A stretch of DNA of 64,000 bases. Origin: Acanthochlamys bracteata. Taxonomy: Eukaryota; Streptophyta; Magnoliopsida; Pandanales; Velloziaceae. The stretch covers positions 3,102,501-3,166,500 of the forward strand of contig CM034135.1 of the NCBI GenBank assembly GCA_019914995.1, in the 5' to 3' direction. The translations under genes and the position numbers were made by a program. Of this stretch, positions 1-64,000 are shown one piece after another. Each line of letters starts with the position of its first letter. Within the stretch, counting starts at the first letter, position 1. The notes under the pieces were generated by a model. The model worked only from the letters and a program-made list of their open reading frames with translations, made no database searches and had not been told where the DNA came from.

Positions 1-55
1 AGTCAAAAGTTTTACATAATTCTCAAATTTGCAATCAGCTGAGAGAGCCGGAATA

Positions 56-215
56 TATATGCTGTAATGTTGAAATGAAAAATGTGAATGCATGAATTTT
101 TCTTGTGTAAGTTGTGATGTTGTAATGAAAAATGTGAATGAAGGAATGAATGCTGTAATGCAGTCATATGTAAGATAAAAAATGTTGTAATGGTGTAATA
201 TTGTATAAGTTGTAA
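56..215. repeat. imperfect short tandem repeat
   Basis: Several degenerate copies of a unit containing gtaatg and aaaatgtgaatg recur with insertions between them. It lies just upstream of the copia remnant. No coding content is visible. Confidence 0.5.
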
Positions 216-319
216 ATGAGTGTCAAATATTCAATGAGTTATTATGTGTAAATAAATTATATACTGTATTTTATTTCTAACAGCATGCAGGAAGTCTTAT
301 AAGACATAAGACGAAAAAA

Positions 320-1819
320 AATTATGAATGAAGAGATGAAGTACTTACAAAACAATGAAATTTGGAAACATTGATCTTCTCCAGTAAAGAAAGTAGTTGA
401 ATAACGATACTGTGAAATATTATGAAATATAACGCAGATGGTACAATTGAACGCTTCAAGACAAGATTTGTACGTTTCAAGGCAAAATTGGTAGTAAAAA
501 TGTACACTAAAACCTATAAAATCCACTATACACACTAGGCACCTGTAGATATAAGTAACACAATTCGAATCTTATTGTTTTTTTTTAGTTGTGATTATTG
601 CAGCAATTTGATGTGCAAAACTCATTTCTATACATTGAATTGATTGAAGAATTTATATGAATGTTTCACCATAGATATGTTATGAGAAATTCACAGTTAG
701 AATGTGTGTAAACTAAAGAAATCACGTTATGCAATGAAGCAATCTCCAAAATTATGGTTTGAGAAATTCATAAAGCCTATAATAGCATTTTGTTACCATC
801 TAGAATTCAAATTGCACTTTACTTCTGATTATAAATATATGGCAAAATCACTGCACTTAATATTATATATAATGACATGCTCGTTATAGAAAATTATTTG
901 AAAAAAAATATTATAAGATTACTTATTTAGAAAATTTGAAATGAATGATATTGGTCTACTGAAATATTTTTTTGGAATCGAAATGTTCCGATCTAAGAAT
1001 GAAATCTTTATGACTCAACAAAAATATGCCTTCATCTTTTTAGAAAAAACCGATATGTCTACATGTTAATCAATTGATGCGTCAATTAAAGAAAGTCTAA
1101 GATTGCGTATTGAGGCTATTCAGCTAAAAGCTAATGAAGAAAAATATCAGAGACTTCTATGAAGGTTACTATATACGTAGCGCATACAAAATTGACTCTT
1201 TCTATGTATTAGATATTGTTAACCAATTTATGCATGCTCTTGAAGAGTAACATATGAATACAGTGATGAATAATTAGAGATATATGAAGTCAGCTCCTTA
1301 AAAGAAAATTTTATTCATAAAAAATATGAATTATCAAATTTTAATGTGTAGATTGATGATGATTAGGCTGATCTAGATGATTCACTTCACATTATTTTAT
1401 CCTTGCGGACGATAAGTTATATGGAGAAACAAAAAATACAATATTATTTCAAGCTCAAATACAAAAGCTAAATTTAGAGATTTAACATTTGGACTTTGTG
1501 AAGCATTATAATTAAAACTTCTTCCGAAACATTTTGAGTTTTGCACTTAAGTAATCGATTCGATTATATTTGTGATAATAAAACAGCATGTGGTCTATTA
1601 CATAATCTAATCTAATATGATCGCACAATATATGTTAAGCTATACAGATTTTTTATTAAGAAAAAATTGGATGAAAAAATCCTAAAGTAATCTATGATTC
1701 GATTAGAAGATTAGTTAGTCAAAATTCTCATCAAGGTAGCTTTAGAACATATATTTTTAAAGTTTTTAAACAAATTGAGTGTGTATGTGTGATATTTATA
1801 CACCAACGATGAAAGAGAG
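320..1819 (+). mobile_element. degenerate Ty1/copia retrotransposon, RT to RNase H part
   Basis: Translated plus-strand pieces, interrupted by many stops and frameshifts, follow the order of a copia polyprotein. First comes the pre-RT stretch (around 325-500, with an EMK..NEIW-like start and an NADGTIER-like segment). Then the start of RT (around 598-660, resembling QLDVKNAFL), a CKLKKSRYAMKQSPK segment (around 706-760), a LKYFFGIEMFRSKN segment (around 955-1000), the QFMH..EE region (around 1220-1260), and an RNase H piece with CDNKTA and YDRTIYVK-like residues (around 1570-1650). Gag, protease and most of integrase are not seen. The element is long dead. The call rests on motif order rather than on any open frame. 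Confidence 0.8.
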
Positions 1820-1965
1820 TGTTAAAAAATCATATAAGTGTAAGGATTCTAGTCAAATTAGATAGTTTTCTAATTTAGATGGACTTGTACTCTATATATA
1901 TTACATCTCTTCCATTGAGAGCTAATATTAAGTAATATCAGCTTGTGAATTGAACTTTTAATTGG
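1820..1965 (+). mobile_element. probable 3' LTR remnant of the copia element
   Basis: A purine-rich run (gatgaaagagag) is followed by tgtta, as at a polypurine tract/LTR junction. The stretch after it contains a TATA-like ctatatatatt and a short pyrimidine run, as in compact copia LTRs. The right end is approximate and no matching 5' LTR is in the window. Confidence 0.55.
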
Positions 1966-2400
1966 TTTGACAGGAAAGACTGATAACGATGTTCACCAGC
2001 TAGTGTTTCCAATCTTTCCTTCCAAGATTTTCTACTGCAGTTTGCAAGAAATATGCAAAGTTATCCTAATTGTTTGCTGGTACGATCATTTTTTTTCAGA
2101 AAAAACATGGAACAATCGTCAAGTTAATATGTTCTAGAAGTTGTATTGCATTAGGTAACTGTTTCAATATTTCATACAACTAATGCCTATGAATACTTCC
2201 ACTCCAAGTATATGTGCGCATCAGGTAATTAACCAGCACTCCATTGCATTCCATTGACATGCATTTCTCTAAAATCATAATTAAATTAGAAACTCTCCAA
2301 CGTTCAGTTTAAAATCTGCATTTCAGATAATTTTCTATTATTGTAAATCAACTTCGTGAGTTATATAATTATTACCAGGGACGTAACTGATTGAACTTTT

Positions 2401-3585
2401 TTGCAGCTTCAAATAACGTTCGTGCTTGAAAACCTTAGAGGAAAACGGCGATTGTACATCAGGGACTCCTTGAATAGAGGCCAACTCCTTTTCATTGTTT
2501 CCCACCCCTGCAAAGAGTCATACCTGAAGGTTCCAAATCCATTGAGACAGTTGGAGCACTTACTATTTTCAAAGCTAAGGTAACCTAACAGTTTCACCGC
2601 AAAGGCGTTACAAGGCTTTGTGTATATTTCTTTAATGTTAACCAATTAATTTTTGATGAAAAGAATTTATAGGACTACAATGCATCAGTAGAATTCACTG
2701 TGCGCCATTCCTAGTTCAGTCCAATTCAGACGCAATCATTCATAGATCTAGAAGCCCCGACCAGATTGTTCATTCTGGATCAATCAAGAAGCATGCTCAG
2801 AACTGGAAGGCCGAAATTTTGGTTCTGCACACTTACCTCTGGTGGATGACAGGAGCCAAGATGAGCATTCTGTAATTCTTCCTTCCAACAATTATAGTAT
2901 ACAATATTGGTTTTAATTTCTTAATAACAACAATCATGTCTAACTGAGTTTCTTCTGTAATCTTTCATTCAAGGATGAAGTGAAGAAGATTGAGGAGCTG
3001 GTGGGCCTGAAGATGCCTATAGGTTAGCATTGGGGTCAATGCTTAAGTGGGTGCAGAAGAAACAGGGATCCTAAAAAGAGTAGGTGCTCTTCACCAACAG
3101 GTCGCCGTTGCATGAAAGGTATATAAATTAAGTTGTACAATCATTAGATAGACCTGATTTACAAAGTAGCCCATAAGGTGCCTAATCATGGGTTTTAAAA
3201 CAACTGAAATAGAATGGAATATTTGGTTGTGGTAAATTCAGAAGTTATGAATGGGGAGGTGAACCAGGAGGCAACTGCTACAACGAGACGTTACCTATCA
3301 ATGACACAAACTGCTGGGATTTTCGATCCAGCAAGACTATAATAATGCAAGTCACCGGCAAAGTCCTCAGCAGCGCAAAATGGTTGCCGATCATGTTATT
3401 GAACATCACACAACTATCTGAATACCGCAAAGACGGGCACACATCCTTCTACAAGAAGCACTGGACACCAGTGGCACCAGAGCAACTGGCAAATCCAAGA
3501 ACCTTTGCTGAATGTGTCCTGATACTTGGAATGATTTTATATTCAAAGTTGTTCTTCCCTGGAGAAAGGAATCATAGAAGTTAAA
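2401..3585 (+). pseudogene. TBL pseudogene, ESK1/TBL29-like
   Basis: Four blocks match consecutive TBL exons. The first (from 2407) resembles LRGKR..DSLNR, with the GDS glycine changed to arginine. The second (about 2672-2870) begins DYNASVEF, then shifts frame before [18 protein letters not shown]. The third (about 2971-3110) resembles a ..LGSMLKWVQK exon and carries stops. The fourth (from about 3241) reads EWGGEPGGNCYNETLPI and [21 protein letters not shown], then AEC. The DxxHWCLPG catalytic motif that should follow is deleted and out of frame. The GGEPGGNCYNET signature points to the TBL28/29/30 side of the family, unlike the other TBL genes here. No first exon (membrane anchor plus PMR5N domain) was found. 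Members of this group O-acetylate xylan in the Golgi; this copy cannot. Confidence 0.85.
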
Positions 3586-4304
3586 ACAACAATTTAAGTA
3601 CGCATCGATGTAGCTATATATGTTCATGGGCTCGTTTGACTGTAGTTGTCAGCCAAGCAGAAACGCAGATTAGAATACACTTGCACTTTTGGCAATCTGA
3701 GTATGCGAAAAAAAGTAATTTGTCAATTCATTAAGATGACAATAAACAGTTTCACAAAGTACATTACTGCTTTGCAGCACTACTACTATGTCTTACTCTG
3801 CATCCGATTAAATATAAATGTGATGATATTTTGGTTTAAAAGTAATATATGTATATAGTATGATTAATTGATGAAGAAGAATGGAATCCTAGGCTTCTTG
3901 GCTAGCTAGCAACAAGAGAGAGAAGTAGTCTTTCTTTTTAAGCAAAACGAGAACAAAGTTTTGATTAAGCAGACAACAAGTTGGTACTCTGGATTCCTTA
4001 ATATCACTAAATAATGAAATCTTTATCACTAGCAAAATCTTTCGTGCTTTCTCTCACCACTACTTAGGGCATATTTCAATTTACCCGAACTCTAGTTAAA
4101 TCCATCAAATTTAGAATTTTCGTGAATTCACATATTTTATATTATAAAAAAATTCAGAATTGTAATTCCGTATGAATTTCTATTTTTGTTTAAGTTTTAT
4201 TCTCTTATTTTACGTGTTTTGAGATAGAGTTTTTTTTTTCACTTACAATTTATTTTTAAAAATAATCGACATAAAATATGAACTCTATTTTCAATTCATT
4301 TTAA

Positions 4305-4812
4305 AAAATAATTCAAAAATATAAAAATTGAACTTTGCTTTTAACTTATTTTTCAACAAATTTTATTTTTTATTTTTTGTTTCTGTAAAATTCCGTTATG
4401 AACATTTAAAACAAGTATTTAATTACTAAATGATGACCAATACTATTACCTAGCTAGTAGTTGTCTTTTATCTCTCAAAGCCATAGCATTTCAAATAGAT
4501 CAAAAGTAAGAGAGCGAGTCTCAAGTGCTCATATCGATACTACAATTGGCAAAGGACTTTTTACCATTTCAAAAAATAATTAAAATATAAAAATTAAATT
4601 TCATTTCTAATTATTTTTTAACAAATTTTATTTTATTTTTTTATTTTTATAAAATTCAGTTATGAATATTTAAATACGTACTTAATTACCAACTGATAAC
4701 CAATACTATTTTTTTATCTCTCTGAGCCGTAGCATTTCAAATAGCTCAAAACTAAGAGAGCGAGTCTCAAGTGCTCGCATCGGTACTACAATTTGCAAAG
4801 GACTTTTTACCA
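4305..4812 (+). repeat. direct tandem duplication, unit about 250 bp
   Basis: Two consecutive diverged copies, roughly 4305-4568 and 4569-4812. Each starts with an AT-rich stretch, passes through an accaatactatt segment and ends in agagagcgagtctcaagtgc, a variable part and caaaggactttttacca. Substitutions and small indels separate the copies, so the duplication is not recent. Confidence 0.8.
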
Positions 4813-7572
4813 TAACAGCTTAGCTAGAACGAAACTCCTAGGCTCCTATACATCTGAAATATCGCCACAATTCAGGCATTGTGCAACTTCTATGAAGCTG
4901 GTGCAATCTCAAGATTACTCAGCAGTATAATTTTTCTGTAATTATTACCGTAAACACGATCAACCGTAGTTGTTTGCTTTCTATTATTTCTACTAACTAA
5001 TGAGAATACATGTAATATACAAGAGAGGCTGATTTCAACGAAGTTACATTACTACATTTTTTTTTGCTCGGCCGCTTTCAGTGGCTGCCACTTATTTCAA
5101 ACATGTACATATACAGGTCAGCAGTTGGTAGGTATAATCAGTTATCATTATGCTTGAAATTTCTTCACACATTGTCATCTTCACATTGTCATTTAATTTG
5201 CTAGTTAGTTCTTTATTTTCCAAACTACTAATGAAATATATATGCATATGAATATATAGTTCAATAATAGTGACATATCACAAGTTACGAGATTTCAAAT
5301 GTTATCATTATCTACATGAAACTATATACCCACTTGTATTTAGAAATTAATTTTGATTACATACCGATGGCAGCATGGTCTATTCAAAGGCATTGCTAAA
5401 ATTCATAGGGGTCCCCATAGGGGGATGGTGAAATTTTGGTGGAAGAGAAGGATTGAAAGCAAAGTTATCATTGAATTGAAAGCTTTGCTCGTACCAACTT
5501 GCATTCAGTCAGACATTAAAAAGAGAGGAAAAGAAAAGAAATTAACATTTCGATATTAATGTTATTGTGGAGGAATATATAAGAGCGATTGGATCGAGAG
5601 ATCGGAGAAAAGACTGAAAGTGGGAAAAAGCATAAATTATAATGCGAGGACTAAAATCTGTCTCAAACAAGTTGCCTGTTTTTTTAAGAATTTTTATGCA
5701 CCAAGTTGACATTATAAAGCTCAAGTTGCACCAAAGCCAGGCTGCTAGCTCCTGCTGCTGATGATCCTTTACCTCAACAAAAAATCTTGTTTTAAGTAAC
5801 CTCAACGAATCTTCATCATGTCATTGAGGAGCAAACAAGACTAGCTAGGTTGGGCAAAAAAACAATTAAAGAAATTTCCTTTCATATTTGCTGAACAAAA
5901 ATGCTCTCTTTCTAGAATCTCAAGAACATAAAAGAAGACATGTTGTATAGATATCCTTCACTAGTGAATAGATATCCTTCAGTCTACAGTACTCATGTTG
6001 TTCTTATATATGAAGTAGCATAGATCTCAAGCGCAATGAACGTAAGGAAAGCATACAGAAAATTAAAAAAAATTCTACAGTAGAGTTTCTTAATAATCTT
6101 ATAGTTAAAAGTCTTCTGCAAGCTTATTATCAATGTAGTAAAGATTATATTCAAGAATTACATGAGAAGCAAAACAAATACATTAAGCTTCTTAAAAACT
6201 AACAAGAACAACTATATAATCATCGTTGCTGAATTCGCATACTCGAATCTTAGTAGTTATTCCTGTGTTGCCACGGCAGGGCGCTGTTGGTTTCGTTCTA
6301 GAGATCATTCGATTTTCTTTCTGATATATTTATCTGACAAGCTTACATGTATACCATTTTCTAGAGATTGCGTGGAACTTTTTGCTCTAGATATTTCATA
6401 TATATTGTGCCTATGTAGCACATACAAATAATAATCGTCTCAACATTGCTAGAATGTCTCTCTCATGTGACTCGATTATTGTGGAGCATCAAAAGTAATG
6501 CTGCAAGCATGTTTATAGCTATTGTATATATGTAAGTGCGCTGCTATTTAGATATGTCTACATGAACTCAGATTGTTTAGCGGCCTTATGTCACAAAGAA
6601 AGGATTTTTAAGGTGAAGTTTTCAGATCTTAAGATATTTAAATTGTCTTGTTTTTCAGCTTCAGGTGATCTATCAGGCTTCTGCTTATCTAGTATTCGAA
6701 CTTTCTTTTCTGCATTATACGTATAAGTGTAACGTCTTTGCTTACTTCAATTGATGTTTATTGATTGATTCAATTCCATATGTACTACATATGTTCAACT
6801 TGGCTGTTAAATATGCACAAATGTTGATGGATTTGAATTTGAAGCTTCTACCAGATCTTTAGACTGTGCTGTATGCTTCTGTATCTCCTTTGAGAAATAA
6901 TTCATTCAAGAAAAATGGTCAAATATTGTATTAACAACAGAAAGACATTGAAGTTGAAGTTGGTATACATGTATCTTTAATTAAGGATTTCAAAATGAAA
7001 ATTGAATGAGATGCATGAAAATTATGTAAAAATTTAGAACTTGAGTTAACCCGCATGGCTAATAAACCTGAAAATCCATGATTGAACATTATTAAATTCT
7101 GCTTTAGTCAAATCTAATTAATATTGACAGTGCAATTTGCAAACACCAATGTTTCAAATTGTAGGCATATCTTTTCATAAGCAATCTTCTCTGTTCAGTT
7201 TTTTCTGATATGAAATTCAATCTCCATTTCGGTGGATTTGTTAAATTTTGTTCTGTGTTTCCAGAGAACAGGAACAATATATACAAATGAAAGAAAAATT
7301 CAATCTCTTTGCAAAATATTTATAAATAAATCAAGGAAAGGAAAAGACATATAATTGATATAGTAATGAGCATATACAGCTCTGTAATTTACAAATATGC
7401 TGTGATTTATGAACCAATCAGGTTTAATTAAGCAATTTGGAGACTATTCACATTCAAATCAGGGCTAATACTTCCAGAATGTAATTAAGGAAAAATGCTT
7501 TGGCACAACTCAGATTGTTTCCCTGCACTCAAGCTACCTTAGCAAATTGTTGCCGAAAACATATGTTTCTCC

Positions 7573-7618
7573 AAAAAAAAAAAAAAAACAAATAAATAAA
7601 TAAAATAAAATAAAATAA
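7573..7618. repeat. poly-A / (ATAAA)n low-complexity run
   Basis: About 16 A residues followed by repeated aataaataaa and ataaa units. It could be the tail of an old retroposon, but no body was recognised next to it. Confidence 0.6.
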
Positions 7619-7847
7619 CATAGATTCAATTAACTTAATACAAAAGAAGTTTTAATTTAATCATGATGACCAAACCTGATTACAGAATTTTAATTTATAC
7701 TCAACTTAGTTAATTACTAAAACTTTTTTTTTTATAATACTATGTCAAGATCAGCCATATTTCCGAGTTGAATATGTTGAATAGAGAGAAAGAGAGAATG
7801 ATAGGAAGTTCACTAGTAGAGGAACTAGCTTGAAAATCATTGTGATG

Positions 7848-8468
7848 CTATGATCCGGCGGTGCTAATACGGCGAGCAAGATCTTCAGCAACCCGCGCAA
7901 GTGACTGAAGATTGCACCGGACAATGGTATCAACAAACGCTCTAGTCTCGTCTCTAGTGTTTCCTTCTGGCACGTCAACGACGTACGATTCCACTACAAC
8001 AGTTGTTGTTCCTCTCTCGTGCAACGTCGTCACCGACCGGTAGTTCGCTAGCCTGTGTTCTCCACCGATAACGCTGAAACTTATAACATGTCTTTCTTCA
8101 TCAAGTATCTCCAGCCGTTCTTGACTTGTCGAAGCCGGTAGACCCGAAACAACTCGTACTTCTCTTACCGTGCCTACTTCACCGTCTCCGTGCAACAGGC
8201 AGCAGTCTTTGATAAAGTTTTTGTATAACTGCGGTTGATCGAAGCGGCGGATGACTGACCACACGGTGGAGATTGGTGATGAGATTTCTTGTATTACTGC
8301 AGAGCAGCACTGTGTCTCTCCAGTTGCGTTGTGCTCGTGGTGGTGTGCGACAGGTTCCGGTAGATCGTGTGCCGTGCACCGTTGTGTTGCGCATCCTGCC
8401 ATGCCAATCCTGCTCGTCAACTTCAGCAACTGCTTCTCGGCAGATGGCTTTGGATAGACGCAAGGCAT
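7848..8468 (-). CDS. PYL: ABA receptor, PYR/PYL/RCAR family, PYL4/5/6 type
   Basis: Single-exon gene of 206 residues, the usual length and intronless form of the PYL4-6 subfamily. These soluble START/Bet v I fold proteins bind abscisic acid and then inhibit clade A PP2C phosphatases, releasing SnRK2 kinases in the nucleus and cytosol. Visible features: a variable N-terminus of about 55 residues rich in His and Cys, [15 protein letters not shown] at about 69-83, the ABA carboxylate lysine in FIKDC (K87), the gate loop SGLPA (108-112), [17 protein letters not shown] (118-133), the latch GEHRL (136-140), NYRSVTTLH (142-150), and a C-terminal helix from [13 protein letters not shown]. All gate and latch residues are intact, so it should be functional. 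The start is the first ATG of the frame. A telo-box-like AAACCCTAG lies at 8520-8528 upstream. The exact number (4, 5 or 6) cannot be assigned. Confidence 0.95.
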
Positions 8469-9706
8469 GGTTTTAGTACAAGAGGTAATATTTTCAAGAA
8501 GAACAAACTACAAGAAGAAAAACCCTAGCGCTAGTGGAGATTGTTATTGAGAGGAGAATGGTCAGAGTATAAAGTGGAGTTGAAATTCAATGGAATTGAT
8601 GATCTTTATTTTCTTAGTGGGAGATGGATTTTTTTATGGGGGATTTTGAGACGAAAACAGGAAATAAAGCAAGCAAATTGGAGTTGTTTATTAGAGAAAA
8701 AGTTTTTGTTTGCATTGCATGGGTGGAGATTGGAAGCTTTTTCTCTCAGCGAGGTGGGGTTTTCACTTTCCAGTGGGCTTAACATTCATGTGTAATAGGG
8801 GAAACCAAAAAGCTATCATTTTCCTTCTGTTAACATCACAACAGGGAACAGCTTAGCAACTTGCTTTCATCGGATATTTTCATTATGTTTAGAACCGAAA
8901 TGTCCCGACTCTCCTGAGAAAAGAATTTAGTATATTTTTTCTTTTGAAATTTGTTACTTCGAACGGTCCATATTGAATTGTCATTACTAGAGATACAAAT
9001 AATTTCACACAGACTATGTGCTTATTAGAACGTTGGCTAAATAAAAATTTGTCATTACGTGTTCTTATTCAATATAAAAATATGATATATATCTCCGTAA
9101 GAATATGAAAATTAATTATATCTGACATACTACTTAATCATGAAGAAAACTAGTTTTTATCTGGTGTCTGTTCCGATCAAAATATAAATATTCTATTTTT
9201 AATGTGAAATAAGACTAGAAGATGAATCCGATTGGAGTTGAGGACGAGAAGAAGTGGTTAAAGAGAATTTGAAAAATGTCTCGTAAGAGATTATAATAAT
9301 GTAAATTTATCTCTTAGTTTTATAATAAAATAAAACAAATTGGCAAGTTGTGTTTTGATTAAACGGCACGAGAAGGCAACTTGGACGTGGGAACGCGAAG
9401 GACTGGGATTTGAGTACTGCAAGTGGGAGGGATAGGACAGTCCAGAACCAGCTAGCCTCCATGATTTGCATTGCAGTGCCAGTGCCAAACAACTTGCGAA
9501 CGCCATGAAGATCCTCTTCAACTACATTCACAAAAATGCTTTTTTCTAACAAATAATTGGGCTTTCATCAGGTGATGTACTTAAATGATCGAAGTCTTAG
9601 CCCATCAAGCCCATTTCCTATTTTATACAACAAGGAAATAAATTAAAGAACACCCAACTATACGTCTCTGCGGAACCATAAACATTGACAAGAAGAACAA
9701 GAAAAC
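8469..9706. other. PYL upstream region and intergenic DNA
   Basis: No supported gene. An 81-codon minus-strand frame at about 9307-9552 was not recognised. The stretch next to PYL carries the telo-box-like motif noted under that gene. Confidence 0.5.
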
Positions 9707-10026
9707 TTGGAAACTACTACAATATCATTGCAACAGTTCCAATGTTTCAGTGCCAGTTTTCTGCTTGATCTGACTGTCGTTGGTTTACTTCATGGCTTCT
9801 ATACGTGCTCCGTCAGAGAACAGCGTTGGAGAAGTAGTAGAAGAGAGCAGGAAATCCGCATGTGTGATGTGTTTTCATGGAGATGCATTTATGATGATTC
9901 CACACATCTTCTCTACTCTGGATTGAAATGTTCGTCTCTGAACGATGAAATCGCGTCTGAGAAATTTGGCAGGGTTGATTCCAGGTACCGGAACTTGCTG
10001 GCGACCCCATGGTTGTGATTTACCAA
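9707..10026 (+). pseudogene. orphan first exon of a TBL gene
   Basis: The frame carries the PMR5N/TBL domain start: CDVFSWRCIYDDSTHLLYSG, then LNDEIASEKFGRVDSRYRN. This is close to the first exon of the TBL gene at 12758 ([27 protein letters not shown]). The conserved [12 protein letters not shown] end is destroyed by a frameshift: the DNA still reads gcgaccccatggttgtgattt followed by a GTAATA donor-like site at about 10027. Conserved Cys and Gly residues are replaced (FSGRW became FSWRC). There is no good ATG upstream and none of exons 2-5 appears in the following 2.7 kb. It is a decayed partial duplicate from the local TBL expansion. Confidence 0.85.
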
Positions 10027-12650
10027 GGTAATATTGCTAATTACTCCACATATACATACGTACCCACGTCATACATTCATGAAACGGTATGTATCCACGT
10101 ATGTATCTATCTATCTACCTGTAAGTATTTGTGCATGTATGTACGTTCTAAATGGCGAAAGCATGCTCTGGAAGCCCTTGTAGATCAATCAATAATAATA
10201 ACTGGTGTTACGTATATCGATATTAGACTGTGTAACAAATTAATTAGTTGCTAGCTTAATGATTGGACCTTTGAGGTCCTTCACAGGATAGGGCCCAGAC
10301 AGAGTCCATGTCCGGTTCTCTCGAGCTGGCATTTACCTTAACCGGGTCCCATGTTGAGCCCACTGGCAAAGTTTGTGCGTTATAATTAATCACTCAATGA
10401 CTGTATTAATGTGGGGAAACTAATTTTCTGGTCAGCTGTTAGGGGACCAAATTAAAGATGTTAAATGAATGTTAACAGTGTCAATACATAACAACTCCGA
10501 TTTTTACATGTTTTGATTGGATCCTCTATGAATGATCTTCGCAGCTAATTGATGCATGTGACAGAGATGAGATTAGATATTTCACTATCATGGTGTGGGG
10601 TTCAATGATCGTTCACTTATTAGAAAAATGCCATGAAAGCTTTCCCATCGGAACAAACTAACATGGTCTAGTAATTATAAAATGTAATAAAATAAATGAC
10701 TAGAGAATACTGACATCCCATGCGATTTGTCCCATTAATTGGCTCATAATGGAAGTGGTTAGCTTCTATATTACTTTTAAAAATCTACTGTATATATGAT
10801 AGATTAACACTATTTAGTCATTCGATCTTGAAGGAATTAATAGTGAAACAGAAATAAGGTTCTTTTCTTTTCAGATTCTGTTAAAAAAAACATAAACAAA
10901 CATGAATTTCGTTTTAATAAGGTCTGTCATTATTTCCTTTAGCTTCATAAAGGTTATATCCAATCGATCGGAATAGGAAGATGGACCAACTATAACTACT
11001 TGATGCTACATAACAGCTAACTAGACATGACCATCTTCCTTTGAGAACTCAGATGATTAACCAGATGTGATCGTCAACGCAATGACGCATTTATTCTCCT
11101 AGCTAGAAGCTGAATCTTATAGATTGTATTGCTTCATGTTTGTTTCCGTTGCTTCCAGAAAGCAAAGCAGTTAGAGCAACGGACTTAACCGAGTCCTGTA
11201 GAAGTGGGTGAGCGTCCCACTTTGCCGGCTTTAACATAAGCTAAAGAAGCTTTTGATGATTTAAAAGTAGTTTATAAGGACCACTGTTGTACTACCTGAC
11301 TTGTCTAAGGAGGTATCCTAAGTATGCATTCATTTTCAAAGGGATTGCGTATCTGAGATCCCGTATATATGGCACTGTCTACTAGATCCAAATCACTTGG
11401 TTTTTCAAAGATTACTGCTGCTGATCAGAGCCGTTTGAGCGTGACATGTTCTAAACTTGTGAGCTAATAAATTCAAAATCAATAAACTATTATATATAAA
11501 TCCATCTTGTATAATCTGTTAAATTCAAGCATAGAATGTGGGGTGCGACTTAGGGGGGAACACCAAAAGTACTATTGATTGTTGCCTAAACGCTGCATAA
11601 ATTTTCATACTGCGACGTTCATATTAGGTGGAAGAAAGACAGAAGAGAAAGCAGGTGCAACAATAACACAAAAAGCACTTGAGCAGGTATCTAATCTGCT
11701 ATATATACAAGAAACCATACCGCTTTTTGGGAAGAAGCTTTGGTGATTTTTTTTAAATAAATTTATTTTCTAAGTTTAAAAAAAAATAAAATTTAGACAT
11801 ATAAATTTAATACTTATAAATCATTTATTGTTTAAATTTAAAAAACTTAAAATATGTATATGTTTTTTATAGGATACTAGGAGTACGTTTTGAGATTGGG
11901 GTGAAAATGCATCCCAAACATGCTTGTAAGATCTGATTATCACACTAAAGAACTTATCAAATCTCTTACGATTTAGTATTCTCTATTTATAAGTACATAT
12001 TTATTTCAGCATTCAACCAATTTGGAACTAGTAAGAGGCTTGGGCTGTTAAATCTATCAAGCCATGATTCACTTGGCTCAACCCCAAAACAAATGGCTAA
12101 CGTATCTTCTAATTAGTTAGCTCATTTTTCACTTAATACTATTTCAGATCCATAGACTACTAATTTGGTTTTAATCTATCAAATTAGTCAGTATTTCATT
12201 CGGGCCACCGAGTGCTATACGTTATTAACCCAAAGCTAACTCAATTTGGAGGTCCAACGATGCTAAGTCTATATGTGACATTTGGAAATGCTTTTGAAAA
12301 AAAATTTCAAAATAAAGAATATGTTTATTTTTTTGAAAAATGAAAATTTATTTTTTACTTAAAAAATAATAATAATCAATAATAAAATCGTATGATGTAG
12401 AATTTTTTTTATACACTCTAAAATTTTTAAGAAATTCTTAAAATATTATAAAAATCTATAAAAAAATATAAAATAAAAGTTGAAATGAAAAGTAATAGAA
12501 AATCAAAACCAAACATGTCCTAATTAACTTTCAAACATCAGTACTCTAGCTTGTTTGTTTTCCGTTCCTCCTAACTCCTAACCACTCTTTCCCACCAAAC
12601 AAAATTCTGGATTAGAATACAAACTTCATCGCCCCACTTCTTCATTTTAA
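10027..12650. other. intergenic, no gene seen
   Basis: No coding exon or RNA was recognised. A MITE-like AT-rich block at roughly 12277-12521 is bounded by gacatttgg and ccaaacatgtc, but its inverted ends are imperfect. The remainder is ordinary AT-rich sequence. Confidence 0.5.
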
Positions 12651-12656
12651 CAAACT

Positions 12657-12668
12657 TTATATATATAA
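12657..12668 (+). promoter_or_regulatory. candidate TATA box of the TBL gene at 12758
   Basis: A tttatatatataaa-type run lies about 90-100 bp before the start codon, which would place transcription start near 12690 and leave a leader of about 70 nt. Position and sequence fit a plant core promoter; there is no other evidence. Confidence 0.55.
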
Positions 12669-12757
12669 ACGTAAACACACCACAAGCACACGTACATAGA
12701 ATCAACAGGAAGAGAAATCAATACATATATAGAGTGAAGATAGAAAAGTGATCGCCG

Positions 12758-15357
12758 ATGGCGGCTCATGGCAGCAGCGGGCTGTGGGGAGTTAGAGGCT
12801 ACTTCAAATCTCTACTCAGCTTTTTCCCCGGGTTCCTCTTCGTCGTCGCCCTTACTCTGTCCATAAAAAGTATCACTAACACCGGCGATAACAATCCTAT
12901 CCCAAGAAGGCTAGACATTTTCCTCACGTTGAATAGCAACACTACTGCAACGTCGACGGGGTTAAATATAAAAAATAACGACTCTTCATCATCGACAATC
13001 GTGGAAGAGTTCCTGGAGTCTATCATGGTCTATAGCACGGTCGGTAGCGCCTCTACTGTACCTGCACCTGAAGAGAATGTTAGTGAGACAGAAACAGGTG
13101 ATGAAGAGTGTGACTTGTTCTCCGGCGAGTGGGTACACGATAACACGAGTGGGGCGATGTACTCGGGGCTCGGGTGCAAGTTCTTGCACGATGAGATCGC
13201 TTGTGACAAGTATGGAAGGAAAGACAGCAAGTATAAGAACTGGCGATGGCAGCCCCATCGGTGCGATCTTCCTAGGTACGTGCGTATGTATATACCATTA
13301 ACACTAATAAGCATGCACCTGCTGCATGCATACTGAGGAATTAATATGCTACAATGCGAACTAATCATATATACATTGACATGGTTTGTAACGTTTGTTA
13401 ATAACTTCAAGGAAATAATGGTATATCAAGAGTAGGGAGAGCCAAGAAAAGCTACAATCTTGCTAAAAGCCGCTCGTAAATGCTCAACCAACCATAGCTT
13501 GTGAAAAGTTTTCTTAATTAGAGATTAGTTGACCAAAAAGGCATGCGGTTAGTTTGCTCTTAATTTTTCACAAAAGTTGGGCAGGACTCGCTTCAATTCA
13601 CAGGAAAAACTCCATATTGGTTAGTTGCATGGCTAGCTATTCATGACCGATATATAAGAGTGCATGGTAGAATACCATTATGCAATTTTGTTTTAATTAA
13701 AATACTCAAAGTTTTTCTTATGGAGTTCACTGTATACATACATACCAAAAGTATTTGCTTTGTATAAAAAATTCTCTCGTATTTATTCAGTTCTAGAATG
13801 CAATTTACCGTTTGATGCAACAGGTTCAACGCGAAGAGATTGCTGGAGAGACTCAGAGGAAAAAGACTAGTTTACGTAGGGGATTCTCTGAACAGAAATC
13901 AATGGGTTTCAATGGTGTGCCTCGTGGAATCTGCAATACCTGAACATGCGAAATGGATCGACTACAATGGATCGCTTTGCTCTTTCAAGGCTATGGTATC
14001 CATACAGTAACTTCCTACATAAACACAATCAATTCTCAACCAAGAGATGCTAATTGATATCTATATTTTGTTGTAGAACTACAATGCATCAATCGATTTC
14101 TATTGGTCGCCGTTGCTTGTTGAATCGAACTGCGATGACCCGTACAATCACAGAACGTCGGAGAGAATGATGAGAAATGGAACGATAGAGAAGCACGCGA
14201 GAAACTGGGATCAAGCAGAGATAATTGTATTCAACTCCTATCTGTGGTGGAAGAAACCAAGGATGAAGATGGAAGTCCTGTGAGTACCAAATACTTCCGT
14301 GTTCCAATTCTACCTATGAAATTTTATAGAAATTTCAGCTTTGGCTTGTTAATGAAAACTTGGGAAGTTTCATTTGATTGGTTTTGGTTAATTTTGTGTC
14401 AAACAGGGCCGAATCCGCTCTGCTTGAGGACACGAACAAAACATACACTGAAGTTGAAATGATTCGCGGCTTCGAACTAGCACTGAACACATGGTCTAGC
14501 TGGCTAGAATCTCATGTCGACCCGAAAAAACAGCAAATTTTCTTCATGAGTTTATCTCCAACTCATGTTTGGTAAAGTTTTCGAACATATGATACATTAG
14601 ACCTTCACCTATCGATTTAAGTTTTTAGATGAGTACCATAATCTAAAATAAGAACATTTTCTTATCTCAAGCATAAGAATTCAACGATTGCAATAGCCAT
14701 GACAAGTATCGCATATCCTACATAAATAAGGAAATGCAAGCTTTGAAGCAAAGTTACTGATATCGTCAAGTTAGCAAGTTAATAAAACCCTTTCTGTTTG
14801 GTGCACCTATCAATCCATTTTGAGGATTGAATGGAGAATGAAAATGACTACCATCATACTCAAATAATTTACCATCAATACTGTTTTCTGTTTTGAATGA
14901 ACCATGATAAACCTTTTAGGATTGAAACGTGATCACAATTTTGTTGGTACATGCTTGGCTTCATACTGATAGATATTGCAATTTCCATGTTCTATCCTGC
15001 AGGGGTGAAGATTGGGGAATGGAAAGCGGCCAAAACTGTTACAATGAAACAGAACCAATAATGAAAGTTGGTTACTCAGGAAGAGGAACAGATCCGGCAA
15101 TGATGAAGATAGCAGCGAACAAAATTCAGGGATTGAATGACAGAGGCGTTGGCGTTCAATTTCTAAACATAACTCAGTTATCAGAGTACAGGAAAGACGG
15201 GCATCCTTCGATATACAGGAAGTTCTGGACCAATCTAACTGAAGACCAACTAGCTAATCCTAGTAGTTACTCTGATTGTACACACTGGTGCCTTCCTGGT
15301 GTCCCTGATGTGTGGAATCAGATCCTGTATGCCTACATTTTTGCGAGAAAGTTATGA
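12758..15357 (+). CDS. TBL: TBL protein (DUF231/PC-esterase), TBL33/34/35 type xylan O-acetyltransferase
   Basis: Five exons with matching phases: 12758-13275, 13824-13995, 14077-14279, 14407-14571 and 15003-15357, coding for 470 residues. It is a Golgi type II membrane protein: short N-tail, membrane segment at about 18-37, a low-complexity stem, then the PMR5N/TBL domain from [11 protein letters not shown] with [12 protein letters not shown], then the PC-esterase domain. The catalytic motifs are intact: GDSLNRNQ at about 192-199 (exon 2) and DCTHWCLPG at about 444-452 (exon 5). [19 protein letters not shown] is typical of the TBL34/35 side of the family, whose members add acetyl groups to xylosyl residues of xylan. 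The donor of exon 3 is CT|GTGAGT and the acceptor of exon 5 is TGCAG. It is a tandem relative of the gene at 17096, with the same intron positions. The substrate is inferred from the family. Confidence 0.93.
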
Positions 15358-17063
15358 GTGATTCATTTCCGTGAATCTAATTTTTTCTTTTCCCCCTCTC
15401 TTATCCGCCCTCACTAAAATGTGAATATGCAGCATACATATTAAACTCAAGTTTCCTATGTCTAAAAGGCGACAATTTTCCATAGTTCTCACAACTTGGC
15501 ATGACTTTGAAGCATTTACAGGCCTATTCAGGCATCAAGAAGGCAAACTAGGGCTTGTTTCTTCCCTAGCAAGGTCATTCAAGTTTGCAGTCGCCAACTA
15601 AAGTACCGTTCCTAGATATCTCAAAAGTAGCAAATTTGAAATCGAACATGATTAACACATATCACCAATTTTGATATATTTCGTTACTTTATGTGAAACA
15701 CATTTGATGTCCCTAGCGTATGCAATCTGCAAACCAAAATATTCATTCCCTATTCAATCTCTACATTAATGTTTTGAAAGTTTCAGATCTGCATAAAGAT
15801 CCCAATATCCCATATCAAGATAGCATTCGCGTGAAAAATCAAATATTTTGCAATACCCAATCATTTTTCCCAACTTGAGTCAACCTTCTAACAGTTCTAG
15901 AACATTTAAATAATCTAGAAAGAGATAGAGCAGATATAAACATTTAACAAATAAGCAGCAAGTCCGTTTGGCATTGTGTTTGAAAAAATTAATTTTTTAA
16001 TTTTTAATTTCATATTTTTTAATATATTTTTTATATTCATTTAAAAATTTTAAAAATATAAAAAAATTTACGTAATAAGATCTTTTTATTGTATATTTTA
16101 TTAATTTTTTGAAATTAAAAAAAATCATTTCTTAAAAAAAATAAAAATATATTTTATATTAAAAAAACTCTATTTTATAACGCCCTCGATCAATTGTTAG
16201 CTGCTGCTCTACATTGATAACTAATAACCAATCTCAAGTTTAAAGAAAAGAGAAAACAACGCAGAAGGCAAAACAATCTCAGAAATAATTATTATAAAGA
16301 TCAAAGATAATATATCAGTGCTTTTAGTTAATAAGCTACATCGAACTTGCTTCATGTGCAGACTAACTCAAATGACACAAGAGTAGTAGACATAAAATAA
16401 GCTTCCACCTTTCCCCTACTTTCCTGTCACACTTATTAGTCTTAGAGGACCGCTAAACTTAAACAATTATAAACAACAGGAAACATCTTAATTAGAGTTA
16501 CATATTCAGATTAAGAATCTAATAAATAGCAATATAGCCCACTTAATGAACTCATTAGTCATAATTTTCTATTACCGTCTTTGTTCCTTCAAGAACTTCA
16601 ACCGTGCCCTTAAGCTACAGAAACAAAGGTTATGTGGAGGATCAAGTATCAATATCAGATGGATGACAAATATATATTCATGGGCAGTTCTTTTTTCATG
16701 TTCAAGCGTTTCTTAGCTGTTCAAGTTAAAGAATAATCATATTGTACTTGAAAATTCATTATTCTCAAAAGAAAGGTCTTGGTGCACCAAAAGTATTGTG
16801 AAGATTCAACAACTCTTACCTAATATATGCTTTCAACACTATATTAAAATTCTACAGGAAGTTTTCCAAAAAGTGCCCCTTCATCCATTAGAACAGCTTC
16901 ACAACTTAATATTGTTGTGCTGTTCAATTTGACCTAATTCATCGTCAAATTCATAGCTCATGAAAAGAAGTTTTACACTCGTGACTCAGTTATGGTTTCC
17001 TTCTCTATGTTTGTAAAAGGATCACTCTATCTCCACCAACCACCGTTGAAGTGCAAAAAAAGT
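15358..17063. other. intergenic between the two intact TBL genes
   Basis: No gene seen. A block near 15962-16190, from gtttggcattg to ataacgccc, is AT-rich and may be an old non-autonomous element, but its ends do not form a clear inverted repeat. Confidence 0.45.
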
Positions 17064-17095
17064 AATGTTTTGTGTACCTGACCATCCACAAGGGA

Positions 17096-20000
17096 ATGAA
17101 TTCCCCAACAGCCAAGCGAATGCTTTCAAATAACTCCAATCACACCGATCATCTTGCATCAGCATCCCCCATGAGCACAAAAGAGAAGGCCAGCTCAAGA
17201 GAAGACCATGAACAGATGAAGACGCCAAAGAAGAACAATGTTGTGGTTCGGACATGGGGCCTCAGAAGATGGTTCAACTCCCTCTTACTGGTGTTCATGG
17301 CTCTGCTAATCCTATTAACTATCACTCTCACAGTAAACACTGGAAGCAAGCCTGCCGCAACAAAGGAACTCATTGACAGATCAGGTGAGACTTGCGACCT
17401 ATTCACTGGCCGATGGGTGTATGACAACAAGAGGTACCCCTTATACAAGGAAGGAGCATGCAGATTCATGTCAGACCAGTCAGCATGCGAGAAGTTCGGG
17501 AGGAAGGATTTGAGGTATCAGCAGTGGAGGTGGCAACCTCATGGCTGTAACCTTCCGAGGTTTGCTACAGACATCTTTCTATTTCATATAATTTGAACAT
17601 GTGAAATGACCTTTTGGTATTTCAGTCCAACTCAACAAGTTTTCCTTTCCATAACAAATTTGGTGGACGAATACTGAATGTCCTGGTTGCTTTCAGCCAA
17701 AATAACTAGAATGTCACTATACTAGCAATAGATGCCATGCACCCAATCATCAGGCTAACTCCCATTTCAGGGATTGGTTATGCTATAGAGGAGCATTCAT
17801 GTAAGTTTTGCACTAGTGTTGTGTCAATAAGGAACATAGGTTTTGGCAAAAGGAGATCACAAGCCATTGTTAGTATCACCTCCTAGTGATGTATTTGATC
17901 TTGACTTTCAAGTTACTTTTCTCATACTAATACACGGTGAGTAACGTCTGAGTAATTGTAAGCCACCAAACCACTATTATATCTTTCCAACAAGAGCTGC
18001 TAATGCAATATTTTTTCCATATAAGCTAGCAACTAGACTGACCAGTAAAGGGGCTGTACTTTCATGACAGGTTCAATGCCACAAAGCTTCTACTGAAGCT
18101 GAGAGGAAAAAGGTTGACCTTTGTGGGAGACTCTCTTAACAGGAACCAATGGATATCGATGGTATGCCTCCTAGACACCTCCACACCTACTGCCAAAAAG
18201 AACATGGAATTTAATGGCTCTCTCACATCCTTCAAAGTCGAGGTACTGCAAATCCTGACCATGCTACAACAACAGTTACAACTCTGTGTTCCAATCTTAG
18301 CAACAACTATAAACAAGTAGTTATTCCTATAATTAACACTAAAATGGTATGCAATTCATCTACATGAAGCCACTAAAAAATACTTTATCAGCTTTCATGT
18401 ATTGCTAAAAGTAAAAAATCTTCCAAATCTAACATAGCTTCTTGAAATCCAATATAATCTATCTGTATAGTAACAAGGAACAAATGTCCTTATACACCTC
18501 ACAAACTCCAGCATTTTGTGATTCATGCTAAAAGACCTCTTTCCCACATTTTTTTGACAAGAATGTCTTGCAGGATTATGATGCATCCATTGAATTCTAT
18601 TGGGCACCATTAATGGTGGAATCAAACTCAGATCATCCAGTACATCATCGAATAGCAGATAGAATTATCAGAGCTCAGGCAATTGCGAAACATGCAAGGC
18701 ACTGGACTAATGCTGATATACTTGTCTTCAATACATATCTATGGTGGAGAAGAGACACCATGAAGGTCTTGTAAGTACATCATTTGTAAGATATATCTGT
18801 CATAGTGCTGAAGAAAAAAGCAATTATTACAAATTCAGTCTTATTTCTTATTCCAGAAATGCAAAAATGAATAGGAAAAATGTTCTTAGATCCAAAAGAC
18901 TCAATTTGAGGAGATAGTTAGCTGCTTGGTTCACTTCTTTTATCATTTTTTTTCTTTTAACAAATTGCATCTAACAATCTGCATTTAATTACCTGATGGC
19001 TTGCATGGATTAGGTGGGGTTCTTTCGAGGACAAGGATGCAATCATCAAGGACATTCCAATAATGCGGAGCTATGAAATGGCTCTAAGGACATGGTCAGA
19101 CTGGCTTGAGTTTCACGTGGACCCTGTCAAGACCAAACTATTCTTTGTGAGCATGTCACCTACGCACTTTTGGTGAGTCCTTAAGTCCAAACTAATACCT
19201 TTAAGAGAGCAATCAGTCAAACAGAAACTTAGGATTATTTGTAGAACTATATGTCTACTAAAGAACGGTGTTTCTTGATGATTTGATGTCCAAAATCCAC
19301 ATGTCAGAAGATGGCAACCCTTATGTTATGTCCTCAATCAAAAGTTCGCATTAAGGATAAATATAACTTGTCGAGTGGAACATCAATAGGTCTTGCTGTA
19401 AGAACTTAAAGTATTCTCAAAACTTATGTCCGATAATCCAGTAAATTAAATACAGAAACAAAAAGGGATTCCATAGCATATAGCCAACATAAAAGCAACA
19501 GCCGAAACAACCAAAACTCCACCTCATTAAGTGGGATTCGCTCCATCACATACAGAGAAAAGACTTAATAATTAATTCATGAAGTCCTTAAAACTACAAT
19601 AAGAAAATCAATAGGTGACACTAACAGGCAGGCTCGAAAACCTACTTCAGAACAGCAGGCTTAAGCAGAAAATGTTATTGACTTTCTAAAACATGGCAAA
19701 TGAGGTCTTGCTTCTTATCTAGATTCCCATTGCACATCAGTTACCTAGAAAAGCTACACATCATACTGTCATATTTTCTACCAACCATATGTGCAATGCC
19801 CCATGCCATTTCCCTTTTCTGAGAAAACATACTTGTCGTGCTTAAGCTATGTATATCTTCTAACAGGGGTGATGAGTGGGGAATTGATGGTGAGCAGAAC
19901 TGCCATAATGAAACGATGCCAATTAGCAAAGAGGGGCATTGGGGTAGAGGGTCTGATATCAGGATGATGAATATAGTTCAGAAAGCAACTGAAGGACTGA

Positions 20001-20215
20001 GGGCCAGAGGCACGCGCGTTCTAATGCTTAATATAACTCAACTCTCAGAATACAGAAAAGATGCTCATCCATCAATTTACAGAAAGCAGTGGGAGCCTTT
20101 AACCAAGGAGCAAATTTCAAATCCAAGCAGCTATGCTGACTGTATACATTGGTGCCTTCCTGGCGTTCCTGATGTGTGGAATGAAATCCTCTATGCCTAC
20201 ATTCTTTCAAGATAA
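17096..20215 (+). CDS. TBL: TBL protein, TBL34/35-like xylan O-acetyltransferase
   Basis: Five exons with consistent phases: 17096-17559, 18071-18242, 18574-18770, 19014-19172 and 19867-20215, giving 446 residues. A cytosolic N-tail of about 58 residues precedes a membrane segment (about 61-80). The TBL domain starts at [20 protein letters not shown] and runs through [15 protein letters not shown] to [12 protein letters not shown]. The catalytic motifs are intact: GDSLNRNQ (about 174-181) and DCIHWCLPG (about 422-430). [22 protein letters not shown] closely resembles Arabidopsis TBL34 as I recall it. Such enzymes acetylate xylan in the Golgi lumen for secondary walls. The start is the first in-frame ATG; Met codons at 17120 and 17171 are alternatives. 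An ATG at 17064 in another frame opens a short upstream frame overlapping the start. Exon 2 has exactly the same length (172 nt) as in the neighbouring TBL gene. Confidence 0.93.
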
Positions 20216-20629
20216 CAGTGGTTCTTTCTATTCTTGACATTTGTTGGAAAGCTTTTCTAGAAATGGATTTTTTGAAATGTTGCATCAAATCATGTGTACA
20301 GCATAGATACAATCAAGTGTAAATTCCTTGTTAGTGATTCAGAGAGAATGTTACATAGATAACTCGGAAGAACTTAACATCTGAATGGAAGATATATTCT
20401 TTGAGATACATGTTCTTTTTCCTACTTCTTTAGGATACTCATTTAGTACAAAAGGTCCCTTTCTAGATCTCATAAGTCTTCCTCGCTTCCTCGAATAAGA
20501 ACAATTTTCTCCACATCATCAAGGAGAGACATGATTGTCGTTTGTCAGTATCTTATATACACTTTGACATCAAGCTCCTCAGTTTAAGGTTTTTGCAGTT
20601 TGTACTGGTTTAGACCTTGCCAACAATCT

Positions 20630-20805
20630 TTAGCTTTTCCCATGATGTCATTTTGCCAGAGAACTTATTTATTCTTGGCAACTTTAAATCAATAGATACC
20701 TCAACCTTAGCTTTTCCCATGAGTGTCATTTGTTGGCAGACAACTTATTCTATAGTTGACAATTTTGCACAAGTAAAGTTGAACCAATACACCTCAACCT
20801 TAACC
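20630..20805 (+). repeat. imperfect tandem duplication, unit about 80-90 bp
   Basis: Two copies each begin cttagcttttcccatga, continue through a tgtcattt..caga segment and an aacttatt core, and end near a cctcaac. Diverged by substitutions and small indels. No coding meaning seen. Confidence 0.65.
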
Positions 20806-21291
20806 AAAGCGTGAAAACAAAAAAACCATAAAACCTGACAGGGAAAACCATCATTTAAATAATATCAGAATTAGCTAACACATGAAGATATAATTCAAAC
20901 TTGAACATACACAGCTTACTGATGTTAAGCATGTCAGCTGATTGCAGTCATAAAAAAGGTTCCTTCTTCTCATACTTGGGAAACTATGTAATTCTGCATA
21001 TTTGATGACAGCTCCCTACAAAAGTTCATTGAATCCTGGAAAAAAAAAGAAAAAACTAAAGAACATTGACCATGATTCAAGATTGGTCTTATATAGGATA
21101 AGTGTATAAGCTCCTGGCTAAAGATTGTCAGGGCTGGGTAGTTTATAGGATGTCTAACAAAATGTTATAGTGTAAGCACGCACTTTCATGATAAGCATCA
21201 ACCTTGGTGGTCTGGTTTAGCTTATGTTTAAATAGTATCTCACTATCTATAGATGAGTATTCCAATAAACTTCAGGTAGCCATTACCAATG

Positions 21292-21347
21292 TTCAACTTT
21301 AGCTCTTAGTGTGCTTGGATTCAACTTTAGCTCTTAGTGTGCTTGGA
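21292..21347 (+). repeat. exact 28-bp tandem duplication
   Basis: Copies at 21292-21319 and 21320-21347 are identical, starting ttcaactttagctc and ending gtgcttgga. The perfect identity implies a recent slip or an end-joining duplication. Confidence 0.9.
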
Positions 21348-22340
21348 AATTTATCATAAGAACCATCCCAAACTTTCATATGAACCTTATGTTGATCGCC
21401 TTCTTTCCTGTCCTAACTTACTTAAATTTACAAGCACATATAAAATGGATATATGCAGTATCTTCCAAGTTATTGACTGCTTCAAATAAAAATAATAAAA
21501 ATATTGAATCATATGATAACACTTAGGACAAGTACACATACAAAGATTAATGTTGTGTGCAACAGCTTTTGGGAAAAATCAGTTCCTTATTAAATAGGAC
21601 AGCTCTTAGAATTATGTTTGAATATAGAGATCTCGTCTAAAGTCTAGCTGACAAAAATTTCACCATTGGTCAATTTACAGACTTAAAGGCTGGTACCAGA
21701 CGATAACTTTTAAGTGGTTATCTAAATTCTAAAGTTTCAGTCAGAAAAAAAGAAAGGCGAAAAAGAAGCAAATGATTACAGCATACCATATTATAAGATA
21801 AAAGCAAGTACAAAACTACGTCACATGTACCTGCAGGAGTTCGTGACATCCACTCATAGATGGTCTCGAATTTCATTGCCAATGATTTAAACAACCTGAT
21901 CACTGCAAAATTAGAAACTTCATGCCTTTTGGATCAATTCAATTGAAAAAAAGAAAAAACCCTTATGAGGACAGATGTCACAATCAAATTTTACTTAGAG
22001 AAACTAGCCCTAATGTCATGAAAATGGAGTTGGTTCATGAGAAAAAACTTATCAACTCATATACTGCATGCCTTTGAAAGAAGAAAACCAGAAGGAAATA
22101 AAGAAAAAAAAAAGGGAAACAAGATATTGGATATGCCTACAAGATAAACATGAATTAAGAACACAATTAATCAAGGTTCGGAAGAGACATGAAGTTTAGG
22201 AAGGCAACTAAAGAATGCCAATCAGGTTTAAGTATTTCCAACTGATGTGTTTGCCTTCTCCAATTTAAAAATATAAATCTGGAAATGGAACAGTTTAGAT
22301 GAATCGTGGATTTATGGAATTACTTGTCAAATAAGCTTAA

Positions 22341-22599
22341 GGGGTTGTTTGGGAGTGCGTATGAAATAGAGCTTTTCTGGAACAAGAGTAATTTTTGTTC
22401 TATTTCAAGAAACGAGCCCTACTTTTTTTACTTCAAAAAAATTAATAAAAATAAGCAATAATAAGATCTCACAACGTAGAAGTTTTTATACTTTCTAAAT
22501 TTTTAGATAAATTATGTAGAATGTTGTAGAAGATTTATTGGAAAATATGAATGAAATGAAATGAAACGAAATGGAGCGAACACTCCACCAAACAGCCCC
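22341..22599. mobile_element. Tourist-like (PIF/Harbinger) MITE
   Basis: A 259-bp block begins GGGGTTGTTTGG and ends CCAAACAGCCCC, imperfect terminal inverted repeats, with TAA directly repeated on both sides (22338-22340 and 22600-22602). The 3-bp TAA target duplication and small AT-rich non-coding interior fit PIF/Harbinger MITEs. Confidence 0.75.
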
Positions 22600-22619
22600 T
22601 AAGATGGCCAATATTTACC

Positions 22620-24973
22620 TCTGGCTCGAATTCAGGACTCCACTTGACATGCCAACGTCGATGTGTCATATTCTGTTAACATATTTACTGCAGTAGTGTG
22701 CAAAAATTTTAAATGTCTGACTGAAAAGTAAAGCATATTATTACAGAAAGTTTAGTTTGAAGAAGGTAATTTACCAATTTGCACCATTCAACTGTGGTGT
22801 ACGACCAAGAACCATTCCTTTTGCATCTACAGCATGTACTGTCTCCTCAATGATGGAAGAAATCTATAAGAAGATGGGTTATAGGAATCAATACTTTGTA
22901 GCAGTTAAACGCTGCAAAGAGAAATTAGTTTCAGTCAATAACTAGCTTTTAAGAGTATGGGAATGCATGACTGCCAAGGTTGATACTCTGCTGTACCTCT
23001 TGAATACAAGCGACTCCAGGTAGCCTCTTGTTGCTACTAAAGGAATTTGAGGATTATCACTAACTTCAGCTAGTCCCCCTCATCCAGTATAATACTTCTT
23101 TGTTCATTCCCTTTGAGCCATATGCAACCAGAAATAACAATATAAGGAGAGGATATGTTCAAAACAGCAACTCCAACGAGAGCTTATGGTTGACGATTGA
23201 GCAAGAGGTAACATGGTCAACATTTATGTAGGATTGCATGAACTATCCGTAAATCCGAATTACAATAAGAGCAAGGAAGCTCTAACAACACATCCACCCT
23301 CCTTGCAAGTTAGTTTTAAAATGTTAGTTTTATATTCTAACTGCCCAACATCAACAGAGCAACAACAACAATAGAGCAACAAAACTCAGATATAGTAGTA
23401 AGCTACTCATTCTAATGTTTGTTGTTGCATACATTCATTGCCTTACAAACCTTAAAAGCTACTAATCCATCCCACTGAATCTCTTGAAGAGTCAACTGAC
23501 TCAGTGTATCAATGAAATATCCAAAATTATCAAGTAAAGATCTAAAAAAAAAATTCTTGTTTCCATCTCAACCAAAAAGAGAAGAGAAATAAAAATTCTC
23601 TAGTCATATGAGTAGAAGTAGATATATTTAACACGTACCATGATGAGGAAGAAGTCTGCCATGACAGAAAACCCAATCTTTGACTTTAAGAACAACCCCG
23701 TGGCATGCCAATTCCAAGCCAAAGGGGCACTTGGCCTGAAAAGTGATGATCTAGAAATGAGAGCCCTTCTGCCTCTGTCCTAATTTATTGGAAAATCTGT
23801 CAGACTAATAGTTGAAACTTCCACAATTGAAAACGGAAGAACTTGAGAGAGTATTGAATATGACTTGATATTGAAAGATCCTGCATTGCTAGGCAATGGT
23901 CGTAGTCAAAACATACATGCCAAACTCTACCCGAAGCAAGATGTGGCTTATCAAATTCAAGCCTAGGTACAGTAATTGTTAGTTTGGCTCCTAGTGACAC
24001 AATGCAGGCTTTCACCAAACTCTGTGCAAGGGACAGTAAACACATTATCCGCAAATCTAATTTGTTTTGGTAAATACAATACTAAGCCCAGCTTTGTCCA
24101 ATCTGAATCCGTGGAAGTATTGAATAAGTTAAAGAACGGGGGAAAGGTCGGATGAAGAATACCTGCATCAAATTCCAACTGCTCCAATAACTATGAGACG
24201 TCCTACAATCTTCTTTCGCCCATCAGAAACACCTATCCATCCAATAAAGGCATCTTCACATACGCCACCACATTCACTTGAGTATTTTACAAAGTCCATA
24301 CACTCGTCAAATGCCCCTGGATCAATGTATCTGAAATCACCTTCTACATTGATGGTTTCATGATTATTGACCTAACCAAGACATGACATTTGATGTTAGA
24401 GCAACTCAGTACCCCATAGACATGCTGACATTCATTGATGCAAAAACTACATAATCTCAAAAGAATGAGTTGGCAACCATCCAGAGATCACATTTCCAAT
24501 TTAGACATGGCAGCATGCAAGAAACTTCTGTAGCTTCTAGGTGTATTTTCTGTGAGAATATCTATTTGCTTCAACCAATGTTGAGCTCAAGATTTCTAGT
24601 GGCAGTAGCTGTTCCTATTTCTGTGCCCTCTATTTATCACAAATTTAAGCATATTGATAACACTTGTTATGCTCGAACACACACCAAAACTTGCTCAAGA
24701 TTTGTTCATTGAATTTTTGAAGAGATAAGTGTTACGATGAAACTGGATACACCAGTCAACCAAAAATTACAGATAACATAAGTTTATTGTAAAAGTTCCA
24801 CTCACCAGTAACAATTCGACGACCGTGAGCGGAGACGAAAGTCGGCGGATCACTGCCGAGGGAGATCGACTTCAGGCTCGAATTCAAGCTCGATAACTCT
24901 TGAACTTTTCGAGGTTGAATGAAGACGAAGGCGAAGGCGAAACGGGTAAGGAGTTAAGGGAGAGAGACGCCAT
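22620..24973 (-). pseudogene. Shewanella-like Ser/Thr phosphatase (SLP1 type) pseudogene
   Basis: Scattered minus-strand exons match the plant chloroplast-type SLP1 calcineurin-like phosphatase in order. Exon 24806-24973 begins MASLSLNSLPVS, then needs a frameshift to reach DPPTFVSAHGRRIV. Exon 24163-24371 reads NNHETINVEGDFRYIDPGAF and, after a frameshift, YWSSWN. Exon 23639-23779 has DWVFCHGRLLPHH with a frame break before it. A piece near 22985-23050 reads VATRGYLESLVFKRYS. One near 22770-22880 has AKGMVLGRTPQLNG, where the metal-binding His of GHTPQ is Arg. One near 22625-22668 reads DVGMSSGVLNSS. The exon carrying the GDLHGD metal motif was not found. With several frameshifts, a lost ligand and missing exons it is dead. 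Functional relatives are phosphatases of plastids. Confidence 0.85.
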
Positions 24974-26339
24974 TGTCGTCGTTGTTGTTGTTTTCTTTGG
25001 AAACGAAGACCGAAAACCTGAAAGAAGTTTTAGAAGTTGTTGGAGGATATTTGTAAGTATTTTTGGAAAATGAGTTTTTTCAAAAAAAAGAAAATTGAAA
25101 ATTTTTTTAAATAAAATTTTTTAATTAATTAAATAATATTTTATAACATAGAAACTTTAATAGTTTTTAAAGTTTGAAAAAATTTATAAAAATAGAAATT
25201 TTACTAAAAATTATGAAATTAAAAGTTGGATGAGTAAAAAATGAAAAAGTATTCCAAATAATGTTGTTAGCGGCTAATAAAAGGCCTTGGTAGAGGGAAG
25301 CGGGAACATTGTTGGGCAATCGTTTGATATGGGCTACACTAATGCGTGTCTAATGGGCTTCAATGGCCCTTTATGAGCCTACCTAAAATTTGTAAACTAG
25401 AACACAACATTATAGGATTAAAAAAGTCAGAAAGATGATTTCGTGATCAACAAAACAAATTGAAACCACAACTTCAACAAAGACGTAAACTCACCAATGC
25501 TAATTAGAGATTGTTAATCGAGTATTTTTAACGATATTTGGATCTTCCTTAATTAATCAATGTAGACGGGGCATTGAAAGTTGTTTCAGAAATAATGTAC
25601 TTATCGTCAAATTCCCCCAATAATAATGAACAGCATTGGCTACATAGCTAGTAGCTAAAAAAATTGAAAGATAATGAAGCCTACCAATTCCCCAACATGG
25701 ACGATACCAGCAATTTTTAAGTAAATAAAAGAACACAATAAATTACTTTCAACTTATTTTTTATAAAAAATATAAAACTAAATTCAGTTTTATTTTTGAT
25801 AGCATAAACTCATTTCTGATAATTCACTTCTTAATCATCACAAATTTCCTTTCAAAATACTAATTTCAAGTAAATAATTCGCCCTAATAATTGGAGTTCC
25901 GATCACTCGTGAGTTGTAGGATAATTTCATACATAGTAGGCATTTATATTGAAGGTTTAGATCACTGTAATGAATTCGTTACGATAGTGAATCAAGACAG
26001 TATCGATAGTGATGTAAACGTTCCTGGCTTTCTGTGTTCTAAAATCTAAACTAAGTTGGCGAACTTCAATTTCTTTCACTGAACAAGCCAACTTCTTCAT
26101 CTTTTCAAATATTAATTATGATTTTTTTCAAATATTAATAAAAATTTGAAGCTACAAACACAAAGGCATATATATAAGATCTTTTACGGTAACTAATATT
26201 AAATTTATGGAACACTCAACATGGATCACGACATGTATAGTTTCAGAATTTGATTGCGTATATTATATATAACATAGACTGTAATTATATGCCTAGTATG
26301 TATATAAAGTCATTGGATTTGACACACTTGTTTTATTTA

Positions 26340-26633
26340 GAGCGTGTTTTAAATATTCGTAACTAAATTTTGTAAATAAAAAATAGAAAGGATAAATTTT
26401 TTTTAAAAATAAAAAAAATAAAATTTAGTATTTATATTTTAATAAATTTTAAAAATATATTAAAAATTAAAAAATTTAATTATATTAAAAATTGTACAAA
26501 TAAAAAAATTAGAATTAAAATTCGTATATAAAAATAAAATTTTAAATTTTTTATATAATAAAATATATGAAACATTTTAAAATTAAAATTTAATAAAAAA
26601 AAAATAAAATTACGAACGAGTTCGAAACACGTA
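26340..26633. mobile_element. AT-rich non-autonomous element, same family as 28259-28763
   Basis: Bounded by agcgtgttttaaatattcgtaa on the left and ttacgaacgagttcgaaacacgt on the right, approximate inverted ends. The interior shares aaaatttagtatttata and following segments with the element at 28259. No clear target duplication remains. Confidence 0.55.
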
Positions 26634-28258
26634 ATTAATCATCTCCTCTATATCCTCTGTATGACTATTATTTCATTCATTCGCAATAACACTATTACTA
26701 CCGGAGTAATTCATTTTTTATTTTTAATCAACAAACTCATATGATCCCTATTACTGGAGTAGTAGTAATTCCAGATGCTACCTGTACTCGCTGGCACGCA
26801 TTTAATATTTTCATTTTTCTAGCGCGCTGCAGGGAGGTAGGCGCGAAGCATTTAGTTGAGATGTCGGAAAAGAGCTTATTAGAAATAGAGTAGTACTCAG
26901 TCACCGATTAGCATGCAGCAGCAGCTTTCCGTCCTCTCCCCTTTAAAGCCGGGCGATCGATCAGTATTGATTAATTCATTATATCATGATGTTTCGCTTT
27001 TAAGCTAAGCTATCTAATTTATATCCTCAACTCCCTCGATGGCCGTGCATTAAATTACCAAAAAACAGAAGAAAATCTCTGACATATTTCAGAGAGCGAA
27101 TAGTTTAACTAAAATCGTGTTTCAAAAACTCTGAATTTTATTTTTCCTAATTAGGATTACTTATTAACTAAAAATTTTAATTTTATACTTAGAAAATTTT
27201 TACTTTAATTTTAAAACTCTATTTTTTATCTTCAACTCATTTTCTAAATAAATTAAAATATAAATATTAAATTTATTTGTTAAGAAAGATTTAATTCTAT
27301 ATTAGTATCAATAATTTTGAAATAATATTAATAAAAATTTGAGTTTATTTTTTTATTTTTTAATTAATTTTAAAAATAATTTAAATTCTTCACATATTAT
27401 TAAAATTATGGCTACTAATTCAAAAGAGATTATTTATATACAAAAGTTACTTTTTTATTTAGGAGTTATAATTACTGAAGCTACTCTTTTCTACTTATAA
27501 CAATTGAAGTACTATTTAAATTATAAATAATAAGACACTAAATTCTTTTTTAATATTTAAAAAATTATATTTCTACAATTTTTATATAACTCAATTTCAG
27601 ACGTTTAAAATACGCACTGACACGGTCACTGCGGAGAACTAAGAAGAAGTAAAAAGAAAACATATATCACAAGTCCCAAGACTACCACCACTACTCTGCT
27701 ACTACACCTATAGCTAGAGTCAAAGGATCTCTTTCCTCTCTAGTTTAGCACATGGACCTTGCTAGCTAGAGAAGGAATTTTGATCGCTGTGGAATTCAAT
27801 GTTCTGCATTAGCTTTCTGTATATTAATTTTTCTTGATAGTTACAGTAGTTGCAGAGGTAAAAGAATGAATAAGTGGTAACTGATTGATCGTTATCGCAG
27901 GAATTATTCACTGGTGAAAAGGCACCAGTGTCATTGATTCAGAATTTTCTTTCTTTCACTTTGTGATCAGAACTAATCAGAACCATTGCCTGAGAAAAAA
28001 CTAAGGATGAATGGGTGCACTGCTGAGCAGTCAGCGTCTTTCACTGGTTTTATATAAGGAATTCGTCCGAGAATTCAGAGAACAAGTTATGGATACTTAG
28101 GGTTTATTCATTCATGTGATGATGAGCTCCTACGAAACGTTTGTGATGATGAGAACAGTTTCGTGAATGATCCGAAACGGTTTAATGCTCAGTAGAACTC
28201 CTGGATCAGTACTATAAAGTGATTGGAAGCAGGGGTGATAATACATATCGGAGGCTAA

Positions 28259-28763
28259 GTGCGTGTTTACTTAGTCCGTATTTTAAATACTCATAATTAA
28301 ATTTTATAAAAAGGAAAGATAAAAATAAATTATTTTAAAAAATAAAATAAAAATAAAATTTAGTATTTATAGTTTAATAATTTTTAAAAGTATGTTAAAA
28401 ATTAAAAAATATAATTATATTAAAAAGTATGTAAATAAAAAAGTTAGAAATAAAATCTATATATGAAAGTGAATTTCTAAATTATTTGTGTAATTAAAAT
28501 ATATAAATTATATAAAACTTAAAATTTGATCCAAAAAAATAAAATTATAAGCATTTAAAAATACGTCCTTAGCATTTGAATTTGAATTTTCAAAATTTTA
28601 AAAATTAAATTTAAAATATTAATAAAAATAAAATTTTATATTAATTTTATAATAATAATAATTTTTAAAATTAAATTAAAAAAATTTATTTTAAATTTAT
28701 TATTTATTTTATATTAAAAATAAATTTAAAAAAATGAAATTTATGATGTTAGTAAACACGCAC
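28259..28763. mobile_element. Tourist-like (PIF/Harbinger) MITE, about 505 bp
   Basis: Perfect 13-bp terminal inverted repeats, GTGCGTGTTTACT and AGTAAACACGCAC, are flanked by a TAA target duplication (28256-28258 and 28764-28766). The interior is very AT-rich with no open frame. An inner pair (agtccgtattttaaatac near the left, atttaaaaatacgtcct near 28555-28570) suggests one element nested in or fused to another. Confidence 0.85.
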
Positions 28764-29871
28764 TAATGCTGCGAGACTTTAAATTGACTTTATTGGTACT
28801 GACCATGAGATGTTTTAAATACCATTTATTAATTGACCACCTAACCAATATTGAACATCCTTTGCATCAATCATGCAGAGGACTGTGGTTTATAAGGTTC
28901 ACATTTATTAGGATCACACTTTTACAGTTCTCCTTCATTTGCACTTTTTAAATACATTGAGCTACTATTCCAGCAATTGTAATGGTTGCTCATATTATTA
29001 ACATTTGACAAAAAAGAAAAAAGCTAAAGAAGAATATATAGAGTCAAAACTTACTAACACATTATTATTCTCACAGAATGTGCTGATGCAGTTGAGTTCT
29101 TCCAACCTCAAGACTACTTAACAAGTATACTTCATTGGGAGAATTTGGAGCATGTATAGAACAGATTGGAATAGAAAATTGTTGAGATTATTGCACACAT
29201 TTAAAGAAAGTAAAAATAAATGAATCTCCCTTTAGGGTTGCTGACGGATATTTTTTTTCATCTCATTTTAGCTTTTTATTTCAAATAAATCTTCTATGAT
29301 ACTCTAAATTTTTTTTAATTTAGAAAGCATTAAGAAATTGTACATTATAAAATTATTATATATATAATTTTTTATTTTTTATAAGCTAAACAAATAAATT
29401 CGTCACCATCAAAAGTTTGTTTTTCATTAATATTTAAGTAATTTCAGAAGATCCCAAGTAATTTGATGAGTAGTGATTATTGTAAGAATACTTACATTTA
29501 CATGCCAGCAGTACTGCTGGAATTCCATTCTCTATTTGATGCAGTGGTCAAACAGCTACTGCACGGGGATCACAACTTCTTCACAAGCTAAGAGCTTTTT
29601 CAGCTTCTGGTGAGCACAGAGGGCAGGCCACAGCTGCAGGTGCGTGATATTATAGTTGTAGATGCTAGCTAGTATTCCAATATCACTGAGATCAGAGTCA
29701 GCAAACTGATGAAATGATTGGTGCAACTTTTTAAAACCTTTACTAAAGTTCAACCCCCCAAGTTAGTAGTAGCACCCTCTTGAATATTACTAGAAAATAC
29801 CTTGAGAAGAAAACAAGCGGAGAAATAATAGAGAGCGTATGTTTTTGAACCCTAAAATCTTCTATCATGGT

Positions 29872-29879
29872 CTATATAT
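29872..29879 (+). promoter_or_regulatory. candidate TATA box of the MIR390 transcript
   Basis: ctatatat lies about 200 bp before the mature miR390. It is followed by a CT-rich stretch (about 29900-29960, catctctctcagctc and ccctctctctatc), typical of plant transcription starts. A start near 29905 is inferred. Confidence 0.45.
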
Positions 29880-30055
29880 TCGGGGCTCTATACCAAAGCC
29901 AACCATCTCTCTCAGCTCAGATTTGTACCTCCCAATCTTTCCCTCTCTCTATCAATGAGCTCTCTTTTCTTGGCTTTCTAATACATGTATGCTAAGAAGC
30001 ATGCGACATCTTACTTCTCTAGATCTTGAGAAGAAGATACATTCAAAAAGTTTAT

Positions 30056-30172
30056 AGTATGGAAGAATCTATGAAGCTCAGGAGGGATAGCGCCATGGAT
30101 GGCAAGAAACATGTTCTTGTGTTGCCTTTTCTGTAGCGCTATCTATCCTGAGCATTATGGTTTCTTGCTACT
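30056..30172 (+). ncRNA. MIR390: MIR390 precursor hairpin
   Basis: The 21 nt at 30074-30094, starting AAGCTCAGGAGG and ending GATAGCGCC, equal the deeply conserved miR390 as I know it. The opposite arm at about 30137-30157 (CGCTATCTATCCTGAGC...) is its complement apart from a G:U and a mismatch in the middle, as in other MIR390 stars. Flanks also pair: gaagaatctatg before the miRNA with cattatggtttcttgc after the star, and ggcaagaaaca with tgttcttgtgttgcc in the loop. miR390 acts in AGO7 to cut TAS3 RNA, producing tasiRNAs that repress ARF3/ARF4 in leaf polarity and lateral root growth. It lies 2.3 kb beyond the 3' end of TERT, on the opposite strand. Confidence 0.95.
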
Positions 30173-32457
30173 CATCAATTCAAGCATCAAATTTCAACTA
30201 GTTTTTACATGTATGCGTACAAGGTCTCATCTTCACTTGTCATCTTTCTTCCTCTCTTGCCAAGTCTTGAGTCTCTTTTTGCTCTCCTAACAAAAAGTTC
30301 AAATCTACTTCTGTCCTCAAAATATCTAACATCAAACTCCGAGAAGCTTGGTTAGATCATGTAAAAGTTTGTTTTTTTTCTTTATGCAGGATCAGTAGGT
30401 TTTTTTATCAGAAAATAGGCAATATGCAAGGTTCTCTTATTCTTATGGCCAAAAAACAGCTTTAGTTCGAGTTTTTCGTTCATTGACTCCACATGCTATT
30501 ATGGCTATTATTTTAACCTTGAAAATTATTCAGCTTTAAGATAGATCTGCCCGTAGTCGATAACGTGATACATCTTATTCGGTGTTGATATCTTAAGCTA
30601 ATCTCTTCTATAATGCATATCCCTTCCTACGTTGACTATCAAGTTCAAATCCTTTCTGATATTTAACTGTAAAATATGACTATACAGGACTAGAAGTACT
30701 TGCACCAGCAATGTTTCTTACATTACCAGATTAAGTACATATAAATCGCTCTAGATTATCATTACTTTTTGCAACATTTACATATAAAAATGCATCCATA
30801 TTAGCAAAATAATTTAGCTGCTGACTTGCCTCTACTATGAAAGCTTTCAAAATAATTGCTTGGCTTGCGAACTCGTAAGAGTTGATTGTATATTAATTAT
30901 CATGCTTAACGCTCTTTCTAGTGCCCAAAACCTAGGAGTATCAAACTTCTAAGGAAATGGAAAGAGAGGAATGCTGAACAGGAATCAGTGAGTCAGGGCT
31001 TCTGCTCGTATATCTGCCCATTTCAGCAAACTGTTCAGCAATTTCTCGTGAGTTATTTTAAGTTTTTTTGAAAGATTACTTTTTAAAAATTTTTAAATAA
31101 CATGGTCCGTACTAGTCGTCAGAACTCAAAAGAATTAAATTCTCTTTAACTTTCACAATTTCAATCATATGATACAGTGAAGCTTCAGGAATGGAGGTTG
31201 AATTTTCACGTTCAAATTCATATAATTCAAAGATGAATAACTAAACTCTATGTAATTGATTAATCGAAGCAAACCAGTTTGCAAACAAGAGACAGTGGAG
31301 TTACTTGTACATTTCTGATGGAAGATCCTCACCTTTGGTGGAATGACCTCACTGATGTGTCATACTCCCTTTCAGAATTTGGGTAGCCTAATCTTCTTAG
31401 CTTATGTTGACTCGAGCTTCTGCCATTACAAACATGACAGAATAAAATATCAGAATATAAAAATTTTGTAATAGATAAAGAAAATGATGAATGGAATCCA
31501 GACACCGGATTTACTAGTTTAAGGTAACCTCTTTAATTCCAGGTTCGCAATCCTTTCCCCGATGGATCTCATGTCATCTTCTTGATCTGTTTCCAGATAA
31601 AGACGCTAGCATATTAAAGAGCTTGATCTGTTTTCAGACAAAGTTGAAATGAACGTTGGCTAAAGCCAAGAACTTATCCTCAAAAAGAGACTAGAGCTTA
31701 GGGCGTGTTTATAACACCTCAAACTTCACTTTTTTTCAAATTCATTTTTAATATAAAATAGATAAAAAAATTAAAATTATTTTTTTATTAATTTTTTAAA
31801 TTTAATTTTAAAATTTATTATTAATATAAAATTAATATAAAATTTTATTTTTTATTAAATATTTTTAATTTAATTTTTAAATCCACTTTTAAAAAACTCA
31901 AATTCACTCGCTTTATATTCTAGGTAAACACGCCCTTACTAGTAACTCTCCAGATATTAAGTTGGTGACGAAGGGATATTAATCTGGCATTTGTTAAGAG
32001 CAGCCACAGGAAACCACAGGAATCCAGGATGTATCCATAGGATCATGAAATGACAGCGAGGAGAAGCAAGCATAAGCTCAGGATAAATGTATTGTTATCA
32101 TTAGCATATGGTAATGATTAAACTAAAACTGAATTCAACGCAGTAACATACTAGTTTGCTAGAATCATTATCAGAGGCGCTCAAAGCCATTGAAATGAGA
32201 GAAAAAGAAAATCACCAGATCATTCACCACCAACCAAGAAAACAAAAAACATAGACAAATTCATCAGATTGAACCACCAAGAAATTAGTTTACCTGTTCA
32301 CAAAACTATGTACAAAACTAGCAATCAATAATCATCAAAAGCTTTTCCTCACCAAGCGAAATTTGTGTGGAAGGGGCATTTGTGATTGGTTGGAAACAGA
32401 ACTACAACCCCGAAATAATCATCCTTTCACTAAATTCTTTGCCACCTGTAAACTATG
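30173..32457. other. intergenic between MIR390 and TERT 3' end
   Basis: No gene seen apart from the MITE at 31701-31935. The first part presumably contains the 3' end of the MIR390 primary transcript and the last part the TERT 3' UTR (minus strand), but neither end is visible. Confidence 0.5.
31701..31935. mobile_element. Tourist-like (PIF/Harbinger) MITE, 235 bp
   Basis: Perfect 11-bp terminal inverted repeats, GGGCGTGTTTA and TAAACACGCCC, with TTA directly duplicated on each side (31698-31700 and 31936-31938). AT-rich interior without open frame. The ends resemble those of the 28259 element. Confidence 0.9.
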
Positions 32458-35400
32458 TCAATACTTAATTTTCCAAAAAAGAGATGAATGTGAATCATCA
32501 ACAGCATATCTTAGGTAAGAAGAAATACAGATCATCCTTTCTTGTACCATTATCTCAGACCTTAATAATGCGAGGAGTTCCTTGTGCAGAGACTGTTTCT
32601 TTTTAAGAACCCGAATGTATGCAAATGTCCCAAGCCAAAGGACTTCTGCCCAACCAAGCTTAAGGACTGGACTAATCTTTAAACAATGCTCCATATCATG
32701 CATTCGCTTCTTGATGAGTCGGAAGAGGTATCTGTTAAAGTAGGCATTCAAAATCTATAGTCAAGCAAACTCGTACTGAGCAAGCATTTTCCCGAGAAGG
32801 AAAACCAGTAGAGAATTCAATAACACAGTTTAAACAATGCAGCGAGCATAGGAGAAACAGTTCTGATCTGGATATAACATGGACATAACATTCGGAGATT
32901 GCAAAAACATTATAATTAATGTCAGACCTATCACAATCGTAGACTTTGCACAAAAGATTTGAACTTGCAAGATCTTTGTATGATAATCCAGGTAAACAAT
33001 GGGCTTAAATGTGTTCCTGATGTTCATGAATATTCACTAGCAACATGGGCACTTAAAAGATTTATCTAGAACGTGTACTAAAAATTGGATTGAAATTGCT
33101 ACCTTAGGCTTCAAAATGTGTCTCACACGATAGTTTCAAATTCTGAAAGAACGTAAACATCTTAGGAATGACAAGACAGCAGAAAAACTTTGAATGATAA
33201 CACAAATGACTGAGACACTATTCTGACAAATTCAGTATGCAGCTATTTAATACCAGGTATGCATTATTTGACCAGGAGGGAGTTTAATGTTTGTGCAACG
33301 TTGCATTAGCTCTCACACATAAATTGCAGCACTGTGTTCAAAAGTTTTCCGCTTTGAACTTCAATGGAAGTTTGACTGCTATTCAATAAGAATATTTCTG
33401 GTCACCCAGTACTAAATGTTGTCATAACATAGTTTATTCAGAATGATAGACAATCCCAAGGTTCAGAACAAAAACATACCTGAATGACACCTGAATTATC
33501 TTTAGAAAAGAATTCGGGCATATATGGATGAAACTTCTCATGCTGGAGACGTAACAATGAAATTTCATTGCACCCAGCAGAAAGGCTTGATATGCATTTA
33601 ATCTAATAGTAGCAGGAGTGTTGATACTGGAGTCATAAAAGATGGGGTGACACTTTGGCCTCAAATAATTGCAGAGCTTTTCTCGCAGATGATGGCTGGG
33701 TTTGCTATATATCTCCACAGTTAAGGTAGTGCTCATATGAACACCCCAATACCTATTCAATTATTAAGCCAGTTAGCATCCCACCAGAATCTGTATAAAT
33801 ATACGCAAAAGACAGGTAGCACTATATAGCACATTATCTTACTAGCATATGTGACAATTACACTAAACAACCACTAAGAAGACAATAATTTCAAAACTTA
33901 AACAGAGCTAACAAAAGTGTCTTCCTGTTGGATTTTCAAAAACAGGAATATACACCAACACAACTATGCGTATTTTAGAAATTACGAAAATCTATTGAGA
34001 AATTAGTCTGGCCCTCAGGTTCTCATATTTCAAGCAAGAAATACCTTGTGTAGTCTGCTTGAACTTCCAGTGTGGCACAGTTGATAAGCAAGCCACTCCA
34101 GGGAATGAATGATACACCATCATCACCAGTGTAAACCCTGTTTGAAAAATGTCCGCTTCCATCCGCATTAAAATTTAGACCATACTTCTCACAGTTCATG
34201 AAGCAATTATACTCTCTAAAACCTCTTTTCATCCTGTTAAAAAAACTGCAAGCCTGATCTTTCGAGGTAGAAATGAACAAAAAATCGTCAATTAACCTAA
34301 GTAGCAGATACTTGGGTGAGCACGAATCTTTACTTATGCACTCAATTGCTCGATCATTTGGTTCACCAACACATGGTGATACATTCCCTTGTTCGGATTC
34401 TTCAGCCGTTGATATGGTTTCACTACCCAAATTAACTAATCTTAATCCCCATGTACAATCTCTGCAGTTGTCAAAAGGACCAGCTTTGTTAACTGCTTCA
34501 TCAGTTTGATCAATGCAATAATCATCACCAGTAGAAACAAAGTCATTGGTTGATAAATCACCTTCACAGTTGTGATAAGAATTTGCGCACACTTTCCTTA
34601 GATAAGGCAAAATAATATTTCTTTCCAGGTGCCCATAGTAGAATGAGCATAGAAGGGAAGAAAGAATGCTACCCTGTGAAATCCCAATCTTCTGCAGGTA
34701 GTAACTCTGTCCAATTTGCAGCACATTCTGTAGGATGTGCTCGCGCAATAAAGAACACAGCTTGTCCTTAGTCATCTTCTTATTTGTTCCCTGGAAATAG
34801 ACAGAAGTAGTCAGTAGCATCAATCCAACACGTTTTTGCAATAAGTGAAAATTTTGGAAAATTGATAAAACATACAATCCATCATCTCAGACAGACGAAT
34901 GGAGGCAGTGGACTTAAGGGGTCATTTTGGATTTCTTAAAAAGTAGAGATTTTGGAGAAAAAGAGCATTTAGCGAGTTTTCTAGGAAACGAGGCTGCCGT
35001 TTTTTTGGACTTAAAAAACCAATTACGCATATAATGATTCCATGATGTCTAGTAATACGAATATTTCACCCGTGCCTTCCAAAATTTAAAAAATATTTCA
35101 GAGTGCTGTAGAAAACTTCTTAGGAAATGAAAACTTGAAAAGGAGATGGAATAAGTTGGGATACCCAATGCCAAACATCCACTTAGTCTAGTAATACAAA
35201 TTACAAAGGCAATTTCTGGTATGAGAAGACGTTCGCTTCCAATACCATGTTGCCACTCCCCTCTATGATAAACTTCAATTGGTCTATTATGCTAAGGCAT
35301 GTTTACTGGAAGAGAGTTTTTTAAAAGTGAGTTAATGGGAAATGAGTTTGTCAAAGTAAATATACAAATCACCCAGAAGTGATTTTTCAGGGGAGAAAGT

Positions 35401-38400
35401 CACTCCAGGAATGAACTAAACATGCCATAAATGAACCTGAAGTAACTATTTAACTGCATAGCAAAGGACATGCTACAGTGTCAAAAGAACCAAAACCAGC
35501 TTTCGAACATGCTTTTGAATCTAAGTGAGTGCTCGTTTTGAAGATCACTCTATGATACACCCATCTTTTAGTAAAAAGAAAAGGAGTATCCCTAAAAGTT
35601 ATCCACAAAAGAACGACAACTAAGAGATTTCAACAGGCTTTGAATCTAAATGGGTGCTTGTTTTGAAGATCATCCTATGATACACCTGTTTTTTGGTAGA
35701 AAATATGGGGATACCCCCAAAGGTATTCCCAAAAGAACGAGTGCTAAGAAATTTTAACATATACAGATTCTAAAGGGAAAAGATTGCATTTTTAATGGTT
35801 TTTCCAAGGCATCCTAAGTAAATGACAAATCTGAGTTGTTAGTTCCAGAAGTAGTCAAACCAAACTAAACTACAAGAAAGATGCATCGACACCCTCAAAC
35901 ATTTGGTAACAATCTCAATGGCACAAGCATAGTAATACCATAGTTGTCTCATGAATCTAGTCAACAAATCTTTTATCTATCCCCAGCTTGAGGTTGATTA
36001 GACTAAAAGAGATGATACCTGATCAATAATTATACTGTTGGATGAACAAAGACGGACAAAATATTCAGAAGTTGATAAATCACTAGCGTTGATGTTCTCA
36101 TTGAATGGTATGTAATCATATAGGGTCCTCATCGACTTCTTTGTACACACAACTTTTGCATATTTTCTCACAATGTAATCATCAGTTCCAATCACATCTT
36201 TCATGACATGAAGAAGAATATTCTGGTCAATGGAGTCAAATGCCTTTGACACATCTGCAACAACAATAAATAGCTCCAGAGTTGGAGAAGATCCAAGCTT
36301 TAGGCTTAAAAGAAACTGATGCAGATTTTGGTAAATATCATTGTAATCAAACACCGAACAACCAAGCTTCTGTGAATCTTCAGCTTTCATTTTTCTCAGA
36401 ATAGCATGGACCTCACAAAGGGCAGAGTTAACTGACTTGTACAAGGCAAGTTTTCTCTTACGCCTAGCAGCCATCTTTTGCTGTAGCTGGGAAACATTGT
36501 TACAAGCAGCAAAGCAAACAGCTCTAGTACGAACGCAGTCCAAAATTTTTATCTTTGATGGCGCTCTCAAATTTGCTAGAAGCCTTACAGTCTTGTCTTT
36601 TGGCAGGAACCTAGCTTTTGAAAAACCAAATGATCTTTTATTCAGCACATGTCTCAGGAATGCATGATCAATTAATTCGTATTTCTGTTTTGTCAAACAT
36701 GTAGTGGCTTCATCTACTAGTATATTCCATACAGGTTTCAGATAATAAAATATCTCCTGCTTCTTTGACTCTCTTTCTGTAACATAGAAGTTGCTGCAAA
36801 TCAGGGGTACCACAACATAGGTAAATAACCAATATATCCAATTCTGAAAAATTCTCCTGTACATAATCAATTTTGCATGAATATTTACCAACCCTGTTTC
36901 CCTCATGTTGCTGCTAATCCCAAGCAAAAGTTTGGCTTCGCTAGTGCAAGTGCAATTGGAGTCCTTGAGTTTGGATAGGAATAGAAATCTTGAGGTTTTA
37001 AGGCCATGCACACATTGTTTCAGGTAAAATTTCTCAAATCTCCTCGATCCAATGAACGTTGCTATATTTTTCCTTAAAGCTCTCCAGGTAGAAGAATCCC
37101 CAAGCAACTCCAAAGGAACAATGCTCCTGATAACAGCCCAAATAAAAGCAACCACATCTTGATGCCTACTAAAAGATTCAATTGGATCCAACACGTAGTT
37201 GCAGATTACAGAAGCTTCTTTGCAAACCTGCTCTTCGGGCTCCTTATCTCTGAAAATGCCACATGAGTTTTCGTATTGCATATGTCCCAAATTGATGGCT
37301 GTTACTTCCTCACTCATCATAACTGATGACTTTCTTTCTGCAACCTGAGAGGGAAAAAGTGCATCCCTTAGTTAAGCATTCAGCTATCCGGACATGAATT
37401 AGATGAAATATACTAACTTAAGCTGAATTTGCAGATCAAGATAAATACATGCAATCAGCATTGCTTAACAGTAAAACAGAAGTTGATGATGAGTAGTGAC
37501 ATTGTTATCATATGAATGAAGCAACAATTTCAACCATTACACAAAAAAGAAGATTTCTAGTAAATGCTAATTCATCATTGAGGCAGGTGTAAATAAGACT
37601 TTCAAAATTTTTTCTAAATTGAATTTTCCATTTCCAAGACCTTGGAACAAACAAGCTAGAAGAATCTTTCAGATGACACCTTACCTTACATGCAGAAAAG
37701 CTACTAGAATTGTTAGGAAAGGTTGTAAAGGTTGGAAATTTGCAATGTCTAAGAAGTAACTTTTTGTACTGGCAGCGTTTGGCATTCCGTATAAAAGATT
37801 TCAGGAGCCCCAAAATCGCATGGTACCTAGTGAAAAAGAAAGCATTTAAAATGAGAGCAAAAGCAGCCACATAGATAGCACATCATACACATCCATAGAG
37901 AAGTTTGGCAATGAAAAGTAGGGTACCAAAGGTAAAAAAGAATAGCTGTGTAGGTTATAGGTTTAAAAAGGAATTTTAGATGTATATACGTTATTCATCT
38001 CCCACATAATCTGTAAAGCAGGTTAACCAATTACTTAACTGCATGGTTCTAAAATGTACTTTTCTTGCTCTAGCTTATGTACTAATGAAAAACCTACTCT
38101 GCCATCTTTCTTCATGAAAGACATTAATTTGTGAGTGAAGAATGTCTCTCTAATTCTTATATCATCTTTTGTCATGAAAGACATTAATTGCTATGTCAAA
38201 TGATGATAAAGTCAAACATAGCTACTTGATGAAGCTTAATTTCTGCGAGAACAATAGCACAGTAAGCTAATGAGTGGATAAACACACCACCTTCAAAAAA
38301 ATCAAATGGGCAAGTAAAATGCAACTGATAATATATAGTAAAACAGAGAAGACTTATTGGTTTGTCTCGTTGGCTCCATAATGGCAGGCATATTGAAAAA

Positions 38401-41400
38401 ATCAAGACAGTTTAAACAAAACTGAACTAGCATGGTTTTATTCTTCTGGAAGGGAAACATCTACTGAAAAAATCTACTTGCACAACTTTTGATGGAAAGC
38501 ACTGATCACTATTAAGTTTTAGCTATAATAACATTATCTGCAAAGTAAATCATCATGAAAAAAATCAAAGGGCAAACTTTTAGCATTTTGGTTCTACTCA
38601 CCAGCACCTAGACCTCATTGGAGAAGATCGGCAGAAATTAGTGCAACGAAGACGAAGACTTAAGAAATTATCAGGAAGACCAAATATTTGCTTCATGAGA
38701 GAAAGAGCACCAGAGTCATTTGGTTTCAGCACATTCAAAATATCTGAAAATAGTGGAAGACGTTTAATGAGATAAACAATGTCATTAGAGCTCAGTACAT
38801 CTGGCATTATTACAAGAACAAATGAGCATTAAAAGTATGTACTGGCACTGCTGACAGGTGTTTATCCTTTAAATCTGGCCCATCAGTACATATTTACACT
38901 GGAGCTATGGATTAACTCAATACTCGGCATCAGCAAGGTCCTACTTCATTGAGAAAGAGTTATGATAGCAAATTTCTTACGAGTTTTAGGGAAGCCAAAA
39001 CATGGTGGAAATGTGGAGTGAAACATATGTTGCCTTCTAATTTGAGTTCCCATGGAAACTATGTTCGGAAGTTCAAACGTCAGACAAAATAAACACCGAG
39101 ATTGCACCTGCTGATGTAGGCACAGTCAAAGCACTGGAATAAGCATTGTCACTTGGGACATTTTCGAAGGATATACTATGAACATAATAATAACCTCAAC
39201 ATAGGGCAACAGAACACCGGTAAGCATAAAAGGCATAAACTATTCTTTTAAAGAGGCATAAAGTAAAACCTAGAGAGAATAAGAGATCAACTCAGAATTA
39301 TATTTGGATCCCATTAAGATTACTCAAGATTGTAAGGTACTTCATCTTATACAGCCTGAAAATAGCAACCAACTTCTGAACAATCAATAGAGGGGCAGGA
39401 TTATGCCATTTCCAGGTGTCACATCAATATAAAGAACTAGCAGGAAATAGCTACAAGCAAAGAGCTACTGGCTGACCTCACAATGTAAAGAAGCCTTCTT
39501 TGGTTGGGATCTGCACTGCAAGATATCTCGATCGTCAGAATCCTTTGACCTTTCGTAGTGGAGAGTCTCTTGCATGTGCCTCAGTGGACTCTGTCCTTTC
39601 CCACTACGAGTACAAGGTTTCTTTCCAGATTTACTCCCAATGGATTGATTCACAACTCTTGCCTTATTCTTATGGTGTGTGGTTATGTTTGTAGCTGGGG
39701 AAATTTCTTGTACTCGGTTCATCAACTCAGATTTTGCTTCAGAATTTTCATTTGAGTTGCAACTGTTGATAATGTTTTTCGGGGCTTTCGTTCTTAACCT
39801 TTTACGCCGTTGCCAACTATACAATCTTGTGCGTTTTTCTGAACTGCATAAAAAACCATAGATAATAAACATTTTGAAATTCAAAATAGCCACATGATCC
39901 AGGCATGTAGCTCTACCTTTTTGATGATGGAGAAGTATGTGTTGGACCAGCTTGCAGCAGGTCTGAAGAGGCCATACTGCCAGTCACACTGGTGTCCTCG
40001 ACCCTCTCATTATGCTGTTTAATGATAGATGACCATCTGTTTTCTTTACAGAGAACCATACGGTCGTCAACATTAGGAAAAATCTGCCTGGTCGAACTAA
40101 AACAATTAGTTTCAATCTTTTCTTCCCTCCTAACTTCATAACCATTCTTCTCCATGTTGTCTAGAAAATTGGAGGGGATGTCTTTCAAATGTGTAGTTAC
40201 GCTAGCCATCCTCACTGCCAACGTTCCACGACCTCTTGCAACCTTTCGAGGCTTCCATCCAATATTACAGCTATCACTTGAATATAATATGCAGGAACTA
40301 GTTACCTTTATATCATCAAAGTCATCTCGTGTTCTCTTCACTCCAGCTCCTGTGAAAGAAAACTCATTCATTAGAACCACACAAAATTCAGTTTGAATTG
40401 CAAAACATAAACTACTGTCTTTTGATTGACCCACATGAGAGCTGCAAAGCTCAAAGCATAGATACGCTCAAACTGATTGACTAGGACAATGTACTACCAA
40501 TTACAGTAATGAAACTGGATGACTAGGACAAAGTACCACCAATTACATTAAAGTTAAAAAGGAAGACCCTTCAACAGCTCTATTGACGACTCACAGTCTT
40601 ACAGAGAGAAGAGTGTACAATAAATTTGGAGGATTATAACTTATAAGTTAGCATCATGATAATATGGTATAACTAACCAGTTAATGAACTAGGCAGATTC
40701 TATGAATGTGTATGCACAGCATAAGTCCTTCATACTCCTCTTGAAGGTTTTACAAAACAAAGCTTGGTTGTGAGGCAACAAAAGTTTTCAAACAACTTCA
40801 TACAAGCATAAACCAGCAAAATGAATGAAGACGGCTAATAAATACAAAACTGAAATGCTTACTGCACTCAATACAGAGGAAATTGCATATAGAACGTGAA
40901 GCAGAAAATTTACGTATTCAAAATTTTACAGCATAAGTATCCAAATGTGTCGTTCGTAGCAATAGGATTACCAAAATACTTTAGAAACTTATCAGGTGTT
41001 GGTCCCACGACCTGATAGTGACTTTTTCCTAGAGGTAAAAATATAGATGAGTATCTCAAAAGAAAGACCATAAGAGATTCACCAATCTGCAAAATAAACA
41101 TACATTGAAACTATTAAACCTAAATAAAAATCTATAGCAGCCAGCTGAATGATACATTCCATAAGTTACCCTGGTCAGGAGAAGATCCCAAGCTTGACTA
41201 CAGAGATATTGAGTGCTTGGTCTTGACCACCTTGGCTGTGATGAGCATATGATATGCCATCAGTATATAGTATATGCATTTTCTGATAGTAAATATGAGA
41301 CAACAGCTAACCTTCTCATAAAGGTGGCAAAGGATGTTGAAAGATGTATCTCCAGTACCTTTCAACAACTCAATTGTATTCTCTACGATCTGCTGCAAGA

Positions 41401-42173
41401 AAATAGTATTAAGTGAATGCATGTGCTGAACATTTCATCACTGTTATTTCAAGCAAAGCATGAGAAAAATTAGTAATTTATGCTTGACACGATCAGCTCA
41501 ACACCTTCAATGTAACAAGAAATCATGTGCGAGAAAATCTACAATATAGGTTATGAAAGGCTTACTAATTAGGAAATGTTTCCAGAAACCAGTTCTATTG
41601 CAACAATTCTCTCACTAGCAGCAAACTAGAAATGGATCTTATACGATAATAAGTAACATGCAAAGCCTGTCTCTGTAACAGAAACCAAACGGAAGAGAGG
41701 AGATGGATCTCCTCAGACACTGTCTATCCAAATATCAGTATGATTCATAAAATATTCCAAAAGTTGACTATTAGTTTTATTTCACAAACTCGAACAAAAT
41801 TTGGACAAGAACAATCATGATAGTAACTAGAAGTTCCAAAAGTTGAAAGGAAGACCAAAAAACAGACCACGCTCTGGGAAATGCCGCCGTAGTGGAAAAT
41901 AACCGGCGGGGGAGGGGCGGCGGGTGATATAACACAGAATGCGTGATCAAGCAGGCGGCAGTAATCTTGAGGATCTTCAGGGTGGAGTAGAAATTCATCA
42001 CGGCCACAGGCGAGACACAGCCGCCCGCGACATCGGCATTGAGAAGAAGATTCCGACAGTGGAGAAGGGAGAAGAGAGATCAGCGTCTCGTGCAGCGACC
42101 TCACATTGCGGCGGCCGTAAACACGCCGGAGAATTTCGGGTGCTCTCCTCCGCTTCGCTCGACGTCGCGCCAT
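32458..42173 (-). CDS. TERT: telomerase reverse transcriptase
   Basis: Twelve exons join with matching phases (listed high to low): 41868-42173, 41312-41392, 41170-41235, 40972-41086, 39917-40349, 39482-39843, 38602-38800, 37685-37826, 36019-37344, 34045-34790, 33480-33752 and 32458-32731; about 1440 residues. TERT copies its RNA template onto chromosome ends. The N-terminal TEN region starts MARRRAKRRRAPEILRRVYG with CRCRGRLCLACG. Exons 5-6 form a basic linker. The RNA-binding domain has FIWAVIRSIVPLELLG and the T motif near FYVTERES (754-761). RT motifs: 1 RFLPK (813), A VVADVSKAFDSID (catalytic D932), B' GISQGS (1046), C LIDDF (D1178, D1179) and E WSGLLIN (1241). All three catalytic aspartates are present. 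The C-terminal extension includes LCNYLRPKCHPIFYDSSIN and ends in SSLFWKIKY. The B'-C spacer is unusually long. Exon 1 could also end at 41871; the exon 4 and 6 donors were chosen by phase. No in-frame stop breaks the model. Confidence 0.95.
34916..35196. mobile_element. possible MITE in TERT intron 9
   Basis: The block begins aaggggtcattttggat and ends atgccaaacatccactta, whose reverse complement resembles the left end imperfectly. It has an AT-rich, gene-free interior and lies within the intron between the motif A exon and the motif B'-C exon. Confidence 0.4.
35296..35426. mobile_element. small Tourist-like MITE in TERT intron 9
   Basis: About 131 bp bounded by GGCATGTTTA and TAAACATGCC, a 10-bp inverted repeat, with TAA just outside both ends (offset by one base on the right). 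Same end style as the MITEs at 28259 and 31701. Confidence 0.7.
35516..35758 (+). repeat. direct tandem duplication of about 120 bp in TERT intron 9
   Basis: Two diverged copies (about 35516-35637 and 35639-35758) share gaatctaa.tg.gtgct.gtttt, gaagatca, tatgatacac, aaagaacga and ctaagaaattt-like segments in the same order. Confidence 0.75.
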
Positions 42174-42783
42174 CGCCGAAGAGAGAAAGTCACCGATCAA
42201 CAGAATCGCTCACTCGTTTGTCAAATTTATAGAGAGACGGAGCAGCAGAAAAGCCAGTAGTACGAACAGAAGAAAATTACGCCTGGATTATCTGGGAATT
42301 ACTAAAAAACCATTCTGATTCAAAATTTTGAATTAATAATAATTTTGTTTTTTATTTTTAAGAGCTTACCTGACATAGGTGTGTAAACGGGTTGGATTCG
42401 GGTAAGATTCAAGAAAGATCCTAGCCCCAATTCTATAAAAGTTTATAGTTCTTTATCCGAGTCCACATATGAAAATTTAAGATTTATATTGGAACCCACA
42501 CGCTTTCAAATTCAAATCCTAAATATTGAAATATTTGTAAAATAATTTTTTTTAAAATAAAAAGTTTATTTTATTTAAAATAAATATTTTTAAAATATTT
42601 TTATTTGTACATAATTATTCGTGTTTTATTATAATTTTCAGTTGTTATTAGAAGATCTTCTGTATTGAGATTTGTCGTCGGTTATTCCGATTCCTAACAG
42701 AAATTACATCGGATCCTGCCAACTTATCGGGTGTTCGGATATTTACATTTTACACCCTGACGTGTATAGATAGAAGCTACTTC
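42174..42783. other. TERT upstream region, shared with the divergent MATE pseudogene
   Basis: About 600 bp separates the TERT start codon from the first MATE-related frame on the other strand. The TERT-proximal 60 bp is GC-richer and likely leader; the rest is AT-rich. No clear TATA box was seen in either direction. Confidence 0.5.
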
Positions 42784-45395
42784 TTGTGTTGTACGGCTGC
42801 AAGCATGCTGGCTGCTGGGAATCTCAATAGGCTCCAAATGGCTTCTTTTGTTCTCCACATGGCGGGAATCTCTCGCCTTCGGCAATCTCTACTCACAAAT
42901 AGCACGATCGCCGCCGCAAAACACCGCCGCATTCCAGGCATCCTCGCCTCGGCGGCGCTCCAGCTGTTTCCGCTTTCGAATGAAGTGTTCTGCTTCTCGT
43001 CGTCGTCGCCCTCCTCCTCCTAATTCAAGCTCTGGTGCTCAAGAGCTGGATCTCAGTAGTGAAGATGGAGAGAAGATTACCAGAGTTACTTTTCGCTACT
43101 CGGCGTCTCGCTTTTTGGAGCGAATTAGGTATTGTTTTAGTCTTAGAGGAAATAGAGCTCGCTTAGTTTTCATTCATGTATAAGCTAGCATTGTATGATT
43201 GCATTAGCTGAAATCTACACGATAATCAAGTTGTTATTAGATGGCCAAGCTGAAAGAAAGCGTAAGGAAATTTAGTTTTCTGAAGGTTTTGTCAAAATAT
43301 TTTGCCCGTGATTAGGACTGATGGGATTACTTTGGATATAGTGAACATTGCGCTACCGGCTGTGCTTGCTCTTGCATCTGACCCCCTTATGTCATTTGTG
43401 GACACTGCCTTTGTTGGACATTTCAGTGTTCAACTTTTTATCTTGTACATTATTTTCAGTTTTGAAGTTTTTTAGCTCGTAGAAGTAATACGAATCAGGT
43501 TGATATGATAAATTTCAATGTCAGTGGATGTTCCTGATAAGTAGATTGGAATTTTTTCAAGTTCTTAAATTTGCTTTGATATTCATATGTAGGATCGTGG
43601 AGCTGGCAGCACGAGTGTCTCAGTGTCCGTGTTCAATCTTGCATCCAAGTTGTTCAATGTCCCATTGCTTAAATAACAACATCTTTTGTTGCTGAAGAGC
43701 AGGCCTTAGAAAAGGAGAAACAAAGTAAGTCAAGAATATGAAAGTATTTGCGAACATTTACTTAACACTTATTATGATGATTCGAAAGTGATATTTGAGC
43801 TCCTTTTCTATGTTGATAGAAGAGAAGGGTTCAAGTTCTCAGGTTGGGAGCAATCAAGGGGTTTGTTCATAGTGCTGGTAAAGAAGGCAGGAAGTCCTTC
43901 CGCAGTCTCTACATCATTGACTTTCGCAGCTGCTATTGGACTTGTTGAAGCTATAACACTTTCGCTGGAATCAGGCCTTCTGATGAATTTCATGGGTATA
44001 CCTGTTGTATGTGGACCATTTACTGTAGGTAGACTTCATGAAATTTGTAACCTATATGTTAATCTAGGTTACTTTTGAGATCAATAATCTATGCCATTGA
44101 TATTCAACTAATGCATATTGAAAAATTCATAAAACAGTCTTGTTTAAGGTGATATCAATCTGGATCAGTTGATTGTAGTTTAACTCAAATCATATTTGGT
44201 AATCCAAACAGGATTCTCCTATTCGAGCTCCTGCTGAGCAATTTCTTACTTTTATGATTCTCCACCAATAGTCATAGCGCTTGCAGCACAAGGCACGTTT
44301 CATGATTTGAAAGACACCACTATATGAGTAAGTACTATTCAGATCTGATGCCCTTGATTCACTTCTCTGCATATTTGCTTTAATGTAACTGGATATACAT
44401 ATCAGTGAATCATGTTACCGCAGGGAAATACATTGTTAATGTGGGAGAGTACAGTACTTGTTTTCAGAATATCCTGCAATTGTTTATCTACTTTTTAACT
44501 TCAAGAAGCTAGAAATTTAACTTCTTCTTGTTTAGAATACTTCTTTCTAGTTTTGAAAAGAGCATGCTATTTCATGTTAGGAATGCTTGACTAATATCAG
44601 CTCTTTCAATAACTAACTGAACTCAGCTGCTGGAAACTTGGTAAACGCAATCTTGGATCCTATTTTGGTCTTCTTCTTTTGGTATTGGCATCTGCAGTGG
44701 AGCTATAGCTACTTTATCTGAGTATGTTTTCATCGTCACAATTATTCCAAATGATTACATGATTTACATGGCCCGTTCTTTATAAAGTATTCCAGTTTTG
44801 TCTTTTCTCAGCTATGTCATAGCCTCTTTCTTCCAATTGAGGCTGGATAAGGAAGTTATACTTGTTCCTTTGAAGGTCCTTACCATAGGGGTGCTTTGTT
44901 ATCTCAAAAAAAGGTCAGGTAAGTTACTTCTGTTCTGAATTTCTTGATCTTGATTTCCATGTCAGTATTATTCAGGCCTCATAGTAGGTGCAACTGATAC
45001 TTCTGTCAAGTCCCATCTTTTAAGATCTCATAGATTATGTTACATGTATATTAATTTCTAGAATTGCCTATGATTTTATGTTTGTATCCAAGCAGGCATT
45101 CCATAAACTGATACTTCTTGTAGACCAGCATTGTGGTCATAAGCATACAGGGGAAAGAAAAAAGGTGAATTAGTTTGCTGCGAACAACGATGAAGTTTTA
45201 TATTGTGTAGTTCTATATATGAGATTGTCACATGCACATGTCATGGATCCATAGTTTTACATTCCTCTGGTGCACTTTGCTATGGTGTTGACCATTGATA
45301 TATGCAGATGGACTCTTATTAGCCAAAACTGTAGCAGTTCTCCTAACTATGACATTGTCCCCTTCAGTGGCTGCACGACAAGGTCCTGTTCCTAT
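42784..45395 (+). pseudogene. MATE transporter pseudogene (plastid-type DTX44/45 clade)
   Basis: Broken exons follow a MATE antiporter in order. A Ser/Pro-rich N-terminus (about 42850-43130) shifts frame once. Exon from about 43317 reads TDGITLDIVNIALPAVLALA then FVDTAFVGHF. Exon from about 43593 (VELAA..SVSVSVFNLASKLFNVPLL) has two frameshifts, one before ITTSFVAEEQA. Others are TSLTFAAAIGLVEAITLSLESG with MNFMGIPV (about 43905-44010), DSPIRAPAEQF with PPIVIALAAQGTF (about 44215-44320, with a gap), AAGNLVNAILDPILVFFF (about 44628), YVIASFFQLRLDKE (about 44813) and GLLLAKTVAVLLTMTLSPS..AARQGP (about 45308-45385). Helices 9-12 are missing. The frameshifts, stops and 3' truncation make it non-functional. 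Relatives are predicted chloroplast-envelope efflux carriers. Confidence 0.88.
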
Positions 45396-47386
45396 TCTTG
45401 TCTACAACTTTCTTTCTCTTTAGGGTTATACGAGTTAGTTCTCAATTCATGCCATAAATTGCATAAAACCTTATACTGGCTTTTCCCTTCTAATAATAGA
45501 TTCTTATCTGTTAATTACTGACTCTTACTGCATGTATATCAAACACATTACAGCATACATATACGTTAGCTATCGAAAGTTTCCATACCTTATCATATAT
45601 ATATATATATAGGCGCTACTTGCAAGCAAGTACACTGAAGAGAACTATAAACAAGCTCGTTTATCATATACAGAATAATACGTTATTTGCATTTGCGCAT
45701 CTTTTCTCTCTCCGCATGTGCTCTACTGTAATGGCATTAGCTATCATTCTCTATTTTGGTTTTGGTGGCTTTTCAATGTTATTTTACCAAAGATACAGCT
45801 GTTCTAGATTAAATTTGACCAACTTATATAATATTGGATCAAAATCATTCAATCATATCCGATCTATATATTTATATAGATTAAATTTATTAATTTTAAT
45901 TAAATTTATTTAATAATCAGATCAAATTTAAAATAATATATTTAATTATCAAAATTATTAAAATAAGAATCATAAAAATTAATTTTAATAGTGATAGGTG
46001 ACATTATTAGGTATTGCATATCTAAAATAATAAAATACTAATTTTGATAAAATTTATAAATAAAATAAAAAAATTATGATAAGCTAAGCAATATATATAT
46101 ATATACATATTATATCATTATTAGATATTATTAGATAATATATGCTATATAAGTAATTATAAAGATTGAATAAATTATTTTAGATTAATTCGAAGTTGAT
46201 TCGAGTTTATTTAATTTATCGGGTTAATTTGATTAATTTGAAACTAATCTGAACTTAATTAAGATCAGTTCAGAATTTGATTTAAATATATCGATTTCGA
46301 ATTCGGTTCACGAGTCGAATCATATATTATAATTTTTATCTAATAATGACTTTTTATATTGGATTGTATATAGAAGTGGAGTCTAAAAATATATTTTTGA
46401 CTAGAAACGGTGACTTATGACTTACGAAAGATACACGACTAGCGCGTTTGGAGCAGCGATTTCAAACGCTGTTTTTTGACTTTTCTTTATTTCATATTTT
46501 TTAATATATATTTTATAAGTATATAAAAAATTTATTTAAAAATTTAGAAAATATAGAACAATTTTACGGAATGAGATTTTTTTATTGCATATTTTTATTT
46601 TTTTAAGTAAAAAAATAAAGCTCGTTTTTTAAAAAAATAAAAATATTTTTTATTTCAGAAAAGTTTTATTTTATAAGTATTCCCAAACGCTCCCAAGCTT
46701 ATCTATTTCGATGGGAGAAATTTGGAAAATTTTGGGATGCTAGCAAATTAGGGTGCATTTTCCTTATCCTTATAATTGATTTTTTTACTAAAAATCATTT
46801 CTAATTTTATAAAAGAATATAAAATATTATTTTCAGTTTATTTTTTTATTAATAAAAAAGACTAAGTATTAATTATAGTTACTCAAATTCTAAGACTTCA
46901 TTGTTCAATAACTCATTTTCTATAAAAAAAAGACGCTCTTATATAGAACGTGTTTGTATTGAGTAAATTCATTCTTTTAATAAATAAATTTAAAAAAAAT
47001 TAAAAAATTAAAAAAATCTAGTAAAAATAAATTATATTTATTTTGTATTGTACTTGAATTTTAAAATTAATTTTTGTGAGTTGTTAAACAAGCCATAACC
47101 AATCGGTAGTAGCTTTTGAATTATAGTTGGTTTTTAAAGTTCTTTCTATAAAAGACCAATGGGCTATATATTCTGGCCCAAAATCAGTTAACACATCTTG
47201 CTGGCCTAGTAAACCCACCCATCAAAAAGCTAGTTAAGAAAAAGGTTCGCTGGTAACTACTTGACTATCAAAACCAAATCTTCAGTCCAAACCAAATCCT
47301 CCGAAAGCAACGGCTGATGAGGCGCAACGTCGCCGAGTTTGACCAGACGCGTCAGCGGGGAAAGAAAATATCCGGGCGCATGTCTC
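45396..47386. other. AT-rich intergenic region
   Basis: No gene seen. It includes an (AT)n run at 45595-45611, another near 46095-46105, and a MITE-like block at about 46441-46698 bounded by gcgcgtttgg and ccaaacgctc. Last is the promoter of the DREB2-type gene, with an ACGCGT box at 47347-47352. Confidence 0.5.
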
Positions 47387-47394
47387 TATATAAT
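47387..47394 (+). promoter_or_regulatory. candidate TATA box of the DREB2-type gene
   Basis: TATATAAT stands about 35 bp before a long pyrimidine tract (47420-47487, mostly CTTT units) typical of plant leaders. It gives a predicted 5' UTR of about 200 nt before the ATG at 47627. Confidence 0.6.
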
Positions 47395-47419
47395 CTCTTG
47401 CACATATCTGCTCAAGAGG

Positions 47420-47487
47420 TTTTCTCCTTTTTTTTTTTTCTCTTTTCTTTTTCTTTTTTCTTTTTTCTTCTTTCTTCTTTCTTCCTT
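47420..47487 (+). repeat. pyrimidine (CTTT)n tract in the predicted leader
   Basis: Almost uninterrupted C/T run of about 65 bp on the plus strand directly downstream of the TATA box. Such tracts are common in plant 5' UTRs and are prone to length change. Confidence 0.7.
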
Positions 47488-47626
47488 CGGCTCCAAGGAA
47501 TTTAAAGAGAACGCTGCTCTGGTTTGAGATAACTTTGAAGAAGAAAATCTTTTCTGCAGAAGGGAAGGAGATCGTGATTGGTTTTTGTTTGGCATAGTTT
47601 CTGATCAGTTGGTGATCTTTAGAGTT

Positions 47627-50493
47627 ATGTCAGCGCCAGAGGTTATAACGTAAGATTACTAAGCTGTTAATCTTCTGTCTTTCCTTGTTATACTAGTTTT
47701 ATAAATTCTTAGAAAATTTTCTTTGATCTTTGCTGGAATTTTTTTGTTGTTTCTGAGTTTGGTTTGATTGCTGTAACTTAATTTATTCATGCTCTGGTTT
47801 TGTTCATGGTGTTGGATTCAAGAAGGTTGTTTCCGTTCTTGTTACTGAAAGAGTTTTGGTTAAAGAGCCTGTAACATTTAATGAATTTATTAGATGGGAT
47901 TAATGCTTAGACAGTATACACGACCCAGTATTAGTGGCTAATGGGACGGATTTCCTCAATAAGAGGCGAAGTTTTGTTGTAAACATACCTTTTTAAAGGA
48001 GGAAAAAATCATGGTAGGTTTATCTGGACAGAATATGGAAGCAGTGTCTAGAGATATTAAGAAGATCAAATGGAATTAAGTGGCAGCACAATTAGATTGC
48101 ATGATCTCTGTGACAAGCTATGTTGTGAGAAAAAAATATTAACTTGGCAATTCATTCTTGATTCAGCATAATTATACATGACAAGCCACGTTTTGAGGAA
48201 AGCAGAAAGTTAAATTGGTAATTTCATTTTAGATGTAGTGTTTCTAAGAAATATTATAGATATAGTGATCCTCAGATATGTATGAAGTGCTATAAAAAGT
48301 GACCCATTTGGTCTAGTGTAATGCCTACGCAGAGAAATAGGTGAATTATTGGTTGTCAAATAGAGCATGGAATGAGCATTTGAAAAATTAGCATAAAGAT
48401 CCTTTGAACCTGGTTATTAAACAGAGTAAATGTTGATCCATAAATCTTAAAGCGAAGCAGCATTTTATCTCTTACACAACCATGCTACTAAAACAGCTAA
48501 TCTGACATTTTGTTGTAATGTCCCTGCTCTTTTGAGTAATGTATGGTTTGTTTTGCATGGTCAAAATTCATGAGTACCTTCTTTATGTTGTTTCTTTCCA
48601 CTTCTGATTGCATTGCATTTCTTTTGTGAATCTGCATAGCTAGATTTGGAGGAGGAGGCATTACGATGAATTGATATGACTGTTGTAGGTATGAACTTTG
48701 AGAAACTCATTAAGGCCTTTCTTAATTCTAAATTACAAAACAACTATTCTAGTTTCGAGGTTATAAATTTTAATTATCTCAGACGGTCATCCTAATTATT
48801 AAAATAAGAATGAAGTGTGAATCCTGCGAATGACATGACTTTGGAGTATCTAGTTTGAGATAGACATGAATTGCAGAGGTACATGTAATGTTTGCTGACT
48901 TTTTTAGCTAAGTTAAGAGATCATATTTAATTTCATCATTTCCAAAGCATGTATAATATCTGCTCATATACAACTTACTTCCTATCTGCGTGTAGTTGGA
49001 GCCATATCATTTAGCTTTTATTTTTGTTAACGTGTGTGGCAAGGTCAGATGTAGGCCTCTCTTTTCGGCTGACCAAAAAATATAAATAGGTCATATGTAA
49101 GCAACTGAACCTTATTCTTAGAGAGAGCACTAGTCTTTTTCTAGTTGCCTATCCCTGTGGTACTTCTGCGCTAAGGGTTCCCGCTGAAAATCATGCGCTA
49201 ACTTAATTGTGTCATCATATTCGCTTGCTTAATTTCAAGAAGGTCTGGGAATTGGTTGGACAAGTAATACTGCTGATAGTAGTTAATGCTTTTTATCTTC
49301 ATGGTAAGGATATGGGTTAGAACTATAGAGTCAAAGAAAGCTGATCCTGGTTGGCTTTGCAAGTTTTCTATTATTGTAAATTGTCGTGGACATGCATTGC
49401 GTGTACTTTTCCATTGTTTGTTGGTGACGTGTTGAATCTTTTCTTTGTGATCCTCATACAAAAATTGATAAACCACTGCACGTAATAAACATATTATGAG
49501 CATTTGGAGCTTGCAAAGTTTATCATGTAGCATGCATGATCAATTACTCTGCTATAGAACACTCGTGTTGAATTTTGTTTGTCTTTTAGGAAGAGAAGTA
49601 GGCGCAAGGGGCCCAAAAGTGTAGCAGAGATTCTTGCTAAATGGAAGGAATTCAACAACAACTCTTCCAAGGATAGCAGCACTGGAAGGAAGACGACTCC
49701 CAAAGGCTCTCGGAAAGGCTGCATGCCTGGAAAAGGAGGCCCAGAGAATCGAAGCTGTAATTACCGTGGTGTGAGACAGCGGACTTGGGGAAAATGGGTG
49801 GCTGAGATCCGAGAGCCTAATAGAGGTAGCCGGCTTTGGCTAGGTACCTTTGCTACTGCCTTGGAAGCTGCTCATGCATATGATGAAGCTGCAAGAGCTA
49901 TGTACGGCCAATACGCCAGGCTCAATTTCCCTGAAGGTTTTGCTGATGTAGCTGCAGCACCCTCTCATACAGCTCCTACATCATTTGAATCTTCTGTTAC
50001 GACTTCACATCATTCCAATCTTTCTTCTGTCGAAGAGTCAGAGGCAAAGTTCCCGAAACTTGAGCCAGACATACTACAGAGCAGTCATCCAGTGCTAATT
50101 CCAGATGTTCCAGATGCTCACAGAGAAGTGAAGGTAGAGGCTAGTGAAAACCATGAACCGTTTGAATCTTTTTCACATTCAGAGGAGGTTCCAGAAGAAA
50201 TGTTTGACATTCAAGACTTGCTGAGGGTGATAGATGATGATCCAACAAATACAGGAAATGAAGAAGCCTATGGAAATTCTTACTGGCACTTTGGAAGCCC
50301 TTCATCATTGTCATTCCAGATGATGAACCCGGATGCTAAGATGCTGGGAACCTTACATCATATGGACCCTGGTCACAGTGTTGCAGATTATAGCTCTAGA
50401 CACTTGAAAAGAATGAAGGAAAAACCAGATTTTGGATTTTCTGCAGGTCAAGAGTTTTCCAATGAGCACCTGTGGGAATCAACAGGAGGCTGA
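47627..50493 (+). CDS. DREB2: DREB2-type AP2/ERF transcription factor
   Basis: Two exons: 47627-47649 (MSAPEVI plus two bases) and 49590-50493, giving 308 residues. The donor AC|GTAAGA and acceptor TTTTAG join in frame. A basic nuclear signal [10 protein letters not shown] (about 9-18) and the DREB2 block [12 protein letters not shown] (19-30) come first. The AP2 domain (about 66-123) has [20 protein letters not shown] and [20 protein letters not shown]; Val78 and Glu80 in WVAEIREP fit DRE/CRT (A/GCCGAC) binding. A Ser/Thr-rich stretch after it ([17 protein letters not shown]) sits where DREB2A has its destabilising negative regulatory region. An acidic C-terminal part with [14 protein letters not shown] is a likely activation domain. 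These factors turn on drought, salt and heat genes. The 1.9-kb intron after codon 7 is typical of DREB2 genes. An ACGCGT (CAMTA-type) box lies 40 bp before the TATA box. Confidence 0.93.
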
Positions 50494-51608
50494 CTAGCGT
50501 GAACTGACTAATTACTGATTTAGTTTAGAAAGCTTTTGTTTTGACGGTCCGCTTCTGAGTATCATTTTGGTTTATACACAAGCTGAGATTGTCACCTGTC
50601 CCTGCTGGTCCGTGCTCACATTACTGCTCACCGGCTGAGATTTGGGAATCAGCAGCTTTTCCTAGATCATATAGGTGAAGGATTTGATATATGATTTACA
50701 TTTATGTACAGAACGTAAAGTAATTTAACAATACTTATAGTTAAGTAGCAGAGCTCACTGAAGCATTCGTTGTCGCCGGGTTGCCTCAATTCAATTTGTT
50801 TGTGCAGGTAGTAGAACTATTGGAGCTTTTTTTGGTAGAGAAGTAATGTTGGATCTGGTGTTCATGGTCATCAACAGTTTGGTTTGTCGAAATCCTTTGA
50901 GAAGGATCTTGACTTTGTTTGATTCCTGATGCACCATTCATGTGTTTGTTATAGAGCCCTCGAATGCAGCAAAGCTCCAAAAGTGATGCAGCTTGTTTAG
51001 GTGACTTGCCCATGTTGAGATTTTGAAATCTGTATTCCTTTATATATGCACTTATGATTTAGGTGCTGTTTGAGAAAGTTTATTGGGTACCTCCTATTTC
51101 TATTTAATAAAATTTTATAATATTATAATTTTTTTTAAAATACAAATATTTAAAAGTTATATATATTATTATTAGTTTAGCTAATAAAGTCATTATTAAA
51201 ATATTTTAAAAGTTTACTAAAAAAAAGCTTGATTTCATACACGTTTCATTCGATTGCCTTCGAAATTTATTAACTTGTTTTCATAATAGTATGCATATTT
51301 CGTATATAATTTCTTTAGGGCAGTTAACCAAATATTCAAATTCACGGTATAAAATCTGCACCTGTTGACTCCCTTGGATGAATAATGGTCCTGGTGTGAT
51401 GTTAGGCTTGTTAGCAACTTCCCTTCCTTTTCTCCCGCCAGATTACCCTCCACAAATCTGATGGTTCATCTTTCGTCTCTGACCACAATCCAAGCAAGCA
51501 CCACCTCCTTCACCGCCGTGTACACCTTCACATTTCTCCGGCGATCTTTGTCCATTATCTAACTCTCCACAATCAACGATCAAGCAAGAGGTTGGGACAC
51601 AAGATGCA
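50494..51608. other. DREB2 3' region and CHX upstream region
   Basis: No further gene. The first few hundred bases are probable 3' UTR of the DREB2-type gene. The stretch at about 51060-51230 is very AT-rich. No clear core promoter of the CHX gene was identified. Confidence 0.5.
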
Positions 51609-54405
51609 ATGGCAAGTGTTGAGATAAAGCTGGATGGTCTCGTTGAGTGCTACAACGTACCGCGATCCGGCACCAACGGTGGCTTGTGGGCTGGCGCTCA
51701 CTCTCTTACCTTCGCTCTCCCTCTTCTCTCTGTACAACTCTTCCTTGTCTTCGTCACCACCCGCACTCTCCACTTCCTCCTCCGCCCTCTCCGGCAACCC
51801 CGTGTCGTCTCCGAAATCATCGTACGAACATGTCCAAACCTTAAATCCAAAATTCAAGAATTCTAACGAGTAGTTTATTGATTTTATTGTATGATAATGC
51901 AGGGTGGAATAATCTTAGGACCATCAGTGCTTGGCCGACATGACAAATTTAGGGAAACTATTTTTCCCCCGAGAGGGAAGCCGGTGCTTGAAACAATCGC
52001 GGCGTTTGGTCTCATGTACGTTATATTTCTTATCGGAGTTAAAATGGATCCCGGAGTAGTGAAGCGGTCCGGAAGGAAAGCTTTAGTCATTGCTCTGTTA
52101 GGTCACCTTGCATCCACCGCTGCCGCGTGCCTTGCTTTTCTGATTGCCGGACGAAACCCGTTCAACTTTAGCGGCGTCGTTGTTGTTCTTTCGGTATCTG
52201 CAGTGCTCGCGCTGAGCTCGTTCGCCGTGCTTGTTCCCATTCTCGCTGAATTCAAGCTTCTGAACTCCGAGCTAGGCCGCACTGCTGTATCGGCGTCCAT
52301 GACCAATGACGGACTTGGTTGGGTGATCGCACTCTGCTTCGTCATGGTGCAGGCTAGGCCTGCGGGTGCCGCAGCGCCGATATACGTTCTCCTTGCTGTA
52401 GCTATGTTGGCTGCTTTCATATTATTTGTGGTGAGGCCGCTTGCCTTGTGGGTGGTCGACAACACACTGCCAGGAAAACCTGTTGAAGAGGGGTACATTT
52501 TCGTGCTGCTCATCGTCGTGCTGGTTGTGGGCTTCTACAGCGATGTCATCGGTACAAACACGTTTCACGGAGCATTGATACTTGGACTAGCAATCCCCGA
52601 TGGACCGCCACTCGGTGCTTCACTGACGGAGAAGATTGAGTGCATCGTCACCGGCCTACTCCTGCCGCTGTACTACGCACTTACGGGGCTGTACACTGAC
52701 GTGTCATCAATCAGAGATAAACATGTCTGGGGTGCTCTTCAGCTGATTCTAATCTTCGGTTGGGCAGGGAAGCTGATTGGAACACTACTTCCGTCGCTCT
52801 ACTACGGCATTCCGTTCCGCGACGCCCTGTCGTTAGGCTTATTCATGAACTGCAAGGGCATTGTTGAGGTGATCACCTATAATTACTGGAGGACTAACAA
52901 GGTATAATAACTCTGTTCCGTGCTTCCATTTCCAAGAATGTTGTTTCTCTTTCATTCAATTTCAATCACGTCTGAATTTGAATTTGAATTTGATTTGTAG
53001 TTGCTGGACGATCAAACGTTCGCGATCTTAATATTGTCAAACGTGGCAGTGACAGCTATGGCGAGCCCATTGGCAATGTTGTTATACCAACCATCACGGC
53101 AGTACGTTGTCTACAAGCGGCGGACAGTACAGCACACACGGCCAGACATGGAGCTTCGGGTGCTGGCATGCGTGCATGATCAATCACATGTCCCGCCAGC
53201 CATGAGTTTTCTTGAGTCCCTCTATGCTACACCGGAATCCCCCATTTGCGTCTACGCTCTCCATCTTGTCGAGCTCGTTGGCCGAGCTGCTCCTCTGTTC
53301 ATCCCCCACAAGATGGCTCTCGCTCGTTCACCTTCACTAACACACCACGCGTCCAAGTCCCACCACATCATCAACGCCTTCCTCCACCTCGAACAGCGGC
53401 ACCCCTCCGCCATATCTGTCCATCCGTTCACAACAATCTCACCATACGCCTCCATGCACGATGAAGTCTGCCGCCTCGCGCTGGAGAAGCGGTCCGCAAT
53501 CATCCTACTTCCGTTTCACCGCAAACGCGTTCTCCCTGGCGCAGTAACCGCAGTCGAAGGCAGCAACGGACTCCGCACCGTTAACCGCAATGTGATCCGC
53601 AATGCCCCATGCTCCGTTGGTGTTCTTGTCGGTGCTACAGTAAATAATCCTGTCACCCTCAGTGGTGAATTCTCTTTACGTGTCGCAGTGTTGTTCTTCG
53701 GTGGAGAAGATGATAGAGAAGGGCTCGCTATTGCTGCACGCATGGCACAACACCCAAGTGTCGCTCTAACCGTAGTACGGTTTTTGCCAAGCCGGAGCAT
53801 AAGAGATAACCCAGTCGAGAGAAGAATGGACCTAAGATTGCTAGACGAGTTCCGGCACGAGAATGCGAGAAATGAGAGAGTGGAGTACAAGCAGGCACTA
53901 GTGAGGGACATGGAGGAGATTGTGACAGTCATACGAGCTCTAGAAGGCGGAGACTATGATCTCATGGTAGTAGGAATGCGGCACCGGTCGAATTCAGTTC
54001 TATCAGAAGAGATGGCTACTTGGGGTGACTGCCCGGAACTCGGTGTTGTCGGAGACTTCTTAGCATCACCAGATTTTGACGTTAGGTTCTCGGTGCTCAT
54101 TGTTAAGCAGCAGGACAGGGCTGGGGATGATGATGGGGATTACGCAGCAGGTGCTGCTGCAGGCGAGCAAGTTGCTCACGAAAGAGACCCTTCGCCTAGG
54201 AGGATTGTGGGGAACGCGCTCTATGTAAGAACTCTTGATCTCTCTCTGATCATCTGTTTCAGCTTCAGTATTAGTTATGTTCTAATATTCGAAATATTGC
54301 TTCATGAGTTGTATCCTCTGTTTACAGTTGAGCTAATTGATGGTCGGTTTTCTTTATGTTCAGATGGAAGACCTACAAATGGGATCCGTAAGAAGTGAAC
54401 TATGA
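51609..54405 (+). CDS. CHX: cation/H+ exchanger, CHX family (CHX15-like)
   Basis: Four exons in phase 0: 51609-51821, 51903-52901, 53001-54224 and 54364-54405, giving 825 residues, the usual CHX length (about 800). The N-terminal half is a CPA2 Na+/H+ exchanger domain of 10-12 helices. It starts LPLLSVQLFLVFVTTRTLHFLL and QPRVVSEI|GGIILGPSVLGR. The transport motif is SMTNDGLGW (N206, D207). The membrane part ends near FMNCKGIVEVI..LLDDQTFAILILSN. The C-terminal cytosolic half has two USP-like domains: RPDMELRVLACVHD.., ICVYALHLVEL, SPYASMHDEVCRLA, VLFFGGEDDREGLAIAARMA and YDLMVVGMRHR. CHX proteins move K+ and protons across endomembranes or the plasma membrane. NCKGIVEVITYNYWR replaces the more usual NTKGLVELIVLNIG. 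The gene is clearly GC-richer than its surroundings. The last exon encodes only MEDLQMGSVRSEL. Subclade assignment is tentative. Confidence 0.93.
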
Positions 54406-54862
54406 GCACAATTTTGCGACAAAATGTGGATACTTTCTAAAGTACAAAATCAGATTGATATAGGATAGAAGAGAAGATATATGGGTGTTTAGGAATTCAG
54501 AAATAGCTGTTTGTTACCTTTTTGTTTTTCTCCCTTCATGCTTATGAACTTGAAAGAGTACTTGAGCTAGCACGCACTATCTCATCCATGATTTCAGAAC
54601 TCGTTCTATACTTTTTACTTGGATGTATAAAACAACACTACACTGATTTGCCAACTTGTGCTTAAAGGTTAGGCTGCATAGCTCACGCCTCAAAGAGGTG
54701 ATAGATTACAGAGAACTACCATGCATCAAGAGAAAGGGAAAGTACAATTATACACCACAAACACAATCAAGGAGCCAGATCGCAGAGGAAAAATGTTCAT
54801 CTTTCGAAATAAATAACCATTTTAATCGCCACCTGTGAAACATTGAATCTTCAAAACCACTG

Positions 54863-55161
54863 CTACTGCCTGCCACCGCCAGCGTTACCTCCCTGGAACA
54901 GTTCGTTGATCTTAGACTCCAAATCCTCCAGCCGGTACCTGACTAACCTCTCACCCCCAGCCGGTACCTGACTAACCTCTCACCCGGTCCAACCTCCAAT
55001 GCAGCCTTGAACCTTGTCAGAGAACTACGGTATGCATCCTCCACCGCCCTTACTGTTGCCGTGCGCATCTCCCTGCGCAGATTCTCATCCGGGACAACCC
55101 ACTCCCGCTGCATTAGCACGATCTCCTCTAACCACGCGTTAAACAGCCTTAAAAGGAACAT
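54863..55161 (-). pseudogene. EXO70 C-terminal fragment
   Basis: The minus strand reads FNAWLEEIVLMQREWVVPDE, NLRREMRTATVRAVEDAYRS, SLTRFKAALE and RLVRYRL, matching the C-terminal bundle of EXO70 exocyst subunits (W.VPD.ELR...AYR.F..RF). A 29-bp duplication (54928-54985) then shifts the frame so that the expected EDLESKINELFQGG tail is read out of frame; that tail is still present in the DNA, followed by TAG at 54863-54865. The rest of EXO70 (about 500 residues) is absent. It is a truncated, broken copy. EXO70 normally tethers secretory vesicles at the plasma membrane. Confidence 0.88.
54928..54985. repeat. exact 29-bp tandem duplication
   Basis: Copies at 54928-54956 and 54957-54985 are identical (ccagccggtacctgac...ctcaccc). 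As 29 is not a multiple of three, the duplication frameshifts the EXO70 fragment. Confidence 0.95.
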
Positions 55162-56898
55162 GGGGAAAAGTGTTAGCAGTGCTGCGGATAGATTGCGCGT
55201 GCGTTTGGAATTGATACGTGAAAGAACTTTTTTGAAATAAATTATTTTTATTTTTTATTTTTTTTTTTTTTAAAAAAATAATAAAATTATATAATAAAAA
55301 ATTTTATTACGTAACATTTTTTGATATTTTCTAAATTTTTTATAATTAAAAATTAAAAAAATATTATGAAAAAACTGAACCAAACGCTTCATTTGGATTG
55401 TCATACAAGAAGCGTTTCAAAAAGCTTTTGAAATAAAATTTTTTTAAATAAATTTTATTTTTTTATTTTCTAATAAATAATAAAAATATGTAATAAAAAA
55501 TTTTCATTATATAAAATTTTTAATTTTTAAAATTTTTAAAATTTAAATGAAATTTTAAATATTTATAAAATATGTATTAAAATATATAAAATTAAAAATT
55601 AAAAAATATTATTTGATAAGCTAAGTTAAACAGCCTCCAGAATCTAGAAGGAAGATTTATGACGACAGCATTGGGCCATTTATAAAATTTAAAATTTTAA
55701 GATTGAAAATTACTTGATTCTTGAAATTAATGTTCAAATTAGATTGAAGTTTTAATTTTAGTAAAATTATAGTAACTAGAGTTTTACTCACAAAAGCAAA
55801 ACTTTTGCTATAAATAAGAGCACTCATATTTATTAAAGAATCTGAAAGAAAAATTAATTTAATTATTTTATTCTAATTTTATTTTAATTTATAATTTATT
55901 TTATATTAAAATAATTTTATAATTTATGTGATCACGAATAGTAACATAGAACTGCAGCCGCAGCCAGGCAAGAGAGAGGCTAGCTGATCGATGTTGGATG
56001 TTTGAGAGTTGTTTAAATCAATGATAATAGCTTTTGAATGAGAATAGCTTTTGAATGTGACCAATGAGAATAGCTTTTTAATTTGCTTAGAATTAGAGTT
56101 TCGAAATATATATTTGACAAATGAATGTGATCAATAAAATAATTTTTATATTTGTTTTATTGAAAGTAAAATTAAAATAAAATTTATTATTTCAAACATA
56201 TTTAAAAGTGAAGTTTAAAATGTAAGTTTAACTTGTATATTTATTTCTCATTATAAGTGATATTTTTTTTTAGTGGTGGCAATATGAGTTAAAAAATAAA
56301 GTTTTTTAATTTTAATTTGATTCATATATTTAATAATCAGATCGAATTCAAATAGATCTATTTAATAATTAAATTTTAAAACGAGAATCACAATCAATTT
56401 CTAATAATAATTGATAAAAATTATTAGAAATTATCAAAATTATACGAGTAGATATATTAATTTTGAATTAACATAAATCTATCTGAATTTATTTAATATA
56501 AATTTTAAAGATCAATTTTCAGTTGATTCAAAATTGGTATAGATTTAGCTAAAATTATAAATTAAATAGGAATTCTTAAATCGAATGATCTATTACGTTC
56601 TCTTAAATTTTATGAAAAATAAGTTTTCATAAAAAAATTAAATTTAAAGTGTAAAAATATTCGTTTGTGAGTGAGCTAAATATTAGGCCTACTTTTTCAC
56701 ATTAGGTGGCCCAATGTGATTTGCTTTTTCTGGCCTGCTTTGGTTTTTCCGTTTGTACTTGCTACAAAACTCCGGGGATAGAAAAGAATCCACACACTAC
56801 TAGTTCGTTCATATTTTGGTTTCTGGTGAGAGTTTCTTTTGGGTGAAGAGTTGGGAATTTTGGGAAGAGAAGGGGAACGAAGAAGCGAGTAAGGGAAG
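55162..56898. other. AT-rich intergenic region and MDL1 upstream
   Basis: No gene. Two adjoining AT-rich blocks bounded by gcgtttgg/ccaaacgc-type ends (about 55200-55390 and 55390-55625) look like old non-autonomous elements. Three short copies of agaatagctttt(g/t)aat recur at 56024-56090. Confidence 0.45.
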
Positions 56899-58788
56899 AT
56901 GCCGTGCTTGAACTTGTCAACCAACGTGAGCCTCGACGGCATCGATACTTCATCGATTCTCTCTGATGCTACCAAAACCGTTGCTCGAATCATTGGGAAA
57001 CCTGAATCTGTAAGCTTTTTATTTATTTGATTACTTATTTTAAATTTTTTTTAAGGGATTAGGAAATTAAATGTTCTTAAACCTGAATTTTAGTGGATTC
57101 TGCTGTGTTCTGCGGTTAAAACTTTTTTTTATCCCTTCAAGTAAACAACAATATCATTGTCTCAGTTAACATCTTGATTGCTGAAATATCAAGTGATAAC
57201 CTGTATTAAGCTTTAACTGGTTGTTTGATTGTTGTTATGCTCGGAGAAATACTTCTGACTCTTGACACTAGAGACATTTGTAGTGAAAGTGGTTCCAAAT
57301 CGAGGTGATATTAATCAAATGGAAATTTGTCAGGTTAATAATTGTGCATATTGTTGGTTAGTCTTGAATGCTTATGTTCACTTTGTAAAAGGAGTTGGAA
57401 TCCTGGACTTTATGGAAGTGGCTTTGCTTTGGGCAATTGAAGGCAATTTGAATTGGCCTGTCAGAGCACATGAGTGATAACTGAAGCAGACCTCATGGTT
57501 TGGTTGTGGTTTTATTAATCTTGCTGTAATCTATAGTTCATTTCTTTGTTAGCTTGCAAACTGCATGATTATTGATTGTGCAAACTTAAATTTATCATTG
57601 TACATATGTATGTCAAAGGATTTTGTAATGTTGACGAGCAAACATCCATATGCGTAGGGAACGATCTGATTTAGCAAGCAGTTTCTAGAGCTGTGGTGCT
57701 TACTTTATGTTCACTATTAGAATAACCGGATGGTGAATTCATTTTTCCTTTTAGGAAATTGCTTTATTTTATTTTATTTTGTTTTGTTTTATTTTTATTG
57801 GCTGATGTTCAGCTTGTTATCACTAACATCTGCCTGATCAAACAACCACTCTTAGTTGGTAGGTTTGACTATATTTGTTAACTTGTAAACTGCGTCATTA
57901 TTGGTAGTACAAACTTAAATTTGTCTTTGTACATAAGTATGCCAATGGTTTTGGTAGTGTTGTTTAGCAAGCATCATATGCTTAGCAAACTATCTGATTT
58001 AGCAAGCAGCTTTTTAGGATTGCAACATCTGTGCTTTCTTTATGTTGACAATTAAAATAATTGGATGATGAATTCATTTCCCCTTTTGCAATTTGCTTTC
58101 CCCTTGATTGAGTGGTATTTCTTCTTGTTATCAGTAACGTCTTATCACCTGGTCAAACAATTTGTTATTTCCTAGTTGGTGTAATTATATTTATGACTGC
58201 TGTACATTACTTTTTCCTGAACTTACATTTCTCTCAAAGTATGCAAAGTCAGTTCTTTTCCTTGTGTATTTTGTAGTATGTGATGATTGTGCTTAAGGGA
58301 TCCGTGCCAATGGCATTTGGTGGGACAGAGCAACCTGCGGCTTATGGGGAATTGGTTTCAATTGGTGGACTTAATCCTGACACTAACAAGAAACTGAGTG
58401 CTGAAATTGCATCAATCCTGGAAACAAAGTTGTCTGTCCCAAAATCTCGCTTCTTCCTGAAGTTCTATGACACCAAGGCAAGTAATTTTACTGTTGACTT
58501 ACCGTAGACTGGGTGTTTGTTTGCTGTTTCTTCTCATTGGAATTCTCCTCTTTTACTAGGTGCATCCATCTCAAGAATATGCTCAATGTTTTCATGCTTT
58601 ACATCAGCAGTAAATCATGTAAAATCACAGTTGTTTGTTGCTTGTATCTTGTAGTCTCCAACCTACTTAAGCAGTTTTTGCATATGGTGTATCTTTAAGT
58701 TAAAACCATTTGGTACATGACAGTATAATGAGGTCCTCTGTTTCGTTTGCAGGGTTCAAACTTCGGCTGGAATGGGTCTACTTTCTAA
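56899..58788 (+). CDS. MDL1: MIF/D-dopachrome tautomerase-like protein, MDL1 type
   Basis: Three exons: 56899-57009, 58277-58477 and 58753-58788; 115 residues, the usual size. Starts MPCLNLSTNVSLDG, so Pro2 becomes the N-terminal residue, the tautomerase base in this family. Continues IIGKPESYVMIVLKGSVPMAFGG, ELVSIGGLNPDTNKKLSAEI and SVPKSRFFLKFYDTK|GSNFGWNGSTF. It is nearly the same as Arabidopsis MDL1 as I recall it. The protein forms a trimer; plant MDLs have been linked to immunity and flowering time but their substrate is unclear. Intron 2 has a GC donor (AAG|GCAAGT) with a normal TTGCAG acceptor. Intron 1 (about 1.27 kb) holds a 310-bp duplication. No signal peptide, and no SKL-type peroxisomal ending such as MDL3 has, so a cytosolic location is likely. 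Confidence 0.95.
57549..58183 (+). repeat. direct duplication of about 310 bp inside MDL1 intron 1
   Basis: Copies at about 57549-57862 and 57877-58183 share in order: (t)tta.cttg.aaactgc, acaaacttaaattt, tctgatttagcaagcag, ctttatgtt.ac, gatg.tgaattcattt, cttgttatca.taac and ctagttggt-like segments. Divergence is moderate. Both copies are intronic. Confidence 0.85.
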
Positions 58789-60143
58789 AACAGGCATCTG
58801 TTCTGTTAACTGTAGTATGTGGACTCAATAATGTGTGGAAAGTACTGTGGTAAAACATGCTGCAGCTGTAGCTCTATTGTTAGGCTGGTTCAAAACTCAG
58901 AGTGCCTCTTTACTAAGAAAAAGATTTTTATTGTTAGGCCAAACTGAGCTCATACTCAATGAAAGTATGTTTTAATATTCTGATATTTCTTCTTTACATG
59001 ATTTGTGTTCTTTACCAAACGCATAATTTTCTTTACCAAACGCATAGTGTTCTTTACATGATTTGTGTTCTTTACCAAACGCATAGTGTTCTTTACCTAA
59101 CGCAGTTATATTGGATAGTCTACGCCTTCTTCTTTACATGATTATGGTTCTTTACCAAACGCAGTTATATTGGGTCGGTTACGCCTTTCCTTGTTCTGTT
59201 TCGAAGGTTCAGATCTTATGATGTGTTTAATGATCAAGACTAGCTCTTCTTTTTGGGCAACGCCGGCTTCATTTTCCCCAGTAACTAGAAATTCTTGTTA
59301 TAAGAAATCAGGTAGATATATTGATATGCATGACGTTTTTTATAATCATGTTTAAATTGGTTTCAGTGGCAAATTGGTCGATTTAATTTCAGAATTTCAA
59401 ATTCATTCGTGTTGGTCTGATCCGATTCAGAATCACTAAGGAGTTGTTTCAAATACACGAACTTTACATTTCAGATTTTAAGTTCAACTATTTTACGTAT
59501 TTTAATTGTCATTTTAAATTTTATTTTTATTTTCACATCGAATTTTTTTTTTATCAAAATTTAATCACTTGATTTCTACTTTTACGAAATTTAGTTTTAC
59601 AATTTATGTAAATCTGAAACACGAACTAAGAAATCGAATCTAATAAAATCCTTTGGTTATGGGGTCGTTAAATATTGTTAAAAAAACAGATTCAAAAAAT
59701 CTTTTTTGAATTAAATAAGTTTATTTTAATTAACAAATATTTATAATAATTTTATATAAAATTTTTGTATTAATAATTTAAAGAAATTAAAATTACTGTA
59801 AAACACATTTGAATAAAAAATTAAAGAAAAATAAAAAAAATAAAACCATTCCTATCTATTTAGAGCGCGTTGGGACCGCGCGTATTTATGTATCACCGTG
59901 TATTACGATTCCAAAAAGTTACTGGTAGAGCACGCAATTAAATTCCTATTATTTTATTTTTGTCCTCTGACGACGCGGTAAACCAACGTATTCTTCTTTC
60001 CTTTATAACCAATCCACCTTTGACCGGTTTTTCTTCTCTTTCCCGTTTCTTTCGCACCTAACTCCTTCACGAGAGAAGAGAGAGAACCAAACGCGTGCGT
60101 CCTCAGATCTCGATCTACACGAAAGCAAAGAGAAACCGAAACC
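58789..60143. other. MDL1 3' region, minisatellite and PRA1 promoter
   Basis: Apart from the short tandem repeat at 59001-59165, no other feature is supported until PRA1. The stretch 59690-59850 is very AT-rich. A ctttataa at about 60001-60008 could be the PRA1 TATA element. Confidence 0.5.
59001..59165 (+). repeat. minisatellite with ttctttaccaaacgca units
   Basis: At least five copies of ttcttta(c/t)c(a/t)aacgca, some followed by tagtg and interspersed with ttctttacatgatt(tg) spacers, form a compound tandem array just beyond the MDL1 3' end. Confidence 0.85.
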
Positions 60144-60818
60144 ATGGCCGCCGTCGCTGCATCTCCGCCGCCGATCATTCCTGTTACTCAATCCCAAGCA
60201 GTTCAAGCGAACGCAGCTGCTGCTGCTGCGGACGCTTCCCGTGTTTCCGCAGTACGCGCTTTTCTGTCGAGGATAACGGAATCTTCCCGGCGTTCGCTCT
60301 CTCAGGCTCGCCCGTGGTCGGAGCTCTTTGATCGATCTGCTTTAACCCGCCCGGAATCTTTCTCCGAAGCCCTCGCTCGTGCTCGTAAGAATATTCCCTA
60401 CTTCCGTCTCAACTACTCTCTCGTTTTAGCCGGTGCTCTCGCTGTGTCTCTGTTAACTAACCCTACCGCCCTTGTTGCTCTCGCTTTGCTTCTTGCGGCT
60501 TGGTCTTTCCTTTACCTTCTCCGCCCTGCTGATCAACCCCTGGTTTTGTTCAATCGCCAGTTTTCGGACCGTGAAACTTTCATTGGTCTCTCGTTGTTAT
60601 CCGTTTTGATTGTTTTCCTTACCTCTGTTGGATCTGTTATTGTTTCTGCTCTGCTTGCGGGTGCGGCAATCGTCTTTGCTCATGCTGCTTTCCGCGTGCC
60701 TGAAGATCTCTTCCTCGATGAGCAGGACGGTGGCAACCAAACTGTGGGATTGTTGTCCTTTCTCACCGGTGGAGGAGCTCCTAATGTCGCTGGCCCTGCT
60801 GTAACCGTCCGTGTCTGA
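60144..60818 (+). CDS. PRA1B: PRA1 family protein, clade B
   Basis: Single exon, 224 residues, typical of plant PRA1.B proteins. A Pro/Ala-rich N-terminus is followed by ARPWSELFDRSALTRPESF and ARKNIPYFRLNY. Two hydrophobic hairpins follow (about 91-126 and 147-181) separated by RPADQPLVLFNRQFSDRET, then AFRVPEDLFLDEQ and a Gly-rich tail ending VTVRV. PRA1 proteins are membrane receptors for prenylated Rab GTPases that help move Rabs and cargo between ER, Golgi and endosomes. The start ATG at 60144 is the first in frame and has a good context (accATGG). It lies in the same conserved neighbourhood as the PYL, TBL and DREB2-type genes. Confidence 0.95.
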   Translation: MAAVAASPPPIIPVTQSQAVQANAAAAAADASRVSAVRAFLSRITESSRRSLSQARPWSELFDRSALTRPESFSEALARARKNIPYFRLNYSLVLAGALAVSLLTNPTALVALALLLAAWSFLYLLRPADQPLVLFNRQFSDRETFIGLSLLSVLIVFLTSVGSVIVSALLAGAAIVFAHAAFRVPEDLFLDEQDGGNQTVGLLSFLTGGGAPNVAGPAVTVRV

Positions 60819-63800
60819 TTGATCTGATTATACACGGTTAGGGAAAGAAACTTAATTGGGACATATGTGAATGTTTTTTTTCTGTAGATCTGATGTTCTC
60901 TCTCTGCCCTTTGTGTGTTTGTCTGGTGAAGAAGGATTTGGGTTAGGGAGAGTTAGGATCGAATTTATTTTTCTGTTTTTTTGTAAGTGGGATTGTATCT
61001 CTTAGGAAAACTTCAAGTCCTGCATGTTATGTGAATGGATTAGAACTTAGTGATTCAACAATTATATGATATATGTTCAATATGTTAAAAACTTTGTTTG
61101 TTCAATTGCGTAAGCTAGATTAAGCATCTATTTCAGCAAGATGATAATACAATTTGTTTGCTGTTTTATTTCCTTGAATTTACTTCTAATGTTGGATGTC
61201 AGATGGCCATATTCTGGATAAATCTTATGGGTAACAGCTTATGGTTATTTTGATGTAAATATGAGATTGTCAAGATAAAATTCTACTTTTTATGATTCTG
61301 ATATAGTATAAAATCAGATCTTTTCGATCATATTTGTATATGCTTTGGTGCTGAGCATGTAATTGGTCATAGATACAATTGCTTTCGCGCTGACCATAGT
61401 CTTGCCCATGTTAATCTTCCCTCATAGGAATAATTACTAAGGTGCTATGACATTCCTGACATGGAGTTAGAGAGTGTTTTGAAAACAGTTACAAGAGAAT
61501 TACAGATGATGGTGCCAGGTCGATATATGAAATTTAGTTACTTAGCTCCCATTTCAACTTAATTACCCAGTTAAACTAGTGTTTGTCTATAGCCCTTTCT
61601 AGAGCCCCCCCATGTTAAATCTATACTATCTGTATATACTATGTTGGTATTGATGCCGGCAAAATTCATATACATGATGATATTTTGTTATGGCTTCTTT
61701 TGTGCAGTTTTGTGTTGTTGATATATGGTTTGCATAGTTCTTTTTTTTTTTTCCTCCCCTAGTTGTCATTGTACGGTCATTCCATGATATCAGATGGAAT
61801 GTGTAGATTTTTAATGCCTCAAGGAGTATATATTGTATTTGAAATTTCTTTCATTGTATTGTCAGTTTATGTGAGCCCTAGGAACATAAGAATCTATTCC
61901 GACTCTTACTTGTCTCCTATGTTCTTTCTTTCTTTTCTTTTTCTGTTAAACTGTTAAAAGAATGTTTGTCTTGGTATTTAATTTACAGAGGAGGCTAGGA
62001 TATTATTATGATTAGTTCATGTTCTATTTGACTTGCAATTTCTTTTAGTACTTAGTGGCTTCGGTGTTGGGATTTTGATAAGAAGTTGTATCCAGCTTGT
62101 GCATCAGTGTAATAAACACGGGATGTTCACAGTTTGCTTTTTTGGTAGTAATCATGATCTTTGCCTGATAGTTATTCACCAGGTAGTTATGCCTTCTTGG
62201 TTAAAGAGGAAAAGCACGTATCTCCCTCTGCAAAAAAAGGATAAGAAAAAAGAAGAAGCCAGTGGAGGAACAAATAGCCTAACATCTTTTTGAGTTATTC
62301 TAAGGGGCAGATCACGATCTGCTTGTTTTATAGACTTATAGTAGAATGAGAAGAACAAGCAGAAGTTATCGCAGCAGAAAGTTGCAGGCCATAAGCTTTG
62401 CCGTTATAACATCCTAGTTCTTGGTGGTTCCTATTCTATGATATGCATATCATGGAGCATTTTCTCATCTCTGCTGCTCTCTAAATGAATATCTTTAACG
62501 GGCCTTCAGTTTGGATTCATCTCAGAATTACTTGGATCAATTGTACTAGAATTTTGTTCCACTAAATTCTGCGTCTAGTGCAAATGGTAATACGTTCTTT
62601 TGCCTTCACCTGGTAAGTGAATCTCTATTGAACTTCCCCTGCTGCACGGCTCTCTAGAAACGACCAACTATGAAGGTAGCTTTCGTTAAGCTAGGCAAGC
62701 CTTTCTATGCTTGTAGATTTGTAGTCTGTTTTCAGAAGTTGCGGCTGGGGGTTTTGGTTAAGTTCCAAATCATAATCTACTGGGCTCCATATTTTTGGAT
62801 TAATATGGGAATAACTCTCTTTTGTGGTTAGTGAATCAATTGTGTTTGAAAGGAATAATTCTTCCTTTCAAAATAACGCGCTTACAAAAATTGAGTTAGT
62901 TGGGTATGAAAATAGATTGAATTTGTTTTTTTGTTTTTTGTATATTGATTTAGTGATTAAAAATGTACTTTTTACTAATATATCTTATCCCAAACTAAAT
63001 TGTTAGCCTCACAAACCTTGTTAATTCCGGGTTAACTCTTTTGACAAAAGAACGGGAGCGTAGGTTTCACTGCCATGCTTTATTTACTCATTTACTGGTG
63101 TATATCATTCATTTCTGTTGCTGCATGAGTTGTCTACGAAGTTGAACGTTAGGGGATGTAAACAAATACTGCCATTATGATTTCTGTACGTGTTCGCTAG
63201 TTTTCAAATAAGACTGACAATAGCATCTACATCTTCTTCAGAAGGGATCAATGCGACAAAGTACGTATTTTTTTTACTCAGAACTAAATTTTAAAATAAA
63301 TTATTAAAAAAATGAAAGTTCAAAATTAAATTTAATTTTTGTGTTTATTTGTTATTAAAGATGAGTTTGAAAATAAAATTTTTTATTTTATAATTTAATA
63401 TTTAGAAGTAAATTTTTAATAAAAAATTGACTTCTATTATAATTTAAAAAAAGATTAGATGTAAATTTTTTTTTAAAATAATAAATTAAAAATACTGATA
63501 AACATTTCCAAAATAAAACTTATAATATTTCATAATTGAGGGCGAATATATTTATATATTATAGTTTTTCTTAAAAATTGAGTCCACATATATTGTTGGG
63601 GCTTATAATTTTACCTCGATCTGGTGGTGCACTTAGTCAAATTTTTTTTAGCTAAATCAGTCTTTTTCTAATGAGCTATCAAATACAATTAAAAACTTTA
63701 TAGCAAATAGTACTTGAGAAAAAAATAAACATTTATAGAAGAAAGCTTTTAAAAAAAATTATATTAAGTTGGCTTGGTTATAATTCTTACATAATATCCC

Positions 63801-64000
63801 AAATAAAAGTTCATCTCTTCTATTTATAATTTTTCATTTTTTTATAATAAATAGTAGAAATATTTTGATCAAACAGTAAAAACTATATGATCTAAAATAT
63901 AATATTTATATAAAATATTTTTATTTTTATAATATTTTATATGATAATAAATATTTAATTTTTGTAGAGTATTCTAAGCTAATCAGAATAACCAACGATA
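60819..64000. other. PRA1 downstream region, no further gene seen
   Basis: About the first 250 bp are probable PRA1 3' UTR. Beyond, only short unconvincing open frames occur; the one ending near 62293 (Lys-rich, KKDKKKEEASGG) matches nothing I know. From about 63260 the sequence becomes extremely AT-rich to the window end. Confidence 0.5.

Follow-up and report, generated by a model that had tools for sequence, protein, structure and literature searches.

The window, which is the whole 64,000-nucleotide stretch of Acanthochlamys bracteata DNA analysed here and lies on contig C10, very probably (at about 0.86) carries one copy of an ancestral angiosperm block, which has come down by ordinary inheritance, through an older and a later duplication and independent losses. 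Five families are present within 7848-60818 in the Pfam and Rfam searches, PYL, TBL (two genes), MIR390, A-2 type DREB (DREB2) and PRA1, and all of them lie where they had been placed by an earlier note, which drew attention to this 53-kb stretch from the sequence alone. The order in the window is PYL - TBL - MIR390 - MATE (decayed) - DREB2 - PRA1. The stretch also contains TERT, the MATE relic, a CHX antiporter, an EXO70 fragment and an MDL (MIF-like) gene, which are absent from the list in that note. The features are given below; C15, C8 and C11 are the contigs of the same genome that hold duplicate copies.

2395..3581, plus strand: TBL-like remnant (TBL0), PC-Esterase 47.3 bits in 3213-3581
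C15 3007606-3008779: counterpart of TBL0, 75% DNA identity, TBL0 grouping with C15tbl0 at 98/84
7848..8468, minus strand: PYL ABA receptor of 206 aa in one ORF, Pfam match, PYL4-6 type by best match
9707..10018, plus strand: possible stray fragment of a TBL first exon, PMR5N 24.4 bits (under the curated cut-off, 29.2)
12758..15357, plus strand: TBL gene 1, PMR5N 74 bits (first exon), PC-Esterase 114.3 bits (last exon)
17072..20215, plus strand: TBL gene 2, PMR5N 81.1 bits (first exon), PC-Esterase 115.9 bits (last exon)
22600..25014 (limits approximate), minus strand: probably decayed gene common to C10 and C15, 73-76% DNA identity to C15
30060..30169, plus strand: MIR390 precursor, Rfam RF00689 85.8 bits (gathering score 77)
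30870..31066, no strand: non-coding segment of 197 bases, 0.7 kb downstream of MIR390, 87% identical to C15
33434..42200, minus strand: TERT, Telomerase_RBD 109.8 bits, TERT_C 54.5 bits
42766..45395 (limits from the C15 alignment), plus strand: decayed MATE-like gene between MIR390 and DREB2, with frame changes and stops relative to the C15 copy
49579..50493, plus strand: main exon of the A-2 type DREB (DREB2), AP2 55.6 bits
51609..54398 (start approximate), plus strand: CHX cation/H+ antiporter, Na_H_Exchanger 143.3 bits, CHX17_C 67 bits
54961..55155, minus strand: EXO70 C-terminal fragment, 78% identical to residues 558-622 of the C15 protein
56899..58504 (3' limit approximate), plus strand: MDL (MIF/tautomerase-like), first-exon motif at 56899, MIF 42.1 bits at 58277-58504
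60144..60818, plus strand: PRA1, PRA1 165.5 bits

The nearest solved chain to the PYL ORF in a PDB search is PYL5 (E 1.3e-65), and the alignment with it contains the SGLPA gate and the HRL latch of PYR/PYL receptors. TBL genes 1 and 2 are, as judged from their domains, members of the TBL family. The TBL tree includes 33 of 39 loci, 6 having been dropped for alignments shorter than 85 residues; manual retrieval from 152 exon matches supplied 31 of the 39, so several TBL loci are absent from the tree. In this tree TBL gene 1 is sister to C15tbl1 (100/98), the two window genes and the TBL of the C8 block form one clade (95/92), and C15tbl2 has a long branch and is probably decayed. The AP2 domain of the DREB2 translation is preceded by the stretch [27 protein letters not shown], which we take to be the A-2 signature. 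Its nearest relatives among 102 genome hits are C11:6201242 (187 bits) and C8:2097774 (179 bits), followed by a match at 129 bits. In PDB searches the DREB2 proteins retrieved AP2 domains plus a single weak match to something unrelated (E 0.36). The PRA1 gene is a member of the PRA1 family, putatively of the B group by position only, and it falls in one clade with the PRA1s of the C8 and C11 blocks (99/100) in a tree of 8 of the 12 matches, from which 4 partial ones were excluded.

The MIR390 precursor combines a conserved mature arm, a stable hairpin (-57.7 kcal/mol) and a score above the Rfam gathering score. Its other copy is at C15:3037770-3037879, with an identical mature arm, and among the 45 of 31046 first-look candidates that were scored, matches above the cut-off occur only on C10 and C15; these two were used, and their echoes on the minus strand were left aside, as was a C3 match of 22 bits. 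In the Rfam control, 8 of 14 control genomes gave signals, none of them above the cut-off. The 197-base segment downstream matches no Rfam family and folds moderately better than shuffled sequences in the window copy (z -2.53), while the C15 copy folds no better than shuffles (z -0.70). An RNA gene is therefore not proposed for it.

The decayed MATE-like gene is likely a sixth anchor of the block, missed in the earlier note, and Arabidopsis has the MATE gene At2g38330 at the same place. The C15 exon scores 22.6 bits with MatE, below the cut-off of 24.9, and two ORFs in the corresponding region of the window have no Pfam match, so that Pfam backs the MATE assignment only weakly. Three ORFs in 22600..25014 likewise have no Pfam match. 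The C15 copy of EXO70 is open over 637 codons (Exo70_C 347.6 bits).

C10 and C15 are collinear over most of the window, in coding and non-coding DNA, with pieces that are mostly 67-87% identical and short ones of up to 93%, and the Ks between their PYL genes is 0.43, which makes C15 the younger partner. C8 and C11 are collinear with each other, with Ks values of 0.33-0.93. Between the C10/C15 type and the C8/C11 type Ks is 1.8-2.7 or saturated, so the latter are older partners. The best scores in the genome search with the window PYL, after C15, belong to the C8 and C11 PYLs. The C8 block has the order and orientation of the window, PYL(-) PYL(+) TBL(+) DREB2(+) PRA1(+), and the C11 block carries PYL, PYL, DREB2 and PRA1 reversed. 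These segments thus form a paralogon, in which collinear anchors on different chromosomes are nearest paralogues of each other. The pairings would derive from whole-genome rather than segmental duplication. A whole-genome duplication near 24 Mya is placed on the Acanthochlamys bracteata stem in PMC11891173, and no result here ties the window to that event.

Each copy has lost different members, although the genome family searches give lower bounds. Neither the family searches nor the C10-C15 alignment place DREB2 or PRA1 on C15, and its TERT is mostly lost, with a gap in the matches from 34915 to 42027 and five of the seven TERT ORFs without a C15 match. No MIR390, MDL, EXO70 or MATE exon was found in the C8 and C11 blocks. 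Near the C11 block no TBL is among the matches listed, and nothing there aligns to the window TBL. An SNF2 gene lies within the C8 block. The C8 and C11 laccases nearest to the C15 laccase lie outside the block, separated from the PYLs by 337 and 219 kb.

A coincidental neighbourhood of common gene families would be an alternative, since the AP2 and TBL families are large (97 and 152 exon-level matches). In a random placement of 16 PYL, 11 PRA1, 97 AP2 and 30 TBL loci (counts assigned manually from exon-level lists), at least one PYL had both a PRA1 and an AP2 locus within 60 kb in 0.6% of 20000 trials, and at least two such groups arose in 0 of 20000. The genome has these groups around C10, C8 and C11; since duplicates of one block do not count separately, they amount to two independent lineages, one being C10/C15 and the other C8/C11. 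Order, orientation and nearest-paralogue relations across the genome all agree as well, which leaves chance with a practically negligible probability.

Arabidopsis locus numbers follow chromosome order, and by the published numbers the six anchors of the window have the identical order of At2g38310/320/325/330/340/360, the MATE anchor being the weaker one. The collinearity with Arabidopsis is supported as far as published locus numbers from one comparison species indicate. The loci given in the earlier note for PYL4, TBL34, MIR390a, At2g38340, PRA1.B4 and the other sets agree with the literature: TBL33/34/35 are At2g40320/At2g38320/At5g01620 (PMC8575163), MIR390a is At2g38325 (PMC6508847), PYL4/5/6 are At2g38310/At5g05440/At2g40330 (PMC5723141), PRA1.B4/B2/B3 are At2g38360/At2g40380/At5g05380 (PMC3613420), and At2g38340, At2g40340 and At5g05410 appear in a DREB gene table (PMC3845248). 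The Arabidopsis segment At2g38310-At2g38360 resembles the window in PYL4, TBL34, MIR390a, the MATE gene At2g38330, the DREB gene At2g38340 and PRA1.B4. Unlike that segment as known, the window adds TERT, CHX, MDL and the EXO70 fragment, its TBL genes are in tandem and its MATE gene is decayed.

Three other Arabidopsis segments have PYL/TBL/DREB2/PRA1 content and, at the loci consulted, no MIR390, as is the case for C8 and C11: At2g40320-40380 (TBL33, PYL6, DREB2C, PRA1.B2), At5g05380-05440 (PRA1.B3, DREB2A, PYL5) and At3g11020-11030 (the DREB gene At3g11020 and TBL32). Further pieces, by locus number, are TBL35-PRA1.B5-MDL2 (At5g01620/01640/01650) and EXO70B1-MIR390b (At5g58430/58465). MDL and PRA1 are adjacent in the window, but their order is the reverse of that in Arabidopsis, and the duplication database used in PMC4407349 is reported there to give no duplicate counterpart for the AtMDL genes. 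Among the titles and abstract openings listed in the literature searches, which cover few subscription papers, none gives an earlier account of the block. Collinear anchors, differential loss and nested duplication depths are shared by the window with paralogons and with conserved angiosperm microsynteny in general, from which it does not differ in kind; the specific result is this gene set and its depth.

The genome has a miR528 hairpin and no match to miR403, which we take to be monocot markers. An eS7 ribosomal fragment gives 106.5 bits with its best chains, presumably those of wheat, and 103.9 bits with the next, presumably those of Arabidopsis, which is equivocal as to monocot or eudicot. 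From the microRNA markers the host plant appears to be a monocot, and the order shared with Arabidopsis should then predate the monocot-eudicot split. That the linkage is older than the duplications of Arabidopsis itself, as the earlier note had proposed, follows from the monocot-looking host and from the duplication of the block at two depths in its own genome. The proposal of an ancestral angiosperm linkage group likewise gains support from the order match and the internal collinear copies, which point to common descent with the Arabidopsis block. The ancestral block would have contained PYL - TBL - MIR390 - MATE - DREB2 - PRA1, with MDL and EXO70 also within it. An older large-scale duplication in the monocot lineage would have produced the C10/C15 and C8/C11 types, a later whole-genome duplication would have doubled both, and independent gene loss would have followed in each copy, the fullest equivalent being kept in Arabidopsis at At2g38310-38360.

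The two types could instead have separated before monocots and eudicots, At2g38 then corresponding to C10/C15 and At2g40, At5g05 and At3g11 to C8/C11. The restriction of MIR390 and MATE to one type in both plants, among the loci looked up, and the high or saturated Ks between types are in keeping with this, but the same pattern would result from separate duplications with similar subsequent losses, and AtPYL5 is about equally near to both types (67-68% identity to the C10/C15 PYLs and 62-69% to those of C8/C11). A PYL tree with AtPYL5, which has weak support and long branches, groups it with neither. This earlier separation is rather unlikely; if it were true, flowering plants would have inherited a pre-duplicated PYL-TBL-DREB2-PRA1 segment, both forms of which would survive side by side in Arabidopsis as well as in a monocot, and the MIR390 loci would be positional orthologues across the monocot-eudicot split.

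Selection could also have held the linkage, by long-range regulatory elements or by co-regulation of an ABA/drought/auxin module. The order is long-lived, and between C10 and C15 the 197-base segment past MIR390 reaches 87% identity, above the 83% of the alignment over PYL and the 81% of that over MDL. Against this, genes drop singly from the copies, unrelated genes are interspersed (TERT, CHX and MDL in the window, SNF2 on C8), and at blastn sensitivity C10 matches C8 and C11 either in coding exons or in segments repeated at places that do not correspond, no clear common non-coding element being seen. Selection for linkage is accordingly improbable. The suggestion of a block that connects ABA sensing, drought transcription, wall and tasiRNA functions finds no support, because genes went missing singly and others unrelated to them lie in between, and a functional cluster, whose members would be retained together, was set aside. 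The differing losses fit passive inheritance, by which the linkage probably persists.

With the block read as an inherited ancestral segment, the decay of the MATE gene and the reciprocal losses of C10 and C15 represent the usual gene loss after duplication, caught at different stages. A microRNA and at least five protein genes in the same order in a monocot and in Arabidopsis point to positional orthology for PYL, DREB2 and MIR390, which makes it easier to carry gene names and functions over from one flowering plant to another.

The window carries all five gene families (PYL, TBL, MIR390, DREB2 and PRA1) at the positions claimed for them in the earlier note, according to its feature annotation, together with a probable sixth anchor, a decayed MATE-like gene, which that note had overlooked. 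The genome comprises 195.5 Mb in 557 contigs; the window spans 3102501-3166500 of contig C10, and its features are the following:

2395-3581, +, TBL-like remnant
7848-8468, -, PYL ABA receptor
9707-10018, +, possible TBL first-exon fragment (score under the Pfam cut-off)
12758-15357, +, TBL gene (TBL1)
17072-20215, +, TBL gene (TBL2)
about 22600-25014, -, probably decayed gene whose examined ORFs match no Pfam family, common to contig C15 (about 3027490-3032705)
30060-30169, +, MIR390
33434-42200, -, TERT
42766-45395, +, decayed MATE-like gene
49579-50493, +, DREB2 gene
about 51609-54398, +, CHX antiporter
54961-55155, -, EXO70 C-terminal fragment
from 56899, +, MDL/MIF-like gene
60144-60818, +, PRA1 gene

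Both copies of the gene or pseudogene at 22600-25014 have a serine-rich start. Two short dispersed repeats, at 22320-22575 (further copies on C15, C8 and C11) and 46459-46691 (further copy on C15), are probably small transposable elements. Non-coding DNA at 30870-31066, lying 0.7 kb past MIR390 on the downstream side, is 87% identical to its C15 copy, more than the alignments over PYL (83%) and MDL (81%); neither the window nor the retrieved loci of at least 3 kb contain a further match to it, and an Rfam search gave none.

The block is found four times in this genome, as two pairs of duplicates at a young level. The window contig, C10, aligns with C15 over most of the window, in coding and non-coding DNA and in the same orientation, with a PYL Ks of 0.43. 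C8 (2.07-2.12 Mb) aligns with C11 (6.18-6.22 Mb) in opposite orientation, with Ks of 0.33-0.54 in PRA1 and PYL and of 0.93 in DREB2. Between the two pairs, PRA1 Ks is 1.8-2.7, and PYL and DREB2 are saturated. The C8 block reads PYL(-) PYL(+) TBL(+) SNF2(-) DREB2(+) PRA1(+), so the window PYL, TBL, DREB2 and PRA1 have the order and strands of those on C8; the C11 block has its two PYLs, its DREB2 and its PRA1 in inverted order. The divergent PYL pair lies side by side in both of these older blocks (C8:2078394-2081049; C11:6211522-6215118), with 72% identity and a Ks of 1.10 on C8, and the window has one PYL. The TBL genes of C15 are interspersed with ORFs that resemble retroelements, of copia type as judged by eye (positions 1270-5642 of L013, a piece of C15).

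Rankings of nearest relatives and clades exclude chance neighbours and establish the blocks as true duplicates. The window PYL matches C15 best (405 bits, 90% identical), then C8 and C11 (250-267 bits, 62-65%), and the remaining PYLs reach at most 179 bits over shorter stretches (46-62%). Of the 102 hits of the window DREB2, the top two apart from the query are C11:6201242 (186.7 bits) and C8:2097774 (178.5), and the next has 128.6. In midpoint-rooted trees, the PRA1s of C10, C8 and C11 form a single clade (support 99/100, 8 sequences) and TBL1, TBL2 and their C15 partners have the TBL of the C8 block as their sister (95/92, 33 sequences). At least two PYL-PRA1-AP2 groups arose in none of 20000 random-placement trials, with locus numbers set by hand.

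The Arabidopsis side of the comparison is made by published locus numbers, not by genome alignment. We take these numbers to run in chromosome order, and At2g40340, At3g11020 and At5g05410 to be DREB2C, DREB2B and DREB2A. In the portions of the sources consulted, PYL4, PYL5 and PYL6 are At2g38310, At5g05440 and At2g40330 (PMC5723141); TBL32, TBL33, TBL34 and TBL35 are At3g11030, At2g40320, At2g38320 and At5g01620 (PMC8575163); MIR390a and MIR390b are At2g38325 and At5g58465 (PMC6508847); At2g38330 is a MATE protein in a list of plastid transporters (PMC2246286); a DREB gene table includes At2g38340, At2g40340, At3g11020 and At5g05410 (PMC3845248); PRA1.B2, B3, B4 and B5 are At2g40380, At5g05380, At2g38360 and At5g01640 (PMC3613420); MDL2 is At5g01650 (PMC4407349); and EXO70B1 is At5g58430 (PMC8303320). 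By these published numbers, the six anchors stand in the window in the order of the At2g38 set. PRA1 and MDL also adjoin at At5g01640/01650, but in reversed order, and EXO70B1 is close by number to MIR390b (At5g58430/58465), as the C15 EXO70, alike at family level, lies 13 kb from MIR390. A duplication database yielded no duplicated partner of any AtMDL gene, according to the part of PMC4407349 consulted, which leaves the MDL linkage in Arabidopsis unsupported from that side. In the PYL tree, which has long branches and weak support, AtPYL5 may go with C10/C15 or with C8/C11. No title or abstract start among the matches listed in the open-licence literature, for the Arabidopsis loci together or for synteny, describes the block.

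The genome contains a single exact copy of the 21-base miR528 sequence, inside a clean hairpin (-57.6 kcal/mol), and miR403 has no match at up to 1 mismatch. As we take miR528 to be confined to monocots and miR403 to eudicots, a monocot host is the most likely; a stretch of 66 eS7 residues does not decide between monocot and eudicot. With a monocot host, the order common with Arabidopsis would be older than their split and hence than all Arabidopsis duplications. The earlier proposal of an ancestral linkage group predating those duplications is upheld by locus-number order, by the probable monocot host and by the duplicate blocks within the genome.

Copies of the block have lost genes piecemeal. 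DREB2, PRA1, most of TERT and most of CHX are missing from C15, where EXO70 and the MATE exons are still open; both genes are decayed on C10. EXO70 is full-length on C15 (positions 941-2851 of its piece L018) and reduced to its C-terminal part in the window; TERT, DREB2 and PRA1 show the opposite pattern. The TERT domains are kept in the window and the C15 duplicate (about 3042200-3043790) lacks about 7 kb of the body, so TERT, to judge from the two sequences, may have been reduced again to one working copy after duplication. The window MATE-like gene carries stops and frame changes. Its identity by Pfam is not strong: one C15 exon scores 22.6 bits against the MatE model (cut-off 24.9), and a second C15 exon and two ORFs of the window do not match it. 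The part of C15 past MDL contains a laccase whose closest relatives, on C8 and C11, are separated from the PYLs by 337 and 219 kb.

No MIR390, MDL, EXO70 or MATE exon was found in the C8 and C11 blocks, and no TBL near the C11 block among the matches listed or in the C11 alignment. MIR390 and MATE are kept by just one block type in both plants, for Arabidopsis by the published loci consulted. This pattern would fit an origin of the two block types by duplication before the monocot-eudicot split, and independent loss fits it also. Because loss is piecemeal and unrelated genes (TERT, CHX) stand between the anchors, the evidence speaks for passive inheritance of the block rather than a functional cluster. 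The window exemplifies well a phenomenon that is already known, deeply conserved microsynteny within nested genome duplications.
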